A stretch of DNA of 64,000 bases from the NCBI RefSeq assembly GCF_003590145.2, contig NZ_CP060436.1, positions 530,001-594,000 of the forward strand, in the 5' to 3' direction. Of this stretch, positions 1 through 64,000 are shown piece by piece. The notes under the pieces were generated by a model, which made no database searches, was not told the origin of the DNA, and was given only the letters and a program-made list of their open reading frames with translations. The translations under genes were made by a program, and so were the position numbers. Numbering within the stretch: position 1 is the stretch's first letter; each line of letters begins with the position of its first letter. This DNA is from Pseudooceanicola algae. Its GTDB lineage: Bacteria > Pseudomonadota > Alphaproteobacteria > Rhodobacterales > Rhodobacteraceae.

Positions 1-325
1 TTGACCGCAGTGCAGGGGGGGAATATCGCCCGCCTCACCGCGAAAAAGGCACGGGAAATACCCGTTGCGGGACCGGTCTGCGGTCCGGCAACAGGCGATA
101 AATATGCCTCGGGTCGCGATGTTTCCGCGACCCTGCGAATTGTGCGGAACCGGGGCTACGGAATTGCAAGACATCTGCGTACAAATGTCTCCGAACGCTC
201 TGGTCACCGGGTGGAAGATGCGGTTTATACCGTCTCGAACGCACGGCCTACAGGCAAACGGATCAACGACGCAGAAGTCGTCGTCGCGCAATGCGCGGAA
301 CGGAATACCGACGGTGTGAGGACAT
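1..325. other. spacer upstream of nuoH (nuoG side)
   Basis: About 325 bases precede nuoH with no convincing gene. Open frames run through it (one from 1 to 333 overlaps the nuoH start), but their translations are low-hydrophobicity, Arg/Thr-rich and match no family I recognise. A TGA at 2-4 could be the stop of the upstream gene, but that cannot be shown from this window. In relatives such as Rhodobacter capsulatus the nuoG-nuoH interval carries unidentified reading frames, so a small real gene is not excluded. Three hairpins lie here: 64-92, 111-133 and 169-190. A short purine-rich ribosome site (GAGGA) lies just before the nuoH ATG. Confidence 0.4.
64..133 (+). other. paired stem-loops in the nuo operon leader of nuoH
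   Basis: Two adjacent hairpins. At 64-75/81-92 a 12-base stem has one mismatch and a 5-base loop. At 111-118/126-133 there is a perfect 8-bp stem (GGGTCGCG/CGCGACCC) with a 7-base loop. Neither is followed by a T-run, so they do not look like ordinary intrinsic terminators. Inside a long polycistronic message they are more likely processing or stability structures, which is inference. Confidence 0.4.
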
Positions 326-1366
326 ATGGCTGAATTTTTCACCTCTAACCCGCTAGGCGTGCTGCTGCTGATCATCGGCCAGATCCTTCTGATCGTGGTG
401 CCGCTGCTGGTCTGCCTTGCCTTCCTGCTTTACGGCGACCGCAAGGTCTGGGCCGCGGTGCAGTTGCGGCGCGGACCCAACGTGGTGGGGGCCTTCGGCC
501 TGCTGCAAAGCTTTGCCGACTTCCTGAAATACATCACCAAGGAAGTGGTGGTGCCTGCGGGCGCGGACAAGTTCGTCTTCTTCCTCGCCCCATTGCTCAG
601 CTTTGTCCTGGCGATGATCACCTGGGCGGTCATGCCGTTCAACGAAGGCTGGGTGCTGGCGGATATCAACGTCGCGATCCTTTATGTCTTCGCCATTTCC
701 TCGCTTGAGGTTTACGGCGTGATCATGGGGGGCTGGGCGTCGAACTCCAAGTATCCCTTCCTCGGCTCGCTGCGCTCTGCGGCGCAGATGATTTCCTACG
801 AGGTCTCGATCGGCCTGATCATCATCGGTGTCATCATCTCCACCGGCTCGATGAACTTCAGCGATATCGTCCGGGCCCAGGATGGCGGGTATGGCCTGTT
901 CTCCTGGTATTGGCTGCCCCACTTCCCGATGGTCTTCCTGTTCCTGATCTCGGCCCTGGCCGAAACCAACCGGCCGCCCTTCGACCTTCCCGAAGCGGAA
1001 TCCGAACTCGTCGCCGGCTACCAGGTGGAATACAGCTCGACCCCGTTCCTGCTGTTCATGATCGGCGAATACGTGGCCATCGTCATGATGTGCGCGCTGA
1101 TGACCACGCTGTTCTTCGGCGGCTGGCTGTCCCCGATCCCGGGTCTGCCCGACGGCTTCCTGTGGTTCTTCGGCAAGGCGCTGTTCGTCTTCTTCATCTT
1201 CGCAATGGTGAAGGCCGTCGTGCCGCGCTACCGCTACGACCAGTTGATGCGCATCGGTTGGAAGGTCTTCCTGCCCATGTCGCTGATCTGGGTCGTGCTG
1301 GTGGCTTTCCTTGCGAAATTCGAACTTTTCGGCGGCGCCTATGCCCGCTGGATGATTGGAGGCTGA
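326..1366 (+). CDS. nuoH: NADH-quinone oxidoreductase subunit H
   Basis: Membrane subunit of respiratory complex I (ND1 homologue), which forms the quinone-binding cavity where the peripheral arm meets the membrane arm. The product is 346 aa, normal for the family, with about eight hydrophobic helices. Conserved features include RRGPN near residues 48-52 in the first cytoplasmic loop and the acidic [19 protein letters not shown] loop near 212-230. The ATG at 326 follows GAGGA. The gene is followed after 3 bases by nuoI, so the two are probably translationally coupled in the nuo operon. Confidence 0.97.
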
Positions 1367-1369
1367 CCC

Positions 1370-1864
1370 ATGGCGAATGTCGATTATACCCGCGCCGCCA
1401 AGTACTTTCTGCTCATGGACATGTTCAAGGGGCTGAAAATGGGCATGAAGTACTTCTTCAAGCCCAAGGCGACGCTGAACTATCCGCATGAAAAGGGGCC
1501 TCTGTCGCCCCGGTTCCGCGGCGAACACGCGCTGCGTCGTTATCCCAACGGCGAAGAACGCTGCATTGCCTGCAAGCTTTGCGAAGCGATCTGCCCGGCG
1601 CAGGCCATCACCATCGACGCCGAACCGCGCGAGGACGGCAGCCGCCGCACCACGCGGTACGACATCGACATGACGAAATGCATCTACTGCGGCTTTTGTC
1701 AGGAGGCCTGCCCGGTCGATGCCATCGTCGAGGGGCCGAATTTCGAATTCGCGACCGAAACCCGCGAAGAGCTGTTCTATGACAAGGACAAGCTGCTGGA
1801 CAACGGCGCCCGCTGGGAAGCCGAGATCGCCCGCAACCTGGAGCTGGATGCGCCTTACAGATGA
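1370..1864 (+). CDS. nuoI: NADH-quinone oxidoreductase subunit I
   Basis: Peripheral-arm ferredoxin-like subunit of complex I that carries electrons through two [4Fe-4S] clusters (N6a and N6b) towards quinone. The 164-aa product shows both CxxCxxCxxxCP motifs: C65/C68/C71/C75 and C104/C107/C110/C114. It lies 3 bases after nuoH with a GGAGG-type site in the nuoH end. A 66-base gap and a small extra gene separate it from nuoJ. Confidence 0.97.
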
Positions 1865-1930
1865 CGCGAGACAGCCGTCATATCCAAGCGGCCTGCCGCG
1901 ATGACCTGATCCGGAAGGGAGCAGACCGTC

Positions 1931-2338
1931 ATGACTGACAATATGAACCCGTTCGAATTCTTCATCCAGCAGGCTCAGGACATGGCCAAGTCGATGAACC
2001 CGGCGCTGGAGCACTTCAATCCCAAGGGGTTCGAGGCGCTCTGGCCGACGATGCCGAAGGAATGGATGGAATTCGCTTTCGGCAAAAGCTTCAACCGCGA
2101 GGGTCTGGATGCCAAGACCCGGCTGATGCTGGTTCTGGCCGGGCTGACGATGCAGGGCGCACAGGCGGACAGCCAGTTGCGCATCACCGTGCGCCACCTT
2201 CTGGAAGCGGGCGCGAAGAAACAGGAAATCGCCGAGGCCATCGCACAGATGTCGATGTTCGCAGGCATACCCGCCATGACCCGAGCCGCCGCGCTTGCCA
2301 AGGAAGTCATGGACGAACAAGAGGATGATGAGACATGA
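1931..2338 (+). CDS. carboxymuconolactone-decarboxylase-like protein within the nuo operon
   Basis: A 135-aa protein between nuoI and nuoJ, where Rhodobacter-type nuo operons carry an unidentified reading frame. The central part (about residues 60-125, with [25 protein letters not shown] and GIPA) has the helical pattern of the CMD/AhpD fold. There is no cysteine anywhere in the protein, so the CxxC redox centre of AhpD is absent. A peroxidase-type role is therefore unlikely, and an assembly or accessory role in complex I is only inference. The N-terminus is rich in Met and Phe and may be amphipathic. The start has a GGAAGGGAG site, and the stop overlaps the nuoJ ATG by 4 bases. Confidence 0.75.
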
Positions 2339-2943
2339 CTGTCGCCGCCTTCTCCTTCTACCTTTTCGCGCTCTGCGCGATTGTCGGGGGGCTTTTCACC
2401 GTCATTTCCCGCAACCCGGTGCATTCGGTGCTGTGGCTGATCATGACCTTCCTGTCGGCGGCGGGGCTTTTCGTGCTGCTTGGCGCGGAGTTCGTCGCGA
2501 TGCTGCTGATCATCGTCTACGTCGGCGCGGTCGCGGTGTTGTTCCTCTTCGTGGTGATGATGCTGGATGTCGATTTCGCCGAACTGAAGGCGGAAATGGC
2601 AAAGTACATGCCGCTGGCACTGCTGATCGGTCTGGTGCTGCTGATGCAATTCGGGATCGCCTTCGGCGACTGGACCCAGGCCGATACGGCGCTGGCTGCC
2701 CGAACCGCCGTCGCGCCGGATGGGGTGACCAATACCGCCGCGCTCGGCCTGCTGATCTATGACCGCTACTTCCTTGCCTTCCAGCTTGCCGGTCTGGTGC
2801 TGCTGGTCGCGATGATCGGGGCCATCACCCTGACGCTGCGCCATCGCCAGAACATCAAGCGCCAGAACGTGCTGCAACAGATGTGGCGCGACCCGGCCAA
2901 GGCGATGGAAATGAAGGACGTGAAACCGGGGCAGGGGCTTTGA
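2335..2943 (+). CDS. nuoJ: NADH-quinone oxidoreductase subunit J
   Basis: Small membrane subunit of complex I (ND6 homologue), 202 aa, with five hydrophobic segments. The glycine-rich third helix near [17 protein letters not shown] matches the family's pi-bulge region. Its ATG overlaps the TGA of the preceding CMD-like gene (ATGA), so translation is likely coupled. The C-terminal tail (about 40 residues) is charged. An 87-base gap with a strong hairpin separates it from nuoK. Confidence 0.95.
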
Positions 2944-2973
2944 TGCTTTGCCACCGGCAAGACCACAAGGCCG

Positions 2974-2994
2974 CCAGGGCGCCAGCCGCCCTGG
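2974..2994 (+). other. hairpin between nuoJ and nuoK
   Basis: A perfect 8-bp stem, CCAGGGCG (2974-2981) with CGCCCTGG (2987-2994), and a 5-base loop, in the only long gap of an otherwise tightly packed nuoJ-N segment. No T-run follows, so it may act as an mRNA processing or partial-termination structure rather than a full terminator. Confidence 0.45.
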
Positions 2995-3030
2995 ACCGGG
3001 CCGCCGACAAGAATTGAGGGACCGAGGGAC

Positions 3031-3336
3031 ATGATCGGAATCGAACATTACCTGACCGTGGCGGCGACGCTTTTCGTCATAGGCATCTTCGGGATTTTCC
3101 TGAACCGGAAGAACATCATCATCCTGCTGATGAGCATCGAGCTGATCCTGCTGTCGGTGAATATAAACCTGGTGGCCTTCTCGAGCTTTCTCGGGGATCT
3201 CGCGGGTCAGGTCTTCACGCTCTTCGTGCTGACGGTGGCTGCGGCCGAGGCCGCGATCGGCCTTGCCATCCTGGTCTGCTTCTTCCGCAACCGCGGCACG
3301 ATCGCCGTGGAAGACGTCAACGTGATGAAAGGCTGA
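3031..3336 (+). CDS. nuoK: NADH-quinone oxidoreductase subunit K
   Basis: ND4L homologue of complex I, 101 aa with three transmembrane helices, the standard size. The conserved membrane glutamates are visible in [18 protein letters not shown] and in [14 protein letters not shown]. Both are central to proton translocation in this family. A GAGGGAC site precedes the ATG. nuoL begins 4 bases after the stop. Confidence 0.96.
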
Positions 3337-3340
3337 GCCC

Positions 3341-5482
3341 ATGGTATCGATCATTCTCTTCGCGCCACTGATCGGCGCCGTGATCGCGGGCTTCGGCTGG
3401 CGGATCATCACGGTGAAGGGCGCGCAGTACATCACCACGGGACTGCTGTTCCTGGCCTGTCTGCTAAGCTGGATCACCTTCTTCAACACGCCCGAACAGG
3501 TCGAATACATCCCGCTGATGCGCTGGATCGAAAGCGGCGCGCTCTCGGTGGACTGGGGTATCCGGCTGGACAGGCTGACCTCGACCATGCTGATTGTCGT
3601 GACCACTGTCTCGGCGCTCGTGCACCTCTACAGCTTCGGCTACATGGCGCATGACGCCAACTTCAAGGACAACGAGGAATACCGCCCCCGGTTCTTCGCC
3701 TACCTGTCGCTGTTCACCTTCGCGATGCTGATGCTGGTGACTTCGGACAACCTGGTGCAGATGTTCTTCGGCTGGGAAGGTGTCGGTCTGGCATCCTACC
3801 TGCTGATCGGCTTCTACTACAAGAAACCCTCGGCGGGCGCAGCGGCCATGAAGGCCTTCGTCGTCAACCGGGTCGGCGATTTCGGCTTTGCCCTTGGGAT
3901 CTTCGCGCTGTTCTTCCTGACCGACAGCGTCAGCTTCGACGTGATCTTTGCCCAGGCGCCTGTGCTGGCCGAAACCAGCCTGCATTTCCTGTGGCGTGAC
4001 TGGAACGCGGCCGAACTGATCGCCTTCCTGCTGTTCGTCGGTGCGATGGGGAAATCGGCGCAACTGTTCCTGCACACCTGGCTGCCGGACGCGATGGAAG
4101 GCCCGACGCCCGTGTCGGCGCTGATCCACGCCGCGACCATGGTCACGGCGGGCGTCTTCCTGGTCTGCCGCATGTCCCCTCTGATGGAATATGCGCCCCA
4201 AGCCACGGCTTTCGTCACCTTCCTCGGTGCGACCACGGCGTTCTTCGCCGCGACCGTCGGGCTGGTGCAGACCGACATCAAGCGCGTCATCGCCTATTCG
4301 ACCTGTTCGCAGCTTGGCTACATGTTCGTGGCCGCCGGTGTCGGCGCCTATGCCCCGGCCATGTTCCACCTGCTGACCCACGCCTTCTTCAAGGCGCTGC
4401 TGTTCCTTTGCGCCGGCTCTGTCATCCACGGGATGCACCACGAACAGGACATGCGGAACTACGGCGGGCTGCGCAAGAAACTGCCCTATACCTTCTGGGC
4501 GATGATCCTCGGCACGCTGGCGATCACCGGGGTCGGCATTCCCTTCACCCATATCGGTTTCGCCGGTTACCTTTCCAAGGACGCGATCATCGAAAGCGCC
4601 TGGGGCGGGGTCGGTGCAGGCTATGCGTTCTGGATGCTCGTGATCGCTGCGGCCTTCACCAGCTTCTATTCCTGGCGCCTGATCTTCCTGACCTTCTTCG
4701 GCGCGCCGCGCGGTGACAAACACACCCACGAGCATGCCCACGAAAGCCCGACGGTCATGCTGATCCCGCTGGGGATCCTCAGCCTCGGCGCAGTCTTCTC
4801 GGGGATGATCTGGTACAACAGCTTCTTCGGTGACCATGAAAAGATGACCAGCTTCTTCGGCATGCCGCATCACGCGGAAGCCTCGGAAGGGGGCCATGGT
4901 GCGGCCGCTGAAGACCACGCCGCCGATGACCATGCAGTGGCCGATCATGGCGTTGTCGTCGCGACGGAAGTCCAGGACGGTGAGGCCCATGACGGTGAAG
5001 CCGGCCATATGGCCGCTGCCGGTCTGGCGCCGCAGGGTGCGATCTTCGTGGGACCGGACAACCATGTGCTGGACCGCGCCCACGAGGCCCCCACCTGGGT
5101 CAAGTTGAGCCCGTTCTTCGCGATGCTCAGCGGTCTGATCGTTGCCTGGCTGTTCTACATCAAGGCGACCTGGCTGCCGGCCCGCTTTGCCGAAACCAAC
5201 CGCCCGCTGTACCTCTTCCTGCTGAACAAGTGGTACTTCGACGAGATCTACGACTTCATCATCGTCCGGCCGGTCTTCTGGCTCGGCAGGCTGTTCTGGA
5301 AGCAGGGTGACGGCAAGATCGTCGATGGCAGCATCAACGGCGTCGCGCTTGGCATCATTCCGTTCTTCACCCGGCTCGCGGGCCGGATGCAGAACGGCTA
5401 CATCTTCACCTATGCCTTCGCGATGGTCATCGGCATCGCGGTCTTCGTCACCTGGATGACGCTCACCGGAGGGGCCCACTAA
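3341..5482 (+). CDS. nuoL: NADH-quinone oxidoreductase subunit L
   Basis: Antiporter-like proton-pumping subunit of complex I (ND5 homologue), 713 aa, with the long lateral helix expected near the C-terminus. The segments [17 protein letters not shown] and [19 protein letters not shown] are family signatures carrying the key Glu, Lys and His residues. Unusually, the loop before the last helices holds an acidic, histidine-rich, low-complexity stretch (roughly residues 458-580, with HTHEHAHE and many H, D, E, A). The stop TAA shares its last base with the nuoM ATG, so the two genes overlap by 1 base. Confidence 0.97.
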
Positions 5483-7032
5483 TGAGCAATCTTCTCTCCA
5501 TCGTCACCTTCATGCCCGCAATCGCGGCGCTGATCCTGGCGGTCTTCCTGCGGGGCGAGGACGTTGCAGCGCAACGCAATGCCAAATGGGTGGCGCTGAT
5601 CGCCACCACGCTGACCTTCCTGGTCTCGCTGTTCATCCTGGTCGGGTTCGACCCGTCCAACACCGGTTTCCAGATGGTCGAGGAACGCGACTGGCTTCTG
5701 GGGCTTCAGTACAAGATGGGCGTCGACGGGATCTCCGTCCTGTTCGTTCTGCTGACCACCTTCATGATGCCCCTGACGATCTGGGCCTCCTGGGGCGTGA
5801 CCAAGCGGGTCAAGGAATACATGATCGCCTTCCTGCTGCTGGAAACGCTGATGCTCGGCGTCTTCATGGCGCTGGACATGGTGCTGTTCTACGTCTTCTT
5901 CGAGGCGGGCCTGATCCCGATGTTCCTGATCATCGGGATCTGGGGCGGGGCGAACCGGATCTACGCCAGCTTCAAGTTCTTCCTCTATACCTTCCTTGGC
6001 TCGGTGCTGATGCTGGTTGCCATGGTGGTAATGTATACCGAGGCAGGGACCTCGGACATTCCGACCCTGATGACCTTCGATTTCAGCTCCTCTCCGATGA
6101 CGGTGCTGGGCATTCACGTGGTTGGCGGGATGCAGACCCTGCTGTTCATCGCCTTCTTTGCCAGCTTCGCGGTAAAGATGCCGATGTGGCCGGTCCATAC
6201 CTGGCTGCCGGATGCACACGTCCAGGCACCGACCGCCGGGTCGGTCGTGCTGGCGGCGATCCTTCTGAAGATGGGGGGCTACGGCTTCCTGCGGTTCAGC
6301 CTGCCGATGTTCCCTGTCGGGGCCGACGTGATGACTCCCCTGATCCTTTGGATGAGCGCGATTGCCATCGTCTACACCAGCCTCGTGGCGCTGGTGCAGG
6401 AAGACATGAAGAAGCTCATTGCCTATTCGTCGGTTGCCCACATGGGCTATGTGACCATGGGGATCTTTGCGGCGAACCAGCAGGGGATCGACGGCGCCAT
6501 CTTCCAGATGCTATCGCACGGCTTCATCTCGGGCGCCTTGTTCCTTTGCGTCGGGGTCATCTATGACCGCATGCACACCCGCGACATCGATGCCTATGGC
6601 GGGCTGGTGAACCGGATGCCGGCCTATGCGCTGATCTTCCTGTTCTTCACCATGTCCAACGTCGGCCTGCCGGGCACCTCTGGCTTCATCGGTGAATTCC
6701 TGACACTGGTCGGTATCTTCCAGGCCAATACCTGGGTGGCGCTGGTCGCGACCTCGGGCGTGATCTTCTCGGCGGCCTATGCGCTCTATCTCTATCGTCG
6801 GGTCGTCATGGGCGACCTGATCAAGGAAAGCCTGAAGGCGATCAAGGACATGAGTGCGCGAGAGAAATGGATCTTCGCGCCGCTCGTCGCCATGACACTG
6901 CTGCTTGGGGTCTATCCTTCGCTCGTTACCGATATCATCGGCCCCTCTGTCGGGGTGCTGATCGACCACCATGAAACCGCGCTTGCCGCGGCCGATCGCC
7001 TAGGCGACACGGCCATGGCCGCGTCGCACTGA
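5482..7032 (+). CDS. nuoM: NADH-quinone oxidoreductase subunit M
   Basis: Second antiporter-like subunit of complex I (ND4 homologue), 516 aa with about 14 helices. Signatures seen include [18 protein letters not shown] with the conserved Glu, [20 protein letters not shown], and [11 protein letters not shown]. The ATG overlaps the nuoL stop, and a GGAGGGG ribosome site lies inside the nuoL end. nuoN follows after 15 bases with its own GGAGG site. Confidence 0.97.
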
Positions 7033-7047
7033 TCTGGAGGCTACCTG

Positions 7048-8484
7048 ATGCTTCAGGCTGATCTGAACGTAATCCTGCCGGAGATCATTCTGGCCTGCTA
7101 CGCCATGCTGGCGCTGGTCGGCGCGGTCTACACGGGCAAGGACAAGCTGGCCCCGATGCTGGTCTGGGTGACGGCGGCGATCTTTACCGTCGGCGCGCTG
7201 TGGATCGCATCTCGGGACGTGGCACCGACCGCCTTCTACGGAATGTACAACGCCGATGGGTTCGCGCGCTTTGCCCAGGTCGCCATCCTGCTGTCCGGCG
7301 CTGCGGTGCTGGTCATCAGCCAGGACTACATGAGCCGCCGGAACCTTCTGACCTTCGAGTATCCCGTTCTGGTGGTGCTGGCGGTCATCGGCATGATGAT
7401 CATGGTCTCGGCCGGCGACCTCATCATCCTCTACATGGGGCTGGAACTGCAGTCGCTGGCACTTTACGTCGTGGCCGCGTCGCGCCGCGACAGTGTGAAA
7501 TCGACCGAGGCGGGGCTGAAGTACTTCGTCCTCGGGTCGCTGTCCTCGGGCCTGGTGCTGTATGGTGCCTCGCTGGTCTACGGGTTCTCCGGCACGACGC
7601 TGTTCACCGGCATCATCGCCGCGGCGGGCGAAGGTCAGGCGCCTCTTGGCCTGCTGTTCGGCCTCGTCTTCATGATCTCGGGCATGGCGTTCAAGGTTTC
7701 GGCCGTGCCGTTCCACATGTGGACCCCGGATGTCTACGAAGGCGCGCCGACCCCGGTCACCGCCTTCTTCGCCACCGCACCCAAGATCGCGGCCATGGGG
7801 CTGTTTGCCCGTGTCGTCCATGCGGCTTTCGGGGGTATCACCGCTGACTGGCAGCAGATCATCGCGCTGATTTCGGTGCTTTCGATGTTCCTCGGATCGA
7901 TCGCGGCCATCGGCCAGACCAATATCAAGCGCCTGATGGCCTATTCCTCGATCGCCCACATGGGCTATGCGCTGATGGGTCTTGCGGCGGGCACGGCCTT
8001 TGGCGTGCAGGCGATGCTGATCTACATGGTGATCTACGTCATCATGAACATCGGCGCCTTCGCCTTCATCATGACGATGGAACGGGATGGGCGGCCGATC
8101 ACGGATATCACCGCGCTCAAGGCCTATTCCTCGACCAGTCCCGCGCGGGCTCTGGCGGTTCTGATCCTGATGTTCAGCCTTGCCGGTGTGCCGCCCCTGG
8201 TGGGCTTCTTCGGCAAGCTTTACGTTCTGCGCGCGGCCTATGACGGTGGCTTGGCCTGGCTGGCCGTGATGGGGGTGATCGCATCGGTGATCGGCGCCTA
8301 TTACTATCTGCGGATCGTCTACTACATGTACTTCGGCGACAATGCCGAACCGCTTGAAGCGCCGCGTGCGCCGATCCTGGCCGGTGCCTTGATGCTGTCG
8401 GCCGCCGCCATGCTGCTTGGTATCGTGAACCTGTTCGGCATCGAGGGCGTGGCCCAGGCCGCCGCCCTGACGCTGGTACAGTAA
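7048..8484 (+). CDS. nuoN: NADH-quinone oxidoreductase subunit N
   Basis: Third antiporter-like subunit of complex I (ND2 homologue), 478 aa, which is the normal length. Family segments are [16 protein letters not shown] with the conserved Glu, [20 protein letters not shown] with the Lys/His network, and [14 protein letters not shown]. It is the last nuo gene. birA starts 3 bases downstream, so the operon continues into cofactor and RNA-processing genes. Confidence 0.97.
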
Positions 8485-8487
8485 CCG

Positions 8488-9249
8488 GTGCTCACGTCGG
8501 TCCCGGAAGACTGGCCCGGCGGCTATGACCGTGTGGTCCTGGCCGAGACGGATTCGACCCTGGACGAGGCGGCGCGGCGGTTCGACACCCTGCGCCGTCC
8601 GGTCTGGCTGCTGGCGCTGAAACAGACCAGGGCGCGGGGCCGGCGGGGTCGCCCCTGGGTCGCGCCAGAGGGCAATTTTGCAGCGACCCTGCTGCTTCCC
8701 CTGGCCGAAGATCCCGAAACCATCGCCTTGCGGTCTTTCGTGGCCGCCCTTGCCCTGCACGAGGCCATTGTCTGTCTGACCGGACGGCCCGATGGACTGT
8801 CGCTGAAATGGCCCAACGACGTGCTGCTGAACGGCGGCAAGGTCGCGGGTATCCTGCTGGAAGGCATGCAGCGTCGCGGCCTCGCCGGGGTCGCCATCGG
8901 CATCGGTGTAAACCTGTTGCAGGCCCCGGCCCCGGAAGAAGTTGAAGCCCGTGCCGTGCGTCCGGCATCGCTGCTTCAGGAAGCCGGCGCCCGCGTCACA
9001 CCCGAAGAGATGCTGAATGCGCTGGCCAATGCCTATGCGGCCTATGAAGTCAGCTTGCGGACCCTCGGATTCGGCCCGATCCGACAGGCATGGCTGCATC
9101 GCGCCAGCCATATCGGGCAACAGATCACCACCCGTTTCGGCGATACCGAGCTTTCGGGACGTTTCGAGACGATCGACGAAAAAGGGCACCTGGTTCTGCA
9201 AACCGGAGAGACCCGCCACAAGATCGCCGCCGCCGAAGTCTTTTTCTGA
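8488..9249 (+). CDS. birA: biotin--[acetyl-CoA-carboxylase] ligase
   Basis: Activates biotin as biotinyl-AMP and attaches it to the carrier domain of biotin enzymes. The 253-aa product has only the catalytic and C-terminal domains and no N-terminal helix-turn-helix, so it is a class I ligase that cannot repress biotin genes. Motifs seen are GRRGRPW (residues 51-57, the biotinyl-AMP loop) and KWPNDVLLNGGKVAGILLE with the catalytic lysine. The start is GTG, 3 bases after the nuoN stop. It lies in a nuoN-birA-coaX-rnj string common in alphaproteobacteria. Confidence 0.93.
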   Translation: MLTSVPEDWPGGYDRVVLAETDSTLDEAARRFDTLRRPVWLLALKQTRARGRRGRPWVAPEGNFAATLLLPLAEDPETIALRSFVAALALHEAIVCLTGRPDGLSLKWPNDVLLNGGKVAGILLEGMQRRGLAGVAIGIGVNLLQAPAPEEVEARAVRPASLLQEAGARVTPEEMLNALANAYAAYEVSLRTLGFGPIRQAWLHRASHIGQQITTRFGDTELSGRFETIDEKGHLVLQTGETRHKIAAAEVFF

Positions 9250-9276
9250 CCCGACCGGCAGCTGAGGGAGGTCACC

Positions 9277-10056
9277 ATGCTTCTGGCCATTGATTGCGGC
9301 AATACCAACACCGTCTTCTCGATCTGGAACGGAGAGCGCTTTCTTTGCACGCTCCGCACCTCGACAGAGCACCAGCGGACAGCCGACCAATATTACGTCT
9401 GGCTGTCCACGCTGCTGGCCCATCACCGGATCCCGATGGATATCGACGCGGTGATCATCTCGTCCACCGTGCCGCGCGTGGTCTTCAACCTGCGGGTCCT
9501 GTCGGATCGCTATTTCAACTGCCGCCCGCTGGTGGTGGGCAAGCCCGAATGCCTGCTGCCGCAGGTGCCGCGTGTCGATGAAGGCACGCAGGTCGGCCCG
9601 GATCGGCTGGTCAATACCGCCGGGGCCTTTGACCGGTATGGCGGGGACCTGATCGTGATCGATTTCGGCACCGCGACGACCTTTGACGTGGTGGCGCAGG
9701 ACGGGGCCTATGTGGGTGGCGTAATTTCGCCCGGAGTGAACCTGTCGCTGCAGGCACTGCACGAAATGGCCGCCGCCTTGCCCCATGTCGATGTGACCCG
9801 CCCGCAGAAGGTGATCGGCACCAATACCGTCGCTTGCATGCAAAGCGGAGTTTTCTGGGGCTATATCGGCCTCGTGCGCGAGGTTTGCGACCGGATCCGG
9901 GGGGAATATGATCGTGATATGCGGATTATCTCGACCGGGGGGCTTGCGCCTTTGTTCGCGCAAGGCGATACGCTCTACGACCATTTCGATGAATTCCTGA
10001 CCATTCACGGCCTGAGAGTCATCCATGACCACAACAAAGCGTTAGGCAATCCATGA
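9277..10056 (+). CDS. coaX: type III pantothenate kinase
   Basis: Phosphorylates pantothenate in the first step of coenzyme A synthesis. The 259-aa protein belongs to the ASKHA fold: the N-terminus AIDCGNTNT gives the phosphate-binding loop (D6, G8, N9, T10), VGPDRLVN is the substrate region, and VIDFGTATTFD is the second phosphate loop. A GAGGGAGGTC ribosome site precedes the ATG. Its stop overlaps the rnj ATG by 4 bases. Confidence 0.95.
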   Translation: MLLAIDCGNTNTVFSIWNGERFLCTLRTSTEHQRTADQYYVWLSTLLAHHRIPMDIDAVIISSTVPRVVFNLRVLSDRYFNCRPLVVGKPECLLPQVPRVDEGTQVGPDRLVNTAGAFDRYGGDLIVIDFGTATTFDVVAQDGAYVGGVISPGVNLSLQALHEMAAALPHVDVTRPQKVIGTNTVACMQSGVFWGYIGLVREVCDRIRGEYDRDMRIISTGGLAPLFAQGDTLYDHFDEFLTIHGLRVIHDHNKALGNP

Positions 10057-11726
10057 GCAATGACCGGCTGATCTATCTCCCCCTCGGCGGTGCCGGGGAA
10101 ATCGGTATGAACGCCTATGTCTATGGTTACGGCGCGCCGGGGAAAGAACGGCTGATCGTCGTGGACCTGGGCGTGGCCTTTCCGGACATGGACAGCACGC
10201 CCGGCGTGGACCTGATCTTTGCCGACACGACATGGCTGCAGAAGAACAAGGACCGGATCGAAGCGGTCCTGATCACCCATGCCCATGAAGACCACGTCGG
10301 CGCCGTCGGCCACCTTTATGAAAAGCTGGGCGCGCCGAAAATCTATACCCGTGCCTTCACGGCCAATATCGCACGCGGCAAGCTGTCGGAATACGGTTTC
10401 AGCGACGATGTGGTGACCACGGTCAGCGCCTGGCCCGAAACCATCAAGGCCGGTCCCTTTACCATCGGCTTCCTGCCGATCTCGCATTCCATTCCCGAAA
10501 GCTCGGGCCTGGTGATTGACACGCCCGAGGGGCGGGTGATCCATACCGGCGACTTCAAATTGGACCTGAACCCTCTGGTGGGCGAAGCCTTTGATGAAGC
10601 GCTCTGGGCGGATGTGTCCAAGGATGGCGTTCGTGCGCTGATCTGTGACAGTACCAATGTGTTTTCACCCAAGGCCGGGCGGTCTGAATCCGAACTGGGC
10701 AAGCCCATCGAAGAGCTGATCGGCAGCCTCAAGGGTATGGTCGTCGCCACGACCTTTGCCAGCAACGTGGCCCGGGTCAAGACCCTGGCCGAAGCCGGCG
10801 ACCGGGCAGGGCGTTCGATCTGCCTGCTGGGCCGTGCGATGAAGAAGATGCTCGACGCCTCACTGGCGACCGGCGTGGTCAAGGACTTTCCCACCGTGGT
10901 CAGCCCTGAAGAGGCCCGCGATATTCCGCGTGAGAACCTGATGCTGATCGTGACCGGCAGCCAGGGCGAACGTCGGGCGGCCTCGGCGCAACTGGCGCGG
11001 GGCAAGTACAACGGCTTTACCATGAAGGAAGGGGATACCTTCCTGTTCTCTTCCAAGACCATTCCGGGCAACGAAAAGGGCGTGATCGCGATCATGAACG
11101 CCTTTTCCGAACAGGGCGTCGATGTGGTTGACGACAATGGCGGGCTCTACCACGTGTCCGGCCATGCCAACCGTCCCGACCTGCTGAAGATGCAGGAGGT
11201 CGTGCGCCCCCAGATGGTCATCCCGATGCATGGTGAACACCGTCACCTGCGCGAACATGCCCGCCTGGCCGAGGCCAATGGCCGGGCTGCTGTCATTGCC
11301 GTCAATGGCATGATGCTGGACCTCTCGGGCAATGCGCCCAAGGTGGCCGAATATATCGAGACCGGGCGCACCTACCTGGACGGGTCAGTGCAGATTGGCG
11401 CCATGGACGGGATCGTCCGGGACCGTATCCGCATGGCGCTGAACGGCCATGTGGTCGTGACACTGGTGCTCGACGAACAGGACGAACCGCTTGGTGAACC
11501 TTGGTGCGACCTGAAGGGCCTGCCCGAGACCGGCAAATCCAACGCGCCGGTCGTCGATGTACTGGAAGCTGATCTGGGTCAGTTCCTTGGCAGAGCCAAT
11601 GCAAAGACCCTGCGCGATGACGACAAGCTGGAAGAGGCCCTGCGCCGTATCGTGCGCAATTCTTCTCAGGAAGAAGTCGGGAAGAAACCCGAGGTCACGG
11701 TCGTCATCTCCCGGCTCAGCGCCTGA
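10053..11726 (+). CDS. rnj: ribonuclease J
   Basis: Metallo-beta-lactamase/beta-CASP nuclease with 5'-3' exo- and endonuclease activity on RNA, 557 aa. The zinc-binding motif HAHEDH is at residues 76-81. Other landmarks are SHSIPESSGLVIDTPEG, HTGDFK, and the beta-CASP stretches VATTFASNVAR and GSQGERRAASAQLARG, with SGHANRPDL as a further metal-site motif. It is coupled to coaX by an ATGA overlap. Its last 61 bases are antisense to the end of the PilZ gene on the minus strand. Confidence 0.94.
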   Translation: MSNDRLIYLPLGGAGEIGMNAYVYGYGAPGKERLIVVDLGVAFPDMDSTPGVDLIFADTTWLQKNKDRIEAVLITHAHEDHVGAVGHLYEKLGAPKIYTRAFTANIARGKLSEYGFSDDVVTTVSAWPETIKAGPFTIGFLPISHSIPESSGLVIDTPEGRVIHTGDFKLDLNPLVGEAFDEALWADVSKDGVRALICDSTNVFSPKAGRSESELGKPIEELIGSLKGMVVATTFASNVARVKTLAEAGDRAGRSICLLGRAMKKMLDASLATGVVKDFPTVVSPEEARDIPRENLMLIVTGSQGERRAASAQLARGKYNGFTMKEGDTFLFSSKTIPGNEKGVIAIMNAFSEQGVDVVDDNGGLYHVSGHANRPDLLKMQEVVRPQMVIPMHGEHRHLREHARLAEANGRAAVIAVNGMMLDLSGNAPKVAEYIETGRTYLDGSVQIGAMDGIVRDRIRMALNGHVVVTLVLDEQDEPLGEPWCDLKGLPETGKSNAPVVDVLEADLGQFLGRANAKTLRDDDKLEEALRRIVRNSSQEEVGKKPEVTVVISRLSA

Positions 11727-12085
11727 TCCATCAGATCCGCTTCGGGCAGGGGGGTGACTTCCTGTTCGAGGCGAGCGATCAACGCGTTCAGGGCAGTGGA
11801 GCGGTGCGCGCGGATGTCAAAGCGCAGACCGGCCCGGCGGTCCGACCGCCATCGGATATCTGACTTGAAAAATCCGACGTTGCTGAGCTGAAAGCGCGGC
11901 GCATCTATCTTGCCATAGCTGGTGACAATATTGGGCAGCCGGATTCCGGCGCCACCAAGCGAGATATCTTCCAGAACGGCCGTCAGGCTGCGATCACCAA
12001 AATGCACCTGGCAATCCATGTGCACCGGATACCGCGGAAATCTGCGACGTTCGGACCGTGGTCCGCTAAAATAGATCTGTGCCAT
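11666..12085 (-). CDS. PilZ domain protein
   Basis: A 139-aa protein with the two cyclic-di-GMP-binding motifs of PilZ domains: an arginine cluster RRRFPRY (residues 13-19, RxxxR type) and DISLGGAGI (residues 40-48, D/NxSxxG type). It probably binds c-di-GMP and acts as a small effector; the partner is unknown. The last 20 or so codons overlap the rnj 3' end on the opposite strand by 61 bases, so the tail sequence is constrained by two genes. An upstream in-frame stop at the PilZ end would remove the overlap only if the tail is dispensable. Start ATG at 12085. Confidence 0.85.
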   Translation of the reverse strand: MAQIYFSGPRSERRRFPRYPVHMDCQVHFGDRSLTAVLEDISLGGAGIRLPNIVTSYGKIDAPRFQLSNVGFFKSDIRWRSDRRAGLRFDIRAHRSTALNALIARLEQEVTPLPEADLMDQALSREMTTVTSGFFPTSS

Positions 12086-12193
12086 GACAGGCTCCCCACA
12101 AGCTTTGGGGAAGGCTATCGGCAGCCCGTTACCAATTCTTGAACAGAAGTGGAAATCGACGCGCCAGGCGCCGATTTCCGGAGTTCAGGCGCT

Positions 12194-13843
12194 TTAGCCA
12201 GCGCGACGTTCGTCGAACGAAAGGGCGATGAAGCTGGGCATGTGATCGCCCATGCCGACAACCTTGTTGTTGTCATTGCCGCCACGCGACTTGCCGCCCC
12301 GCGAGGACGAAGACCGCTTGTCGCCCTCACCGGAGCCGTTGCCGCGGGTCGTGGGCTCTGCAGTGCGCGGCGCCTCCTTGGGTGCTGCTGCGGGGGCTTC
12401 GGCTTCCTGGGGCGCAGGGGCCTCGGCCGCCTTGGCCCTGGAAGAGGACCGGCGACGCGGGGTGCTGGCCGGCTTGCTTTCAGGGCTCTTTGCCTCTGGC
12501 TTGGCCTCGGGCGCTTCCGGGCTGACGGCCTCGGCCGCGTCGGGGGCCGCTTCGGCGGCTTCGACGGGCTTGTCCTGCTCGGGCTTGCGGCGCGTGCGGG
12601 TCCGGGTGCGCTTGGGCTTCGGCGCCTCTTCCGGCGCGGCGGCGGCTTCGACGGTTTCCCCTTCGGCCTTGGCAGCCGCAGCGGGCTTCGCCTTGGCGCC
12701 GGGGACGTCCATCAGCGGGATCGGGTTACCGACCAGCTGTTCGATGTCCGCCAGGTTCTTTTCGTCGCGCGGCACGCAGATCATCACGGCCTTGCCCTTG
12801 CGACCCGCACGGCCCGTCCGGCCGATCCGGTGCACGTAGTCCTCGGCATGGCCCGGGACGTCGAAGTTGAAGACGTGGCTGACCGAGGGCACGTCGAGCC
12901 CGCGCGCGGCCACGTCCGAGGCACAGAGGATGCGCAGCGACCCTTCGCGGAAGCCATCCAGCGTCCGGGTCCGCTGCGACTGATCCAGATCGCCGTGGAT
13001 CGGCGCAGCGTCATAGCCGTATTTCTTCAGCGATTTTGCGGTGACATCCACATCGGTCTTCCGGTTGCAGAAGATGATCGCATTGGTCAGGTTGTCGCCT
13101 TCGGCGTCGATCAGGTCGCGCAGAATCCGGCGTTTTTCAGAAGCTTCGCGATCCTTGCGCGACGCTTTGAACATCACGACGCCCTGTTCGATATTGGCCC
13201 CTGTGGTGGCCTGACGGGCGACCTCGATCCGTTCGGGCGCGGAGAGGAAGGTATTGGTGATCCGCTCGATCTCGGGCGCCATGGTGGCCGAGAAGAACAG
13301 CGTCTGCCGGGTAAATGGCGTCAGGCTGAAGATACGTTCGATGTCCGGAATGAAGCCCATGTCGAGCATCCGGTCGGCTTCGTCCACGACCATGATCTGC
13401 ACGCCGGTCAGCAGCAGCTTGCCACGTTCGAAATGGTCCAGAAGGCGGCCGGGGGTGGCGATCAGCACATCGACGCCACGGTCGATCAGCTGGTCCTGTT
13501 CCTTGAAGGAAACGCCACCGATCAGCAGCGCCTTGGTCAGCTTGAGGTGCTTGGTATAGGTGTCGAAATTCTCGGCAACCTGCGCGGCAAGCTCGCGCGT
13601 CGGGCAGAGCACCAGGCTGCGCGGCATACGGGCCCGCGCACGGCCCTTGGCCAGGCGGGTGATCATCGGCAGCACGAAGCTGGCGGTCTTGCCGGTGCCG
13701 GTCTGGGCGATCCCCAGAACGTCCTTGCCCTCGAGAGCCGGGGGAATCGCGCCCGCCTGGATAGGCGTCGGCGACTCGTAACCGGCTTCTTCAATGGCTT
13801 TAAGGACCTTCGGGTCCAGGTTGAGATCAGAAAACTTGGTCAT
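12194..13843 (-). CDS. DEAD-box ATP-dependent RNA helicase (RhlE type)
   Basis: RNA helicase of 549 aa. The core (residues 1 to about 380) shows the Q motif (SPTPIQ, near 24-29), motif I AQTGTGKT (46-53), DEAD in VVDEADRMLDMGF, SAT, and motif VI HRIGRTGRAG. The remaining 170 residues are a disordered tail rich in Ala, Pro, Glu, Lys and Arg, ending in a Ser/Arg/Gly-rich segment typical of RNA-binding tails. I start it at MTKFSDLNLD, where the fold begins; the open frame continues 38 codons upstream. Roles in ribosome assembly or RNA decay are inferred from the family. Confidence 0.92.
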   Translation of the reverse strand: MTKFSDLNLDPKVLKAIEEAGYESPTPIQAGAIPPALEGKDVLGIAQTGTGKTASFVLPMITRLAKGRARARMPRSLVLCPTRELAAQVAENFDTYTKHLKLTKALLIGGVSFKEQDQLIDRGVDVLIATPGRLLDHFERGKLLLTGVQIMVVDEADRMLDMGFIPDIERIFSLTPFTRQTLFFSATMAPEIERITNTFLSAPERIEVARQATTGANIEQGVVMFKASRKDREASEKRRILRDLIDAEGDNLTNAIIFCNRKTDVDVTAKSLKKYGYDAAPIHGDLDQSQRTRTLDGFREGSLRILCASDVAARGLDVPSVSHVFNFDVPGHAEDYVHRIGRTGRAGRKGKAVMICVPRDEKNLADIEQLVGNPIPLMDVPGAKAKPAAAAKAEGETVEAAAAPEEAPKPKRTRTRTRRKPEQDKPVEAAEAAPDAAEAVSPEAPEAKPEAKSPESKPASTPRRRSSSRAKAAEAPAPQEAEAPAAAPKEAPRTAEPTTRGNGSGEGDKRSSSSRGGKSRGGNDNNKVVGMGDHMPSFIALSFDERRAG

Positions 13844-13954
13844 GTGTATCCGTCGTTTACGGACACATTCGGGCCCGTAGCGTGTGAAAGTCCGAACCCC
13901 CTTGGTCCGGCGTGAATCGGGCAGCAGTCGGACCGCGTCCCGACAAGTGTCAGC

Positions 13955-13983
13955 CACTTACATCAGATGGGTCGGAAGGTCAA
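13955..13983 (-). promoter_or_regulatory. putative sigma70-type promoter of the DEAD-box helicase
   Basis: On the minus strand TTGACC (13983-13978) is followed after exactly 17 bases by TAAGTG (13960-13955). The -35 is good and the -10 weak. This would leave a leader of about 105 bases before the helicase start. Long leaders occur at cold-responsive helicase genes, but regulation is not shown by the sequence. Confidence 0.3.
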
Positions 13984-14098
13984 TCTCGGCAGGGGTTTCC
14001 CCTTGTTTTTCGATATTTTGCAGGCCGTTCCGGTTGTGATTTCGATGGCGGGCGCGTGCTTTTGGCCTCAAGCGCGGCAAAGCAGCGGGGTGGGGCAT

Positions 14099-15052
14099 TC
14101 ATGTCAGTGTTTCCGGCAAGGTGTGGGCCGGGAAATACCGGTCGCGCAGAGCGGCGAAATCCATCCGCGCTTCGGCCAGCAGGCCTTCGGTGTCAAGTCG
14201 GCCCCGCAGGGCCGGTGTGTCGCGGCAAGTCGCCTCGAAGAAGTCGATGAGCCCGGCATCGCCGCGGGTCTGGCTGATCCGTGTCAGCAGCCCGTGCAGG
14301 GTTTCCTGACCGGCCTTCGCCGGTTTCAGTTCGGTTCGGTAGGCCCCCTGTGACAGACGGAAATGGAAATGGGCCAGCCAGGCATCGCGGTCGCTGGCGT
14401 GGAAATGGCCAAGGGCGATCCTGTCCAGCTCTCGCTGGCCCGGGTTTTGTCCCTGTTCGGTCAGAAGGTTGTGGATGCGGAATTCGGCCCCCGGAATGCC
14501 GGGGCGCACAAAGAGCTTGCCTGCCACATGGCTGAGGAACCCGCCGTTCAGCCAGGGACCGTACTCGGGGTAGATCCGCGCGGTCTGGGCTTGGCGCAGC
14601 TTGGGCGCGTGGCTGAAGCGCTTGAACCGTTGCGGGGCAGCGGGGTCGGAGGGGGCCAGTGCCTCCATCGGCCGAATGCGGGCAGATTGGCAATCGGGCG
14701 GAAGCGTGGAAAGGATCGCGCCCAAGTCGCCTTGCGGCATCAGGAATTCATCGACGTCTATATGGGCCAGCCAATCGAGTGGCGCCTCGCGCTGGTAGGC
14801 CTGCGTCGCATTGGCTGTCTGCCGCGGTTGATGGCGCCGTGGGCGACGTCCGATTTCGCCCCAATGGGCATCGTCGCACAGGATTGCACTTACCTTAGGA
14901 ATGGCCTGCAAGATACTGTAAACCGGATCTTTTGGATCATCGATATACAGGTACAGATGGGCCGCACCCAGCTCCAGGTGCCAGGCGACAAAGTCCAGGA
15001 CTGCCTCGGGGGCGGCCTTCAGTGTGGCGACGAGTCCCCAGCTTTGGCTCAT
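14099..15052 (-). CDS. glycosyltransferase family 2 protein (copy 1 of tandem pair)
   Basis: A 317-aa protein with a GT-A type glycosyltransferase pattern: N-terminal WGLVATLKAAPEAVLDFVAWHLELGA, then DWLAHIDVDEFLMP with the metal-binding DVD at residues 99-101. It resembles the bacterial Glyco_tranf_2_4 group, probably transferring a sugar to a surface polysaccharide. The acceptor is unknown. It lies directly after a paralogue with the same order of motifs; the two overlap by 4 bases (ATGA), so it is the second gene of a two-gene operon. Confidence 0.8.
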   Translation of the reverse strand: MSQSWGLVATLKAAPEAVLDFVAWHLELGAAHLYLYIDDPKDPVYSILQAIPKVSAILCDDAHWGEIGRRPRRHQPRQTANATQAYQREAPLDWLAHIDVDEFLMPQGDLGAILSTLPPDCQSARIRPMEALAPSDPAAPQRFKRFSHAPKLRQAQTARIYPEYGPWLNGGFLSHVAGKLFVRPGIPGAEFRIHNLLTEQGQNPGQRELDRIALGHFHASDRDAWLAHFHFRLSQGAYRTELKPAKAGQETLHGLLTRISQTRGDAGLIDFFEATCRDTPALRGRLDTEGLLAEARMDFAALRDRYFPAHTLPETLT

Positions 15053-16077
15053 GCGGGCAAGTCCTTTGGGTGGCAGCCAAAGACCCTTTCGCAGCAGGCG
15101 TCCAAGGCAAGGTCTCGGGTCAACAGCATGCCATGGTTTTGCAGGGCGGCGCGAAGCCTCGGTGTGTCGGCGCAGACCTCGTCAAAGAAGGCGCGCAGGG
15201 CCGGTTCGCCGCCGTCCTCCTGCAGGAAGCCAAGCAACTCCCCCAGTCCGAAACGCGGGCGTTGATTGCGGTAGGAGCCTTTTTCGAGCCGAAACGCCAG
15301 TTTGTCGCGAAAGCTGGCCCAATCCGTGACATGGGCGTGACCCAGCCAGGTGCCGTGAAGCACCGCGACATTGGTAATGGGCGCCTTGTTTCGGCGCAGC
15401 GTATGCAGGCCAAGGCGACAACCCGGCAGGCCGGTGCGCACGATTGCCTTGCCCTCCAGGTGGCTGACATAGCCGCCGCGCAGATAGGCACCATAGGTCG
15501 GATAGATCTCGTGCAGCACCGATGGATCCTGTCCGGCAAACCGGGCGGTCAGCTTGAAATGGCTTTGAGAACCGGCAAGGCGCTCGGCGGGGAGGATCTG
15601 GATTTGGGCGATATCTTCAGGTGCCTGCGCGAGGATCCCCATCAAATCATCCGGCGGCATCAGGAATTCATCGACGTCGACATGCGCCAGCCAGTCGAGC
15701 CCGCTATTGCGATAGCACAGCGATGCATTGCGAAATTGCCGACGTTGATGGCTCGCGGGGCGGTCCTTTTGGACCCGCTGCCAATAGGCGTCATCGCAGG
15801 CGGTCACCTCGATCCGGGGATCACCCTGCAGAAAGGCTTCGGTGGCTGGATCGGGCACGTCGAGGAACAGGTGCACCTGGCTGGCGCCAAGCGTCAGGTG
15901 CCAGGCGGCAAAGCGGGCGATATCGGCCAGCGGGGCCTTCACCGTGCTGACGATGCCCCAGGTCGGCTGCGCGGACAGCGGCCCGGGCAGCACCACATTC
16001 GGCGTGACCTCCGTGCGGATCGCCTCGAAGTGCGGGGCGCGCGTAGGGGCTTGATCTGGGGGCGTGCCTCTGTCCAT
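15049..16077 (-). CDS. glycosyltransferase family 2 protein (copy 2 of tandem pair)
   Basis: A 342-aa paralogue of the downstream gene. After an extra N-terminal 35 residues come WGIVSTVKAPLADIARFAAWHLTLGA and DWLAHVDVDEFLMP with DVD at 134-136. Both proteins also share a YG-x-NGG/RGG-x-SH segment (EYGPWLNGGFLSH and TYGAYLRGGYVSH). This is the first gene of the pair. No other polysaccharide genes are adjacent, so the pair looks like a self-contained modification unit. The start at 16077 is the first ATG; a later start nearer PTWGIVS cannot be excluded. Confidence 0.8.
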   Translation of the reverse strand: MDRGTPPDQAPTRAPHFEAIRTEVTPNVVLPGPLSAQPTWGIVSTVKAPLADIARFAAWHLTLGASQVHLFLDVPDPATEAFLQGDPRIEVTACDDAYWQRVQKDRPASHQRRQFRNASLCYRNSGLDWLAHVDVDEFLMPPDDLMGILAQAPEDIAQIQILPAERLAGSQSHFKLTARFAGQDPSVLHEIYPTYGAYLRGGYVSHLEGKAIVRTGLPGCRLGLHTLRRNKAPITNVAVLHGTWLGHAHVTDWASFRDKLAFRLEKGSYRNQRPRFGLGELLGFLQEDGGEPALRAFFDEVCADTPRLRAALQNHGMLLTRDLALDACCERVFGCHPKDLPA

Positions 16078-16122
16078 TCCGGAAAGATGCCCGGCGCGCG
16101 CCGGGCAGGCAAGCCGTTGATG

Positions 16123-17730
16123 TCAGGCCATCATCTCTTTCGTCGCGGTCAGCGTCACATCCGGATAATCGCGCACGATCCGGTCGATGTCCCATTGCAG
16201 ACGGGTCAGGAAAACAATGTCGCCGTCGTGGTCGTACCCGATATGCTGGCGGTTGGAATCCACAAGCTTGTCAACGGCTTGCTTGGCGCCGTTCACCCAG
16301 CGAGCCGAAGTGAACTGCGACCCTTCAAAGCGCACCGGGATGCCGTATTCCAGCTCGATCCGCGATGCGAGGACCTCGAATTGCAGGGCGCCGACGACGC
16401 CGACGATGAAACCCGATCCGATGGCTGGCTTGAAGACCTTGGCCGCGCCTTCCTCGGCAAATTGCATCAGCGCCTTTTCAAGGTGCTTGGCCTTCATCGG
16501 GTCCGTGGCGCGCACCGATTGCAGAAGCTCGGGCGCGAAGGAGGGAATGCCCGAAACCCGCAGCGCTTCGCCTTCGGTGAGCGTGTCACCGATGCGCAAC
16601 TGGCCATGGTTGGGAATGCCGATGATATCGCCGGCCCAGGCCTCTTCGGCCAACTCGCGGTCCGAGGCGAGGAACAGCACCGGGTTAGAGATCGCCATGG
16701 GCTTCTTGGTGCGCACATGGGTCAGCTTCATCCCGCGCAGGAAATGCCCGGAAGCGAGGCGGACGAAGGCGACGCGATCCCGGTGCTTGGGGTCCATGTT
16801 CGCCTGCACCTTGAAGACAAAGCCGGCGACCTTGGTTTCCTCGGGCGCGATCTTGCGCGGTTCCGCAGACTGGATCTGCGGCTCGGGGCCGAAGCTGCCG
16901 ATGCCATCCATCAGTTCCTTCACGCCGAAGGAATTGATCGCGGAGCCGAACCAGATCGGGGTCAGCGTGCCTTCGAGCAGCGCCTGGCGGTCAAAGGCGG
17001 GCAACAGTTCGCGCGCCATCTCGACCTCTTCGCGCAGCTTGGCAAGCTGGTCGGCTGGGATGTGTTGGTCGAGAAGTTCGTCGTCCAGACCCTTGATTTC
17101 AATGGATTCCGCGACCTTGTTCCGGTCGGCGCGATCCATCAGTTCAAGCCGGTCGTTCAGCATGTCGTAACAGCCAAGGAAATCCCGGCCCATGCCGATC
17201 GGCCAGGAGGCCGGGGTCACATCGATGGCCAGGTTTTCCTGAATCTCGTCGATAATGTCGAAGGTGTCGCGGCTTTCGCGGTCCATCTTGTTGCAGAAGG
17301 TCAGGATCGGCAGATCGCGCAGGCGGCAGACCTCGAACAGCTTCTGGGTCTGGCTTTCCACACCCTTGGCGCCGTCAATCACCATCACGGCGGCATCGAC
17401 CGCCGTGAGCGTGCGATAAGTGTCCTCGGAAAAATCCGAGTGGCCGGGCGTGTCGACCAGATTGAAGCGGAAGGTCTTGAAATCGAAGGACATTGCGGAT
17501 GCGGACACCGAGATTCCGCGATCCTTTTCCATCTGCATGAAATCGGACCGGGTGCGACGTGCCTCGCCCTTTGCGCGGACCTGGCCGGCCATCTGGATGG
17601 CGCCCCCGTAAAGCAGGAACTTTTCGGTCAGGGTCGTCTTGCCGGCATCGGGATGCGAGATGATCGCAAACGTCCGGCGGCGGGCGATTTCGGCAGGCAG
17701 TTCAGGGCGGTTCGTGGCGTTGTCCAGCAT
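16123..17730 (-). CDS. prfC: peptide chain release factor 3
   Basis: GTPase that recycles RF1/RF2 from the ribosome after termination. The 535-aa product starts with the G domain: P-loop SHPDAGKT (residues 25-32), the ISVSASAM switch I region, DTPGHSDFS (G3) and CNKMDRE (G4). The length fits the family when translation starts at MLDNATNRPE (17730); the open frame extends 21 codons further without a good reason to use it. The ribosome site is weak. Its neighbours are unrelated in function. Confidence 0.95.
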   Translation of the reverse strand: MLDNATNRPELPAEIARRRTFAIISHPDAGKTTLTEKFLLYGGAIQMAGQVRAKGEARRTRSDFMQMEKDRGISVSASAMSFDFKTFRFNLVDTPGHSDFSEDTYRTLTAVDAAVMVIDGAKGVESQTQKLFEVCRLRDLPILTFCNKMDRESRDTFDIIDEIQENLAIDVTPASWPIGMGRDFLGCYDMLNDRLELMDRADRNKVAESIEIKGLDDELLDQHIPADQLAKLREEVEMARELLPAFDRQALLEGTLTPIWFGSAINSFGVKELMDGIGSFGPEPQIQSAEPRKIAPEETKVAGFVFKVQANMDPKHRDRVAFVRLASGHFLRGMKLTHVRTKKPMAISNPVLFLASDRELAEEAWAGDIIGIPNHGQLRIGDTLTEGEALRVSGIPSFAPELLQSVRATDPMKAKHLEKALMQFAEEGAAKVFKPAIGSGFIVGVVGALQFEVLASRIELEYGIPVRFEGSQFTSARWVNGAKQAVDKLVDSNRQHIGYDHDGDIVFLTRLQWDIDRIVRDYPDVTLTATKEMMA

Positions 17731-17820
17731 GTCGCGGCATATATCAGCCAGCGCGGAAAGGGCAAGCGCGGGCTGACGCGCACCGGCCCGCAAGGACCGG
17801 CACGACCCCCAGACCTTGCG

Positions 17821-18855
17821 TCAGGCACCGGAGACAGGTTTGCGCCCGGTGGTGGCATGGCGCAGCAGTTGCAGCGCCTCGGGGCGGCGCAGCTCCGCTT
17901 TCGTCAGTTCCAGGTCATGGTGATCGGGCATTGTATGCCCCGGCAGAAGCCCCGAGTACCCGTTCTCCAGATCCGGCAAAAGCGCAGTCTGTGCAGAGGC
18001 GTCAAGCAACAGGGTCTCGGCGGCGATGCCTTCGGCATAGATGATCTGGTGATTGTCGAAGAGCAGCTGGAAATAATCCACGAAACCGCCGCCCTGCTGG
18101 GTGATCGTGTCGCCGTTGATCAGGTGGCGCGCGCGCACCAGTACCTCCTTGCGGCCAATGCCGAGGCGGTCTTCGCGCTGGTACAGGAAAAGCCGGTGGT
18201 CGGGGCTGACGACCAGATCATGGGTATTGGACAATTCGCCCGCCCGGATGACGATAGGGGCAAAGGCACCGGTGGCGCGGATGGTGGAATGACCGATCCA
18301 GCGGATCTCTTGCGGGCCCTGGTCCCGGGTCAATACCCGGTCGCCTACCTGAAGATCCTCGATTGCGCGCTGCAGGCCGCTGGCCATGGTGATCTGGGTG
18401 CCGCGCGTGAAGGAAACGCAGGTAACCTCGGCCAGCTTGTGGCGGGCACTTTTGCGGTCGATACCGACAAGTTGATAATCGACGCGCGGGCGCAGCGGGG
18501 CAAGGGGCAGGGCGTAGACTTCGTTCACGGCGCCGTCGCGCCCGACCTCGACCAGAACAAGTATCTCGGTCGTGGCACCATCAGGCGACATGAAGGTCAG
18601 ACAGCAATCCAGGTGCACCCGCGCACCGGGTTCCCCGGCGTCGGCTTCGGCCGCGACAAGCGTCCTGCCGTCGGGTTTCTGCACGGTGGCAAGGCGGACC
18701 TGGCGGGCACGGTCTGCGAACCAGTAGATATCATCCGGCACAAGTTCGTCGGCGAAGGAAAGCGGGTCGCCTTCATTCACGCCATGGACGACCTGCAAGG
18801 CTGCGGATAGATAGACCGGTATGACGGTAACGGGCTGGGCTATGGCACTTTTCAT
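17821..18855 (-). CDS. Hint-domain protein (Hedgehog/intein-type)
   Basis: A 344-aa protein of a type abundant in Rhodobacteraceae. The C-terminal half (about residues 146-290) is a Hint_2 module: CVSFTRGTQI begins at C146, the usual catalytic cysteine position, followed by DLQVGDRVLTRD, RWIGHSTI, PIVIRAGEL, LVVSPDHRLFLY and the NHQIIYAEGIAAETLL block. No calcium-binding repeats or secretion domain are attached, unlike the larger members. The N-terminal 140 residues match nothing I recognise. Whether it self-cleaves is unknown. I chose the ATG at 18855; the frame runs on upstream only as a shadow of the divergent SDR gene. Confidence 0.82.
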   Translation of the reverse strand: MKSAIAQPVTVIPVYLSAALQVVHGVNEGDPLSFADELVPDDIYWFADRARQVRLATVQKPDGRTLVAAEADAGEPGARVHLDCCLTFMSPDGATTEILVLVEVGRDGAVNEVYALPLAPLRPRVDYQLVGIDRKSARHKLAEVTCVSFTRGTQITMASGLQRAIEDLQVGDRVLTRDQGPQEIRWIGHSTIRATGAFAPIVIRAGELSNTHDLVVSPDHRLFLYQREDRLGIGRKEVLVRARHLINGDTITQQGGGFVDYFQLLFDNHQIIYAEGIAAETLLLDASAQTALLPDLENGYSGLLPGHTMPDHHDLELTKAELRRPEALQLLRHATTGRKPVSGA

Positions 18856-19020
18856 GACATCGGCTAGGCTACCTCTGAACGGACGGACCGCAAGGCCTTT
18901 TGTTGAAAACGCACGCAACTTGTCCTCATGATATGGACGATTTCGTGAAGAAGACATGCGCAGAAAGAAGATTTTTGCGCGCAATGGCGCTGGATGTGCC
19001 GAATGGAAGAGGAGAACGGG

Positions 19021-19800
19021 ATGGATCTGGGGATCAGCGGAAAGCGCGCCTTGGTAACGGCGTCGTCGAAAGGTCTGGGGCGTGGGTCGGCCATGGCGCT
19101 GGCGGAAGCGGGCGTCGACCTGATTCTGAATGCGCGCGGCGCAGAGGCGCTTGAAGCCACGGCCGAGGAAATTCGTTCGCGTTTCAATGTCTCGGTCATC
19201 GCGATTGCGGCCGATATCGTCGATCCCGACGGTCGTGCAAAGGTGCTGGAGGCCGCGGGCCAGGTGGATATCCTTGTGACCAATGCCGGCGGTCCGCCCC
19301 CGGGCAAATGGCAGGATTGGGACCGCGAAGATTTCATCGCAGCGCTCGATGCCAACATGCTGACGCCGATCGCCCTGATGAAAGCCCAACTGCCCGGCAT
19401 GATGACCGCAGGCTGGGGCAGGGTGGTCAACATCACTTCGCAATCGGTGAAGGCCCCCATCGGCGCGCTTGGCCTGTCGAATTCGGCCCGCACCGGTCTG
19501 ACCGGCTACGTCGCCGGGACCTCGCGTCAGGTCGCGCCACATGGTGTCTGCATCAACAACCTGTTGCCGGGCATCCATGACACGGACCGCGCTGCCAGCC
19601 TGGATACGGGCGTATCGACCCAGAAGGGGATCTCCTTCGACGAGGCGCGTGCCGCGCGCAAGCAGTCGATTCCGACCGGCACTTACGGCACCGCCGAAGC
19701 CTTTGGTCAGGCTTGCGCTTTCCTGTGCTCGCAACATGCGGCCTTCATGGTCGGTCAGAACGTGATGCTGGACGGTGGGCTGAACGCCCAGACGATCTGA
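19021..19800 (+). CDS. SDR-fold protein with altered catalytic residues
   Basis: A 259-aa Rossmann-fold protein resembling 3-oxoacyl-ACP reductases. It has TASSKGLG (residues 13-20) in place of TGxxxGxG and an intact NAG (88-90). The catalytic Ser is present (S140), but the YxxxK pair reads S153-N-S-A-R157, so both the catalytic tyrosine and the lysine are replaced. An SDR subgroup resembling beta-ketoacyl-ACP reductase is known to deviate in this way, and its activity is unclear. The start at MDLGISGKRA is chosen for its AGAGGAGAA site; an in-frame ATG at 18994 lacks one. Confidence 0.85.
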   Translation: MDLGISGKRALVTASSKGLGRGSAMALAEAGVDLILNARGAEALEATAEEIRSRFNVSVIAIAADIVDPDGRAKVLEAAGQVDILVTNAGGPPPGKWQDWDREDFIAALDANMLTPIALMKAQLPGMMTAGWGRVVNITSQSVKAPIGALGLSNSARTGLTGYVAGTSRQVAPHGVCINNLLPGIHDTDRAASLDTGVSTQKGISFDEARAARKQSIPTGTYGTAEAFGQACAFLCSQHAAFMVGQNVMLDGGLNAQTI

Positions 19801-19872
19801 GCCATCCGCGAACGCCACACCATGCCATGTCGAAGGCCGCGGTTCTGCGGCCTTCGTGCAAGAGGAGGTCCC

Positions 19873-20955
19873 GTGACCCAATCCGTCCCCCGCCTGGAAA
19901 TCCGCAACCTGACCCATAGCTACGGCGGGCAGGTGGTCGTGCAGGATGTGTCTCTCTCGGTCAATCCGGGCGAAGTCTGCTGCCTGCTGGGGCCATCGGG
20001 TTGCGGCAAATCGACCACGCTGCGGATGATCGCCGGGGTCGAGGATCCGGATGCGGGCGAGATTCGCGTCGATGGTGCGCTGATCTGCGGTCAAGGACGC
20101 TCTGTCCCGCCCGAGGCCCGGCGCATCGGGTTGATGTTTCAGGACTTCGCGCTGTTCCCGCATCTGACTGTGGCCGAGAACATTGCCTTCGGCCTGACGG
20201 GTCCGAAAGCCGCGCAACGCGACAGGGTCCGAGAGCTTTTGGCCAGGGTCAGTCTGCTACCCCATATCGACGTCTACCCCCACCGCCTGTCAGGGGGCGA
20301 ACAGCAGCGTGTCGCCCTCGCGCGTGCGCTCGCGCCGCGCCCGGCGATCATGCTGCTGGACGAACCCTTCTCGGGTCTCGACAACCGGCTGCGCGACGGG
20401 ATCCGGGATGAAACCCTGGCGATCCTGCAACAGGAAGGCACGGCCGTCCTGCTGGTCACCCATGAGCCGGAAGAAGCCATGCGCATGGCTGACGAAATCG
20501 CCCTGATGCGGGCGGGCCGCATCATTCAGCAAGGCGCCCCCTACAATATCTACAATGCGCCAAAGGACCGGGCGGCCGTCTCCTTCTTCAGCGATATCAA
20601 CGTTATACGTGGACGTGTCCGGGGCGCGCTCTGCGATACGCCCTTCGGCCAGTTCCTCGCGCCCGGCCAGCCAGATGGCGCGCTGGTCGAAATCGTGATC
20701 CGACCGCAACACCTGCGCATCGACTTCGACCGCAGCGGCACGGGCCCGCTTGCAACGCCGGAACACGGCACCCCGGCCCGCGGCGTTGTAGAGCGCGCGC
20801 GGTTCATGGGGAATGAAAGCCTCGTGGAATTTCGCATGGATCACGATGGTTCTATTCTGAAGGCAACGGTCCCGAATGTCTTCCTTCCGCGCCCAGGAAA
20901 GCCGCTCTGGCTGACGATCCGCCGCGACCGCTGTTTCGTCTTCCCGGCCAGTTGA
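19873..20955 (+). CDS. ABC transporter ATP-binding protein (Fe3+/polyamine-importer type)
   Basis: A 360-aa ATPase with Walker A GPSGCGKST (residues 40-48), Q-loop FQDFALFPHLT, signature LSGGEQQ, Walker B IMLLDEPFSGLD and the switch His in VTHEPEEA. The C-terminal about 110 residues form a TOBE-like regulatory domain (IVIRPQHLRI). This layout fits FbpC/PotA-type importers. No permease or binding protein is adjacent, so its partner must be encoded elsewhere. The GTG start follows AGAGGAGGTC. The gene ends 18 bases before a palindromic 3' element. Confidence 0.87.
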   Translation: MTQSVPRLEIRNLTHSYGGQVVVQDVSLSVNPGEVCCLLGPSGCGKSTTLRMIAGVEDPDAGEIRVDGALICGQGRSVPPEARRIGLMFQDFALFPHLTVAENIAFGLTGPKAAQRDRVRELLARVSLLPHIDVYPHRLSGGEQQRVALARALAPRPAIMLLDEPFSGLDNRLRDGIRDETLAILQQEGTAVLLVTHEPEEAMRMADEIALMRAGRIIQQGAPYNIYNAPKDRAAVSFFSDINVIRGRVRGALCDTPFGQFLAPGQPDGALVEIVIRPQHLRIDFDRSGTGPLATPEHGTPARGVVERARFMGNESLVEFRMDHDGSILKATVPNVFLPRPGKPLWLTIRRDRCFVFPAS

Positions 20956-20973
20956 GCCTGCAGAACCCCTTAT

Positions 20974-21105
20974 GTTTCCCTGTAGACAAATATCCCCCGC
21001 GGAGCGTTGAGCCGCTTCAGCGGCTCAAATCTGCCCCGTTCAACGCCGTTTAAAGCGCCGCTGACGCGACGCTGCCTCCGGCGGGGATATTTGGAACAGG
21101 GAAAC
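20974..21105 (+). repeat. palindromic 3'-end element A (inverted pair of arms)
   Basis: The left arm at 20974-20997 reads GTTTCCCTGT, AGAC, AAATATCCCC. The right arm at 21083-21105 is its reverse complement with a 3-base variable core. The inverted similarity continues inward (CGCGGAGCG against CGCCGGAGGCAGCG). Inside, 21007-21028 is a perfect 10-bp stem (TTGAGCCGCT/AGCGGCTCAA) with a 2-base loop. It lies 18 bases after the ABC ATPase stop and 144 bases before tatA. It probably ends or processes the ATPase message. The same arm recurs at five other gene ends here. Confidence 0.75.
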
Positions 21106-21248
21106 CGAGGCGCCGCGCCTGAGAGGGCGGCGGTGGGGCGCAAATATACATCCTCCGGCGCATTGGTCCTTTCATCCCCTGTTGGAAGCCATTAGATACC
21201 CTTGGACAGAACCGGGCCAACCGCAGGCCTGGCAAGGGGAGACCTGAA

Positions 21249-21464
21249 ATGCTGAACAATATTGGCCTGCCGGGCCTTCTTTTGATCGCCGTCGTCGTGC
21301 TGGTCCTGTTTGGACGGGGCAAGATCTCGTCGCTGATGGGCGAAGTGGGCAAGGGGATCACCGCCTTCAAGAAGGGCGTGAGCGACAGCACTGAAGAACT
21401 CGAAGAAGAAAAGGCCGCTACCGCGCGTGATGTGACGCCGGAAGAGACCAAAGACAAGGTCTGA
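21249..21464 (+). CDS. tatA: Sec-independent protein translocase TatA
   Basis: Pore-forming component of the twin-arginine export system. The 71-aa protein has one N-terminal membrane helix (about residues 5-21), the FG hinge (FGRGK at 21-25), an amphipathic helix and a charged tail ending in a Glu/Lys-rich stretch. The ribosome site GGGGAGACC precedes the ATG. tatB begins 6 bases after the stop. Confidence 0.95.
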
Positions 21465-21470
21465 TCCCCC

Positions 21471-22031
21471 ATGTTCGGAATGGGTTGGACGGAGATCCTG
21501 GTGATCGGTGTGGTGGCCCTGGTGGTCGTCGGGCCGAAGGAACTGCCGGGATTGTTCCGAAATGTCGGCCAGTTCGTCGGTCGCGCACGCGGCATGGCCA
21601 AGGAATTTACCCGGGCCATGGAAGAGGCGGCCGATCAATCTGGCATGCGTGAGGCCAGCAATACGCTGAAGGGGCTTTCCAACCCCAAGGCCTTCGGTCT
21701 CGACAAGGTGCGGGAAGCGACGGATCTGACCAAATGGAAGCCCGAGAGCAGTACCGGCAAGCTGGCCGCTGAGCGCGCTGAAGCCTCGAAAAAGATCCAG
21801 GCCGCCGCCGCCAAGGCCGCGACCAACCGGATCGAAGGTGAAAAAGCCGCCGCCAGTGCCGCGACGACCGAATTGCACACACCCAAGATTTCCGGCCCCG
21901 CGCCTGCGGTCGCGCCTCAGGTTCAGCCGACCCCGCGCAGCGTCAACCGCCCGACGAAGAAACGCGAGATCCAGAAGGGGGCTGCCCCGCGCAGCGCCCG
22001 GACCCGCAACGCGCCGATCAGGAAAGACTGA
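21471..22031 (+). CDS. tatB: Sec-independent protein translocase TatB
   Basis: Component of the Tat receptor complex with TatC. The 186-aa product has the TatB N-terminus [20 protein letters not shown] with the membrane Glu (E8), followed by GPKELPG and an amphipathic helix. The long tail is rich in Ala, Lys, Pro and Arg and ends in a strongly basic segment. It sits between tatA and tatC with 6- and 2-base gaps, a clear operon. Confidence 0.94.
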
Positions 22032-22033
22032 GC

Positions 22034-22927
22034 ATGAGCAGCGAGACGGATGAGCTGGAAGACAGCTCCGCCCCCCTGATCGAACACCTTGCGGAATTGC
22101 GCACACGGCTTATCCACAGTGCCATTGCCTTCATCGTCGGCATGATCATCTGTTTCGCCGTATGGAACCCGATCTTCAACTTCCTGACCGAGCCGCTTTG
22201 CCGTGCACGTGGGGCGATGGGGGACGATTGCGGGTTGATCCTGATCAAGCTGCAAGAAGGTTTCTTCGTCGCGATTTCGATTTCGTTGCTGGGTGGGTTG
22301 TTCCTCAGTTTTCCATATATCTCTTACCAGATGTGGCGTTTCGTGGCGCCGGGGCTCTACAAGAACGAAAAGGGCGCCTTCCTGCCCTTTATGATCGCCT
22401 CGCCGTTCATGTTCATTCTCGGCGCGGCCTTTGCCTTTTACATTGTCACGCCGATGGCCTTCGACTTCTTCCTGGGGTTCCAGCAAGCAGGGTCCCTCAC
22501 GGGCGAGGCCGGTGTCGATGAAAGGGTCGCCTCGATTGCCTTCCAGGGCTCGGCGCAGGAATACCTGAACCTGACGATCAAGTTCATCGTGGCCTTCGGG
22601 CTATGCTTCCAGCTTCCGGTGCTGCTGACCCTCATGGGCAAGGCTGGCCTGGTCAGCGCCGAGGGCCTCGGCCAGATGCGCAAATACGCCGTGGTGGCCA
22701 TCCTGATCCTCGCCGCCGTGGTCACGCCGCCGGATGTGATCACCCAGATCATCCTCTTCGTGGTGGTATATGGCCTCTACGAGATTTCCATCTGGCTGGT
22801 GCGCCGCGTCGAACGTAAACGCGAAGCCGAATTGCGCGCCGAAGGCTATTACGACGACGACGAAGAGGCCGAGGAAACCGCCGTCGCTACTGCGGCCGAA
22901 CCGACGGTGAAGCCCAGGGATGACTGA
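22034..22927 (+). CDS. tatC: Sec-independent protein translocase TatC
   Basis: Polytopic receptor for twin-arginine signal peptides, 297 aa with six hydrophobic helices. Conserved cytoplasmic features are [13 protein letters not shown] at the N-terminus and the [18 protein letters not shown] loop. FCLQLPVLL-like ([15 protein letters not shown]) and TPPDVITQI segments match the fifth and sixth helices. The tail is acidic ([10 protein letters not shown]). The end overlaps the next gene by 8 bases. Confidence 0.96.
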
Positions 22928-23771
22928 TCCCTCGGATCTTGATCTGGCGCGTATTGCCGGGGCCCTCGAACGCATGGCCCCGGCACCGCTGGACGCGCCG
23001 GATTTCGAAACTTCTGATGCCTTCGTCTGGCAGACCGGCCCTGAACGTCTGACCCCTGTCGCCCGCGTCTCGCGCGTCGATCTGGGGTTGTTGCTTGGCG
23101 TAGACCGGGCGCGGGACATCCTGCTGGCCAATACCCTGCAATTCGCCCAAGGGCACGGCGCCAACAACGCGCTGCTCTGGGGCGCGCGCGGCATGGGGAA
23201 ATCATCTCTGGTCAAGGCAATCCACGCGGGTATCCTGGCTGAGGGCCATCCGCTCAAGATCGTCGAACTGCAACGCGAGGACCTGCCGACGGTCTCCCGG
23301 TTGATGCAGCTTCTGGCCGCCTCATCCCATCGCTTCCTGTTGTTCTGCGACGACCTCAGCTTTTCCAGCGACGATCAGCACTACAAATCCCTGAAGGCAG
23401 TGCTGGACGGTGGCATTTCCGGCCGCCCGGACAACGTGCTGTTCTACGCCACCTCCAACCGCCGTCACCTGATGCCCCGCGACATGATCGAAAACGAACG
23501 CGGATCGGCCATCAACCCCTCCGAAGCGGTCGAGGAAAAGGTATCGCTCTCGGATCGTTTCGGCCTCTGGCTCGGTTTCCATCCCTGCACCCAGGACGAT
23601 TACCTGGCGATGATCGATGGCTATTGTGCGCATTATGGCCTCAGCATCCCATCGGATGTCCTGCGGGCCGAGGCTATTGAATGGCAAGCCACCCGTGGCG
23701 CGCGTTCGGGCCGCGTCGCCTGGCAGTTCTTCACCGACCTCGCCGGCCGTCACGGCCTTCCAGTCAGCTGA
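22920..23771 (+). CDS. DUF815 family AAA-type ATPase
   Basis: A 283-aa ATPase of the DUF815 family. Walker A is GARGMGKSS (residues 88-96), Walker B is [11 protein letters not shown], and further AAA-like elements are [15 protein letters not shown] and [11 protein letters not shown]. The biochemical role of the family is not established. It overlaps tatC by 8 bases and is co-transcribed with the tat genes, an arrangement seen in related genomes. The gene ends 38 bases before element B. Confidence 0.88.
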
Positions 23772-23809
23772 AAACCGGACCGGCCGCCCGAAAGCGCCGC
23801 CCCGACCCC

Positions 23810-23872
23810 GTTTCCCTGTTCGAAATATCCCGGGTGAATTGAGGCCACAGGCCTCAAGAGGGCAGCGCCCTC
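23810..23872 (+). repeat. 3'-end element B (arm plus two hairpins)
   Basis: The arm GTTTCCCTGTT, CG, AAATATCCC (23810-23831) is followed by hairpin 1 (TTGAGGCC/GGCCTCAA, 23839-23857, loop ACA) and hairpin 2 (GAGGGC/GCCCTC, 23858-23872, loop AGC). It is in sense orientation after DUF815, between convergent DUF815 and nlpD. It is 59/63 identical to element D at 31711-31773. One stem pair is A-T here and G-C there, so pairing is preserved. No T-run follows. Confidence 0.78.
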
Positions 23873-23890
23873 CTGCTCCCTCCCGGGACC

Positions 23891-25195
23891 TCAGTTCAGA
23901 TAGCTCTCTGGATCCACCGAATCGAGGCCTTGGCGAACTTCGAAGTGTACGAAGTTCTCGCCATCACCGGGGATCTTCGCCAGCGCCTGCCCACGGCTGA
24001 CGCTGTCGCCCTTCTTCACGGTGATCTCGGTCACGTTGGAATAAAGCGTCAGCAGGTTGGCCGAATGCTTCACCACCACGACGCTCTGATTGTCGCTGTC
24101 CTGGATGATTGCCGCCACGGTCCCGGAATCTGCGGCCTTGACCGTGGTGCCGGGGGCCGCCGAGATGTCGATGCCGTCGTTGCGCCCCTTGGCATAGGTG
24201 CGGATGATGCTGCCCTGCACGGGATAGGCCAGTGCCCCGCCGGCGCTTTGCTGCTGCCCGGCGCCCAGATCCGGCGCGGTGGACGGGACGGCAGCGGCGT
24301 CGGCCAGGGGCGGCGGCGAATCTGCGGGCAGGGGAGCCGACGCGGAGGGCGGCAGCGGAGTCGGGCTGCCCGATCCCGGCGCGGTGGTCACGGCAGCCGC
24401 CTCCACAGTCGAGCCGTCCGAGGCGACCAGCGGGATGATCAGGAACTGACCTTCGCGAATGGTGAAATTGCTGTCGAGCCCGTTCCATTCCGCAAGCGAG
24501 CGGACCGATACCCCGTAAAGCCGCGCGATGGTATAGACGGTTTCGCCGCGCAGGACCTGATGCCGGATCGGCTCGGCGCCGACCTGGCGGGCGGGCTGTC
24601 CGGTGCTGGTAGCGGGCAGGGTGGCCACGGCGATTTCCCGGTCCGCCGCACGTTCGATGGCGGTCCCGGCCATGGTGGTCAGATCGACATCCTCGGGCGA
24701 CAGGATCGGGCCGGTGCCGGCCGCACCTGTGGCGGGCGATGGTTCGGCGACCCGCACCGGCAGGGCCAGTACAGCGCCGGCGCTCAGCGGGTCGGTGGGG
24801 CTGAGGCCGTTGTAGCGGGCCAGTTCACCGGCGCTCAGGCCAAGGCGGCTGGCGACATCGGCGACCGTGTCGCCCTGTCGCGCCACGGCGATCTGGTAAT
24901 TCGGATAGGAAATCACACCGCGATTGTCAGGTTGTGGCCGGGTCGCGCTGACACCGCGCGCCGCTTCGGCGGTGGAAAATCCGCCAAGCCCGCCGCGCAG
25001 ATCGCTGTCGACCGGGCCGCAGGCCGTCACCAGCCCCAGCATCCCGAGGGCCAGCCCCGTCGTGACGTATCTGCCCAGGTGCAGCGGCCTGTCGGCCGGG
25101 AACAGGGCAACTGCTTTGCGCCCTGCGCTCAGGGGGCGCGGGCCAGGGCCTGTCATCATCACAGGCAGGGGCTTGGGGCGGAAATTTCCGGTCAT
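23891..25195 (-). CDS. nlpD: NlpD-type LysM/M23 lipoprotein (murein hydrolase activator)
   Basis: Outer-membrane lipoprotein with two LysM domains (QIAVARQGDTVADVAS and IRHQVLRGETVYTIAR) and a C-terminal LytM/M23 domain, 434 aa. The lipobox VTAC lies about 58 residues from the chosen start. The M23 metal ligands are degenerate: HxGxD reads NDGID and HxH reads VHF. As in NlpD/EnvC, the domain should activate amidases rather than cut murein. The linker between LysM and M23 is Pro/Ala/Ser-rich. The start MTGNFRPKPL follows GAGGACC; a shorter start is possible. It is the third gene of surE-pcm-nlpD. Confidence 0.88.
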   Translation of the reverse strand: MTGNFRPKPLPVMMTGPGPRPLSAGRKAVALFPADRPLHLGRYVTTGLALGMLGLVTACGPVDSDLRGGLGGFSTAEAARGVSATRPQPDNRGVISYPNYQIAVARQGDTVADVASRLGLSAGELARYNGLSPTDPLSAGAVLALPVRVAEPSPATGAAGTGPILSPEDVDLTTMAGTAIERAADREIAVATLPATSTGQPARQVGAEPIRHQVLRGETVYTIARLYGVSVRSLAEWNGLDSNFTIREGQFLIIPLVASDGSTVEAAAVTTAPGSGSPTPLPPSASAPLPADSPPPLADAAAVPSTAPDLGAGQQQSAGGALAYPVQGSIIRTYAKGRNDGIDISAAPGTTVKAADSGTVAAIIQDSDNQSVVVVKHSANLLTLYSNVTEITVKKGDSVSRGQALAKIPGDGENFVHFEVRQGLDSVDPESYLN

Positions 25196-25279
25196 CTGTT
25201 CGGTCCTCGTCCCGGCCACCGCGATCCGCGACGGCATCTGGACCCGGTCTTGGCTGCCGGGTCTTGGTCTGGTTGGGCC

Positions 25280-25939
25280 TCAGCTATCCTTGCCCATGCC
25301 TTCCAGCAAGGGCACGAAACGCACGGGGCGCAATTCTTCGTATTCCAGCCGACTATCCGCATGCTTCAGCACGCGGATCAGGCTTTGCACCGTATCGGAC
25401 TGGCCGACCGGCAGAACCATGATACCGCCGGGCTTCAGTTGCGCCAAGAGCGGGCCGGGCGGGTCTTCGGCCGCCGCGGTCACGAGAATGCGATCGAAGG
25501 GGGCCTGGTCGGGCAGCCCGAGGGTGCCATCGGCGGCAAAGGTGGTCACATTCACCAACCCCAGCCCGTCGAGCACCGTCTTGGCCTCGCGCGCAAGGCG
25601 GGTATGGCGGTCCACGGTATAGACCCGCCGGGCGAGGTGGCTCAGCACCGCCGCCTGGTAGCCCGATCCCGTACCGATCTCCATCACCTTGTCCCGCGGC
25701 TGGACCTCCAGCGCCTGGGTCATCAGGCCGACCACGGAGGGCTGCGAAATCGTCTGTCCACAGGCGATTGGCAGGGGCATGTCCTCATAGGCGCGCTCGG
25801 CGAAGATGCCGCGCACGAAATGGCCGCGATCGACCTTTTCCATTGCCTCCAGCACGCGCTTTTCCGTCACCCCGCGCGACCGCAGGGCGAAGAGGAACTG
25901 CATCTTGCGTTCCGCGATGGTTGGGGCCTCTTCGGTCAT
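25280..25939 (-). CDS. pcm: protein-L-isoaspartate O-methyltransferase
   Basis: Repairs isoaspartyl residues in aged proteins using S-adenosylmethionine. The 219-aa protein shows the family block [20 protein letters not shown] (substrate side) and the SAM loop [14 protein letters not shown]. The start [10 protein letters not shown] at 25939 gives the usual length. It sits between surE and nlpD, the conserved stationary-phase maintenance order also seen in enterobacteria. Confidence 0.95.
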
Positions 25940-26090
25940 GGGCTGGGGGTCATGCCTTGTTGTTGCTGTCGCCGGATCGTCCGGCAGTCCTGCCCGGATC
26001 GCCGGACGGCTGGACCGGATCATCGCCCGGCACCTGCATCAAGGATGGGCGAATCCGCGCCTATGGAAAAGGACGGATTGCACCCTTGGG

Positions 26091-26873
26091 TCATTCAATC
26101 GCCCGTAGTGGCTCAAGTAGGTCACTTGCGGTCAGATCTGCCCGCATCGGGGTGATCGAGACATAGCCCTCGAGGTTGACCGCCACGTCGGTGCCCGGTG
26201 CCGTGGCCGCGCGTTGGTCGCCGCCCTTGGCCCATAGGAACCGCCGCCCCGAGGGGCTTTCCTGCGGCAGCACCGAAAAACTGGTGCCCTGGCGAAAGCC
26301 CTGGGGCACGACGCGGCGGCCCTTGACCCCGGACAGGGGGCAGGGCGGGAAGTTGATGTTGTAGAAGGTCGCATAGGGGTGGCTTTGATCCAGCTCGGTG
26401 GCCAGGATCGCGCGGATCACCTCGGCGCCATGGGCGGCAGCGGTTTCGAAAGGATCGTCAAGCCCGGCATTGCCGGGGCCCCAGAACTGCGACAGGGCCA
26501 TGGCCTTCAGCCCCTGCAGCGCGCCTTCCATGGCGCCGCCGAGGGTGCCGGAATAGACCGCGTTTTCACCCGAATTGTTGCCCCTGTTGACGCCGGACAG
26601 CACCAGGTCGACCTGCTTGCCCTTCAGCACGTCATGGATGCCTGCAAGAACGCAATCGGCGGGCGACCCTTCGGCGGCAAAGCGGCGGGGCGCCATTTCC
26701 GAGATCATCGTGGGATGGGTGTAGGAGATGCAATGCGCGACGCCGGATTGTTCGAAGGCGGGGGCGACGACCCAGACTTCTCCGTCCGGTCCCGCAATCT
26801 CGGCTGCAATCTTTTCCAGGGTCTTCAGACCCGGTGCGTTGATGCCGTCGTCATTGGTGATGAGAATGCGCAT
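26091..26873 (-). CDS. surE: 5'-nucleotidase SurE
   Basis: Metal-dependent phosphatase acting on nucleoside 5'- and 3'-monophosphates, 260 aa. The N-terminus [15 protein letters not shown] carries the metal ligands D8 and D9, and [20 protein letters not shown] holds the conserved Asn/Ser ligands. An AAGGAG ribosome site is placed ideally before the ATG at 26873. pcm begins 151 bases downstream. The upstream side holds the tandem 71-bp repeat. Confidence 0.96.
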
Positions 26874-26952
26874 GAAGGCTCCTTTTTCCGGCGTGTGCCC
26901 TGCATAGGTGAAGGGGGTTTGAGGGTCCAGACCCGGACCGGGCTTGCCCGGC

Positions 26953-26973
26953 AAAAGGTCCGGTGGACCTTTT
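26953..26973 (-). terminator. second terminator hairpin (repeat copy 1)
   Basis: Identical 9-bp hairpin to that at 27037-27057, 84 bases further along the minus-strand transcript and 80 bases before the surE start. Together they form a tandem terminator isolating surE-pcm-nlpD from upstream transcription. Confidence 0.68.
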
Positions 26974-27036
26974 GGGGTCTGGACGGGCGGAGCCCCGGGA
27001 GGTGTGGTCGGGCGGGAAAGGAAATGCTTGCCCGGC

Positions 27037-27057
27037 AAAAGGTCCGGTGGACCTTTT
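27037..27057 (-). terminator. terminator hairpin of the AEC gene (repeat copy 2)
   Basis: A perfect 9-bp stem, AAAAGGTCC paired with GGACCTTTT around a 3-base loop, 41 bases after the stop of the minus-strand AEC transporter. The four terminal Ts on either strand make it a symmetric intrinsic terminator. Confidence 0.7.
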
Positions 27058-27097
27058 GGGGTCTGGACGGGCGGAGCCCCGGAAGGTTTGGTCGGGA

Positions 27098-28033
27098 CTA
27101 GCTGGCGAAACCGGCCAGCAGGGCGAGCAGGGTCATCACCAGTGGCAGTGCGATCAGGGCCAGGACGGTCTGGGCCGCGGTCAGACCTGCCATCAGCGGG
27201 GCGTCGCCACCCAATTGCCGGGCGAGGATATAGGCGGACGAAGCGGTCGGCAGAGCCTGGAACAGCAGCGCCGTGGTCAGGGCCAGCCCTTCGAGGCCAA
27301 TGAGCCGGGCCACGATCAAAGTGATCAGCGGCAGAGCCAGGAACTTGATTGCCGAGGAGGCGGCAACGGGGCCGATCCATTGCCGTGCCTTGTCGAAATC
27401 AAGTGCGGCCCCGACGCAGAGCAGGCCAAGAGGCAGCGAGGCCGCGCCAAGTGTATGCAGGGCGGGTTCGATCCCGGCCGGAACGGAAAGCCCGAACAGT
27501 TGAAAGCAGATCCCGGCCAGCGACGCCATGAGCAAGGGGTTGCGCAGGAGTTGCAGGAGCACACTGCGCAGGGTGAGGCGGGCGGTGGCGAAGCGGGCAA
27601 AGACCAGCACGCTGAGGATATTGACCGTTGGTACCAGCGCCGCATTGCAGAGCGCGGCAAGGGCGAGGCCGATGGGGCCGAACAACCCGGTGGCAAGTGT
27701 GACGCCGACGTAGTTGTTGAAACGGATGCTGGCCTGGAAGACCGAGGTGAAGGCCGGGCCGTCGACGCGGAAGGCGGGCCTGAGCATGACCACCGCGAGG
27801 GCCGTGAGGCTGGTCGAGATCACCAGCGTTGCCGCCAGACGGGCGACGGGAATAGCACCGAGGTCCGCCGTGGCGAGCCCGTTGAAGAACAGGCAGGGCA
27901 GCAGGATGTAATAGCCGAGGCGTTCGGCCTGGGGCCAGAAGGCTTCGGCCAGAAAGCGGCGGCGGCGCAGGACCTGACCCAGCCCGATGATGAGCACGAT
28001 AGGAAGCAGCGCAAGCAGGATGGCGGCTGTCAT
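27098..28033 (-). CDS. AEC family (auxin efflux carrier) transporter
   Basis: A 311-aa membrane protein with about ten hydrophobic helices in two five-helix halves, typical of the AEC/PIN-like bacterial transporters. The repeated pattern is a central Asn/Pro-containing unwound helix ([16 protein letters not shown] in the first half, [17 protein letters not shown] in the second). The substrate is unknown; bacterial members often move small organic anions. It lies after a long gap downstream of the SDR gene and is followed by the tandem terminator repeat. Confidence 0.83.
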
Positions 28034-28172
28034 GGGCGGTCACCGGGCTGTGGTTGGCGGTCCCGACGGGCGGGGCGTCTGGCCGGGCAGGGAGTGAGGT
28101 CTTCGGCCTTGATAACAGGCCTGCCAGCGGGAGGAAGGGCTGGTCGCGGAGGCTTTGGTGGTCAGGGGCGCG

Positions 28173-28229
28173 GGGGCTCTGCCCCGTCTCCGTACCGGAG
28201 ACTCCCCGGGATATTTGGAACAGGGAAAC
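28173..28229 (-). repeat. 3'-end element C (arm plus two hairpins)
   Basis: Read on the minus strand, the arm GTTTCCCTGTT, CC, AAATATCCC (28229-28208) begins 16 bases after the stop of the SDR gene. It is followed by hairpin 1 (GTCTCCG/CGGAGAC, forward 28186-28202) and hairpin 2 (GGGGC/GCCCC, 28173-28185). The arm is nearly identical to elements B and D, but the hairpin 1 sequence is unrelated while its position and form are kept. Confidence 0.72.
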
Positions 28230-28245
28230 GGACGGGGTCGAGGAC

Positions 28246-28899
28246 TCAGGCGATTTCGGCGAGAAGGCGGCGGGCTTCTTCGGCGCAGGGCGTGAGGGTG
28301 GCGCGGTTTTCGCCCGGGTAGAAGCGGGCGCGCAGGGCCGTGGGCATGGGGCGCGGCGCAAGAAGATGAACGCGCGGGCCGGTGTTGATCGTCTCGGCGG
28401 CCCAGGAGCGGGCCATGGCGATCTGGGCGGATTTGGTGGCGCCGTAGCTGGCGCAGAACTTGGCGCCCGGCGCGGTGGCGTCGTCGAAGAACAGTGCCTT
28501 GCCCTGGCGGCCGAGGAGCGGGGCGACGTAGGGTATGAGGTGGCCCATGGCGATGGTGTTGGTGGCCAGGGATTTCTGCCAATCCTTGGCGTCGACATGA
28601 TCGGCCGGCGTCAGGGGGGCTGCATGGATCGCCGTATGCGCCCAGAGCGCGATGGTGCCCCAGCGGTCGAAGATCGAGCGGCAGAGCTGGGCCATCGCCT
28701 CTGGCGTGGTGATGTCCATGGGCGCGAGGGTGGCCTGGCCGCCGGCGCTTTTGATGCGGTCGTCCAGTTCTTCCAGCGCGCCGATGGTGCGGGCGACGGC
28801 GACGACATGATGGCTGGGGGCCAGTTCCAGCGCCAGGGCGGCGCCGAGGCCGCGCGAGGCACCGGTGATAAGGGCGACGGGTTTGTTCTGCTCGGTCAT
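28246..28899 (-). CDS. short-chain dehydrogenase/reductase family protein
   Basis: A 217-aa SDR with TGASRGLG (NAD(P)-binding, residues 13-20) and the YGATK active-site pair (YxxxK). The position of the catalytic serine, 13 residues before the tyrosine, is Asp in LFFDDATAPG, and NAG reads HTA. It is therefore an atypical member, and the substrate is unknown. It is separated from the AEC gene by about 210 bases holding element C. Confidence 0.8.
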   Translation of the reverse strand: MTEQNKPVALITGASRGLGAALALELAPSHHVVAVARTIGALEELDDRIKSAGGQATLAPMDITTPEAMAQLCRSIFDRWGTIALWAHTAIHAAPLTPADHVDAKDWQKSLATNTIAMGHLIPYVAPLLGRQGKALFFDDATAPGAKFCASYGATKSAQIAMARSWAAETINTGPRVHLLAPRPMPTALRARFYPGENRATLTPCAEEARRLLAEIA

Positions 28900-28991
28900 G
28901 GCGGCGTCTTGCGAGGTTTTTCGCAGCCGGTCAAGGGACCATCCGTCGCGGTTGCGGATGTTCGATCCGGGAAGGCCGGGGGGGGGCGGGC

Positions 28992-29339
28992 CTAGTGGCC
29001 GGGCATGACGAGGAATTCTTCCTTGCCGCCGCGTTGCAGTCGAACCTGGCCGTCGCCGACCGCCACCACCTGGGGCCCGCCAAGGCCGAGGCGGTCGCCG
29101 GTGCTTACCTTGCGGATGCGCCCGTTGGACATGCGCAGGAAAGCTTCGGGGCCGCGCGGGCTGGTCAGGGTCCCGACAAGGGTAATGCCGCCGCCGGGAA
29201 GTTGGCCACGCTCGGTTGCATTGTCTTCGGTGAAGGAAAGGTTGGTGCCCATGGGATTCGCTGTCTTGCTGCCTGTTGGGCGCAGGCTTGCCACGGGGAC
29301 CGACCGGGCGAAAGGGATGTGGAAATCATCGCTGGGCAA
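28992..29339 (-). CDS. PilP/GspC-like periplasmic domain protein
   Basis: Up to 115 aa. The second half reads as a small beta-rich domain (ITLVGTLTSPRGPEAFLRMSNG, then KVSTGDRLGLGGPQVVAVGDGQV, then LQRGGKEEFLVMP) like the domain shared by PilP and GspC. It has no signal peptide or membrane helix in this frame. The longest frame begins with TTG at 29339; an ATG at residue 30 would leave only the domain. The ribosome site is poor for both. No pilus or secretion genes are adjacent, so function is open. Confidence 0.5.
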   Translation of the reverse strand: MPSDDFHIPFARSVPVASLRPTGSKTANPMGTNLSFTEDNATERGQLPGGGITLVGTLTSPRGPEAFLRMSNGRIRKVSTGDRLGLGGPQVVAVGDGQVRLQRGGKEEFLVMPGH

Positions 29340-29362
29340 GCAGCGGGGGATTGCCGGGAGGC

Positions 29363-29941
29363 CTAGCCCGCAGAAATATGGGGGCGGATGTCGTCGCCTG
29401 CCGCGGCGTAGAGGTCGAGCAGATCGTCGAAGGAGATCCCGTCGGTGATGGCCTCTGAGAGCGGTCCGGCGAGAGCAGTGGCGCGGGGGCGTTCGGCGCC
29501 CGCCGGCATAAGGCGCAGGGCGGTGCCTTCGTCCTCGGGGAAGCCGGGCAGGGCATTGGCGAGCAGGCCTTCGATGGCTTCCGGGCCCCTGTCATGGGGC
29601 GTTGCGCCGTCTTGCCCGGTGCTCTCGATCCAGGCGTAGAAATCCGCAGGCGCGACCTGCACCCAGGGCGCAAGATAGAGAATTTCGCCGGTGCCGCGCA
29701 GGGGCAGGGCAATGACCGCGCGCAGGTAACGTGCCTCGCCGATCCGGCAGAGCTCGGCGGAAAGACGGTCCGCGCCGGCCTCGAGCAGCGGCTGATCCGC
29801 CGGGCGGGGGCCATGCGGCCAGGCGTCGGGCGCGTCGAAGCCGAGGTCGTAGAGACCCGAAAAGGCGCGCCCGTCGATCGGGCTGCGGAAATCGGGATCG
29901 TTGAAGCGGCGCCAGCGGGCGTCGAGGGACAGAAGAGACAT
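29363..29941 (-). CDS. DUF2199-like protein
   Basis: A 192-aa protein. The N-terminal block RWRRFNDPDFRSPIDGRAFSGLYDLGFDAPDAWPHG matches the form of DUF2199 proteins, except that the paired cysteines many members have at its start are replaced (no CxxC). The rest is acidic and unremarkable. Function unknown. It ends 23 bases before the PilP-like gene, and starts 37 bases after purF, so all three may be co-transcribed. Confidence 0.65.
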   Translation of the reverse strand: MSLLSLDARWRRFNDPDFRSPIDGRAFSGLYDLGFDAPDAWPHGPRPADQPLLEAGADRLSAELCRIGEARYLRAVIALPLRGTGEILYLAPWVQVAPADFYAWIESTGQDGATPHDRGPEAIEGLLANALPGFPEDEGTALRLMPAGAERPRATALAGPLSEAITDGISFDDLLDLYAAAGDDIRPHISAG

Positions 29942-29978
29942 GCAGGGCCTTTGGGGGCTGGGGCGGTGAAGCGGAGCC

Positions 29979-31478
29979 TTATTCGGTGGCCTTCAGTTCG
30001 AAACCCTTTTCGATCATGTCGGAGGGTTCCACCGGATATTCCCCCGAGAAGCAGGCGTCGCAGTATTGCGGGCAGGCGTTGTCGCGCCCTTCCGCTTCGC
30101 CCGCAGCACGATAGAGGCCGTCGAGCGAGACGAATCGCAGGCTGTCAACCCTGAGGTGATCGCGCATCTCGTCTTCGGTCATGGTCGCGGCCAGCAGCTT
30201 TTCCCGCTGCGGCGTGTCGACACCGTAGAAGCACGGCCAGGCTGTGGGCGGAGAGGCAATGCGAAAGTGGACCTCGGCCGCACCGGCGTCGAGGATCATT
30301 TCCTTGATCTTGCGCGAGGTTGTGCCGCGGACCACAGAGTCGTCGACCAGCACCACGCGTTTGCCCTTGATGAGCGCCCGGTTGACGTTCAGCTTCAGGC
30401 GCACGCCCATGTTGCGGATCTGTTCGGTGGGCTCGATGAAGGTCCGGCCCATGTACTGGTTGCGGATGATCCCCATGGCGTAGGGGATGCCGCTTTCCTG
30501 GCTGAAGCCGATGGCCGCCGGGGTGCCGCTGTCGGGGACAGGGCAGACGAGGTCGGCCTCGACCGGGGCTTCGCGGGCCAGTTCCACGCCGATTCGGCGG
30601 CGGGTGTCATAGACCGACTTTCCACCGATGATAGAATCGGGGCGCGAGAAATAGACATGCTCGAAGATGCAGAATTTCGACGGCTGGCTGCGGAAGGGGC
30701 GGCGGCTGTCGACCTTGCCATCCGAGGTGATGACGACCATTTCGCCCGGCTCGATCTCGCGCACGAATTCGGCGCCGATGATGTCGAGGGCACAGGTTTC
30801 CGAGGACAGGCACCAGCCATCCGCGACCTTGCCCAGCACCAGGGGCCGCACGCCGAGTGGGTCGCGGACCCCGATCAGCTTGGTCCGGGTCATGGCGACG
30901 ACGGAGAAGGCGCCTTCGACCCGGCGCAGGGCGTCTTCCATGCGTTCGGGGACGCTTTTCTGCAGGCTGCGGGCCATCAGGTGGATGATGCATTCGCTGT
31001 CCGAGGAGCTTTGAAAGATCGAGCCGCGCTCGATCAGCTCGCGCCGCAGGGCGATGGCATTGGTAATGTTGCCGTTATGCGCGATCGCCGCGCCGCCGCG
31101 GGAAAATTCGCCGAAGAAGGGCTGTACGTCGCGGATCGCGGCGGCCTTGGACCCGGCAGTGGAATAGCGCACATGGCCGATGGCCAGCGGGCCGGGCAGG
31201 GTTTCCATCACGTCCTGGGAAGTGAAGTTGTCCCGCACATAGCCGAAACGACGGGCAGAATTGAACCCGGCGTCGGGATGGTAGCAGACGATACCGCCGG
31301 CCTCCTGTCCGCGATGCTGCAACGCATGCAGGCCGAGGGCGACGAAATTCGAGGCATCGGTCACGCCGATGACGCCGAAGATCCCGCATTCTTCCTTGAG
31401 CTTGTCGTCATCGAAAGGATGTGCGTGGAACCGAGGAGCTTGGTCCAGGGAAAGCGAGGGCGCAAGGCGTGGTTTCAC
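29979..31478 (-). CDS. purF: amidophosphoribosyltransferase
   Basis: First committed step of purine synthesis, making phosphoribosylamine from PRPP and glutamine. The catalytic Cys is in EECGIFG (residue 31 from the chosen start), so a short propeptide is removed to expose it. Other marks are LQHRGQE, GHVRYSTAGS, the PRPP loop VVLVDDSVVRGTTS and the C-terminal CDACFSGEYP. I chose GTG at 31478 because AGGAG lies 9 bases upstream; a TTG at 31517 is an alternative that adds 13 residues. It lies downstream of cvpA, a common pairing. Confidence 0.93.
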   Translation of the reverse strand: MKPRLAPSLSLDQAPRFHAHPFDDDKLKEECGIFGVIGVTDASNFVALGLHALQHRGQEAGGIVCYHPDAGFNSARRFGYVRDNFTSQDVMETLPGPLAIGHVRYSTAGSKAAAIRDVQPFFGEFSRGGAAIAHNGNITNAIALRRELIERGSIFQSSSDSECIIHLMARSLQKSVPERMEDALRRVEGAFSVVAMTRTKLIGVRDPLGVRPLVLGKVADGWCLSSETCALDIIGAEFVREIEPGEMVVITSDGKVDSRRPFRSQPSKFCIFEHVYFSRPDSIIGGKSVYDTRRRIGVELAREAPVEADLVCPVPDSGTPAAIGFSQESGIPYAMGIIRNQYMGRTFIEPTEQIRNMGVRLKLNVNRALIKGKRVVLVDDSVVRGTTSRKIKEMILDAGAAEVHFRIASPPTAWPCFYGVDTPQREKLLAATMTEDEMRDHLRVDSLRFVSLDGLYRAAGEAEGRDNACPQYCDACFSGEYPVEPSDMIEKGFELKATE

Positions 31479-31648
31479 GGCTGGCCGCTCCTGGCAGGGA
31501 TGCGTTGGCTTGGGCAAGGAAATGCTCCGACTCCGGTCATGTCCGACGGGCCCCTCATACGCGCCTTGAGGGGGAGTGTCACGGGGCGATCATGACAGAA
31601 TGGTGAACTATGGCGAATGACTATCGGGCGGGCAAAAGAATGGCTGCC

Positions 31649-31659
31649 GGGGGGGGGGG
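31649..31659 (+). repeat. poly-G tract (11 G)
   Basis: Eleven consecutive G on the plus strand (C on the purF sense strand), about 170 bases upstream of the purF start and downstream of element D. Such runs slip during replication and are also prone to sequencing error. The gap between cvpA and purF (31479-31833) holds no gene. Confidence 0.85.
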
Positions 31660-31710
31660 CTGTGGCCGAAGGCATGGGGCAGAACGCCTGCAAAAGCGGC
31701 AGGGTTGGCG

Positions 31711-31773
31711 GAGGGCGCTGCCCTCTTGGGGCCGGTGGCCCCAATTCACCCGGGATATTTTGAACAGGGAAAC
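31711..31773 (-). repeat. 3'-end element D (arm plus two hairpins)
   Basis: On the minus strand the arm GTTTCCCTGTT, CA, AAATATCCC (31773-31752) is followed by hairpin 1 (TTGGGGCC/GGCCCCAA, loop ACC) and hairpin 2 (GAGGGC/GCCCTC, loop AGC). It starts 60 bases after the cvpA stop in sense orientation. Compared with element B there are four differences in 63 positions, two of which are the two partners of one stem base pair. Confidence 0.78.
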
Positions 31774-31780
31774 CCTGGCG

Positions 31781-31807
31781 TGGTGCGCGCGGGCAAGGCG
31801 CGCACCA
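31781..31807 (-). terminator. hairpin after cvpA
   Basis: A perfect 10-bp stem, TGGTGCGCGC with GCGCGCACCA, and a 7-base loop, 26 bases after the cvpA stop and immediately before element D. It is very stable but lacks a T-run, so it may work with element D as a compound 3' end. Confidence 0.5.
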
Positions 31808-31833
31808 CGAGGGCCGGGTATCAGGTGCCGGAG

Positions 31834-32409
31834 TCAGGTGCCGGAGACCGGGGTGGTGGCGGTGCAGGTGCCGGTCAGGTCCTCGTATTTCGCGGTAATC
31901 CAGCCGAGGGCGCGTTCCGGGTCGTTGTCTTCGATCTGGCCGGTCATGCGGGCAAAGACCTGGGCGGACCGGGAATTGTCGACCATGGGGACGCTTTGGG
32001 CGCTGAGGACCGTGGAATAGACGAAGAAGGCAATGGCGACGAGCAGGATGCCGCGGGCGACGCCGAAGAGGAAGCCAGCCGCCTGGTCAATGCCGCCGAG
32101 GATCGAACGCTGCACGACCGAAGAGAAGAGCGGCGTGAAGAGCGAGGCGACGGCGAGAGCGATGGCGAAAAGCACGCCGAAGGAGGCGATGACCGAGAGT
32201 TCGCAGCTGTCCGACAGGAAGTCACCGACATAGGGGATTTCCTGCACCAGGGGCATGACCGAAGGGGCGAAGACGAAGGCCAGCACCGCTGCGACGACCC
32301 AGCCGGCGATGGCGAGCACCTCGCGCATGACGCCGCGCGAATAGGCCAGCAGCGCCGACAGGAGAATGACCGCGCCAACAATGGCGTCGATAAGTGTGAA
32401 ACCGTCCAT
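31834..32409 (-). CDS. cvpA: CvpA family membrane protein
   Basis: Inner-membrane protein of 191 aa with four hydrophobic helices (DAIVGAVILLSALLAYSRG first) and a soluble tail of about 50 residues. The SRGVMREVLAIAGWV segment after helix 1 is the family signature. It is required for colicin V production in E. coli and has links to envelope homeostasis; the mechanism is not known. It stands upstream of purF, as in many proteobacteria, and 25 bases downstream of radA. Confidence 0.9.
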   Translation of the reverse strand: MDGFTLIDAIVGAVILLSALLAYSRGVMREVLAIAGWVVAAVLAFVFAPSVMPLVQEIPYVGDFLSDSCELSVIASFGVLFAIALAVASLFTPLFSSVVQRSILGGIDQAAGFLFGVARGILLVAIAFFVYSTVLSAQSVPMVDNSRSAQVFARMTGQIEDNDPERALGWITAKYEDLTGTCTATTPVSGT

Positions 32410-32434
32410 AGACCTGTCTTCTCCTTAGGCGCGC

Positions 32435-33802
32435 TTACCCGGCGCCGAAAATCTCGCCCACAAAGCTGGTCAGATCGCCCATTCGGGTGAGCTTCAGCCC
32501 CTTTGCCCCGCCCGGCTTGCCACCTTCTGGAGCGATTGCGGATGAAAAACCAAGTTTCTCCGCTTCTTTCAACCTGTTTTCCGTCTGGCCCACCGGTCGC
32601 AGGGCGCCGGAGAGGGAAATCTCGCCAAAGACGACCGTGTCGGCGGGCAATGCGCTGTCTTCGCGCGCCGAAAGCAGGGCGGCAGCGACGGCAAGGTCGG
32701 CGGCGGGTTCGGAAATCTTCATGCCGCCGGCCACGTTGAGGTAGACATCGAGCCCTGCGAAGGGAATTCCGCAGCGGCTTTCGAGGACTGCGAGGATCAT
32801 CGCGAGCCGCCCGCCATCCCAGCCGACGGTGGACCGGCGCGGTTGGGAATGCGGTGAGGGGGCGACGAGGGCCTGGATTTCGACCAGCACGGGGCGGGTG
32901 CCTTCGATGCCGGCAAAGACCACCGATCCGGGGCTGGGCTTGCCGCGTTCCGACAGGAACAGGGCGGAGGGATTGGAGACCTGTGAGAGCCCGCTGCCGG
33001 TCATTTCGAAGACGCCGATTTCGTCGGCCGGGCCGAAGCGGTTCTTGACCGCGCGCAGGATGCGGAACTGGTGACCGCGTTCGCCTTCGAAATAGAGCAC
33101 GGTGTCGACCATGTGTTCGACCACGCGGGGGCCGGCGATCTGGCCGTCCTTGGTGACATGGCCGACAAGGATGACGGCGGCACCCCGACGCTTGGCAAAG
33201 GTCGTCAGCTCGTGCGCGGCAGCGCGGACCTGGCTGACCGAGCCGGGTGCGCTGTCGACGGTGTCGCTCCACATGGTCTGGATCGAATCGATCACCACCA
33301 GGTCGGGGCGTTCCTCGTCCAGGGTGGTCAGGATATTGCGCAGGGCCGTGTCGGCGCCAAGGCGGACCGGCGATTGCGCCAGGCCAAGGCGATCGGCGCG
33401 CATGCGGATCTGGGCCGAGGCCTCTTCGCCGGAAATGTAGAAGGTCTTGAGCCCGCCGTTGGCAAAGGCCGCTGCCGCCTGCAGCAGCAGGGTGGATTTG
33501 CCGATGCCGGGATCGCCGCCCACCAGCACGGCCGAAGCCGGGACCAGTCCGCCGCCCAGAACGCGGTCGAGCTCCGGCATGCCGGATGCGGTGCGGGGCG
33601 GTGGGGCCTCTTTCGAGGACAGATCCGTCAGGGCAATCCGCGATCCGCGCGCCGCGCCGAGGGTCTTGCCCGAGGGGCCCGTGGAGAGCGGCACATCTTC
33701 CGAGACGGTGTTCCAGGCCCCGCAGGCATCGCAGCGCCCCGACCACTTGGTCGAAGTGGCCCCGCAGGCTGAACAGGAAAAGGTGGTTACGGGTTTTGCC
33801 AT
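32435..33802 (-). CDS. radA: DNA repair protein RadA
   Basis: Recombination helicase acting on branched DNA, 455 aa. It has a zinc finger C10-x2-C13-x10-C24-x2-C27, Walker A GGDPGIGKST, the RadA-specific KNRFG motif (VKNRFGPADEIG) and a C-terminal Lon-like domain (GGMKISEPAADLAVAAAL). The ATG at 33802 places the zinc finger at the N-terminus as in the family; the frame extends 36 codons upstream without support. Transcription probably runs on into cvpA. Confidence 0.96.
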   Translation of the reverse strand: MAKPVTTFSCSACGATSTKWSGRCDACGAWNTVSEDVPLSTGPSGKTLGAARGSRIALTDLSSKEAPPPRTASGMPELDRVLGGGLVPASAVLVGGDPGIGKSTLLLQAAAAFANGGLKTFYISGEEASAQIRMRADRLGLAQSPVRLGADTALRNILTTLDEERPDLVVIDSIQTMWSDTVDSAPGSVSQVRAAAHELTTFAKRRGAAVILVGHVTKDGQIAGPRVVEHMVDTVLYFEGERGHQFRILRAVKNRFGPADEIGVFEMTGSGLSQVSNPSALFLSERGKPSPGSVVFAGIEGTRPVLVEIQALVAPSPHSQPRRSTVGWDGGRLAMILAVLESRCGIPFAGLDVYLNVAGGMKISEPAADLAVAAALLSAREDSALPADTVVFGEISLSGALRPVGQTENRLKEAEKLGFSSAIAPEGGKPGGAKGLKLTRMGDLTSFVGEIFGAG

Positions 33803-33949
33803 GGGCCGCTTTTGCCTGCGCGGGCCGATGCGGTCAATCGGGGATCGGTGCTGCCGGGGCGGCAGGACAGGGCGAAGGCGGGCGGGAGTGTCGGTCCCTT
33901 TGCAAATCAAGGCACAGTTGTTTGCAAATCCCTGTCGACCTCGGCGAAT

Positions 33950-34720
33950 CTATTCTGCTGGCAAGCGATTGGCGGCAAAACCGTTGAGACGGGGATCGAT
34001 GCCGGGCTCTTCGTCCAGTTCGGGCAGCAGGTCGGACAGCTCGTCCCGCAGGCGATTCAACTGCGCCTGGGCGATGCTTTCGTCCATTTCAACCGCCGAC
34101 ACCCATTGGCGCAGCTCGATCGATTTGCGGTTTGCCTCGGCGATGCGGGCCTCCAGCGCGTCGCATTCAGTTTGCCGCTGTTCCAGAAAGCCACGTGCGC
34201 GGGCCATGTTGTCGTCCGAATAGATCTCAGCCAGCTCATGGGAGGCGGTCGACATCTGCGCGGCGGTTTCCAGGATGTCGGTCTCAAGCTGGGCCAGATC
34301 GGGATGATCGCGCATGTAGAGAATGCGTTCGCGCACCGCGTCGTATTGTTCGGACATCGTAAAGGCGCCAGAGCGATCTGCGGCATGGGCGGCATGATAG
34401 GCGCGGATCACATCCTGCATCGAGATCCGGAATCGGCGGTGCGACGTCTCAAGTGCCATGATCCGGGCGTTTGCGGGCAGGTAGGCGCAGAAGCCCAGGG
34501 CGAGGACCGTCAGGCCGATCTGCAACGCCGGGCCGACCTGATAGCTGGTTTCGCCGTATTGCAGCATCAGATCGGGCCAGGGAAGGATGCCAAAGGCGGC
34601 AAGGAGGCTGGCTGTCAACAGGGCGAGGGCGAGGCCGAGGATAAGTGCGAAGCTGATCACCTGCGTCAGGCGCTGCGCCAGATCGCGCAAGACCGTAAAG
34701 CTGTTTGCAGACGGGGACAT
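33950..34720 (-). CDS. conserved membrane protein with coiled-coil tail, function unknown
   Basis: A 256-aa protein with two membrane helices (about residues 21-45 and 66-84) and a long helical C-terminal region (about 120-245) rich in Glu, Arg, Ala and Leu that looks like a coiled coil. The segment DVIRAYHAAHAADRSGAF is distinctive. I recognise no enzymatic motif. Similar proteins in related genomes are sometimes labelled DNA repair proteins, probably only because radA is adjacent. It lies 147 bases upstream of radA on the same strand. Confidence 0.7.
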   Translation of the reverse strand: MSPSANSFTVLRDLAQRLTQVISFALILGLALALLTASLLAAFGILPWPDLMLQYGETSYQVGPALQIGLTVLALGFCAYLPANARIMALETSHRRFRISMQDVIRAYHAAHAADRSGAFTMSEQYDAVRERILYMRDHPDLAQLETDILETAAQMSTASHELAEIYSDDNMARARGFLEQRQTECDALEARIAEANRKSIELRQWVSAVEMDESIAQAQLNRLRDELSDLLPELDEEPGIDPRLNGFAANRLPAE

Positions 34721-34808
34721 TGGCAGTCCTTTCGGGCAAAGGGGCTGGCCGGCGGAATTATGCCGGTCCCCAGAAAAACCTTAACCCGCCCCTAACGGTT
34801 CCCAAAAT

Positions 34809-35300
34809 TTAACTCGAATCCCGGGGCATTGCGCCGAGTGTTGCCCCAAAGCTTCGCTTGGTCAGCGCCGACAGGGCAAGAGAGGCCAACGTGCATCCGG
34901 TAAACAGCCAAAGGCCCCAGGCGGTTTCGACATGGCCGTACCCCAGCCCCTTTACCAGGGAAATATAAAGCGCAATCAGGAAGATATCTGCCATGGCCAG
35001 GCGCCCGAGGGCGCGGATCCAAGGCAGCCACCGGCGATTGGCCCGACCAAGCAGTACCAATGTCAGCCCCAGGGTCTTGGCCAGCGGGGCCATCATGGCA
35101 AGAAACGCCACCAGAAGCGCCAGAAATGGGTCGGATCCCCAAATTGCAGCGAGGCTGGAGATAATCGAAATCTCCGCCAGACCGAAAATCGGCAAGACGC
35201 CCGCCCGCGCAAGCGGCGCAAACCAGGAGATCGGATAGATCAGCAACAGCAACAGGTTGGCGAGGAAGATCAGCCGGGCCGGGCCTGACGGGGCGGCCAT
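34809..35300 (-). CDS. paraquat-inducible protein A-like membrane protein
   Basis: A 163-aa protein with four hydrophobic helices. The segment GRLAMADIFLIALYISLVK matches the conserved part of PqiA, where Trp/Met-Asp-hydrophobic follows a glycine. E. coli PqiA is about 417 aa with two such modules plus zinc ribbons; this is a single module without cysteine pairs. PqiA-type proteins belong to envelope lipid-transport systems, and mlaF/mlaE lie two genes upstream, so a link is plausible but inferred. Confidence 0.72.
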   Translation of the reverse strand: MAAPSGPARLIFLANLLLLLIYPISWFAPLARAGVLPIFGLAEISIISSLAAIWGSDPFLALLVAFLAMMAPLAKTLGLTLVLLGRANRRWLPWIRALGRLAMADIFLIALYISLVKGLGYGHVETAWGLWLFTGCTLASLALSALTKRSFGATLGAMPRDSS

Positions 35301-35302
35301 CT

Positions 35303-35740
35303 TCAGCCTCTGATCGATTTTGCAGGCGGCGGGGCCAGGGGTGCCTCTGTGGGTCTGGTCGGCGTGGCGATGACCCAGATCCAGATCAGGAGGGCGGCCA
35401 GAAGGCCCGAAAGCAGCGCTGTGGCGAAATCACCTGCGCGCCACCGCGCGCCGCGCAGGCTGGTCAGCCAGTCCCAAAGGGTGAAACCAAAGAGCAGGAC
35501 CGAAACGAACAGACCGTAGCTGCCGGACAGCCAGGCCGGAAGCAGCCCTGCAATAAAAGCAAGGGCCCAGATCAGCCATACCACGGCAGTCGCGGGGCCG
35601 GCGTTGAAGCCCGACGTCTCGGCGGCCTTCCGGGCAATACGGCGGCGGTGCCACATCGCCCACCCGGCGAGCAGCGGGATCACGAAGATCAGGGCGGCGG
35701 TGAGGCCGGTCCAGACAGGGGTGCCGGGACCGAGGGCCAT
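35303..35740 (-). CDS. small membrane protein, function unknown
   Basis: A 145-aa protein with four hydrophobic helices and a proline-rich C-terminal tail (PTRPTEAPLAPPPAKS). I do not recognise a family. It lies 2 bases before the PqiA-like gene and touches mlaF by sharing 1 base, so it is co-transcribed with both and may belong to the same envelope system. Confidence 0.65.
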   Translation of the reverse strand: MALGPGTPVWTGLTAALIFVIPLLAGWAMWHRRRIARKAAETSGFNAGPATAVVWLIWALAFIAGLLPAWLSGSYGLFVSVLLFGFTLWDWLTSLRGARWRAGDFATALLSGLLAALLIWIWVIATPTRPTEAPLAPPPAKSIRG

Positions 35741-36486
35741 CAGCGCACAGCCTCGATCGGCCCCTCTGCGCTGCCGGTGATGAATTGCTGGACATAGGGA
35801 TCGCCCGAGGCATCCAGCTGCGAGACCGGTCCGGTCCAGCGGATCTTGCCCCCGTGCAGCATCGCCACATTGTCCGAAATTGCCCGGACCGAGGACATGT
35901 CATGAGTGATCGTCATCGCCGTGGCGCCCATTTCGGTCACGATCTCGCGGATCAGGTCATTGATGACCCCAGCCATGATCGGGTCCAGCCCGGTGGTCGG
36001 TTCGTCGAAAAAGATGATCTCCGGATCGGCGGCGATGGCGCGGGCCAGCCCGACACGCTTTTGCATGCCGCCCGACAGTTCGGCGGGAAAGCGGTCGGCC
36101 ACATCGGCGGTCAGCCCGACGCGGCGCAGCTTTTCAATGGCGATTTCGCGGGCCTCGGCGCGGGGGCGTTTCAGCGCGCCGCGCAGCAGGCGGAACGAGA
36201 CGTTCTGCCAGACCGGAAGGCTGTCGAACAGCGCTGCGCCCTGAAACAACATGCCGAAGCGGGCCAGGAAGGCATCCCGGTCGCCCTTGGCCGCGTCCTT
36301 GCCATCGACGAGGATCCTGCCGCTGTCGGGTTGCACCAGCCCGAGCACACATTTCAGCAGCACCGACTTCCCGGTGCCGGAGCCGCCGATGATGACCATC
36401 GAACTGCCACGCGGGATCTCCAGATCCACGCCCCGCAGGACGGCGTTGGCGCCAAAGCTTTTCTCTACCTGTTCAAGTTTGATCAT
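35740..36486 (-). CDS. mlaF: phospholipid ABC transporter ATP-binding protein MlaF
   Basis: ATPase of the Mla retrograde phospholipid transport complex, 248 aa. Walker A is GGSGTGKS (residues 34-41), signature LSGGMQKRVGLARAI, Walker B IIFFDEPTTGLD and the switch histidine in MTITHDMSS. The frame LFDSLPVWQNVSFRL after the Q-loop is typical of MlaF. It overlaps mlaE by 4 bases. The usual partners MlaD, MlaC and MlaB are not in this cluster. Confidence 0.9.
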   Translation of the reverse strand: MIKLEQVEKSFGANAVLRGVDLEIPRGSSMVIIGGSGTGKSVLLKCVLGLVQPDSGRILVDGKDAAKGDRDAFLARFGMLFQGAALFDSLPVWQNVSFRLLRGALKRPRAEAREIAIEKLRRVGLTADVADRFPAELSGGMQKRVGLARAIAADPEIIFFDEPTTGLDPIMAGVINDLIREIVTEMGATAMTITHDMSSVRAISDNVAMLHGGKIRWTGPVSQLDASGDPYVQQFITGSAEGPIEAVR

Positions 36487-37265
36487 GCCGAGAAAAAGAC
36501 CCCCGTCAGAAGGAAGTTGGCGGCCAGGGTCAGCACGGCGGCCGCCTCGACCGAGCTTTTGGTCGCCTGGCCGACGCCCTGTGCGCCGCGCCCGGAATTC
36601 ATGCCCCCGTAGCAGCCCATCACCGTGGCGATGACCCCGAAGGCCGCGCCCTTGGCGAGGGAGGAAATGATATCGGTCGGCTCGATGAAATTCACGGTGT
36701 TGTTGAGGTAGACACCGGGGTTGAACCCCAGCGAATGGACCGAAACGACATAGCCGCCCATGATGCCCAGGATATCGCCCACGCCGACCAGCAGCGGGAC
36801 GGTGACAAGGGCCGCCAGCACCCGCGGAACGGTCAGGTACTTCATCGGATGGGTAGACAGGGTGACCAAGGCGTCGATCTGCTCGGTTACCTTCATGGTC
36901 GCGATTTCGGCGGCGATGGAAGATGTCACGCGGGCGGCGATCATCAGCCCGACCATGACGGGCCCCAGTTCGCGCACCACGCCGAGCGCGACGATCTGCG
37001 GCACCACGGCCTGTACGTCGAATCGCGACCCGCCGGCATAGATCTGCAAGGCCAGCGCGCCCCCGGTGAAGATCGCCGTCAACCCGACGACCGGCAGCGA
37101 CAGCCAGCCGATGTTCAGCAATGCCATGGCGAATTCGCGGCCATAGAAGGGCGGGCGCACCATATGCGACAGGGTCTGGCCGAAGAAGATCGCCAGTCGC
37201 CCGACCATGGCCAGAAAACCAAGGGCCGCGCGCCCGAGTGCCGCAACCGGGCTGAGCAGGATCAT
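36483..37265 (-). CDS. mlaE: phospholipid ABC transporter permease MlaE
   Basis: Permease of the Mla complex, 260 aa with five to six hydrophobic helices. The conserved core [35 protein letters not shown] includes the family's REL-x-P and E-x-T-M-K elements ([14 protein letters not shown]). It overlaps alr by 4 bases upstream and mlaF by 4 bases downstream, forming alr-mlaE-mlaF. Confidence 0.92.
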
Positions 37266-38311
37266 GTCAACGCCCCGTAGCGCCGGGCATAGCGCTGTCC
37301 GAGCGAGGTCAGGATCTCGTACCCGATTGTATCGGCGTTATCGGCCAGGATATCGACAGTCTGGGCGCTGTTCAGCAGGCTGAGGCTGTCAGGGACATAG
37401 CCGTCGAGGTCGGTGATATCGGCGGTGATCAGGTCCATTGATATCCGCCCGACGATGGGGCAGGCGACCTCTCCGGCGTACAACTTGGTCTTGGGTCCGA
37501 GCAGGCGGTGGATGCCATCGGCATAGCCGGCGGCCAGAGTGGCGATGATGCTGGGGCGCGTGGCCGTCCAGGTGTTGCCGTATCCGGCGGCCTCTCCGGT
37601 ATCGACTTCGCGGGTCTGGATAATCGGCAGGTCTATCTGGACAACGGGCCGGGCTTCTTCGAAGGGCATGCCGCCGTAAAGGCCGACGCCGGGGCGGGTG
37701 ACGTCGAAATGGTATTCCGGGCCCAGAAGGATGCCCCCGGTGGCGGCCAGAGACCGGCGCACGGGCAGGCCATCCGTCATGCCGCGGAAGGTCTGAAGCT
37801 GACGGTAATTCATCGGGTGGCCGGGTTCATCGGCGCAGGCCAGGTGCGACATCAGCAGGGTCGGCTCCTGGCTCATGGTGATGTCGCGCAGGCTGTCCCA
37901 TTCGGCGGGCTCCATGCCGAGCCGGTTCATGCCGCTGTCGAGTTGCACGCCGAAGGGCTGACCGGGCAGGGTTTCGAACTGGCGGACAAGCTGATCGGCG
38001 GAATTGATCATCGGCGTCAGCCCGTGCTGGGCCAGCAAATCCGTGTCGCCCTGCATATGGCCCGAGAACACGCTGATCTCGGGGTCCGGGCCGATGGCGC
38101 GGCGCAATTCGGCGCCCTCTTCGGCAACGGCGACGAAGAAGCGTCGGACCCCGGCCGAGACGAGCGCCTTGGCGACCGGCCCAAGGCCCAGCCCATAGCC
38201 ATTGGCCTTGACTGCCGCGCCGGTCTCAACCCGGTCGGAGGAAACGGAATCCAGCATGCGCCAATTGGTGGTCAGCGCGTCGAGGTCGATGGTCAGGCTT
38301 GCGGTGCTCAT
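37262..38311 (-). CDS. alr: alanine racemase
   Basis: PLP enzyme interconverting L- and D-alanine for peptidoglycan. The 349-aa product has the PLP lysine K35 in [10 protein letters not shown] and the catalytic tyrosine region AAGYADGI. The ATG at 38311 ([13 protein letters not shown]) fits the family; a longer frame upstream is not supported. The ribosome site is weak (AAAAG). It is the first gene of the alr-mlaE-mlaF unit. Confidence 0.94.
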
Positions 38312-38689
38312 GGGGGCTTTTTGCTGGCGCGGAAGGTTGCACGCAAGTGGAATATACTGACTGCCCCCCACTTCGACCCATTCGCGGCCCGTTCCCGGGG
38401 CGGAATTGGGGGGGATCACCAACATCTGCGCCTTTTTCACAAGGCTCCGCTGGCCCCGGCAGGAAGCCGCCGGGCAGGACGGTCGCGGTACCGGACCTCG
38501 CGTGATCGTCATCGGCTACAGATTGTGATGAGGGCCTTGCCGGGGATGGTGGCAAAGGGGAAGGTCGCCGACGGTGTGGGGGGCAATGACCGGGATCGGA
38601 AAGACCGGCCATCCGGGGCGTGGGTCGCTCATCGCCCGGGCAGAATCCGACCTTCGGGCGCAGACCGGCGGAGGGCCGGGGTCTGAACC
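38312..38689. other. spacer between DUF1194 gene and alr
   Basis: A 378-base gap. Frames that cross it give proline- and arginine-rich translations without family resemblance, and I see no RNA gene. It should contain the alr promoter and the end of the DUF1194 message, but neither is clear by eye. Confidence 0.5.
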
Positions 38690-39523
38690 TCAGGGTTCCC
38701 AGTTCTGGCGGAACCGGTCCCACACCTTTTCGCCGGCCATGCAATCATAGGTGCCGGGCGCGGTGCCCGCCGCCGGAATGACGCTGCTGGCGCGCATGAT
38801 ACGAGGCTGGATCGCGGCGATTTCAAGCAGGATTTTCTGGCGCACGGCGGTCGGGAATTCCTCCCAGCTGGCAACGGGGATGACAAAGGCCCCCTGGCCG
38901 CCGATGACGCAATCGCGATAATAGGCGTCGAGGTCATCGATGGTCCAGCGGCTGCCGACGCCTTCTGCGGTCATCAGTGGCAGACCGTTGATGACGATCC
39001 CGCGCGACAGGGCGCGGTCCCGGGCCGCCGCAACGGGATCACCGGAGTTGTTCGGCCCGTCGCCCGAAACGTCGATCACCCGTCGCAGACCCTGAAATCC
39101 ATTGTCCTCGATCAGGTCGGCCGCGAAATCCAGCGCCGAGGAAATCGAGGTCCGCTGCATCCCGAAGGGTCGTGTTTCCATCAGCGCAGCGGCGAATTGG
39201 CGGGCTTCATCCATGCTGCCGATGGTCATCCAGTCGACCACGACCCGGTGATTGCCCGGCCCCGCCCATTCAACATAGGCAACCGCGATCCGGCCCAGGA
39301 ACCCCTGTTCGATCACATCCATGACGTCTGCGCTGGTCAGGGCCGCGGCATAGCCATGCCGCTGGATCTCAAGCTCGTTGGGGGTCATGGAACGCGAGAC
39401 GTCGACCATCAGCGCAAGTTCGACATCGACCTCGATAATGGTCGGATCATAAGTGTAGTCGGCGAAATCCGCCGAAAGACGCGCGGGGAGAAGGCAAAGA
39501 AGGAGGAAGAGGAAATACCGCAT
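38690..39523 (-). CDS. DUF1194 protein (von Willebrand factor A fold), exported
   Basis: A 277-aa protein with a signal peptide (residues 1-18, RLSA before D19). The von Willebrand A domain has a MIDAS motif DVSRS at 41-45 (DxSxS) and SGDGPNNSGD further on. Proteins of this family are periplasmic metal-ion-dependent adhesion-type domains of unknown role, frequent in alphaproteobacteria. It stands alone between dnaB and alr with wide gaps on both sides. Confidence 0.85.
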   Translation of the reverse strand: MRYFLFLLLCLLPARLSADFADYTYDPTIIEVDVELALMVDVSRSMTPNELEIQRHGYAAALTSADVMDVIEQGFLGRIAVAYVEWAGPGNHRVVVDWMTIGSMDEARQFAAALMETRPFGMQRTSISSALDFAADLIEDNGFQGLRRVIDVSGDGPNNSGDPVAAARDRALSRGIVINGLPLMTAEGVGSRWTIDDLDAYYRDCVIGGQGAFVIPVASWEEFPTAVRQKILLEIAAIQPRIMRASSVIPAAGTAPGTYDCMAGEKVWDRFRQNWEP

Positions 39524-39886
39524 ATGGCAAATGTCCCGTCGGTTCGGAGTTCTGTCCAGCTTTTATGCTGCATCGCAGCGTCGAAATGCGGTACTTGCCA
39601 CATAAGATGCACAGAGATTGGGCCATTCTTCCTTAACGCGAGCCTACTCACTTCAAATTTTTCTTATTTTATGAGAAGATCGCAGGATCCACCGGTCCAC
39701 TTGAATGCGGCCGGATGCTTAACAATTTGGCAATATTTTGCTGCAGGTGCGAAGTGGCCCGCAGGCTACCTGTCCGCCGCCGCCGCCGCCGCCGGTGGGC
39801 GGGGCTGGCAAAGGGTCTTGGGTCCCGCCTGACGGGCGGATGATCTAGGAAAGACAGAAAGTTGTTCCGCGCGGATAAACGCGGCG
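39524..39886. other. spacer between dnaB and DUF1194 gene
   Basis: A 363-base gap without a convincing gene. It holds an AT-rich stretch (39646-39685) that stands out in this GC-rich region and could be a promoter or UP-element for the DUF1194 gene, and a (CCG)-type run at about 39776-39796. I see no tRNA or terminator with a clear T-run. Confidence 0.5.
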
Positions 39887-41371
39887 TCAGTAATCCTCGG
39901 CGCCTTGCTGCCAGGGTTTGACGAGGTTGCCGAACCGGGTGAAACGTCCCTCGAAGCTCAGCTCGATGGACCCGATGGGACCGTGCCGCTGCTTGCCGAT
40001 GATGACCTCTGCCTTGCCATGCAGGCGTTCCATACGCTGCTGCCAGGCGGCGATTTCATCCAGCTTGTCGTCGGAAGGTTTCTCGCGTTCGACGTAATAT
40101 TCCTCGCGGAAGACGAACATGACGACGTCGGCATCCTGCTCGATCGAGCCGGATTCGCGCAGATCGCTCAGCTGCGGACGCTTGTCTTCACGGTTCTCGA
40201 CCTGACGCGACAACTGCGACAGGGCGATGACCGGGATCTGGAGCTCCTTTGCGATGGCCTTCAATCCCATCGAGATCTCGGCGATCTCGTTCACACGGTT
40301 CTCGGCGGTGCCACGCACCAGTTGCAGGTAGTCGACGATCAGCACGTCAAGCCCATGGGTCCGCTTCAGACGCCGCGCGCGGGCGGATAGCTGGGCGATG
40401 GGCAGGGCAGGGGTGTCGTCGATGAACAGCGGGCAGCTTTCCAGATCGCGGGCGGCCTGGGCAAAGCGGCGGAATTCCTCTTCGGTCATGTCGCCCTTGC
40501 GGATCTGTTCGGACGGCACCTCGGAGGCTTCCGACAGGATCCGCGCGGCCAGCTGCTCGGCGCTCATTTCCAGCGAATAGAAGCCGACGACGCCGCCTTC
40601 GACCGCCCCGACCGATCCATCCGGGAGGGTCCCGCGCTTGTAGGCCTTGGCGATATTGAAAGCGAGGTTGGTCGCCAGCGACGTCTTGCCCATGGACGGG
40701 CGCCCGGCAAGGATAAGCAGGTCCGACTTGTGCAGCCCGCCCAGCTTGCGGTCCATATCCACCAGCCCGGTCGAGACACCGGCCAGCCCGCCTTCGCGCA
40801 TATAGGCGGCATTCGCGGTCTGCACGGCTTCGGTCACGGCCTTGAGGAACGACACAAAGCCCGAATCCGCCTGACCCTGTTCGGACAGCTTGTAGAGCTT
40901 CTGTTCCGCCTCGACGATCTGCTCCTTGGGATCGCTGTCCACATCCACCTTGGTGGCGCGGGCCGAAATATCCTGGCCCAGCCGGATCAGCTCGCGCCGC
41001 ACCGCCAGATCATAGATCATCTGGGCATAGTCGCGCACCGCGTAGGACGAAATCGCCGCCCCGGCCAGCTTGGCCAGGTAAGCCGGTCCGCCCAGTTCCT
41101 TCAGGCCTTCGTCTTCGGCCAGAAAGGCCTTCAACGTCACCGGCGAAGCTAGATTGTTCTTCGCGATCCGCGCGGCGGCGGTTTCGAAGATGCGGGCGTG
41201 GACCGGATCATAGAAGTGATGCGCGCCGATGATGGCGGCCACCCGGTCATAGACATCGTTATTGGTCAGGATGGCGCCCAGAAGCTGCTGCTCGGCTTCG
41301 ACGGAATGGGGCATGCTGCCCGCCATCTGCACATCCGTGCCGGTCGCGTTGAAAACCGATGCGTCGTTCAT
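39887..41371 (-). CDS. dnaB: replicative DNA helicase
   Basis: Hexameric helicase that unwinds the replication fork, 494 aa. The N-terminal domain begins with VEAEQQLLGAILTN; the RecA-like domain has Walker A AGRPSMGKTS near residue 223 and VLIVDYLQL as Walker B, then LSQLSRQVE and the SGSIEQDADVV block. The ATG at 41371 gives the family's usual short N-terminal extension. A tight cluster of DnaA-box-like sequences lies about 230 bases upstream. Confidence 0.96.
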   Translation of the reverse strand: MNDASVFNATGTDVQMAGSMPHSVEAEQQLLGAILTNNDVYDRVAAIIGAHHFYDPVHARIFETAAARIAKNNLASPVTLKAFLAEDEGLKELGGPAYLAKLAGAAISSYAVRDYAQMIYDLAVRRELIRLGQDISARATKVDVDSDPKEQIVEAEQKLYKLSEQGQADSGFVSFLKAVTEAVQTANAAYMREGGLAGVSTGLVDMDRKLGGLHKSDLLILAGRPSMGKTSLATNLAFNIAKAYKRGTLPDGSVGAVEGGVVGFYSLEMSAEQLAARILSEASEVPSEQIRKGDMTEEEFRRFAQAARDLESCPLFIDDTPALPIAQLSARARRLKRTHGLDVLIVDYLQLVRGTAENRVNEIAEISMGLKAIAKELQIPVIALSQLSRQVENREDKRPQLSDLRESGSIEQDADVVMFVFREEYYVEREKPSDDKLDEIAAWQQRMERLHGKAEVIIGKQRHGPIGSIELSFEGRFTRFGNLVKPWQQGAEDY

Positions 41372-41816
41372 TCTGCCTATCCCTCGATGCGGGGCGTGCC
41401 TTGTCGGAACGTCCCGGCCCGCGATGATGCCCCGCGGGTCGTTTTTGCCTGAACGGAGGAAGACTCTATCGGACCTCAGCACCTGTCCGATGCCGCGTGA
41501 TACTTCGAATGAAGCCGTCCGGATAGTGGATCAGTCCAAAGCCCCCGTGAGCAAGCTACATACAGAACGACCCCTGTCGCAGGCAAATGGGATATCCTGT
41601 GGATAACCTGTGGTTAACCTGTGTATGAGACGCTGTCCTCAAGATGATGTGGCAAAAGCGCCCCTTGCGTCAACATCTGCTGCGTCCAAGGCAGGAAACG
41701 GCCGAGCCGGATCGCGGGAAATCGCCGCATCGCCGCCTATTCGAAGCCAGCGCAGGCATCCTGGGGTCGCCCTCTGTCCGCTTGGGCGGTTTCAGGCAGG
41801 AATGCCGAGCCGATTC
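41372..41816. other. spacer between pyrE end and dnaB start
   Basis: A 445-base gap that should contain the dnaB promoter (minus strand) and the 3' region of the gene above. No gene is convincing in it. The main structured signal is the DnaA-box-like triplet at 41598-41628. No T-run terminator was seen. Confidence 0.5.
41598..41628 (-). promoter_or_regulatory. three DnaA-box-like 9-mers at 11-bp spacing
   Basis: On the minus strand the 9-mers read TTATCCACA (41606-41598, identical to the E. coli consensus), TTAACCACA (41617-41609, one mismatch) and TCATACACA (41628-41620, two mismatches). The spacing is exactly 11 bp each time, so all three face the same side of the helix. They lie 226 bases upstream of dnaB. 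They could bind DnaA and couple dnaB expression to initiation. Confidence 0.6.
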
Positions 41817-42494
41817 TCAGTCCTTGCGTGCATCCTGCCAGGCCCGCGGCGCCTTCAGGAAGGCTTCGACCTCATCCAGCGTTTCCATGGAGAAAGTCGT
41901 CCGGGTCCGGGCCTCGGCCAGTACATCCCACCAGGTGCAAAGATGATGCAGGGTGATGCCATGGGCACCAAGGGAGTCCTCGACCCCGTCGAATATCCCG
42001 TAGTAGAAGATCACCGCCGTATGACCGCATTCGGCCCCGGTGTCGCGAATGGCATCGACAAAGGACAGCTTGGAACCGCCATCGGTCGTCAGGTCCTCTA
42101 CCAGCAATACACGCTCGCCTTCGGTCATGACCCCTTCGATCCGGGCATTGCGTCCATAGCCCTTGGGCTTCTTGCGCACATAGGTCATCGGAAGCGCCAT
42201 CCGCTCGGCCACCAGCGCGGCAAAGGGGATGCCGGCCGTCTCGCCCCCGGCAATGTTGTCAAAGGCCTCCAGTCCGGCGTTTCGCATGACCGTGCAGGCC
42301 AGGAAGTCCATCAGCGTCGACCGGATGCGCGGATAGGAGATCAGCTTGCGGCAATCGATATAGGTGGGCGACGGCAGACCCGAAGCCAGGACAAAAGGCG
42401 TGTCGGCATTGAAATGTACCGCCTCGATATCAAGCAACATGGCGGCACTCAGCCGCGCGATTTCTTCCCGGGAGGGATAGGAACTGGGGATCAT
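41817..42494 (-). CDS. pyrE: orotate phosphoribosyltransferase
   Basis: Joins orotate and PRPP to form OMP in pyrimidine synthesis. The 225-aa product has the PRPP-binding loop [14 protein letters not shown] and the YIDCRKLI and [10 protein letters not shown] segments of the family. The start ATG at 42494 has AGAGGA 8 bases upstream; an in-frame ATG at 42521 would begin inside repeat element E. It follows pyrC across the long palindrome of element E. Confidence 0.94.
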
Positions 42495-42521
42495 TGCGCT
42501 GTCCTCTTGAAAAGTCTGCAT

Positions 42522-42621
42522 GTTTCCCTGTTGTGAAATATCCCCGCCGGAGGCATGGGGCGGCCAAAGGGCGCGCCATTTGCTTTCAAGCCTCCGGCGG
42601 GGATATTTTCAACAGGGAAAC
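42522..42621 (-). repeat. palindromic 3'-end element E (32-bp inverted arms)
   Basis: The arms at 42522-42554 and 42590-42621 pair over about 32 bp with a single-base bulge: GTTTCCCTGTTG, TG or A, AAATATCCCC, then GCCGGAGGC, against the reverse complement. The loop is about 35 bases. On the pyrC transcript the first arm starts 3 bases after the pyrC stop. It would form an extremely stable hairpin between pyrC and pyrE. Confidence 0.85.
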
Positions 42622-42624
42622 AGA

Positions 42625-43674
42625 TCATTCCGCACTGACCGAGGCGACGTGCCAGGCGGGTGTGAAGCCGGGGTCGAAGACAGTGACAGGGCCGTCTGGG
42701 GTTTCGATCTTCACGGGGTATTCGGTCGTGCGGCGTTCCAGCACGAGGGTGCCGTTATTGACCGGCAGGCGATAAAAGGCGGGACCGTTGAGCGCGGCGA
42801 AGGCTTCGAGCTTGTCGAGCGCGCTTTCTTCTTCGAAGACATGGGCCAGGATCGCCATGGTGTTGGTGGCCGTGAAGCAGCCCGCGCAGCCGCAGCCGGT
42901 TTCCTTGGCCGCATCGACGTGCGGAGCGCTGTCGGTGCCGAGGAAGAACCGCGGGTCGCCCGAGGTGGCCGCCTTGCGCAAGGCCTGCTGGTGGCTCGCG
43001 CGCTTGGCAACGGGCAGGCAGTAGTAATGCGGGCGGATGCCCCCGACCAGTAGGTGGTTGCGGTTGATCGCAAGGTGGTGGGTCGTGATCGTCGCGCCCA
43101 GTCCGGCGGGGGCTTCGCGTACGTAATCGGCGGCCTGGGACGTGGTGATATGTTCCATGATCACGCGCAGTTCCGGGATATCCCGGCGCAACGGGTCTAG
43201 CACCGTGTCGATGAAGACGGCCTCGCGGTCAAAGATGTCGACATCCGCTGATGTGACCTCGCCATGCGTACAAAGCGGCAGGCCGATTTCGGCCATGCGT
43301 TCCAGCACCGGACGGACCTTGGTGAAATCGCGCACGCCCGAGGCGGAGTTGGTCGTCGCCCCGGCCGGGTAAAGCTTGACCGCCTTCACAAGGCCGGAGG
43401 CATGGGCCACGGCGACATCTTCGGGATCGGTTTCTTCCGTGAGGTAGAGCGTCATCAGCGGCTCGAAGGTCATGCCGTCTGGCAGGGCGGCAAGAATCCG
43501 GTCGCGGTAGGCGCCGGCCTCTGCCCCGGTCACCACGGGCGGCACCAGATTGGGCATCACGATGGCTCTGGCGAAGTGGCGCGCAGTTTCGGGCAGGACG
43601 GCCTTCAGCATCGCGCCATCGCGCAGATGCAGGTGCCAGTCGTCGGGGCGGCGGATCACGAGGCGTTCGGTCAT
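42625..43674 (-). CDS. pyrC: dihydroorotase
   Basis: Zinc enzyme cyclising carbamoyl aspartate to dihydroorotate, 349 aa, class II type. The metal-binding HLH is at residues 14-16 ([10 protein letters not shown]). The carbamylated lysine lies in [13 protein letters not shown], and [10 protein letters not shown] carries the late metal Asp. It is upstream of pyrE on the same strand, separated by element E. Confidence 0.95.
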
Positions 43675-43767
43675 GTCTGCCGATTAGCGCAAGTCCGGCA
43701 AAAGCGCCAGAGGCTTGCCCGGGCCTGCCTCGTGCTGGAGAGGGATGAGCGTCCGGTCGCGCAGCGC

Positions 43768-44691
43768 TCAGGCAAGGGTGTCCGCAAGCCGGGCGATATG
43801 GCGAAAGAGAAGCATGTTCAGGCGCGGGTGGCGGTGGTGATCGAGGCCACGCAGCAGCGCCAGGAGATAGGGTGGGTAGGTGCGCCTTGCCCGCAGCATT
43901 CCCGCCAGGTCGCGCGGCTTTGGGATGGGCTGTGCCAGGTGATGCAGCAGGCCTTGCCAAAGGCCGAGGTCCAGCAGCGCGTTCTCGATACTTTCCACCG
44001 TGCCGAAGCAGGGCAGGCGCAGGGGATGTACATGGGGCGCGTGATAAAGTGCGGCATGGGCGGCATCCAGGCACACATGGGGGTCGAACAGAAGCAGTGC
44101 CCGGTCGGCGGCGTCGAGCATGTCGGGGCCATAGCCGTAGCGTCCTGAAAAACTTAACCGCCGCGCGACGCGATACCGGTGGTCCCAACCCGCCCTTGCC
44201 GGGTCCAGCGTCGCCTGCGGGGCGATAGCCAGAACCCGCGCGCCCGGTGCCGCCAGGGAACAGGCGCAAGCGGCATAGCCAGCCGGGCCTGCGCCATAGA
44301 AGATCACCTGGGTGAAATCCTCGAAAAATCCGTCATCGCCGAGGCGATCGAAATAGGCATGAATCGCCGGATCGCGAAACCAGCTTTGACCATGGCTGAT
44401 GAGGGCCAGGTGCGACCAGCGGGATCGTTCCACCATGGCCCAGCCGAGCGGACGGGCACCCGGCCGGGCACGAATCGTCGCTTCATCCTCGAAGGTGACA
44501 AGCAGGATGCGCCCGGTTTCGATCAGGGCGGCAGCATGGTTGACACCAAGAGGCTGGAAATCCCCGGCGGCCTCGGCAGTCCCTGCCAAGGCGGCGCGCC
44601 AATCGACCAGGGAGAGGCCGCGCAGATCGGGCAGGGCGTCCATTCCGTCCAAGGCCTCGGTTTCGGTCCCGGTCGCGGATCCCTCGGTCAT
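43768..44691 (-). CDS. conserved protein of unknown function (alpha/beta type)
   Basis: A 307-aa protein. A central segment VIFYGAGPAGYAACACSLAAPGARVLAIAPQATLDP has the look of a nucleophile-elbow or dinucleotide-binding turn, but no complete catalytic set is evident. A conserved-looking block GWDHRYRVARRLSF follows. Relatives in this group are sometimes labelled phosphoadenosine phosphosulfate reductases; nothing here supports that, and the true CysH is at 49755-50516. It lies 93 bases upstream of pyrC on the same strand. Confidence 0.65.
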   Translation of the reverse strand: MTEGSATGTETEALDGMDALPDLRGLSLVDWRAALAGTAEAAGDFQPLGVNHAAALIETGRILLVTFEDEATIRARPGARPLGWAMVERSRWSHLALISHGQSWFRDPAIHAYFDRLGDDGFFEDFTQVIFYGAGPAGYAACACSLAAPGARVLAIAPQATLDPARAGWDHRYRVARRLSFSGRYGYGPDMLDAADRALLLFDPHVCLDAAHAALYHAPHVHPLRLPCFGTVESIENALLDLGLWQGLLHHLAQPIPKPRDLAGMLRARRTYPPYLLALLRGLDHHRHPRLNMLLFRHIARLADTLA

Positions 44692-45098
44692 TGTGTTCCT
44701 GGGGTGGCAAGGCAGGACGATACGCCCGCAAAAGGCGCAACCGGGGAAAGACCGCGCTCATGATGCGGGATCGACCAGCCGGGGGACACAGCTTTGGTCG
44801 GCATTCACCGGCCCCGCAAAGGGGCCGCAACCCGACCGTGCCGATGTCTTTTCTGTCCTGTCATCTGTCCCGCTTTCCGCTCGGCCCGGAGATTGGCAAG
44901 TTCCGGCGCAGGGGTCAATCGGATGCACGGGGTCATCTTGCCGCGTCCCTTGCAAGCCCCGGTGCGATGACAGAAGCTTGAGCGAGTAAATTTGCGCGGA
45001 ATCCGTTCGCCGGGACCTGGGCGCGCACCTGCCCTTTCAATCTTGCGAAGGCAAGGGCAGGGACGCCGCAGATGGACAGGGAAAAAGGAAACAAGGCC
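44692..45098. other. divergent spacer upstream of xdhC
   Basis: A 407-base gap between divergently transcribed genes. It holds a 7-bp hairpin at 44809-44827 (CGGCCCC/GGGGCCG) and no T-run terminator. The long plus and minus frames here are arginine/proline-rich and look non-coding. Promoters for both flanking genes should be inside, but none is clear by eye. Confidence 0.45.
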
Positions 45099-46067
45099 AT
45101 GACATTGTTCGACGACACCCCGGAACGCGCCCTGGCCTGGCATGAGGCCGGACAGGGCGCCGTGCTGGCGACCGTGGTGCAAACCTGGGGCAGCGCGCCC
45201 CGCCGGGTGGGCAGCCAGCTTGCGGTGCGCGGGGACGGTGAGATGGCGGGATCAGTCTCGGGTGGCTGCGTCGAGGGGGCCGTGGTGACAGAAGCGCTGG
45301 AGGCCTTGCAGGACGGCAAGACCCGGATGCTGGAATATGGTGTCAGTGACGAGGATGCCTTTGCCGTGGGTCTGGCCTGTGGCGGGACGATCCGCGTGCT
45401 GGTCGAGCCGGTGGGTGCCGCCATGCCCGCCGAGATGCTGAGCGCACTGGTCGCGGCAAGGGCCGCGCGCCGCCCGGTCGCCTACCTGGTCAACCCCGGC
45501 ACCGGCGCGCGCAGTCTCGAAGACAGTGGCCACGAGGCCCGGTTCCGCATGGATCGTTCTGGGATGGAGGAAGACAACGCCACCTTCGTCACGATCTTCA
45601 ACCCGCCCCTGCGCTTGTTCATCGTCGGTGCGGTTCATATTGCGCAGGCGCTGGTGCCGATGGCGCGGATCGCGGGCTTTGATCCGCTGGTGATCGACCC
45701 GCGCGACAGCTTTGCCTCGCCGCAGCGGTTCCCGGACACGGTCCTGCACAGCGATTGGCCGGATGAGGTGCTGGCCGAGGTCGGTCTTGATACACGCGCG
45801 GCGCTGGTGCTGCTGACCCATGACCCGAAGATCGACGATCCGGGGCTGGAACTGGCGCTGCGATCGCCCGCCTTCTATATCGGTGCGCTCGGCTCCAGGC
45901 GGACGCATGCGGGGCGCCGCGACCGCCTGCTGGCGCGCGGCTTTTCCGAAGAGGATATCGCCCGCATCCATGGCCCCGTCGGGCTGGACATCGGGGCCGC
46001 CGGCCCGGCAGAGATTGCCGTGTCGATCCTGGCGCAGATGGTCGATGTGCTCAGGAACGCCCGGTGA
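45099..46067 (+). CDS. xdhC: XdhC/CoxI family protein
   Basis: Maturation factor of molybdenum hydroxylases that binds the molybdenum cofactor and helps sulfurate and insert it. The 322-aa product has the XdhC N-terminal motif VLATVVQTWGSAPRRVGSQLAV, then GSVSGGCVEGAV (conserved Cys) and a C-terminal Rossmann-like domain (LFIVGAVHIAQAL, YIGALGSRRTH). The ATG at 45099 has AAGGA; an ATG at 45072 is the alternative. It overlaps the next gene by 4 bases. Confidence 0.9.
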   Translation: MTLFDDTPERALAWHEAGQGAVLATVVQTWGSAPRRVGSQLAVRGDGEMAGSVSGGCVEGAVVTEALEALQDGKTRMLEYGVSDEDAFAVGLACGGTIRVLVEPVGAAMPAEMLSALVAARAARRPVAYLVNPGTGARSLEDSGHEARFRMDRSGMEEDNATFVTIFNPPLRLFIVGAVHIAQALVPMARIAGFDPLVIDPRDSFASPQRFPDTVLHSDWPDEVLAEVGLDTRAALVLLTHDPKIDDPGLELALRSPAFYIGALGSRRTHAGRRDRLLARGFSEEDIARIHGPVGLDIGAAGPAEIAVSILAQMVDVLRNAR

Positions 46068-47092
46068 AATTCGGTCCAGTGCCCGTCGGTGACGCGCTGG
46101 GCGCGGTGCTGGCGCATTCGCTGACGCTGCCCGCGGGGCGTTTGCGCAAGGGCGCGGTGTTGGGCGCTGATGATCTGGCGCTTCTGCGCGCGGCGGGCAT
46201 TGGTGACGTTGTCGTGGCGCGGCTTGATCCAGAGGATCGGGACGAAGACACCGCCGCCGCCCGGCTGGCCGCTGCCCTGGTGCCCGATCCGGGGGCGGTG
46301 GGGCTTCGGCTGGGTAAGGCGGCGACGGGGCGCGTGAACATCTATTCCACGGGTCCGGGATTGGCCGACATCGCGGCCGAGAAGATCCATGCCGTAAACC
46401 GGGTCGATCCGATGATCACCCTTGCCACGGTGCCGCAATGGCAGCGCATGGCCGAGCGCAGCATGGTCGCCACGGTCAAGATCATCGCCTACGCGGTACC
46501 CGAAACCGCGCTGCAAAAGGCCTGCGCGGCGGCGTCGGGTGGGCTGGCGTTGCGCGCCATGCAGCGTCGTCGTGTGGCGCTGATCACGACCGAGGTCGCG
46601 GGGCAGAAGGCCGCCGCGACGGAAACAGGCCAGGACAAGGGCCGCGACGCCGTGGCGCTGCGGATCACCCGGCTCGGTGGTGCGCTGGTGGCGCAAACCG
46701 GTGTGGCGCATGAGACCGCCAGCATTGCCGCCGCATTGGACACCGTTGCGCGCGAGATCTCCGATCTGGGGGCGATTCTGTTGCTGACCGGCTCGGCTAC
46801 CTCGGACCCGCAGGATGTGGGGCCGGCGGGCCTGCGCGCGGCGGGGGGGCAGGTCACGCGTTTCGGGATGCCGGTCGACCCCGGCAATCTGCTGTTCTTC
46901 GGCGATCTTCGCGGGCTGCCGGTGATCGGCCTGCCGGGCTGTGCCCGCGCCCCGGCGCTTAACGGGGCGGATTGGGTGCTGGAACGCATTCTGTGCGACG
47001 TGCCCGTGGGGCACGACGACATCGCGGGCATGGGTCTGGGCGGTCTTCTGAAGGAAATTCCGACACGACCCCAGCCGCGCGATCCCAAATAG
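46064..47092 (+). CDS. molybdopterin-binding protein (MoeA/MogA-like fold)
   Basis: A 342-aa protein with a GTG start overlapping the xdhC stop. The latter half shows the molybdopterin-binding fold: GQDKGRDAVALRITRLGG, DLGAILLLTGSATSDPQDVG (replacing the usual GGTG turn) and GLPVIGLPGCARAPALNG. No nucleotidyltransferase domain is attached, unlike fused MocA-type proteins. It probably serves cofactor delivery for the molybdenum enzyme to which XdhC and the neighbouring 2Fe-2S subunit belong. Confidence 0.78.
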   Translation: MKFGPVPVGDALGAVLAHSLTLPAGRLRKGAVLGADDLALLRAAGIGDVVVARLDPEDRDEDTAAARLAAALVPDPGAVGLRLGKAATGRVNIYSTGPGLADIAAEKIHAVNRVDPMITLATVPQWQRMAERSMVATVKIIAYAVPETALQKACAAASGGLALRAMQRRRVALITTEVAGQKAAATETGQDKGRDAVALRITRLGGALVAQTGVAHETASIAAALDTVAREISDLGAILLLTGSATSDPQDVGPAGLRAAGGQVTRFGMPVDPGNLLFFGDLRGLPVIGLPGCARAPALNGADWVLERILCDVPVGHDDIAGMGLGGLLKEIPTRPQPRDPK

Positions 47093-47173
47093 GCCCAAGG
47101 CGGCGCTCGGCCCTTTTCCTTCCGGGGCGCGCGTGATTAAGTTCGCTCAGCCAACGCAGCGAAGGACATAACC

Positions 47174-47638
47174 ATGCCGAGCATCAATCTGACGGTGAAC
47201 GGAAAACCCGCCTCGGGCGAGGTCGAAGGAAGGACCCTTCTGGTCGACTTCCTGCGCGAGGACCTCGGGTTGACCGGCACCCATGTGGGCTGCGACACCA
47301 GCCAATGCGGCGCCTGCACCGTGCATGTCGACGGGTTGCAGGTGAAAAGCTGCACCATGTTCGCGGTCGAGGCCGAGGGCGCCGATGTGCGCACCATCGA
47401 AGGCATGGCTGCCGAAGACGGGACGCTTTCGGTATTGCAGCAGGCCTTTCAGGATGAGCACGGACTGCAATGCGGTTTCTGCACACCAGGCATGGTCATG
47501 TCGCTGGATGCCTTGCTGAGCGTGAACCCGAAGCCTTCGGAACCCGAAATCCGCGCCCACCTGGAAGGCAATATCTGCCGGTGCACCGGGTATCACAACA
47601 TCGTCCGCGCGGCGCTGGCGGCCTCCGGCCAGCTTTGA
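47174..47638 (+). CDS. 2Fe-2S subunit of a molybdenum hydroxylase (CoxS type)
   Basis: Small electron-transfer subunit of xanthine dehydrogenase/CO dehydrogenase-type enzymes, 154 aa. The N-terminal plant-type cluster uses C40, C45, C48 and C60; the second cluster uses C100, C103, C135 and C137. All eight ligands are intact. The large (molybdopterin) and medium (FAD) subunits, normally adjacent, are absent: infC follows on the other strand. A symbol such as coxS would imply CO dehydrogenase, which the sequence alone does not support. Confidence 0.87.
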
Positions 47639-47709
47639 CGCTGGCCCGGGCGCGGTCCGTGGCGGCGCTGATTGATACACACCCCTGAAATTCGAAACCC
47701 TGAAACGTG

Positions 47710-47738
47710 AAACGCCCCCCGAAAGCGGAGGGCGTTTT
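47710..47738. terminator. bidirectional terminator between the CoxS-type gene and infC
   Basis: An 8-bp outer stem, AAACGCCC with GGGCGTTT, plus inner GC pairs, with a T-run on the plus strand and TTT on the minus strand. It sits between convergent genes and can end both messages. Confidence 0.8.
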
Positions 47739-47764
47739 GGTCCGGTGGGTCTGTCAGAGCGAAA

Positions 47765-48310
47765 TCAGCGCGGAAGCGGGCCGATCATCATGACCATCTG
47801 ACGGCCTTCCATCTTGGGCATGCTTTCGACCTTACCAAGTTCCTTGACGTCGCCGGCCACCCGTTCAAGCAGCTCGCGGCCAAGGTTCTGGTGCGCCATC
47901 TCTCGGCCCCGGAAGCGCAGGGTGACCTTCACCTTGTCGCCGGTTTCGAGGAACTTGTAGACGTTGCGCATCTTGACTTCGTAGTCGTGCACATCGGTGT
48001 TGGGTCGGAATTTGACTTCCTTCACCTCGATGATCTTCTGCTTCTTGCGTGCTTCGGATTCACGCTTCTGCTGTTCGTACTTGAACTTGCCGAAATCCAT
48101 GATCTTGCAGACCGGCGGAGCCGCGTTGGGAGAGATCTCGACCAGATCAAGCCCGGCTTCTTCCGCCAGTGCCATGGCGCGTGTGGGTGTCACGACGCCG
48201 ACGTTTTCACCTTCCGCGCCAATCAGGCGGACTTCGGGGCAGCGGATACGGTCGTTCACGCGAGGGCCCGTGTCACGGGTGGGCGGCGCGTTGTGGGGTC
48301 TGCGGGCTAT
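47765..48310 (-). CDS. infC: translation initiation factor IF-3
   Basis: Factor that checks start-codon pairing on the 30S subunit. From GTG at 48259 the product would be 164 aa and lack the N-terminal tail. Extending upstream in frame gives [17 protein letters not shown] before [10 protein letters not shown], a normal IF-3 N-terminus, starting at an AUA codon (48310-48308). AAGGA lies 8 bases before it, and no ATG, GTG or TTG serves there. infC is known for non-canonical start codons (AUU in E. coli), used for self-regulation. I therefore annotate AUA and 181 aa. Confidence 0.9.
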
Positions 48311-48349
48311 GGTTTTCTTCCTTTGATCGTTGATCGAATTTGAGCCGGG

Positions 48350-48378
48350 AAAATAACGTCAGACACGGCTCTTTTCAA
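48350..48378 (-). promoter_or_regulatory. putative infC promoter
   Basis: On the minus strand TTGAAA (48378-48373) and TATTTT (48355-48350) are separated by 17 bases, a good sigma70-type pair. Initiation near 48343 would give a leader of about 33 bases before the AUA start. Confidence 0.45.
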
Positions 48379-48413
48379 GCCGCAAAACGCCCGGTTCATG
48401 GTCAGAACGCAAA

Positions 48414-48442
48414 CAGGGCGGCGCGGGTTCCGCGCCACCCTG
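48414..48442 (-). terminator. terminator of fpr
   Basis: On the minus strand a 13-bp stem (CAGGGTGGCGCGG with CCGCGCCGCCCTG, one G-U pair) and a 3-base loop are followed by TTTGCGTT. It lies 20 bases after the fpr stop. Confidence 0.8.
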
Positions 48443-48461
48443 TATATTGGTGTCTCGGAAC

Positions 48462-49310
48462 CTAGTCCACGAAGGCCTTTTCGACCACATATTGCTTGGG
48501 ATCGGAATTGGCGCCTTCTTCCAGACCATAGCTTTCCAGAAGCTCCTTGATCTCGACGTTGAAGGCCAGGTTGCCGCAGACCATGCCCCGGTCGGTTTCC
48601 GGGTTGATCGGTTCGATCCCGAGATCCGCGAAAACCTCGCCCGAACGCATCAGGTCGGTGATCCGGCCCATCTTGGGGCTCTCTTCGCGGGTGGTGGTCG
48701 GATAGTAGCGGATCTTCTTGTGGAAATCCGGGCCGATCAGCTCGGCCAGCAGTTCGTCCTGCTTGATGTCCTCGATCAGCTGACGGCCATACTCCAGCTC
48801 GCCCACCTGGCGGCAGGTATGGGTGATCACGACCTCGTCGTAATCCTCGTAGGTCTGGGGTTCGCGCAGCAGCGAGGCAAAGGGCGCAAATCCGGTACCG
48901 GTCGAGAAGAACCACAGCCGCTTGCCCGGCAGGATCGCGTCATGGACCAGTGTGCCGACGGGCTTGGGGCGCAGGATGATCTCGTCCCCGACCTGGATGT
49001 TCTGCAGCTTCGAGGTCAGCGGCCCATCGGGCACCTTGATCGAATAGAACTCCAGTTCTTCGTCCCAGGACGGCGAGGCGATGGAATAGGCGCGCAGGAT
49101 CGGCTTGGCCTTGCCGGTCTTTTCGTTCACGTCGCCCATCAGGCCGATCATCACGAATTCGCCCGAGCGGAAGCGCAGCGAGGCAGGGCGCGATACACGG
49201 AAGGAGAAAAGCCGGTCTGTCCAGTGTTTGACGAAAGTCACTTTCTGGGCGTCGGGCAGGGTGGGCGCCTTGGGCGCAGGGGCTTCTGTGTTCACGGCTG
49301 TATCTGTCAT
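48462..49310 (-). CDS. fpr: ferredoxin--NADP+ reductase
   Basis: FAD enzyme exchanging electrons between NADPH and ferredoxin/flavodoxin, 282 aa. The FAD motif is RAYSIAS, and GTGFAPFASLL and VCGNLAFN form the NADP side, with the C-terminal KAFVD. The N-terminal about 20 residues are Ala/Pro-rich. Its position next to cysH/cysI suggests supply of reduced ferredoxin for sulfite reduction, as inference; a 61-base gap separates it from the DUF934 gene. Confidence 0.92.
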   Translation of the reverse strand: MTDTAVNTEAPAPKAPTLPDAQKVTFVKHWTDRLFSFRVSRPASLRFRSGEFVMIGLMGDVNEKTGKAKPILRAYSIASPSWDEELEFYSIKVPDGPLTSKLQNIQVGDEIILRPKPVGTLVHDAILPGKRLWFFSTGTGFAPFASLLREPQTYEDYDEVVITHTCRQVGELEYGRQLIEDIKQDELLAELIGPDFHKKIRYYPTTTREESPKMGRITDLMRSGEVFADLGIEPINPETDRGMVCGNLAFNVEIKELLESYGLEEGANSDPKQYVVEKAFVD

Positions 49311-49371
49311 CTCTTTACGAAGGATTTCTTACAATCCCATCTCTAGCAATTTTTTGACCATTTGGAAAGTT

Positions 49372-49758
49372 TCACGCGGTGCGCAGGCGGTCCCTGTAGC
49401 TATGTGCAGTCCAATCTGCCCGAAATTTCCACTGTTCTTCCGGTTGGCGGGCGGCGAGCTCTTCGCTGATCTCCACATCGTCGAAGCCACAGCGGCGTGC
49501 CATGGCGTATTGATCTGCGATCACGTGCCCCGAGGCGCGCAGCTTGCCGGTATATCCATGGTCGCGCAGGACGCGCGCAATGGTGAAGCCGCGGCCATCG
49601 GCGAAGCTGGGGAATTCGACGCGCACAAGCGCAGGCAGGCTGGCCACATCCACGCCATGGGGGTCGGTGTCCGACGGCAGGGCCAGCATGTCCGCTTCGG
49701 GCAGCTCTGCGGCCCAGTCACTTTCGGAAAAGCCCTGGTCTGTAACGATCACACTCAT
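49372..49758 (-). CDS. DUF934 protein of the sulfite reduction cluster
   Basis: A 128-aa protein of the DUF934 family, typically found with cysH and cysI. Features include the FPSFADGRGFTIARVLR-like core and the C-terminal WKFRADWTAHSYRDR. No enzyme function is established. The start ATG at 49758 overlaps the cysH stop by 4 bases, so it is co-translated with the sulfate-reduction genes. Confidence 0.85.
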   Translation of the reverse strand: MSVIVTDQGFSESDWAAELPEADMLALPSDTDPHGVDVASLPALVRVEFPSFADGRGFTIARVLRDHGYTGKLRASGHVIADQYAMARRCGFDDVEISEELAARQPEEQWKFRADWTAHSYRDRLRTA

Positions 49759-50516
49759 GCTTGCGGTCCTCTCACGATTTTGCCATCCACCACGTGGATG
49801 CCGCATTCGATCTTGTTCTGTCCACGCCAGCGCCCTGCGCGAGGGTCTTCGCCGGGGGCCACGGGGGATGTGCAGGGGGCGCAGCCGATGGAAGGATAGC
49901 CCTTGGCGACAAGCGGGTGCTTGGGCAGGCGGTTCTCTTCCATGTAGTTGCGCACGTCTTCGGGGTGCCAATGGGCCAGGGGGTTGACCTTGACGCGGGT
50001 CGGCCCGTCCGGTTCGAAGAATTCCAGTGCCGCGCGGGTCGAGCTCTGGAACCGTTTGCGCCCGGTGATCCAGCCGTCGAAGTCGCGCAGGGCAACCTGC
50101 AGCGGCCGGGTCTTGCGCAGATCGCAACAGGCGTCGGTGTCGAATTGGTGCAGCGTGTCGTCGGGGTCCTCGTGCGCCAGCTCGATCTCGTTGGCGCGGA
50201 TCACCCGCACGTCGCGCAGATGCAGCCGTTCGGCCATCTCCTGCTGGTATTCCAGGGTCTCGGCAAACAGCATCTGGGTGTCGATGAACAGCACCGGGAC
50301 GGTGTTGTCGACCACCGAAACCAGGTGCAGCAACGCAACCGATTCCGCCCCGAAGGAGCTGACCATGGCAAGGTCGCCCACATCGTGGTCCTTCAACGCG
50401 GCCTCCAGCACGGAGGTCGCGCCGTGGTGCCGGTATCGGTCGTTCAGCATCTGCACCTTGGCCGCGATTTCGGGCGCGGTGGTGCTGCCGAAGTCCATGG
50501 CTGCTTCAGGCGGCAT
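49755..50516 (-). CDS. cysH: assimilatory APS/PAPS reductase
   Basis: Reduces adenylyl sulfate (or PAPS) to sulfite. The 253-aa product carries the [4Fe-4S] ligands C130-C131 and C212-x2-C215 that mark the APS reductase type, and the catalytic C238 in ECGIH. The PP-loop region is SSFGAESVALLHL. The ATG at 50516 is supported by GGAG 7 bases upstream and overlaps the cysI end by 11 bases. Confidence 0.93.
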   Translation of the reverse strand: MPPEAAMDFGSTTAPEIAAKVQMLNDRYRHHGATSVLEAALKDHDVGDLAMVSSFGAESVALLHLVSVVDNTVPVLFIDTQMLFAETLEYQQEMAERLHLRDVRVIRANEIELAHEDPDDTLHQFDTDACCDLRKTRPLQVALRDFDGWITGRKRFQSSTRAALEFFEPDGPTRVKVNPLAHWHPEDVRNYMEENRLPKHPLVAKGYPSIGCAPCTSPVAPGEDPRAGRWRGQNKIECGIHVVDGKIVRGPQA

Positions 50517-52167
50517 TCGCTTTCTCCGGATAGAGCGCGGCCTTGAACGGCGCGACCCCAAGGCGCTTGTAGGCGGCAAGGTAGGTCTCGTCTTCGCTGT
50601 CGCGAAGCGCGAGGTAGGTCTTGATGATGGTCTCGATGGCGCCGGTAATTTCGTCATAGGCGAAACCGGGGCCGGTGCGTTGACCGATGGCGGCATCTTC
50701 CGTGCCGTCCCCACCAAGGGTGATCTGGTAGTTCTCGACGCCCGCGCGATCCAGGCCCAGGATGCCGATATGGCCGACGTGGTGGTGGCCACAGGCATTG
50801 ATGCAGCCCGAGATCTTGATCTTCAGCGGCCCGATCTCGTGTTCCAGCTTCAGCTCGTCGAAGCGATTGGCGATCTCCTGGGCGACCGGGATCGACCGGG
50901 CCGTTGCCAGCGCGCAGTAGTCCATGCCGGGGCAGGCGATGATGTCCGAAACCAGCCCGATGTTGGCCGTCGCTAGGCCCTGATCCTTCAGCGCCGCGTG
51001 CAGGGCGGGCAGGTCCGACTTGTGCACATGGGGCAGGATGACGTTCTGCTCGTGGCTGATGCGCAGCTCGTCATGGGCATAGGTTTCGGCCAGGTCAGCC
51101 ATGGCGCGCATCTGGTCGGCCGTGGCGTCGCCCGGCGTCTCGCCATGCTTCTTGAGCGAGATCGACACGATGGCGTAGCCTTCCTGACGGTGCTCGGCCA
51201 GGTTGGTATCGGCCCAGGCACGGAACACCGGATCGGCCTCGCGCGCCGCGTCATAGGCATGGGTCGGCGCGTTGCGGAAGGCGGGCGGCGCGAACATCGT
51301 GCGGATCTCGGCCAGCATCTTCTGGTCGACACCGCCGAACAGCGGCTTCAGCTCGGCAAAGCGCTTTTCGGTCAGCTCCTTGAAGGTCTCCAGCCCGTTT
51401 TCGTTCACGGTGATCTTGATGCGCGCCTTGTACTTGTTGTCGCGCCGGCCAAGGACGTTGTAGGTGGCGACGATGGCTTCGGAATAGGGCAGCAAGTCTT
51501 CTTCCGGCAGGAAGTCGCGGATCACCTTGCCGATAACCGGCGTACGGCCAAGGCCCCCGCCGACGAAGACGCGGACGCCGCGTTGGCCGTCCTTTTCCAC
51601 CAGTTGGATGCCGATGTCATGGGCGCGGATCACGGCGCGGTCGGCGTCGGCGCCCGTCACGGCGAACTTGAACTTGCGCGGCAGGAACTGAAATTCCGGG
51701 TGGTCGGTGGACCACTGGCGCAGCAATTCGGCAATGGGGCGGGGGTCGGCGACCTCATCCGCGGCGGCACCGGCGAAATGATCGGCCGTCACGTTGCGGA
51801 TCGTGTTGCCGCTGGTCTGGATCGCATGCAACTGGACCGAGCCGAGCGCGTCGAGGATATCGGGCACATCGGGCAGCTTGGGCCAGTTGTACTGGATGTT
51901 TTGACGCGTGGTGAAGTGGCCATAGCCCTTGTCCCACTTCTCGGCGATGGTTGCCAGCATCCGCATCTGGTCGCTGCGCAGCGTGCCATAGGGAATGGCG
52001 ACGCGCAGCATGTAGGCGTGTAGTTGCAGGTAGAGACCGTTCATCAGGCGCAGCGGTCGGAATTCGTCTTCGGTCAGCGACCCGTCGATGCGGCGTTCGA
52101 CCTGGGACCGGAACTGGGCATTGCGCTCGGCAAGGAAGGCGGTGTCGAATTCGTTGTAGCTGTACAT
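50506..52167 (-). CDS. cysI: nitrite/sulfite reductase (siroheme hemoprotein)
   Basis: Reduces sulfite to sulfide with a siroheme-[4Fe-4S] centre, 553 aa, ferredoxin-dependent type with no flavin domain. Cluster ligands are CPGMDYC (C-x5-C) and CINAC (C-x3-C) in ISGCINACGHHHVGHIG. The duplicated fold is visible as GYGHFTTRQNIQYNWPKL in the first half and ELRISHEQNVILPHV in the second. The DUF2849 gene ends 5 bases upstream. Confidence 0.93.
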   Translation of the reverse strand: MYSYNEFDTAFLAERNAQFRSQVERRIDGSLTEDEFRPLRLMNGLYLQLHAYMLRVAIPYGTLRSDQMRMLATIAEKWDKGYGHFTTRQNIQYNWPKLPDVPDILDALGSVQLHAIQTSGNTIRNVTADHFAGAAADEVADPRPIAELLRQWSTDHPEFQFLPRKFKFAVTGADADRAVIRAHDIGIQLVEKDGQRGVRVFVGGGLGRTPVIGKVIRDFLPEEDLLPYSEAIVATYNVLGRRDNKYKARIKITVNENGLETFKELTEKRFAELKPLFGGVDQKMLAEIRTMFAPPAFRNAPTHAYDAAREADPVFRAWADTNLAEHRQEGYAIVSISLKKHGETPGDATADQMRAMADLAETYAHDELRISHEQNVILPHVHKSDLPALHAALKDQGLATANIGLVSDIIACPGMDYCALATARSIPVAQEIANRFDELKLEHEIGPLKIKISGCINACGHHHVGHIGILGLDRAGVENYQITLGGDGTEDAAIGQRTGPGFAYDEITGAIETIIKTYLALRDSEDETYLAAYKRLGVAPFKAALYPEKANAA

Positions 52168-52172
52168 CTGGC

Positions 52173-52472
52173 TTACGCCTCCGCTTGCTTGCCGTGGAAG
52201 TAGTTCGATGGGCCGGTGCGGCGGAACTCTTCGCGGAAATGGGTGGGTTCGGGGCCGGTGTCGCTGGGTGCCATGTCGGCCAGGTAGGCGCCGACGATCA
52301 GGCTCTGGTCGCTCGCCGCTTCGGTCAGGCGCAGGTCGGCTGCGGCCTGGTCGGACAAAACCTGTGCTTCGGCCAGGTTGCGGGTCCAGGTGCCTTGAGC
52401 CGTGTAATAGACAACATCGCCTTCAAGAAGCGCGTTGCCGGTAACGACCTTGGGGGTGAAAGCGCGGGCCAT
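52173..52472 (-). CDS. DUF2849 protein
   Basis: A 99-aa protein of the DUF2849 family, which accompanies cysG/cysI in alphaproteobacteria. The sequence runs KVVTGNALLEGDVVYYTAQGTW and ends with FREEFRRTGPSNYFHGKQ. Function is unknown; context implies a role in assimilatory sulfite or siroheme metabolism. The ATG overlaps the cysG stop by 1 base. AGGA lies 10 bases before the start. Confidence 0.83.
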   Translation of the reverse strand: MARAFTPKVVTGNALLEGDVVYYTAQGTWTRNLAEAQVLSDQAAADLRLTEAASDQSLIVGAYLADMAPSDTGPEPTHFREEFRRTGPSNYFHGKQAEA

Positions 52473-53464
52473 CAGGCAGTTTCCTTCCATTGGGCGGCGT
52501 GCGGCGCGGGAATGCCGGGGATCAGGTCCAGAGGCAGTCCGGAGCGGCGGCAGGCCATGACCAGATGCTTCGAAACGGGTTCGGCCGCCAGATACAGCAC
52601 ATGGGCGCCATTGTCAGCCTCCAGCGCCAGGATCTGATGCAGCGGCGGGACCGTGGGATGGGACAGAGCGACAAGGCGTGCCTCGCGGCGGCCAAGCTCA
52701 AGGATTCCCGGTGCGATTTCGGGGTCATGCAGGATAACATCCGCCTGATCGAGCGCCTTGCGGGCCTTCAGAGTCAAGAGTTCGGGGTCATCGCTGCCGG
52801 TGAAGGTCAGGGTGATGCGCCCCGAAGAGGCAGCCTTGCCCATGGCTTGGGCAAGCTGGGTCTCCAGCGCGCGGTCGAGGTCGCGGCCCTGTGCCTGGGC
52901 GGCCGGACCCGTGGCGCCGAACCATTCGGACCAGAAGGCGCGGCGCGGCTTGCCTTCAGGCAGGGCCTCGGCCCGTGTGCGGAACGCCTGGGCGGCGCGG
53001 GCCAGATCGGCCAGGCCGGTGGGCAGGCGTTCTTCGAGGTCGCGCTTGACTGCGCGGGCCAGCATCGGGGCGGCGCCTTCGGTGCCGATGGCCACGGTCA
53101 GCGGGGCGCGGTCGACCATCGCGGGGGTGATGAAATCCGAGGCCTCCAGATCATCGACCACGTTGCACAGCACGCCGGCCTGCCGCGCCATGGCGGCGGT
53201 GGCGGCATCCCGTGCGGGATCTGCGTCGGCGGCATAGACCAGGGTCGCGCCAATCAGATCGTCTGCCGTCAGCGGCACCTGCACCAGGGTCAACCGCCGG
53301 TCCCGCGCAAGGGCACGGAGTTGCGGCAGCGCATCGGGCGCATGCACGGTGATCGCAGCCGGCGTCTTCAGCAGCAGCCGGAGCTTGGCCAGCGCGGTCT
53401 CGCCCCCGCCCGACAGCAGGATGCGGGCCTCTGTCATGTTCACAAAGATCGGAAAATGTCGCAT
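52472..53464 (-). CDS. cysG: siroheme synthase with shortened methyltransferase domain
   Basis: A 330-aa protein. The N-terminal about 200 residues are a precorrin-2 dehydrogenase/ferrochelatase: FVNMTEARILLSGGGETALAKLRLLL with the NAD loop, then VVDDLEASDFITPAMVDRAPLTVAIGTEG. The C-terminal about 110 residues resemble only the first part of a uroporphyrinogen methyltransferase (TFTGSDDPELLTLKARKALDQADVILHD). E. coli CysG is 457 aa; the second half of its methyltransferase domain is missing here, and GAGPGDPE reads FTGSDDPE. Uroporphyrinogen methylation is therefore probably done by a separate enzyme elsewhere. It is the first gene of the cys cluster. Confidence 0.85.
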   Translation of the reverse strand: MRHFPIFVNMTEARILLSGGGETALAKLRLLLKTPAAITVHAPDALPQLRALARDRRLTLVQVPLTADDLIGATLVYAADADPARDAATAAMARQAGVLCNVVDDLEASDFITPAMVDRAPLTVAIGTEGAAPMLARAVKRDLEERLPTGLADLARAAQAFRTRAEALPEGKPRRAFWSEWFGATGPAAQAQGRDLDRALETQLAQAMGKAASSGRITLTFTGSDDPELLTLKARKALDQADVILHDPEIAPGILELGRREARLVALSHPTVPPLHQILALEADNGAHVLYLAAEPVSKHLVMACRRSGLPLDLIPGIPAPHAAQWKETA

Positions 53465-53608
53465 GGCTACCGGATTTCACATCGTTGACTTGTGCTGAAT
53501 ATAGGAAATAATCCCGGTCAAAGGCCATGGCTTGGGGGGAATAAGGAATTCTGTTTCCTCGCTTGCCCGCTTTCCGACATATGTTCCACGATAAGGGGGA
53601 AAGGGCGA
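53465..53608. promoter_or_regulatory. divergent promoter region of cysG and the Lrp-type gene
   Basis: A 144-base region between divergent starts, AT-richer than its surroundings (TGAATATAGGAAATAAT at about 53494-53510). It should hold both promoters and possible Lrp-type sites, though no clear palindrome or -35/-10 pair is evident. Confidence 0.4.
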
Positions 53609-54070
53609 ATGACTGTCCGACTGGACGAAACAGACCGGAAAATCCTTTTGCAACTGCAGCAGGACGCGGCCCAATCGCTGGATGATATCGCCCGCAAGGT
53701 GGGGTCTTCTAAGACGCCGGTCTGGAACCGGATCCGCAAGATGAAGGAGGCCGGGATCATCGGCGCCCAGGTCGCCCTGCTGGATGCGGAAAGCCTTGGC
53801 TTTGATGCCTGTTTCTTTGTCCTGATCCGTACCAGCGAACACGAGGCCGATTGGCAGGCGGCTTTCCTGAAGGCCCTGAAGGACCGCCCCGAGGTACAGG
53901 AAGCACACCGATTGGCCGGGGACATCGATTACATCCTCAAGGTCCGGGTGCGCAATGCGCGCGCCTATGATGCCTTCTATCAGGCGCTTATTTCAGAGGT
54001 GAAGGTGCATAACGTCACCGCGCTGCTCAGTATGGAGCAGATCAAGTCCACCACGGCCCTGCCGTTGTAA
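53609..54070 (+). CDS. Lrp/AsnC family transcriptional regulator
   Basis: A 153-aa DNA-binding regulator. The N-terminal helix-turn-helix is DETDRKILLQLQQDAAQSLDDIARKVGSSKTPVWNRIRKM; the C-terminal RAM domain ends with LAGDIDYILKVRVRNARAYDAFYQ, the amino-acid-binding type. The ATG at 53609 follows GGGGGAAAGGGCG. It is transcribed divergently from the cys cluster and may regulate it, perhaps in response to a sulfur amino acid; this is inference from position. Confidence 0.88.
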   Translation: MTVRLDETDRKILLQLQQDAAQSLDDIARKVGSSKTPVWNRIRKMKEAGIIGAQVALLDAESLGFDACFFVLIRTSEHEADWQAAFLKALKDRPEVQEAHRLAGDIDYILKVRVRNARAYDAFYQALISEVKVHNVTALLSMEQIKSTTALPL

Positions 54071-54072
54071 GG

Positions 54073-54208
54073 GGGGGCGCTGCCCCCGCCGCACCTGCGG
54101 CGCGTCTCCCCCGGAGTATTTCCGGCCAGGTGAGGTGAGCAACAAAGCCGTCTCAGCCTGTCGGGAATACTCCGGGGGGAGCGCGAGAGGCGATCGGGGC
54201 ATCGCCCC
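54073..54208. repeat. inverted pair of 3'-end elements F (ATACTCC arm type)
   Basis: Two facing half-elements between convergent genes. The minus-strand half has arm GGCCGGAAATACTCCGGGGG (54127-54108 region), hairpin 1 (CGCCGCA/TGCGGCG, 54087-54102) and hairpin 2 (GGGGGC/GCCCCC, 54073-54087). The plus-strand half has arm GGGAATACTCCGGGGGGAG (54163-54181) and a hairpin GGGGC/GCCCC (54196-54208). The order arm-hairpin-hairpin matches elements B-D. The arm AAATACTCC is related to AAATATCCC. ATACTCCGGGG arms are common in Rhodobacteraceae intergenic DNA to my knowledge. Confidence 0.65.
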
Positions 54209-54226
54209 CTGCCGGGCGTGAACGGA

Positions 54227-55411
54227 TCAGACGGTGACCATGAGCCGTTCAAGCGCGTGGAAGTGGTAAAGGTCCGCGTAGCGGGGCGGTTCGGCCAGAC
54301 GTAGGTTCGGGCACCGCTGGAACAGGATAGGAAGCGAGACGCGCAGTTCCAGACGGGCCAGGGGCGCGCCAATACAAAAATGCGCGCCGGCACCGAAGCT
54401 GGTATTGGGGCGCACGGGCCGGGAGGGATCGAAGACGTCCGGATCGCTCCAGACCGCCGGATCACGGTTCGCCGCCCCCAGGACACAAGCCACCTGATCG
54501 CCCCGGGCAAAGTGACGGCCATAAAGCTCGATCTCTTCCAGCGCATAGCGGGTGAAGATATGCAGGGGCGGGTTGTGGCGCATGATCTCCTCGACCGTGC
54601 CTTCGACGCGGTCCGGGGTTAGCCAATGGGGGGCATTGCCGTGCTCCGACAGGGCGACCACGCCATTGCCGGTGGTGTTGACCGTGGCCTCGTGCCCGGC
54701 GTTCAGCAACAGGATGCAGGTTGCGATCAGCTCGTCCATCGTCAGGCGATCGCCGGCTTCCTCGGCCTGAAGCAATTCGCTGATCAGATCGTCGGAGTGG
54801 GACGTGCGACGCGCCTCGGCGTGGCTGCGGATATAGGCGGCGAAGTCGGCGGCAGCGCTGTTGGCGGCCTCTTCCAGCGTCCGGTCACGACGTGCCTGGT
54901 ACATGGCGACCATGGTGTTGGACCAGTCCAGAAGCTGCGGCGCCATGTCTTCCGGCACCCCCAGCAGGCGGGCGATGATGATCGCGGGCAGGTGGGTGGC
55001 GAAGGCGGGGATCAGGTCAAAGGCTTCGCCCTGCGGGAAGGCGTCGACCAAGGTGTGCGCCAGTGTGGCCATTTCAGGTTCCAACCCGGCGATCCGGCGA
55101 GAGGTGAAGGCGCGCAGGGTCAGCCCCCGCAGGCGTTTGTGTGCAGCACCATCCAACGCCAGCATCGACATGTCGTCGACCCGGTGGAAGTCCGCAATAT
55201 GGGCGGGCACGGGGGGCGCCAGCTCGGGCGGGCATTGGGAGCCGAACCTCCGGTCGCGCAGGATGGCATTTACCGCCTCATGGGAAAAGGCGGCGGGCAT
55301 GCCGTAGTCTTCCCAGTCGTGCAGCGGCCCTTCGGCACGGACACGTTCGTAAAAGGGATAGGGGTTCTGGACAAAGTCCGGATCGGTCGGGGATTGTGTA
55401 TAGCTGGCCAT
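54227..55411 (-). CDS. cytochrome P450
   Basis: Heme monooxygenase of 394 aa, class I bacterial size with no membrane anchor. The heme motif FGAGAHFCIG has the axial ligand C346. The I-helix oxygen motif LLNAGHEAT, the ExxR (EEIMR) and the NRDP region before the heme loop are all present. The substrate is unknown, and no ferredoxin or reductase is adjacent. It is divergent from dctB with a 100-base gap. Confidence 0.93.
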   Translation of the reverse strand: MASYTQSPTDPDFVQNPYPFYERVRAEGPLHDWEDYGMPAAFSHEAVNAILRDRRFGSQCPPELAPPVPAHIADFHRVDDMSMLALDGAAHKRLRGLTLRAFTSRRIAGLEPEMATLAHTLVDAFPQGEAFDLIPAFATHLPAIIIARLLGVPEDMAPQLLDWSNTMVAMYQARRDRTLEEAANSAAADFAAYIRSHAEARRTSHSDDLISELLQAEEAGDRLTMDELIATCILLLNAGHEATVNTTGNGVVALSEHGNAPHWLTPDRVEGTVEEIMRHNPPLHIFTRYALEEIELYGRHFARGDQVACVLGAANRDPAVWSDPDVFDPSRPVRPNTSFGAGAHFCIGAPLARLELRVSLPILFQRCPNLRLAEPPRYADLYHFHALERLMVTV

Positions 55412-55511
55412 GGCGCCTTGATAGGCCAAGGGGCCGCCATGGCAAGTGGTCAGGACAGAGGAACGCGCGTCATCCGGGCCAAGGCTGCTTGCAGGAAGAG
55501 GAGGTATCGCG

Positions 55512-57248
55512 ATGTGGAGACGGGCAAGGGCCATGCTGGCCTTGCTGTTGGCGGTGGCGGTGATTTCCCTCGCGGTCTTCCATGCGGGGTATCGGCAGTC
55601 GCTCAATGCGCTGGCGCAACGCGGCGAATCGGATCTTTCGCTGGCCGCCGACCGGCTGACCGGCCAGTTGCAACGCTATCAGGACCTGGCCGTTCTCTTT
55701 GCCCAGCATCCGACCCTGCGGTCGGTTTCGGCGGGCGCCTTTCCCGGCCCTGCCGCCGATCTGATGCTGCGCCTTGCCGATCGCACCGGCGTGCTGAACA
55801 TGGCCTACCTGGATGACAAGGGGCAGGTACTGGCCGAGGCCCGCCCCGGTGCCGTCCCCGAGACCACCTATGTCGCCGAAGCCATCGCCCGGGCGCAGGA
55901 AGGCGCGCTGGGCACCGGCCACGGGCTAGCACCCGGAAGCGCCCTGCGGTCCTATGTCTTTGCCGCGCCCAGTTTTGCCCCTGGTGGCGGGGTCATGGGG
56001 ATCCTCATGGTCAGCGTGAATGTCGAACTGCTCGAAGCGGAATGGCGCGGGGATCGTCCGGCGGTCCTGTTCACGGATGAAACTGGCCAGGTCTTCATCA
56101 CCAACCGGTCCGAACTACTTGGTTGGCAGCGGGGGCCGGGGCTGCGCGGATTGTCCCCGAGGGATGCCCCCGCAGCCGAGGTCGCCGCGCGCTTTATCGG
56201 GGGGCGAGAGCTTTGGCACATCGACTGGTCGCCCTATCTGCCGCGACGCGTGCTTTATCTGGAGCGGGATCTGCCCAAGGTTGGCATGTTGGCGGTGGCG
56301 CTGGTCGATGCCGCTCCGTCGCGCCGCATCGCGCTGTTGCAGGCGGCTGTGGTCGGGCTGGTCCTTCTGGTCTTCGGGGTGGCCTTGCTTTCCGCGCGTG
56401 AACGGCGCCGTGTCCTGGCCGAGGCCAATGCCGGCCTTGAAACGCGCGTGGCGGATCGCACCGCGGCCCTGTCGGGGGCCAACACCCGCCTGCGCCGCGA
56501 GGTCCAGGAGCGGGAGGAGGCCGAAGCCGCCCTGAAGCGCGCCCAGAGCGAGCTTGTCCAGGCCGGCAAGCTGTCGGCGCTGGGCCAGATGTCGGCAGGC
56601 CTTGGCCATGAATTGAACCAGCCGCTGATGGCCATCGGGCAGTTCGCGGAAAACGGCGCGCTGTTCCTGGAACGGGGTCAGCCGGACAAGGCGGCCGAGA
56701 ACCTGATCCGGATCGCCGGGTTGGCGGGGCGGCTGGGCCGGATCATACGTAACCTGCGCGCCTTTGCCCGTCAGGAAAGCGCGCCCGTGCGCCGCATCGA
56801 CCTGGTGCAGGTGATCTCGACCGCGCTCGAGATGACAGAGGCCCGGCTGGCCGGGGATGGCATCACCTTGCACTGGACCCCGCCGTCCGACCCGGTCTGG
56901 GCCATGGGCGGAGAGGTCCGCCTGGCGCAGGTGCTGGTGAACCTGATCACCAATGCAGCCGACGCCATGACCGACAGCCCGCGCAAACGGCTCGACATCA
57001 CGTTGACCGGGGGGGCGGCACCCGAGATCCGGCTGCGTGATACCGGCACCGGAATCTCGGACCCCGACAAGATCTTCGATCCGTTCTTCTCCACCAAGGA
57101 GGTCGGGGCCTCCGAAGGCATGGGGTTGGGTCTGTCGATCTCCTACGGGATGGTGCAAAGTCAGGGCGGAACGATCCGGGGCGACAACCACCCGGAGGGC
57201 GGCGCGGAATTCCTGGTGCAATTGCCGGTCGCCACGGAGCAAGTCTGA
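55512..57248 (+). CDS. dctB: C4-dicarboxylate sensor histidine kinase DctB
   Basis: Membrane sensor kinase of 578 aa. Two membrane helices (about residues 8-24 and 275-297) enclose a periplasmic double-PAS-like sensor domain. A coiled linker then leads to the dimerisation domain with the phospho-acceptor His366 (GLGHELNQP) and the ATPase domain with N-box LITNAADAM, G1 DTGTGI and G2 EGMGLGLS. The ATG at 55512 follows GGAAGAGGAGG. It precedes dctD and the dctPQM transporter, so it probably senses external dicarboxylates. Confidence 0.93.
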   Translation: MWRRARAMLALLLAVAVISLAVFHAGYRQSLNALAQRGESDLSLAADRLTGQLQRYQDLAVLFAQHPTLRSVSAGAFPGPAADLMLRLADRTGVLNMAYLDDKGQVLAEARPGAVPETTYVAEAIARAQEGALGTGHGLAPGSALRSYVFAAPSFAPGGGVMGILMVSVNVELLEAEWRGDRPAVLFTDETGQVFITNRSELLGWQRGPGLRGLSPRDAPAAEVAARFIGGRELWHIDWSPYLPRRVLYLERDLPKVGMLAVALVDAAPSRRIALLQAAVVGLVLLVFGVALLSARERRRVLAEANAGLETRVADRTAALSGANTRLRREVQEREEAEAALKRAQSELVQAGKLSALGQMSAGLGHELNQPLMAIGQFAENGALFLERGQPDKAAENLIRIAGLAGRLGRIIRNLRAFARQESAPVRRIDLVQVISTALEMTEARLAGDGITLHWTPPSDPVWAMGGEVRLAQVLVNLITNAADAMTDSPRKRLDITLTGGAAPEIRLRDTGTGISDPDKIFDPFFSTKEVGASEGMGLGLSISYGMVQSQGGTIRGDNHPEGGAEFLVQLPVATEQV

Positions 57249-57338
57249 GCTGATCTTGGGTCAGCGCGGCATGGCGAAGTGCATGGTGGGTCCGGGTCGA
57301 CGCGCCGGGTTCGGTGGCCGAAAGAGGAACGAGGTAGG

Positions 57339-58580
57339 ATGACCAGAACGGTTCTCGTGGTGGATGACGATGCGGCGGTGCGCGATGCCCTGGCGCAGAC
57401 GTTGGAACTTGCCGATCTTGATCCGCGTCCCGCCGGGTCCTTCATCGCGGCCAAGGACCATATCGGCCCGGATTTCGACGGTGTCATCCTGTCGGATATC
57501 CGGATGCCGGGGCGGGACGGGTTCTTCCTGCTGGATCACGCGCTGAAGGCGGACCCCGAATTGCCGGTGATCCTGCTGACGGGCGAAGGCGATATTCCCA
57601 TGGCCGTGGCCGCCATGGATCGCGGGGCCTTCGGGTTTCTGGAAAAACCCTGTGCCTCGGCCGAATTGCTGCCGGTGATCGAACGCGCTCTGCGGACACG
57701 CGAGCTTGTGCTTGAAAATCGCCGTCTGAAGGCGCAGCTGGAACGCGGCGACCCGGCGGCGCGGATGATCTTCGGGCGCTCCGCCAAAAGCGACGCCTTG
57801 CGCGCGCGGGTGCGCCAGGTCGCCGTCACAGCCGCCGAAGTGCTGGTAACAGGCCCGGCAGGTGCGGGGATTTCGAAGGTTTCCGAAGTCATCCACCTCA
57901 GCTCGCGCATGGCGCAGCGTCCCTTCGTCAAACGCGCCTCCGCCGGATTGGGGGCCGAGGCGCTGGAGGCCGCCTTTGCCGAGGCGCTGGATGGCACGCT
58001 TTACCTTGATGAAATCAGCGAACTGCCCCGCGAGGTGCAATTTGCGCTGGCCGAGCGGCTTGAGCAGGCCTCCGGTGCGCGGCTGATTGCGGGGTGCACG
58101 GCGGATCTGGGCGCAGCCGTCGAGGCGGGGCGGTTCAGCCCGGACCTGTTCTATCGCCTCGACGTGATGCGGGTGCATATCCCGGCGCTCAAGGACCGCC
58201 CCGAGGATATCCCCTTCATGTTTCGCCAATATGTCGACCAGTCCTCGGAACAGGCCGGGTTGCCGGCCCCCATGGTCACCGCTGAAGTGGTCGCCGCCCT
58301 GATGGCCCGCGACTGGCCCGGAAACACCCGCGCCCTGATGAGCGAGGCCATGCGTTTCGTGCTGGGCGGCGGGGCCATCGGCGACGCGAAAGAGGGCGAG
58401 GATCAAAGCGATCTCGGTCTTGCCGATCAGATGGCGCGGATCGAGAAAAGCCTGCTGGCCACCGCCTTGCGCCGCCACGAAGGGCGCGCGGGCGAAGTGG
58501 CCGAGGCCCTGAAACTGCCGCGCAAGACGCTTTACGACAAGATGACCAGGTACGGCCTGAAGCCGCAGGATTTCCGCTGA
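57339..58580 (+). CDS. dctD: DctD-type response regulator lacking GAFTGA
   Basis: A 413-aa NtrC-family regulator. The receiver has the acidic pocket D9-D11, phospho-acceptor D53 (LSDIRMPG) and the LEKP lysine. The central AAA+ domain keeps Walker B (TLYLDEISELP) and FYRLDVMRVHIPALKDRPEDIP, but Walker A reads GPAGAGIS with no Lys, and the segment holding GAFTGA is deleted. A Fis-type HTH ends the protein (EGRAGEVAEALKLPRKTLYDKM). It therefore probably cannot remodel sigma54 polymerase. Rhodobacter capsulatus NtrC is a known regulator lacking GAFTGA that acts with sigma70. Confidence 0.9.
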   Translation: MTRTVLVVDDDAAVRDALAQTLELADLDPRPAGSFIAAKDHIGPDFDGVILSDIRMPGRDGFFLLDHALKADPELPVILLTGEGDIPMAVAAMDRGAFGFLEKPCASAELLPVIERALRTRELVLENRRLKAQLERGDPAARMIFGRSAKSDALRARVRQVAVTAAEVLVTGPAGAGISKVSEVIHLSSRMAQRPFVKRASAGLGAEALEAAFAEALDGTLYLDEISELPREVQFALAERLEQASGARLIAGCTADLGAAVEAGRFSPDLFYRLDVMRVHIPALKDRPEDIPFMFRQYVDQSSEQAGLPAPMVTAEVVAALMARDWPGNTRALMSEAMRFVLGGGAIGDAKEGEDQSDLGLADQMARIEKSLLATALRRHEGRAGEVAEALKLPRKTLYDKMTRYGLKPQDFR

Positions 58581-58676
58581 CGCCGGGGTTCACGAAGGCG
58601 GTTGCGCCTTGGGGGCATCGGCCATAGGGCCGCCCGCCCTGCGGTGAAATGCGCGCGCGTGTCAGCCCACTTAAAT

Positions 58677-58694
58677 TGTGCGAAATTCCGCACA
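58677..58694 (+). promoter_or_regulatory. 18-bp operator-like palindrome 1 upstream of dctP
   Basis: TGTGCG (58677-58682) and CGCACA (58689-58694) are perfect inverted arms around AAATTC. The same arms recur at 58710-58727. By form and position it is the likely binding site of DctD. Confidence 0.78.
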
Positions 58695-58709
58695 TTTCGG
58701 CAAGCAATC

Positions 58710-58727
58710 TGTGCGGTTCTCCGCACA
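58710..58727 (+). promoter_or_regulatory. 18-bp operator-like palindrome 2 upstream of dctP
   Basis: TGTGCG and CGCACA again, around GTTCTC. The centre is 33 bp from that of palindrome 1, about three helical turns, so two dimers could bind on the same face. It ends 53 bases before the TATAAT box. Confidence 0.78.
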
Positions 58728-58767
58728 TGGGCGAAACCTTCGTCCTTGGCTAACCTTAAAAGTAACG

Positions 58768-58786
58768 ATCAATTAATTGATATAAT
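58768..58786 (+). promoter_or_regulatory. dctP -10 box with overlapping 14-bp palindrome
   Basis: A perfect palindrome ATCAATTAATTGAT (58768-58781) runs into TATAAT (58781-58786), a consensus sigma70 -10. At 17 bp upstream there is AAAAGT, not a -35, so activation is expected. The palindrome could bind a repressor or just be AT-rich melting DNA. Confidence 0.55.
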
Positions 58787-58914
58787 GGAATAAAATTTCC
58801 TGCCTTTGACTCACACACTTTTTCTTGAGCGGTGGGTCCTCATCCCCGAACCTGTCTTCAGTCGGGCGTCTGCAAGGGCGCCCGGGGAGAATGTTCAACG
58901 GGGAGGAGACCCAG

Positions 58915-59916
58915 ATGAAATTCCTGACCACCACCGCCATCGCCCTTGGTCTGGCCGTGACCGCCAGCGCCGCTTTTGCATCCTGCGAGGACGGTGAGAC
59001 CGTCATCAAGTTCAGCCATGTGACCAACACCGACAAGCACCCCAAGGGGATCGCCGCAAGCCTGCTGGAACAGCGCGTCAACGACGAGATGGATGGCGTC
59101 GCCTGCATGGAGGTCTTCCCGAACTCCACGCTTTACGACGACGACAAGTTGCTGGAAGCCATGCTGCAGGGCGATGTCCAGCTCGGCGCGCCTTCCCTGT
59201 CGAAATTCGAGACCTTCACCAAGGTTTTCCGCATTTTCGATCTGCCCTTCATGTTCAAGAACATGGAAGCGGTCGATGCCTTCCAAAGCTCGGATGCGGG
59301 TCAGGACATGATGGGCTCGATGGAAAAGCGCGGGCTGGCAGGTCTGGCATTCTGGCATAACGGGCTGAAGCAGTTCTCGGCCAACACGCCGCTGATGGTT
59401 CCGACCGATGCCGAAGGCCTGAAATTCCGCGTGCAGCCTTCCGACGTTCTGGTCGCCCAGATGGAAGCCATCGGGGCAAGCCCGCAGAAAATGGCCTTTT
59501 CCGAAGTGTACGGCGCCCTGCAGCAGGGCGTTGTCGACGGTCAGGAGAACACCTGGTCCAACGTGCTGGGGCAGAAGTACTACGAAGTGCAGGACGGGAT
59601 CACCGAAACCAACCACGGCGTTCTCGACTACATGGTCGTGGCCTCGGTCGACTGGCTGGACAGCCTTGAACCGGCGACCCGTGACCAGTTCCTGACCATC
59701 CTAGACGAGGTCACCACCGAGCGGAACGCGGCCATTGCCGAAGTCGACGCCGAAGCCCGTCAGGGCGTGCTGGATGCCGGCGGCGAGATCCGGGAGCTGA
59801 GCCCCGAGCAGCGCGAGGAATGGGTCGTCGCGATGAAGCCCGTCTGGGAGCAGTTCACCGACGACGTCGGCCAGGAAAACATCGACGCGGCCCAGGCGAT
59901 CAACATGAACTACTGA
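58915..59916 (+). CDS. dctP: TRAP transporter substrate-binding protein DctP
   Basis: Periplasmic receptor of a C4-dicarboxylate TRAP transporter, 333 aa. A signal peptide of about 22 residues (cleavage after AFA) precedes the mature part. Family marks are the conserved arginine in GLKFRVQPSDV, which binds the substrate carboxylate, and YGALQQGVVDGQENT. The ATG at 58915 follows GGGGAGGAG. It is the first gene of dctPQM. Confidence 0.94.
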   Translation: MKFLTTTAIALGLAVTASAAFASCEDGETVIKFSHVTNTDKHPKGIAASLLEQRVNDEMDGVACMEVFPNSTLYDDDKLLEAMLQGDVQLGAPSLSKFETFTKVFRIFDLPFMFKNMEAVDAFQSSDAGQDMMGSMEKRGLAGLAFWHNGLKQFSANTPLMVPTDAEGLKFRVQPSDVLVAQMEAIGASPQKMAFSEVYGALQQGVVDGQENTWSNVLGQKYYEVQDGITETNHGVLDYMVVASVDWLDSLEPATRDQFLTILDEVTTERNAAIAEVDAEARQGVLDAGGEIRELSPEQREEWVVAMKPVWEQFTDDVGQENIDAAQAINMNY

Positions 59917-60004
59917 TCCTGGCGACAGGGTTTCGAAGGGCGCGGCATGGCCCGCGCCCTTCGTCGTGGGGCAAAAATCACCATACAACAGGGGGAGGGG
60001 GACG

Positions 60005-60682
60005 ATGAGTAGCATCAACCGGGCACCCGGCATTTCATTCATCGACCGGATCGAGGAAAGCCTGATCTCGGCGATCCTCGGGATCATGACGGTCATCACG
60101 TTCGCCAATGTGGTGGCGCGCTATGTCTTCAACGCGAATATCCTCTGGGCACTGGAAGCGACGGTCTTCCTGTTCGGTTGGCTGGTCCTTCTGGGGGCCT
60201 CCTACGCGGTGAAGAAGAACGCCCATCTGGGCGTCGATGCGGTGGTCGACATCGTGCCCGCGCCGGTGCGCCGGGTGCTGGCGCTGATTTCGGTCGCGGT
60301 CTGCATCGTCTTTTCCTGCCTGCTGCTGAAGGGCGCCTGGGATTACTGGGCCAATTTCGCCAACCTGCCGCAGACCACGGGCCGCTGGTTCCCCACCGGA
60401 TTCGAGGACAGCTTCCGCGCCAAGGCCTGGTACGAGGTCAACGATATTCCGATTCCCGAATGGTTGCGCTTCCTTGAGGGGGCCATGAACGACGGCGATG
60501 AATACGAAAAGCTGCCGCGCTTCATTCCCTATGTGGTGCTGCCGGTCTCGATGGCGCTGCTGCTGTTCCGTTTCTGTCAGGCGGCCGTGCTGGTCTGGCA
60601 GGGCAAGCTGGACCGGATCGTCGCCAGCCACGAGGTCGAGGACGAACTAGAAGAGATGCGCGATCAGCGCGGAGAGGCCTGA
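60005..60682 (+). CDS. dctQ: TRAP transporter small permease DctQ
   Basis: Small membrane subunit of the TRAP transporter, 225 aa with four helices, the second pair after a long cytoplasmic or periplasmic loop (residues about 120-165). The EATVFLFGWLVLLGASYAVKKNAHLGVD segment is the family signature. The ATG at 60005 follows GGGGGAGGGGG; an upstream frame of 13 codons is not needed. dctM starts 3 bases after the stop. Confidence 0.92.
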   Translation: MSSINRAPGISFIDRIEESLISAILGIMTVITFANVVARYVFNANILWALEATVFLFGWLVLLGASYAVKKNAHLGVDAVVDIVPAPVRRVLALISVAVCIVFSCLLLKGAWDYWANFANLPQTTGRWFPTGFEDSFRAKAWYEVNDIPIPEWLRFLEGAMNDGDEYEKLPRFIPYVVLPVSMALLLFRFCQAAVLVWQGKLDRIVASHEVEDELEEMRDQRGEA

Positions 60683-60685
60683 GTC

Positions 60686-62080
60686 ATGGAAGTCGTCATT
60701 CTTTTCGGGCTGGTCATCGGCTTCATGCTGATCGGCGTGCCAATTGCCGTGTCGCTCGGCATGTCCTCGGTCATGTTCCTGCTGTGGTATGGGGACACCT
60801 CGCTGGCCTCCATAGCGCAGACGCTGATGCAGGCTTTCGTGGGGCATTTCACCCTGCTGGCCATCCCCTTCTTCATTCTGGCCTCCAGTTTCATGTCCAC
60901 CGGGGGGGTGGCGAAACGGATCATCCGGTTCTCGATCGCCTGCGTGGGGCACCTGCGCGGCGGTCTGGCCATCGCCGGGGTCTTTGCCTGCATGATCTTC
61001 GCCGCCCTGTCGGGCTCCAGCCCGGCCACCGTGGTCGCCATCGGCTCCATCGTCATCGGGGCGATGACACAGGCCGGCTATACCAAGGACTTCGCCGCCG
61101 GGGTGATCTGCAACGCCGGTACCCTCGGTATCCTGATCCCCCCCTCGATCGTCATGGTGGTCTATGCAACCGCCGTCGATGTGTCGGTCGGGCGGATGTT
61201 CCTGGCTGGTGTCATCCCCGGCATCATGGCCGGTGCGATGCTGATGGTCACCATCTACGTCATGGCCCGGATCAAGGGCATGCCCAAGGGTGAATGGCGC
61301 GGGGTCGGTGAAATCTGGGCCAGCTTCCGCGAAGCCTTCTGGGGTCTGATGCTGATCGTCATCATCATGGTCGGGATCTATGGTATCCCCGGCGTGACCG
61401 GCGCGATCTTTACCCCGACCGAAGCCGCTGCCGTCGCCTCGATCTATGCCTTCATCGCGGCGGTCTTCATCTATCGGGATATGGGGCCGCTGAAGGAAAC
61501 CGAGGACCGTGCGAAGTCGAGCCTGCTGAAGAAGCCCCAGGCCCTCGTCACCGCACTGTTCCACAAGGACACCCAGGCGACCCTGTTCGAAGCCGGCAAG
61601 CTGACCATCACGCTGATGTTCGTGATCGCCAATGCGCTGATCCTGAAACACGTGCTGACCGACGAACAGGTGCCCCAGCATATCGCCAATGCGATGCTGT
61701 CGGCAGGCTTCGGGCCGATCCTGTTCCTGATCGTGGTCAACGTGATCCTGCTGATCGGGGGCCAGTTCATGGAGCCCTCGGGCCTGCTGGTGATCGTCGC
61801 GCCGCTGGTCTTTCCCATCGCCATCGAACTGGGGATCGACCCGATCCACCTTGGCATCATCATGGTGGTGAACATGGAAATCGGGATGATCACGCCGCCG
61901 GTGGGTCTGAATCTGTTCGTCACCTCCGGCGTCGCCGGGATGCCGATGATGCGGGTTGTCCGCGCGGCCTTGCCGTTCCTGGCCGTGCTTTTCGTCTTCC
62001 TGATCATGGTGACCTATATCCCGGCGATCTCGACCCTGCTGCCCAATGCGGTGATGGGCCCGGAGACGGTGGTGAACTGA
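60686..62080 (+). CDS. dctM: TRAP transporter large permease DctM
   Basis: Sodium-coupled large membrane subunit, 464 aa with about 12 helices. Conserved parts include ALSGSSPATVVAIGSIVI, GTLGILIPPSIVMVVYA and the closing MEIGMITPPVGLNLFV. A loop near residues 265-300 is unusually long and charged (KETEDRAKSSLLKKPQALVTALFHKD). A GGAGAGG site inside the dctQ end precedes the ATG. A strong terminator follows. Confidence 0.95.
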   Translation: MEVVILFGLVIGFMLIGVPIAVSLGMSSVMFLLWYGDTSLASIAQTLMQAFVGHFTLLAIPFFILASSFMSTGGVAKRIIRFSIACVGHLRGGLAIAGVFACMIFAALSGSSPATVVAIGSIVIGAMTQAGYTKDFAAGVICNAGTLGILIPPSIVMVVYATAVDVSVGRMFLAGVIPGIMAGAMLMVTIYVMARIKGMPKGEWRGVGEIWASFREAFWGLMLIVIIMVGIYGIPGVTGAIFTPTEAAAVASIYAFIAAVFIYRDMGPLKETEDRAKSSLLKKPQALVTALFHKDTQATLFEAGKLTITLMFVIANALILKHVLTDEQVPQHIANAMLSAGFGPILFLIVVNVILLIGGQFMEPSGLLVIVAPLVFPIAIELGIDPIHLGIIMVVNMEIGMITPPVGLNLFVTSGVAGMPMMRVVRAALPFLAVLFVFLIMVTYIPAISTLLPNAVMGPETVVN

Positions 62081-62124
62081 CCGGGCGCCGAGGCCCCAAC
62101 CAAGTCGAGGCCCCAACCAAGACG

Positions 62125-62155
62125 AAAGGCGGCACCTTTGCGGGTGCCGCCTTTT
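62125..62155. terminator. bidirectional terminator between dctM and tpiA
   Basis: A perfect 12-bp stem, AAAGGCGGCACC with GGTGCCGCCTTT, a 6-base loop and a T-run on both strands. It sits between convergent dctM and tpiA. A 16-base direct repeat (62089-62104 and 62106-62121) lies just before it. Confidence 0.92.
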
Positions 62156-62184
62156 GTCTGTCCTTTGCCGTCCGTCGGGGCTGA

Positions 62185-62955
62185 TCAGCCCTCGGCAGGC
62201 TCTGTCGCTGCCGCTTCCAGTGCCGCGATGATGGGCGAGAAATCCTTGGCCGACAGGCTGGCGCCGCCGACCAGCGCGCCATCGACGTTGGAGATATCGA
62301 AGATCTCCTGCGCGTTGGCCGCCTTGACCGAGCCGCCGTAAAGCAGCCGCACGGATTTCCCGACCCCGAAGCCAAAGCGTTGTTCCAGCCGGGCGCGGAT
62401 GAAATCATGGACCTCGCCGATCTGGTCGCTGGTCGGGACCTGACCGGTTCCGATAGCCCAGATCGGCTCGTAGGCGACGACAAGGTTTTCACCCGTGGAA
62501 CTGTCGGGGATAGACAGCGACAACTGCGCGCCGATGATGTCCAGCGTATTGGTCGCCTCGCGCTGGAACTGGCTTTCGCCGACACAGATGATGGTCTGCA
62601 ACCCGGCCGCCTGGGCCATCTGGGCCAGCATCCGCACATCTTCGGAGCTTTCCTCGTGATCGGCACGGCGTTCGGAATGACCCAGAATCACCGCATTGGC
62701 GCCCACGTCCCGCAGCATCTGGGCGGAGATGTCACCGGTGTGCGGACCCTCCACGTTCATGTGGCAGGTCTGGCCACCGACCCGGATCGCCGTGCCGGCG
62801 CAACGGTCCGCCGCCAGCGCCAGAAGCGTGGCGGGCGGGCAGATCAGCACGTCGCAGGCGGGATCGGGATGGGCGCCGGCCAGCGCCTCGAGCTCGTCCA
62901 GAGAGGACCGCAGCCCGTTCATCTTCCAGTTGCCTGCCGCCATCTTCCTGCGCAT
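62185..62955 (-). CDS. tpiA: triose-phosphate isomerase
   Basis: Interconverts dihydroxyacetone phosphate and glyceraldehyde 3-phosphate. The 256-aa TIM barrel has catalytic K11 (AAGNWKMNG), H93 (LGHSERR) and E163 (AYEPIWAIGTG), and the closing phosphate loop LLYGGSV. I start at MRRKMAAGNW (62955) as in the family; an ATG five codons upstream is possible. It ends 30 bases before the shared terminator. Confidence 0.96.
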   Translation of the reverse strand: MRRKMAAGNWKMNGLRSSLDELEALAGAHPDPACDVLICPPATLLALAADRCAGTAIRVGGQTCHMNVEGPHTGDISAQMLRDVGANAVILGHSERRADHEESSEDVRMLAQMAQAAGLQTIICVGESQFQREATNTLDIIGAQLSLSIPDSSTGENLVVAYEPIWAIGTGQVPTSDQIGEVHDFIRARLEQRFGFGVGKSVRLLYGGSVKAANAQEIFDISNVDGALVGGASLSAKDFSPIIAALEAAATEPAEG

Positions 62956-63052
62956 GTCGTTGCCTTTCATGTCTCTTTGGTGGGCATTCTTACCGGCAGG
63001 GGGCAGAGGTCAAGCTATGGTAGCGCCCACATGAAGCGAATTCCGCGTGGGC

Positions 63053-63511
63053 TCAGCCCGGCGGCTTGCGGGATGCCTTCGCTGGGGCCTTTCGGCGGGC
63101 CTTTGGCGGGGGGGCATCTGTCGTTGCCTTGCTTGTCCGTGCCTTGGCCCGCGCTTTGGCCTGGCGCTTTTCAGCGGCGGCCACGCGGGCGGGCGCCAGT
63201 GAAATGCGCGCCCAGGCCATGGCCTCTTCTGGATCGTCGAGCGCGCTTTCGGGCAGGGACATCAAGCTGCGGACCTCGCGGGTGCCGGTCTTGCGCTCAT
63301 AGCTGAAGGGGGTCGATCCGGCGGCGACATAGGCCGCTTCGGTGCTGTCGTCCGATTTCATCAAGACCGCGCCGCTGCCCGAGATCATCGCGAACATCGC
63401 GCCTTCCTCGGCATAGATCCCCACGCCGGAAAACATCCGCCCCGTGCGCAGCGCCCCGAGCCCGGAAAACAGGTCCAGCACATGGTCGAGAAAGTCGGGA
63501 TCAACGGCCAT
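63053..63511 (-). CDS. TfoX/Sxy N-terminal domain protein
   Basis: A 152-aa protein. Residues 1 to about 95 form a TfoX N-terminal domain (LRTGRMFSGVGIYAEEGAMFAMI, then EAAYVAAGSTPFSYERKTG). The tail of about 50 residues is very basic and low in complexity (Lys, Ala, Arg, Pro), like an HU/H1-type DNA-binding tail. TfoX proteins regulate competence in gammaproteobacteria; in alphaproteobacteria the role of this domain is unknown. A signature of competence should not be inferred from this gene alone. Confidence 0.83.
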   Translation of the reverse strand: MAVDPDFLDHVLDLFSGLGALRTGRMFSGVGIYAEEGAMFAMISGSGAVLMKSDDSTEAAYVAAGSTPFSYERKTGTREVRSLMSLPESALDDPEEAMAWARISLAPARVAAAEKRQAKARAKARTSKATTDAPPPKARRKAPAKASRKPPG

Positions 63512-63628
63512 CGGGGTCTCCTGTCACGGTGAAGACAGGAAAGCACGCAAGCCACATTGGCGAAAGGGGGGCGGGTTGTTCTGCGGACGCCGATTGACAG
63601 GGACGGCGATCTGGCGCCGCCCACCGGG

Positions 63629-63979
63629 TCACATATCGGCGAACTTGATCGATTCCCCGCAGCCGCAGGCTTCGGTCACGTTGGGGTTGTTGAAGCGGAA
63701 ACCGGATTCCAGCAACGAGGTCTCGTAATCGATCTCGGTGCCGAACAGGAACATCTGGGCCATCGGCGCGATCATCACGCAGGCGCCGTCCTGTTTCACC
63801 ATTTCGTCCATGGGGTCGACCGCGTCGACGTAATCCATGGTATATTCCATGCCCGCACAGCCGCCCTTCTTTACGCCGATGCGCAGACCGGAGTGGCCGC
63901 CCTGATCCATCAGGCGGGTGATCTGCGCTGCGGCGCGGGGGGTGATGGACACGGCTTGCTTGCCGGGAATGCTGAACAT
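63629..63979 (-). CDS. A-type iron-sulfur cluster assembly protein (IscA/SufA/ErpA)
   Basis: Carrier that receives and delivers Fe-S clusters, 116 aa. The three conserved cysteines are C41 (KKGGCAGM), C105 and C107 (EACGCGES). The ITPRAAAQITRLM start of the fold is normal. The neighbouring genes do not place it in a suf or isc operon within the window, so which paralogue it is cannot be decided. The start has GGAGAG upstream. Confidence 0.92.
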   Translation of the reverse strand: MFSIPGKQAVSITPRAAAQITRLMDQGGHSGLRIGVKKGGCAGMEYTMDYVDAVDPMDEMVKQDGACVMIAPMAQMFLFGTEIDYETSLLESGFRFNNPNVTEACGCGESIKFADM

Positions 63980-64000
63980 GGCTCTGCTCTCCTTCGTTAG

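What the first reader, a model, noticed from the sequence alone, without database searches (positions are those of the whole stretch)
20974..42621. Six related gene-end elements with a conserved single-stranded arm
Elements A, B, C, D and E share GTTTCCCTGTT, 2-4 variable bases, AAATATCCC; F has the related AAATACTCC arm. Each has at least one arm in sense orientation 3-60 bases behind a stop codon. A and E are full inverted pairs (100-132 bp), B, C and D half-elements. The arm is more conserved than the hairpins, which is odd for plain terminators, where the stem matters and sequence does not. The arm may therefore be a recognition sequence. Neisseria DNA uptake sequences also sit as inverted pairs in terminators; that parallel is only an idea.
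Basis: partly seen in the sequence, partly recalled or inferred. Interest (0 to 1): 0.75.

Follow-up and report, generated by a model that had tools for sequence, protein, structure and literature searches.

The report
Gene-end repeats with lineage-specific recognition arms
A marine bacterium and many of its relatives carry small hairpin elements between genes, each beginning with the same fixed letters around a free three-letter gap, as if some unknown factor reads them; related bacteria use other letters in the same design.

Summary
The arm is bipartite, GTTTCCCTGT-N3-AAATATCC. The own genome holds 105 copies at up to 3 mismatches, with no reversed-control match. I examined 104: 103 lie outside predicted genes. 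With a 3-base gap, 97 are perfect, 2 have one mismatch and none has 2 or 3, while the gap varies freely. Each arm leads into one of two hairpin tails: Type I (G-run, covarying hairpin, second G-run usually of equal length, C-run) or Type II (CGCCGGAGGC, often plus hairpin). The design runs through the family (Type II core in 280 of 394 genomes; 0 of 285 Alphaproteobacteria drawn outside it), but arm letters change between lineages. A second subfamily reads TCATCTGGC-N3-AAATACTC here and TCATCTTGC-N3-AAATACTT in Pseudooceanicola spongiae, without overlap in the stretches held. Sites turn over: 5 of 19 fully comparable sites are shared with P. spongiae. Orientation relative to tandem genes is near balanced; no U-tract terminator was flagged at elements A-D; no Y1 (RAYT-type) transposase was found in 22 genus genomes. 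Best reading: REP-like gene-end elements whose arm is read by an unidentified, lineage-specific factor. The recognition idea is supported; the Neisseria parallel is not. Reader and function are not shown.

The parts
20974..21105 (.). Element A: tail-to-tail inverted pair. Arms 20974-20995(+) and 21084-21105(-), Type II tails, behind an ABC-transporter ATPase gene (stop 20955)
23810..23872 (+). Element B, Type I: arm 23810-23830, G-run, hairpin 1 (23839-23857), hairpin 2 (23858-23872); between DUF815 gene (stop 23771) and a convergent LysM/M23 gene (stop 23891)
28173..28229 (-). Element C, Type I (4/4/4 runs), behind a short-chain dehydrogenase gene (stop 28246)
31711..31773 (-). Element D, Type I, behind cvpA-like gene (stop 31834) and upstream of a purF-like gene; 94% the same as B over 64 bases (arms 23810-23873 and 31710-31773 of inverted repeat I1)
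42522..42621 (.). Element E: tail-to-tail inverted pair, arms 42522-42543(+) and 42601-42621(-), Type II tails, between an amidohydrolase gene (stop 42625) and a phosphoribosyltransferase gene
54073..54133 (-). Element F, second subfamily: arm TCACCTGGC-N3-AAATACTC (54114-54133) with Type I tail (5-base G-runs)

Best explanation
These are members of a Rhodobacteraceae-wide family of REP-like gene-end elements. Each has a bipartite arm (9-10 fixed bases, 3 free, then AAATA plus 3 fixed) followed on the same strand by a hairpin tail of one of two designs. Shown by sequence: extreme arm constraint around a free gap, covariation of hairpin 1, matched G-run lengths, both orientations relative to genes, subfamilies whose arm letters differ by lineage, and turnover of sites. 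Inferred: an unidentified trans-acting factor reads the arm sequence-specifically, probably together with the folded strand, one specificity per subfamily; reader and arms change together between lineages; intact copies spread to new gene ends and copies that lose the arm do not persist. At the gene end the element probably acts in either direction, as a bound boundary or a 3'-end structure; which of these is open.
For: Reversed control 0 genome-wide. 97 perfect, 2 one-mismatch, 0 with two or three mismatches around a variable gap; second subfamily equally pure (own 12 perfect + 2 one-mismatch, P. spongiae 29 + 1) with a two-position difference between the species and no overlap in the stretches held. 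103 of 104 outside predicted genes; convergent gaps enriched, divergent depleted. Hairpin 1 covariation 32 cells against 10 shuffled, 0/500; equal G-runs 63 of 73 against 28 shuffled, recurring in other species. GNA triloops on the arm strand 70 against 2. Arms without either tail in both relatives at own sites 3410923 and 3044563. Family-wide Type II core, 280 of 394 genomes, 0 of 285 outside.
Against: No reader found; no expression or binding data. Rapid site turnover (14 of 19 not shared) is odd for a host function. Near-balanced orientation (30 to 24) is odd for an RNA signal. Ortholog conservation of arms (2 of 468 positions) is biased because those loci were found by the arm. Copies are related, so run-length, loop and mismatch counts are not independent. 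Arm pairing with the first G-run holds only in subfamily 1. The closest relative by two genes (G018) shows no element in 138 kb, so the system is dispensable.
Confidence: 0.5

Rival explanations
1. Purely selfish REPIN-like mobile repeats: an enzyme recognises the folded arm strand and copies elements into new intergenic places; gene ends are simply where insertion is tolerated.
For: Unshared sites, lineage-specific expansions with near-constant gap letters in one genome (G402), inverted pairs of both kinds, depletion between divergent promoters.
Against: No Y1 transposase in 22 of 22 genus genomes, while the control search rings in 5 of 14 genomes. Almost no decayed copies. Gap and hairpin 1 differ between copies while the arm does not, which plain copying would not give.
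Confidence: 0.27
2. Bidirectional transcription terminators or mRNA 3'-end hairpins, with the arm a by-product.
For: Position behind stop codons in either orientation and strong hairpins on both strands.
Against: The arm is far more conserved than the stems; of six terminator-like sites flagged in 20900-33000 none is at A, B, C or D (E and F not scanned); arms occur without tails.
Confidence: 0.12
3. DNA uptake sequences like those of Neisseria or Pasteurellaceae.
For: Species dialects, inverted pairs at gene ends, intergenic location, both orientations.
Against: About one copy per 36-39 kb, at least two subfamilies per genome and no one-mismatch halo, this version absent from 20 of 22 genus genomes. 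Typical uptake-sequence densities are recalled, not looked up here.
Confidence: 0.04

Closest known systems
REP / REPIN elements with RAYT transposases (GTAG superfamily)
   Same: Short intergenic repeats, about a hundred copies, several sequence classes per genome, inverted pairs, hairpins on one strand, lineage-specific sequences (passages of PMC3116915, PMC2817692, PMC3733652)
   Different: No GTAG head, no Y1/RAYT gene found in the genus, 18-base arm outside the hairpin, almost no decayed singlets
CGTC-tagged palindromic repeats of Alphaproteobacteria
   Same: Alphaproteobacterial palindromic repeats reported to lack a dedicated transposase (passages of PMC3733652)
   Different: They carry a CGTC head, an 8-9 bp stem and usually a CCA tail; the elements here have a 10-N3-8 arm and a different tail
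DNA uptake sequences (DUS/USS)
   Same: Dialects, inverted pairs at gene ends
   Different: Recalled to be far denser and to include many one-mismatch copies; no attached covarying two-hairpin tail known to me
BIME / ERIC / RIME mosaic repeats
   Same: Intergenic mosaic modules at gene ends, pairs in both arrangements (recalled)
   Different: Not searched by sequence; no modular arm-dialect system of this kind recalled for them

Membership tests
REP/REPIN (GTAG, RAYT) | GT(A/G)G head on the palindrome | tested here: not met
   Printed sequences of 104 own elements share the arm, not a GTAG head (by eye)
REP/REPIN (GTAG, RAYT) | RAYT (Y1_Tnp, PF01797) gene in the genome | tested here: not met
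   0 of 22 genus genomes; control rings in 5 of 14
REP/REPIN (GTAG, RAYT) | Intergenic, inverted pairs as the main unit | tested here: inconclusive
   Intergenic yes (103 of 104), but only 11 of 93 sites hold a pair, 7 of them back-to-back
CGTC repeats | CGTC head, 8-9 bp stem, CCA tail | tested here: not met
   No such head in the element sequences printed (by eye); features from passages of PMC3733652
MITE | Terminal inverted repeats with target duplication at filled sites | tested here: inconclusive
   Unshared sites found, but flanking intergenic DNA does not align between the species held
Intrinsic terminator | GC stem followed directly by a U-tract | tested here: not met
   A, B, C, D not among the six terminator-like sites of 20900-33000; E and F not scanned
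DNA uptake sequence | Preferential uptake of DNA with the motif | not testable with these tools
   Density and mismatch spectrum do not fit
Known Rfam RNA family | Match at the gathering score | tested here: not met
   0 in the window; with E up to 1 in 20900-42700 two weak matches, one of them mir-960 over element E (27.4 bits against gathering 100)

The most novel reading that the evidence does not exclude
An undescribed recognition system of Rhodobacteraceae: paralogous, fast-evolving readers, each matched to its own arm (9-10 bases, N3, AAATA plus 3), act on a folded single strand at gene ends. All copies of a subfamily change specificity together between species, and two equal G-runs competing for one C-run (or forming a triplex with it) give the tail two exclusive states.
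Probability: 0.2. Interest if true: 0.85.

Novelty: new variant of a known kind. Interest (0 to 1): 0.62.

Why it matters
It also warns that such elements can be taken for plain terminators.

Tried and rejected
A general stem between the arm and the first G-run: the RNA fold of one copy suggested it. It beats shuffled arms in subfamily 1 (own -10.9 against -6.9 kcal/mol) but is worse than shuffled arms in subfamily 2 (own -5.5 against -6.7), so I dropped it as a general feature.

A guide or trans gene holding the 10-mer away from the elements: in 661 kb of own chromosome the only copy of the 10-mer not followed by the 8-mer or its AAGTATCC variant is at 3365296, in a conserved non-coding stretch between a back-to-back pair of arms. 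No guide RNA was shown. The rest of the genome was not searched for this.

Overrepresented 10-mers in 100 kb each of G001, G006 and G016: no element-like word stood out; the core search later found elements in G006, G012 and G002.

Virus carriage: this arm has one match in viral contigs, and 64 contigs hold the Type II core; I looked only at the arm letters.

Close-strain test for insertion borders: the one other genus tried has one genome held. Literature: searches by motif letters and by topic listed nothing that describes the element (listings only; one search listed 40 of 918 papers and 12 of 821, so they are not exhaustive). Passages were seen of PMC2864571, PMC8632094, PMC3733652, PMC3116915 and PMC2817692. 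The library holds open-licence papers only.
Full report
What is there. The window holds six exact copies of GTTTCCCTGTT-N2-4-AAATATCCC and none in 100 shuffles. The own genome (4.09 Mb, 4 contigs) holds 69 exact copies and none of the reversed control, and 105 with up to 3 mismatches at a 2-base gap after GTTTCCCTGTT, again with 0 controls (100 of the 105 are listed). One listed copy lies on contig C2 and none on C3 or C4. If the five unlisted copies are all on the chromosome, that is 1 against 10 expected on the three small contigs (Poisson p = 0.0005).

Exact form of the arm. I held 661,083 bases of the chromosome in 57 pieces, most chosen around arms, called genes with a simple codon model, and found 105 arms with up to 4 mismatches. 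I dropped the one with 4 and examined 104. Not all copies were held: at least 1235378, 2023652, 670692 and the C2 copy are missing from these 104. Of the 99 with a 3-base gap, every position of GTTTCCCTGT and AAATATCC is invariant except in two copies with AAGTATCC, while the gap varies. The 18-base pattern with a 3-base gap gives 97 perfect, 2 one-mismatch and no two- or three-mismatch copies; at 4, 5 and 6 mismatches there are 7, 21 and 144 against 0, 6 and 62 for the reversed control. So decayed copies are rare, though the 4-6 mismatch excess is unexplained.

Place. 103 of 104 arms lie outside predicted genes (one overlaps a predicted gene by two thirds) although 86% of the pieces is predicted coding. 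Convergent gaps are enriched (39 of 104 against 68 of 383 gaps of 60 bases or more, Fisher p = 5e-5) and divergent ones depleted (11 of 104 against 91 of 383, p = 0.003). Arms with a sense gene upstream (69) start a median 31 bases behind its stop, but 24 of 54 arms between tandem genes point against the genes. Of 93 sites, eleven hold two arms within 400 bases: four tail-to-tail like A and E, seven back-to-back.

Tails. By parsing, 75 of 104 are Type I, 27 Type II and 2 other. In Type I the first and second G-run have equal length in 63 of 73 parsed cases (two could not be parsed) against a shuffle mean of 28 and maximum of 42 in 10,000; the C-run equals the first G-run in 52 of 73 (mean 27, maximum 42). 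A looser search gives equal G-runs in 69 of 79 own, 27 of 34 P. sediminis, 39 of 44 P. spongiae and 6 of 10 other-genus elements; the last does not exceed its best shuffle. Related copies are not independent. Hairpin 1 covaries: on 15 equal-length sequences, 32 cells with changes on both sides against 10 in shuffles (0 of 500), and 96% paired against 43-55% when slid; hairpin 2 does not vary in that set. Of 176 elements, 165 have a clear hairpin 1; 114 of these have triloops, 70 of them GNA on the arm strand and 2 the complementary form. GT mismatches exceed AC 31 to 12, with 45 others. Both point to folding of the arm strand; neither decides RNA or DNA. DNA and RNA folds of three sequences, one of them the opposite strand, are all moderately more stable than shuffles (z -1.8 to -3.2), so stability alone does not pick a strand.

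Relatives. This arm occurs in 2 of 22 genus genomes and, with one copy, in 1 other genome of a 394-genome family draw. The named scan gave 100 stretches: 83 from Pseudooceanicola spongiae HQ09 and P. sediminis CY03 and 17 single matches in unrelated genomes. Other arms use the same design: TTTC(A/T)TCTG...AAATATCC in 18 of 129 family genomes with no control match, and the Type II core AAATAYNYCCGCCGGAGGC in 280 of 394 family genomes with no control match. A class draw of 289 gave matches in 2 of its 4 family members and 0 of 285 others. One genome (G402) carries several subfamilies at once, and 14 of its 30 fetched copies, by eye, sit back-to-back with a different arm. The relative closest by two genes, G018, showed no element in 138 kb.

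Dialect difference. In the held 661 kb the own second subfamily is TCATCTGGC-N3-AAATACTC (12 perfect, 2 one-mismatch). In 880 kb of P. spongiae it is TCATCTTGC-N3-AAATACTT (29 perfect, 1 one-mismatch), and neither version appears in the other's held stretches with 0 or 1 mismatch. Subfamily 1 is the same in both. Of 15 own subfamily 2 copies, only one (3218621, placed by one flank) has the P. spongiae version near the matching place; one other has subfamily 1 there. So the difference may reflect separate expansion rather than change in place.

Turnover and constraint. Against 880 kb of P. spongiae not chosen by these sites (80 kb of it for synteny with the window), 35 of 93 own sites had a flank placed and 19 had both; 5 of the 19 carry the same arm and 14 do not; of the 16 one-flank sites, 1 does. 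Reading the gaps by eye, three of the 14 hold the second P. spongiae dialect, two with the same tail type (553810, 2829982), and one a core-like remnant (2537696). In the first 170 bases behind the DUF815 gene, seven of 22 genus genomes show an element of the same architecture with different arms and two more the Type II core in reverse; behind cvpA, only G000 and a diverged form in G001 do, of 21 (by eye). At sites shared with P. spongiae, 2 of 468 arm positions differ against 30 of 66 gap positions; for P. sediminis the raw table gives 25 of 576 against 37 of 75, inflated by five loose chance matches left in. Those loci were found by the arm, so this comparison is biased towards intact arms. 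Arms with neither tail occur in both relatives at own sites 3410923 and 3044563, and a third such pair (L204, L223) looks alike in both relatives.

Interpretation. Copying and gene conversion would carry the gap with the arm, so a fixed arm around a free gap speaks for sequence-specific recognition acting on each copy. Site turnover and lineage-specific expansion speak for spreading. I therefore call the element REP-like in lifestyle but do not file it as REP: two defining features were tested and not met, no Y1 transposase in 22 genus genomes and no GTAG head (by eye). Elements A-D were not flagged as intrinsic terminators, the window has no Rfam match at gathering score, and density and purity do not fit uptake sequences. 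What reads the arm, and whether the hairpins work as RNA or DNA, is not shown.

Noticed in passing
L101:5231-5407 (own chromosome about 3365231-3365407): Between a back-to-back pair of arms lies a conserved non-coding stretch (core GGTCATCGG..CC..CCTGTACC) also present in P. spongiae, P. sediminis, G002 and another genus (L125); only one weak sub-threshold Rfam match in the region. A candidate small RNA or regulatory element.
   Followed up: partly
window 26942-27096: Two 71-base direct repeats, 97% identical, 84 bases apart, inside a stretch rich in inverted sequence.
   Followed up: no
L383-L446 (viral contigs): 64 contigs called viral carry the Type II core, many 13-15 kb long with the core about 1.4 kb from one end; they may be gene-transfer-agent clusters, which I did not check.
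   Followed up: no
L352-L381 (G402): Different arm subfamilies sit head to head (GGGGATATTT..GAAGAAAG CCCTTTCATACTGG..AAATATCCCC) in 14 of 30 fetched copies, by eye.
   Followed up: partly
L076-L080 (G021): A tandem repeat of GACTGGGACT type, 24-25 occurrences of its 10-mers in the 100 kb sampled.
   Followed up: no
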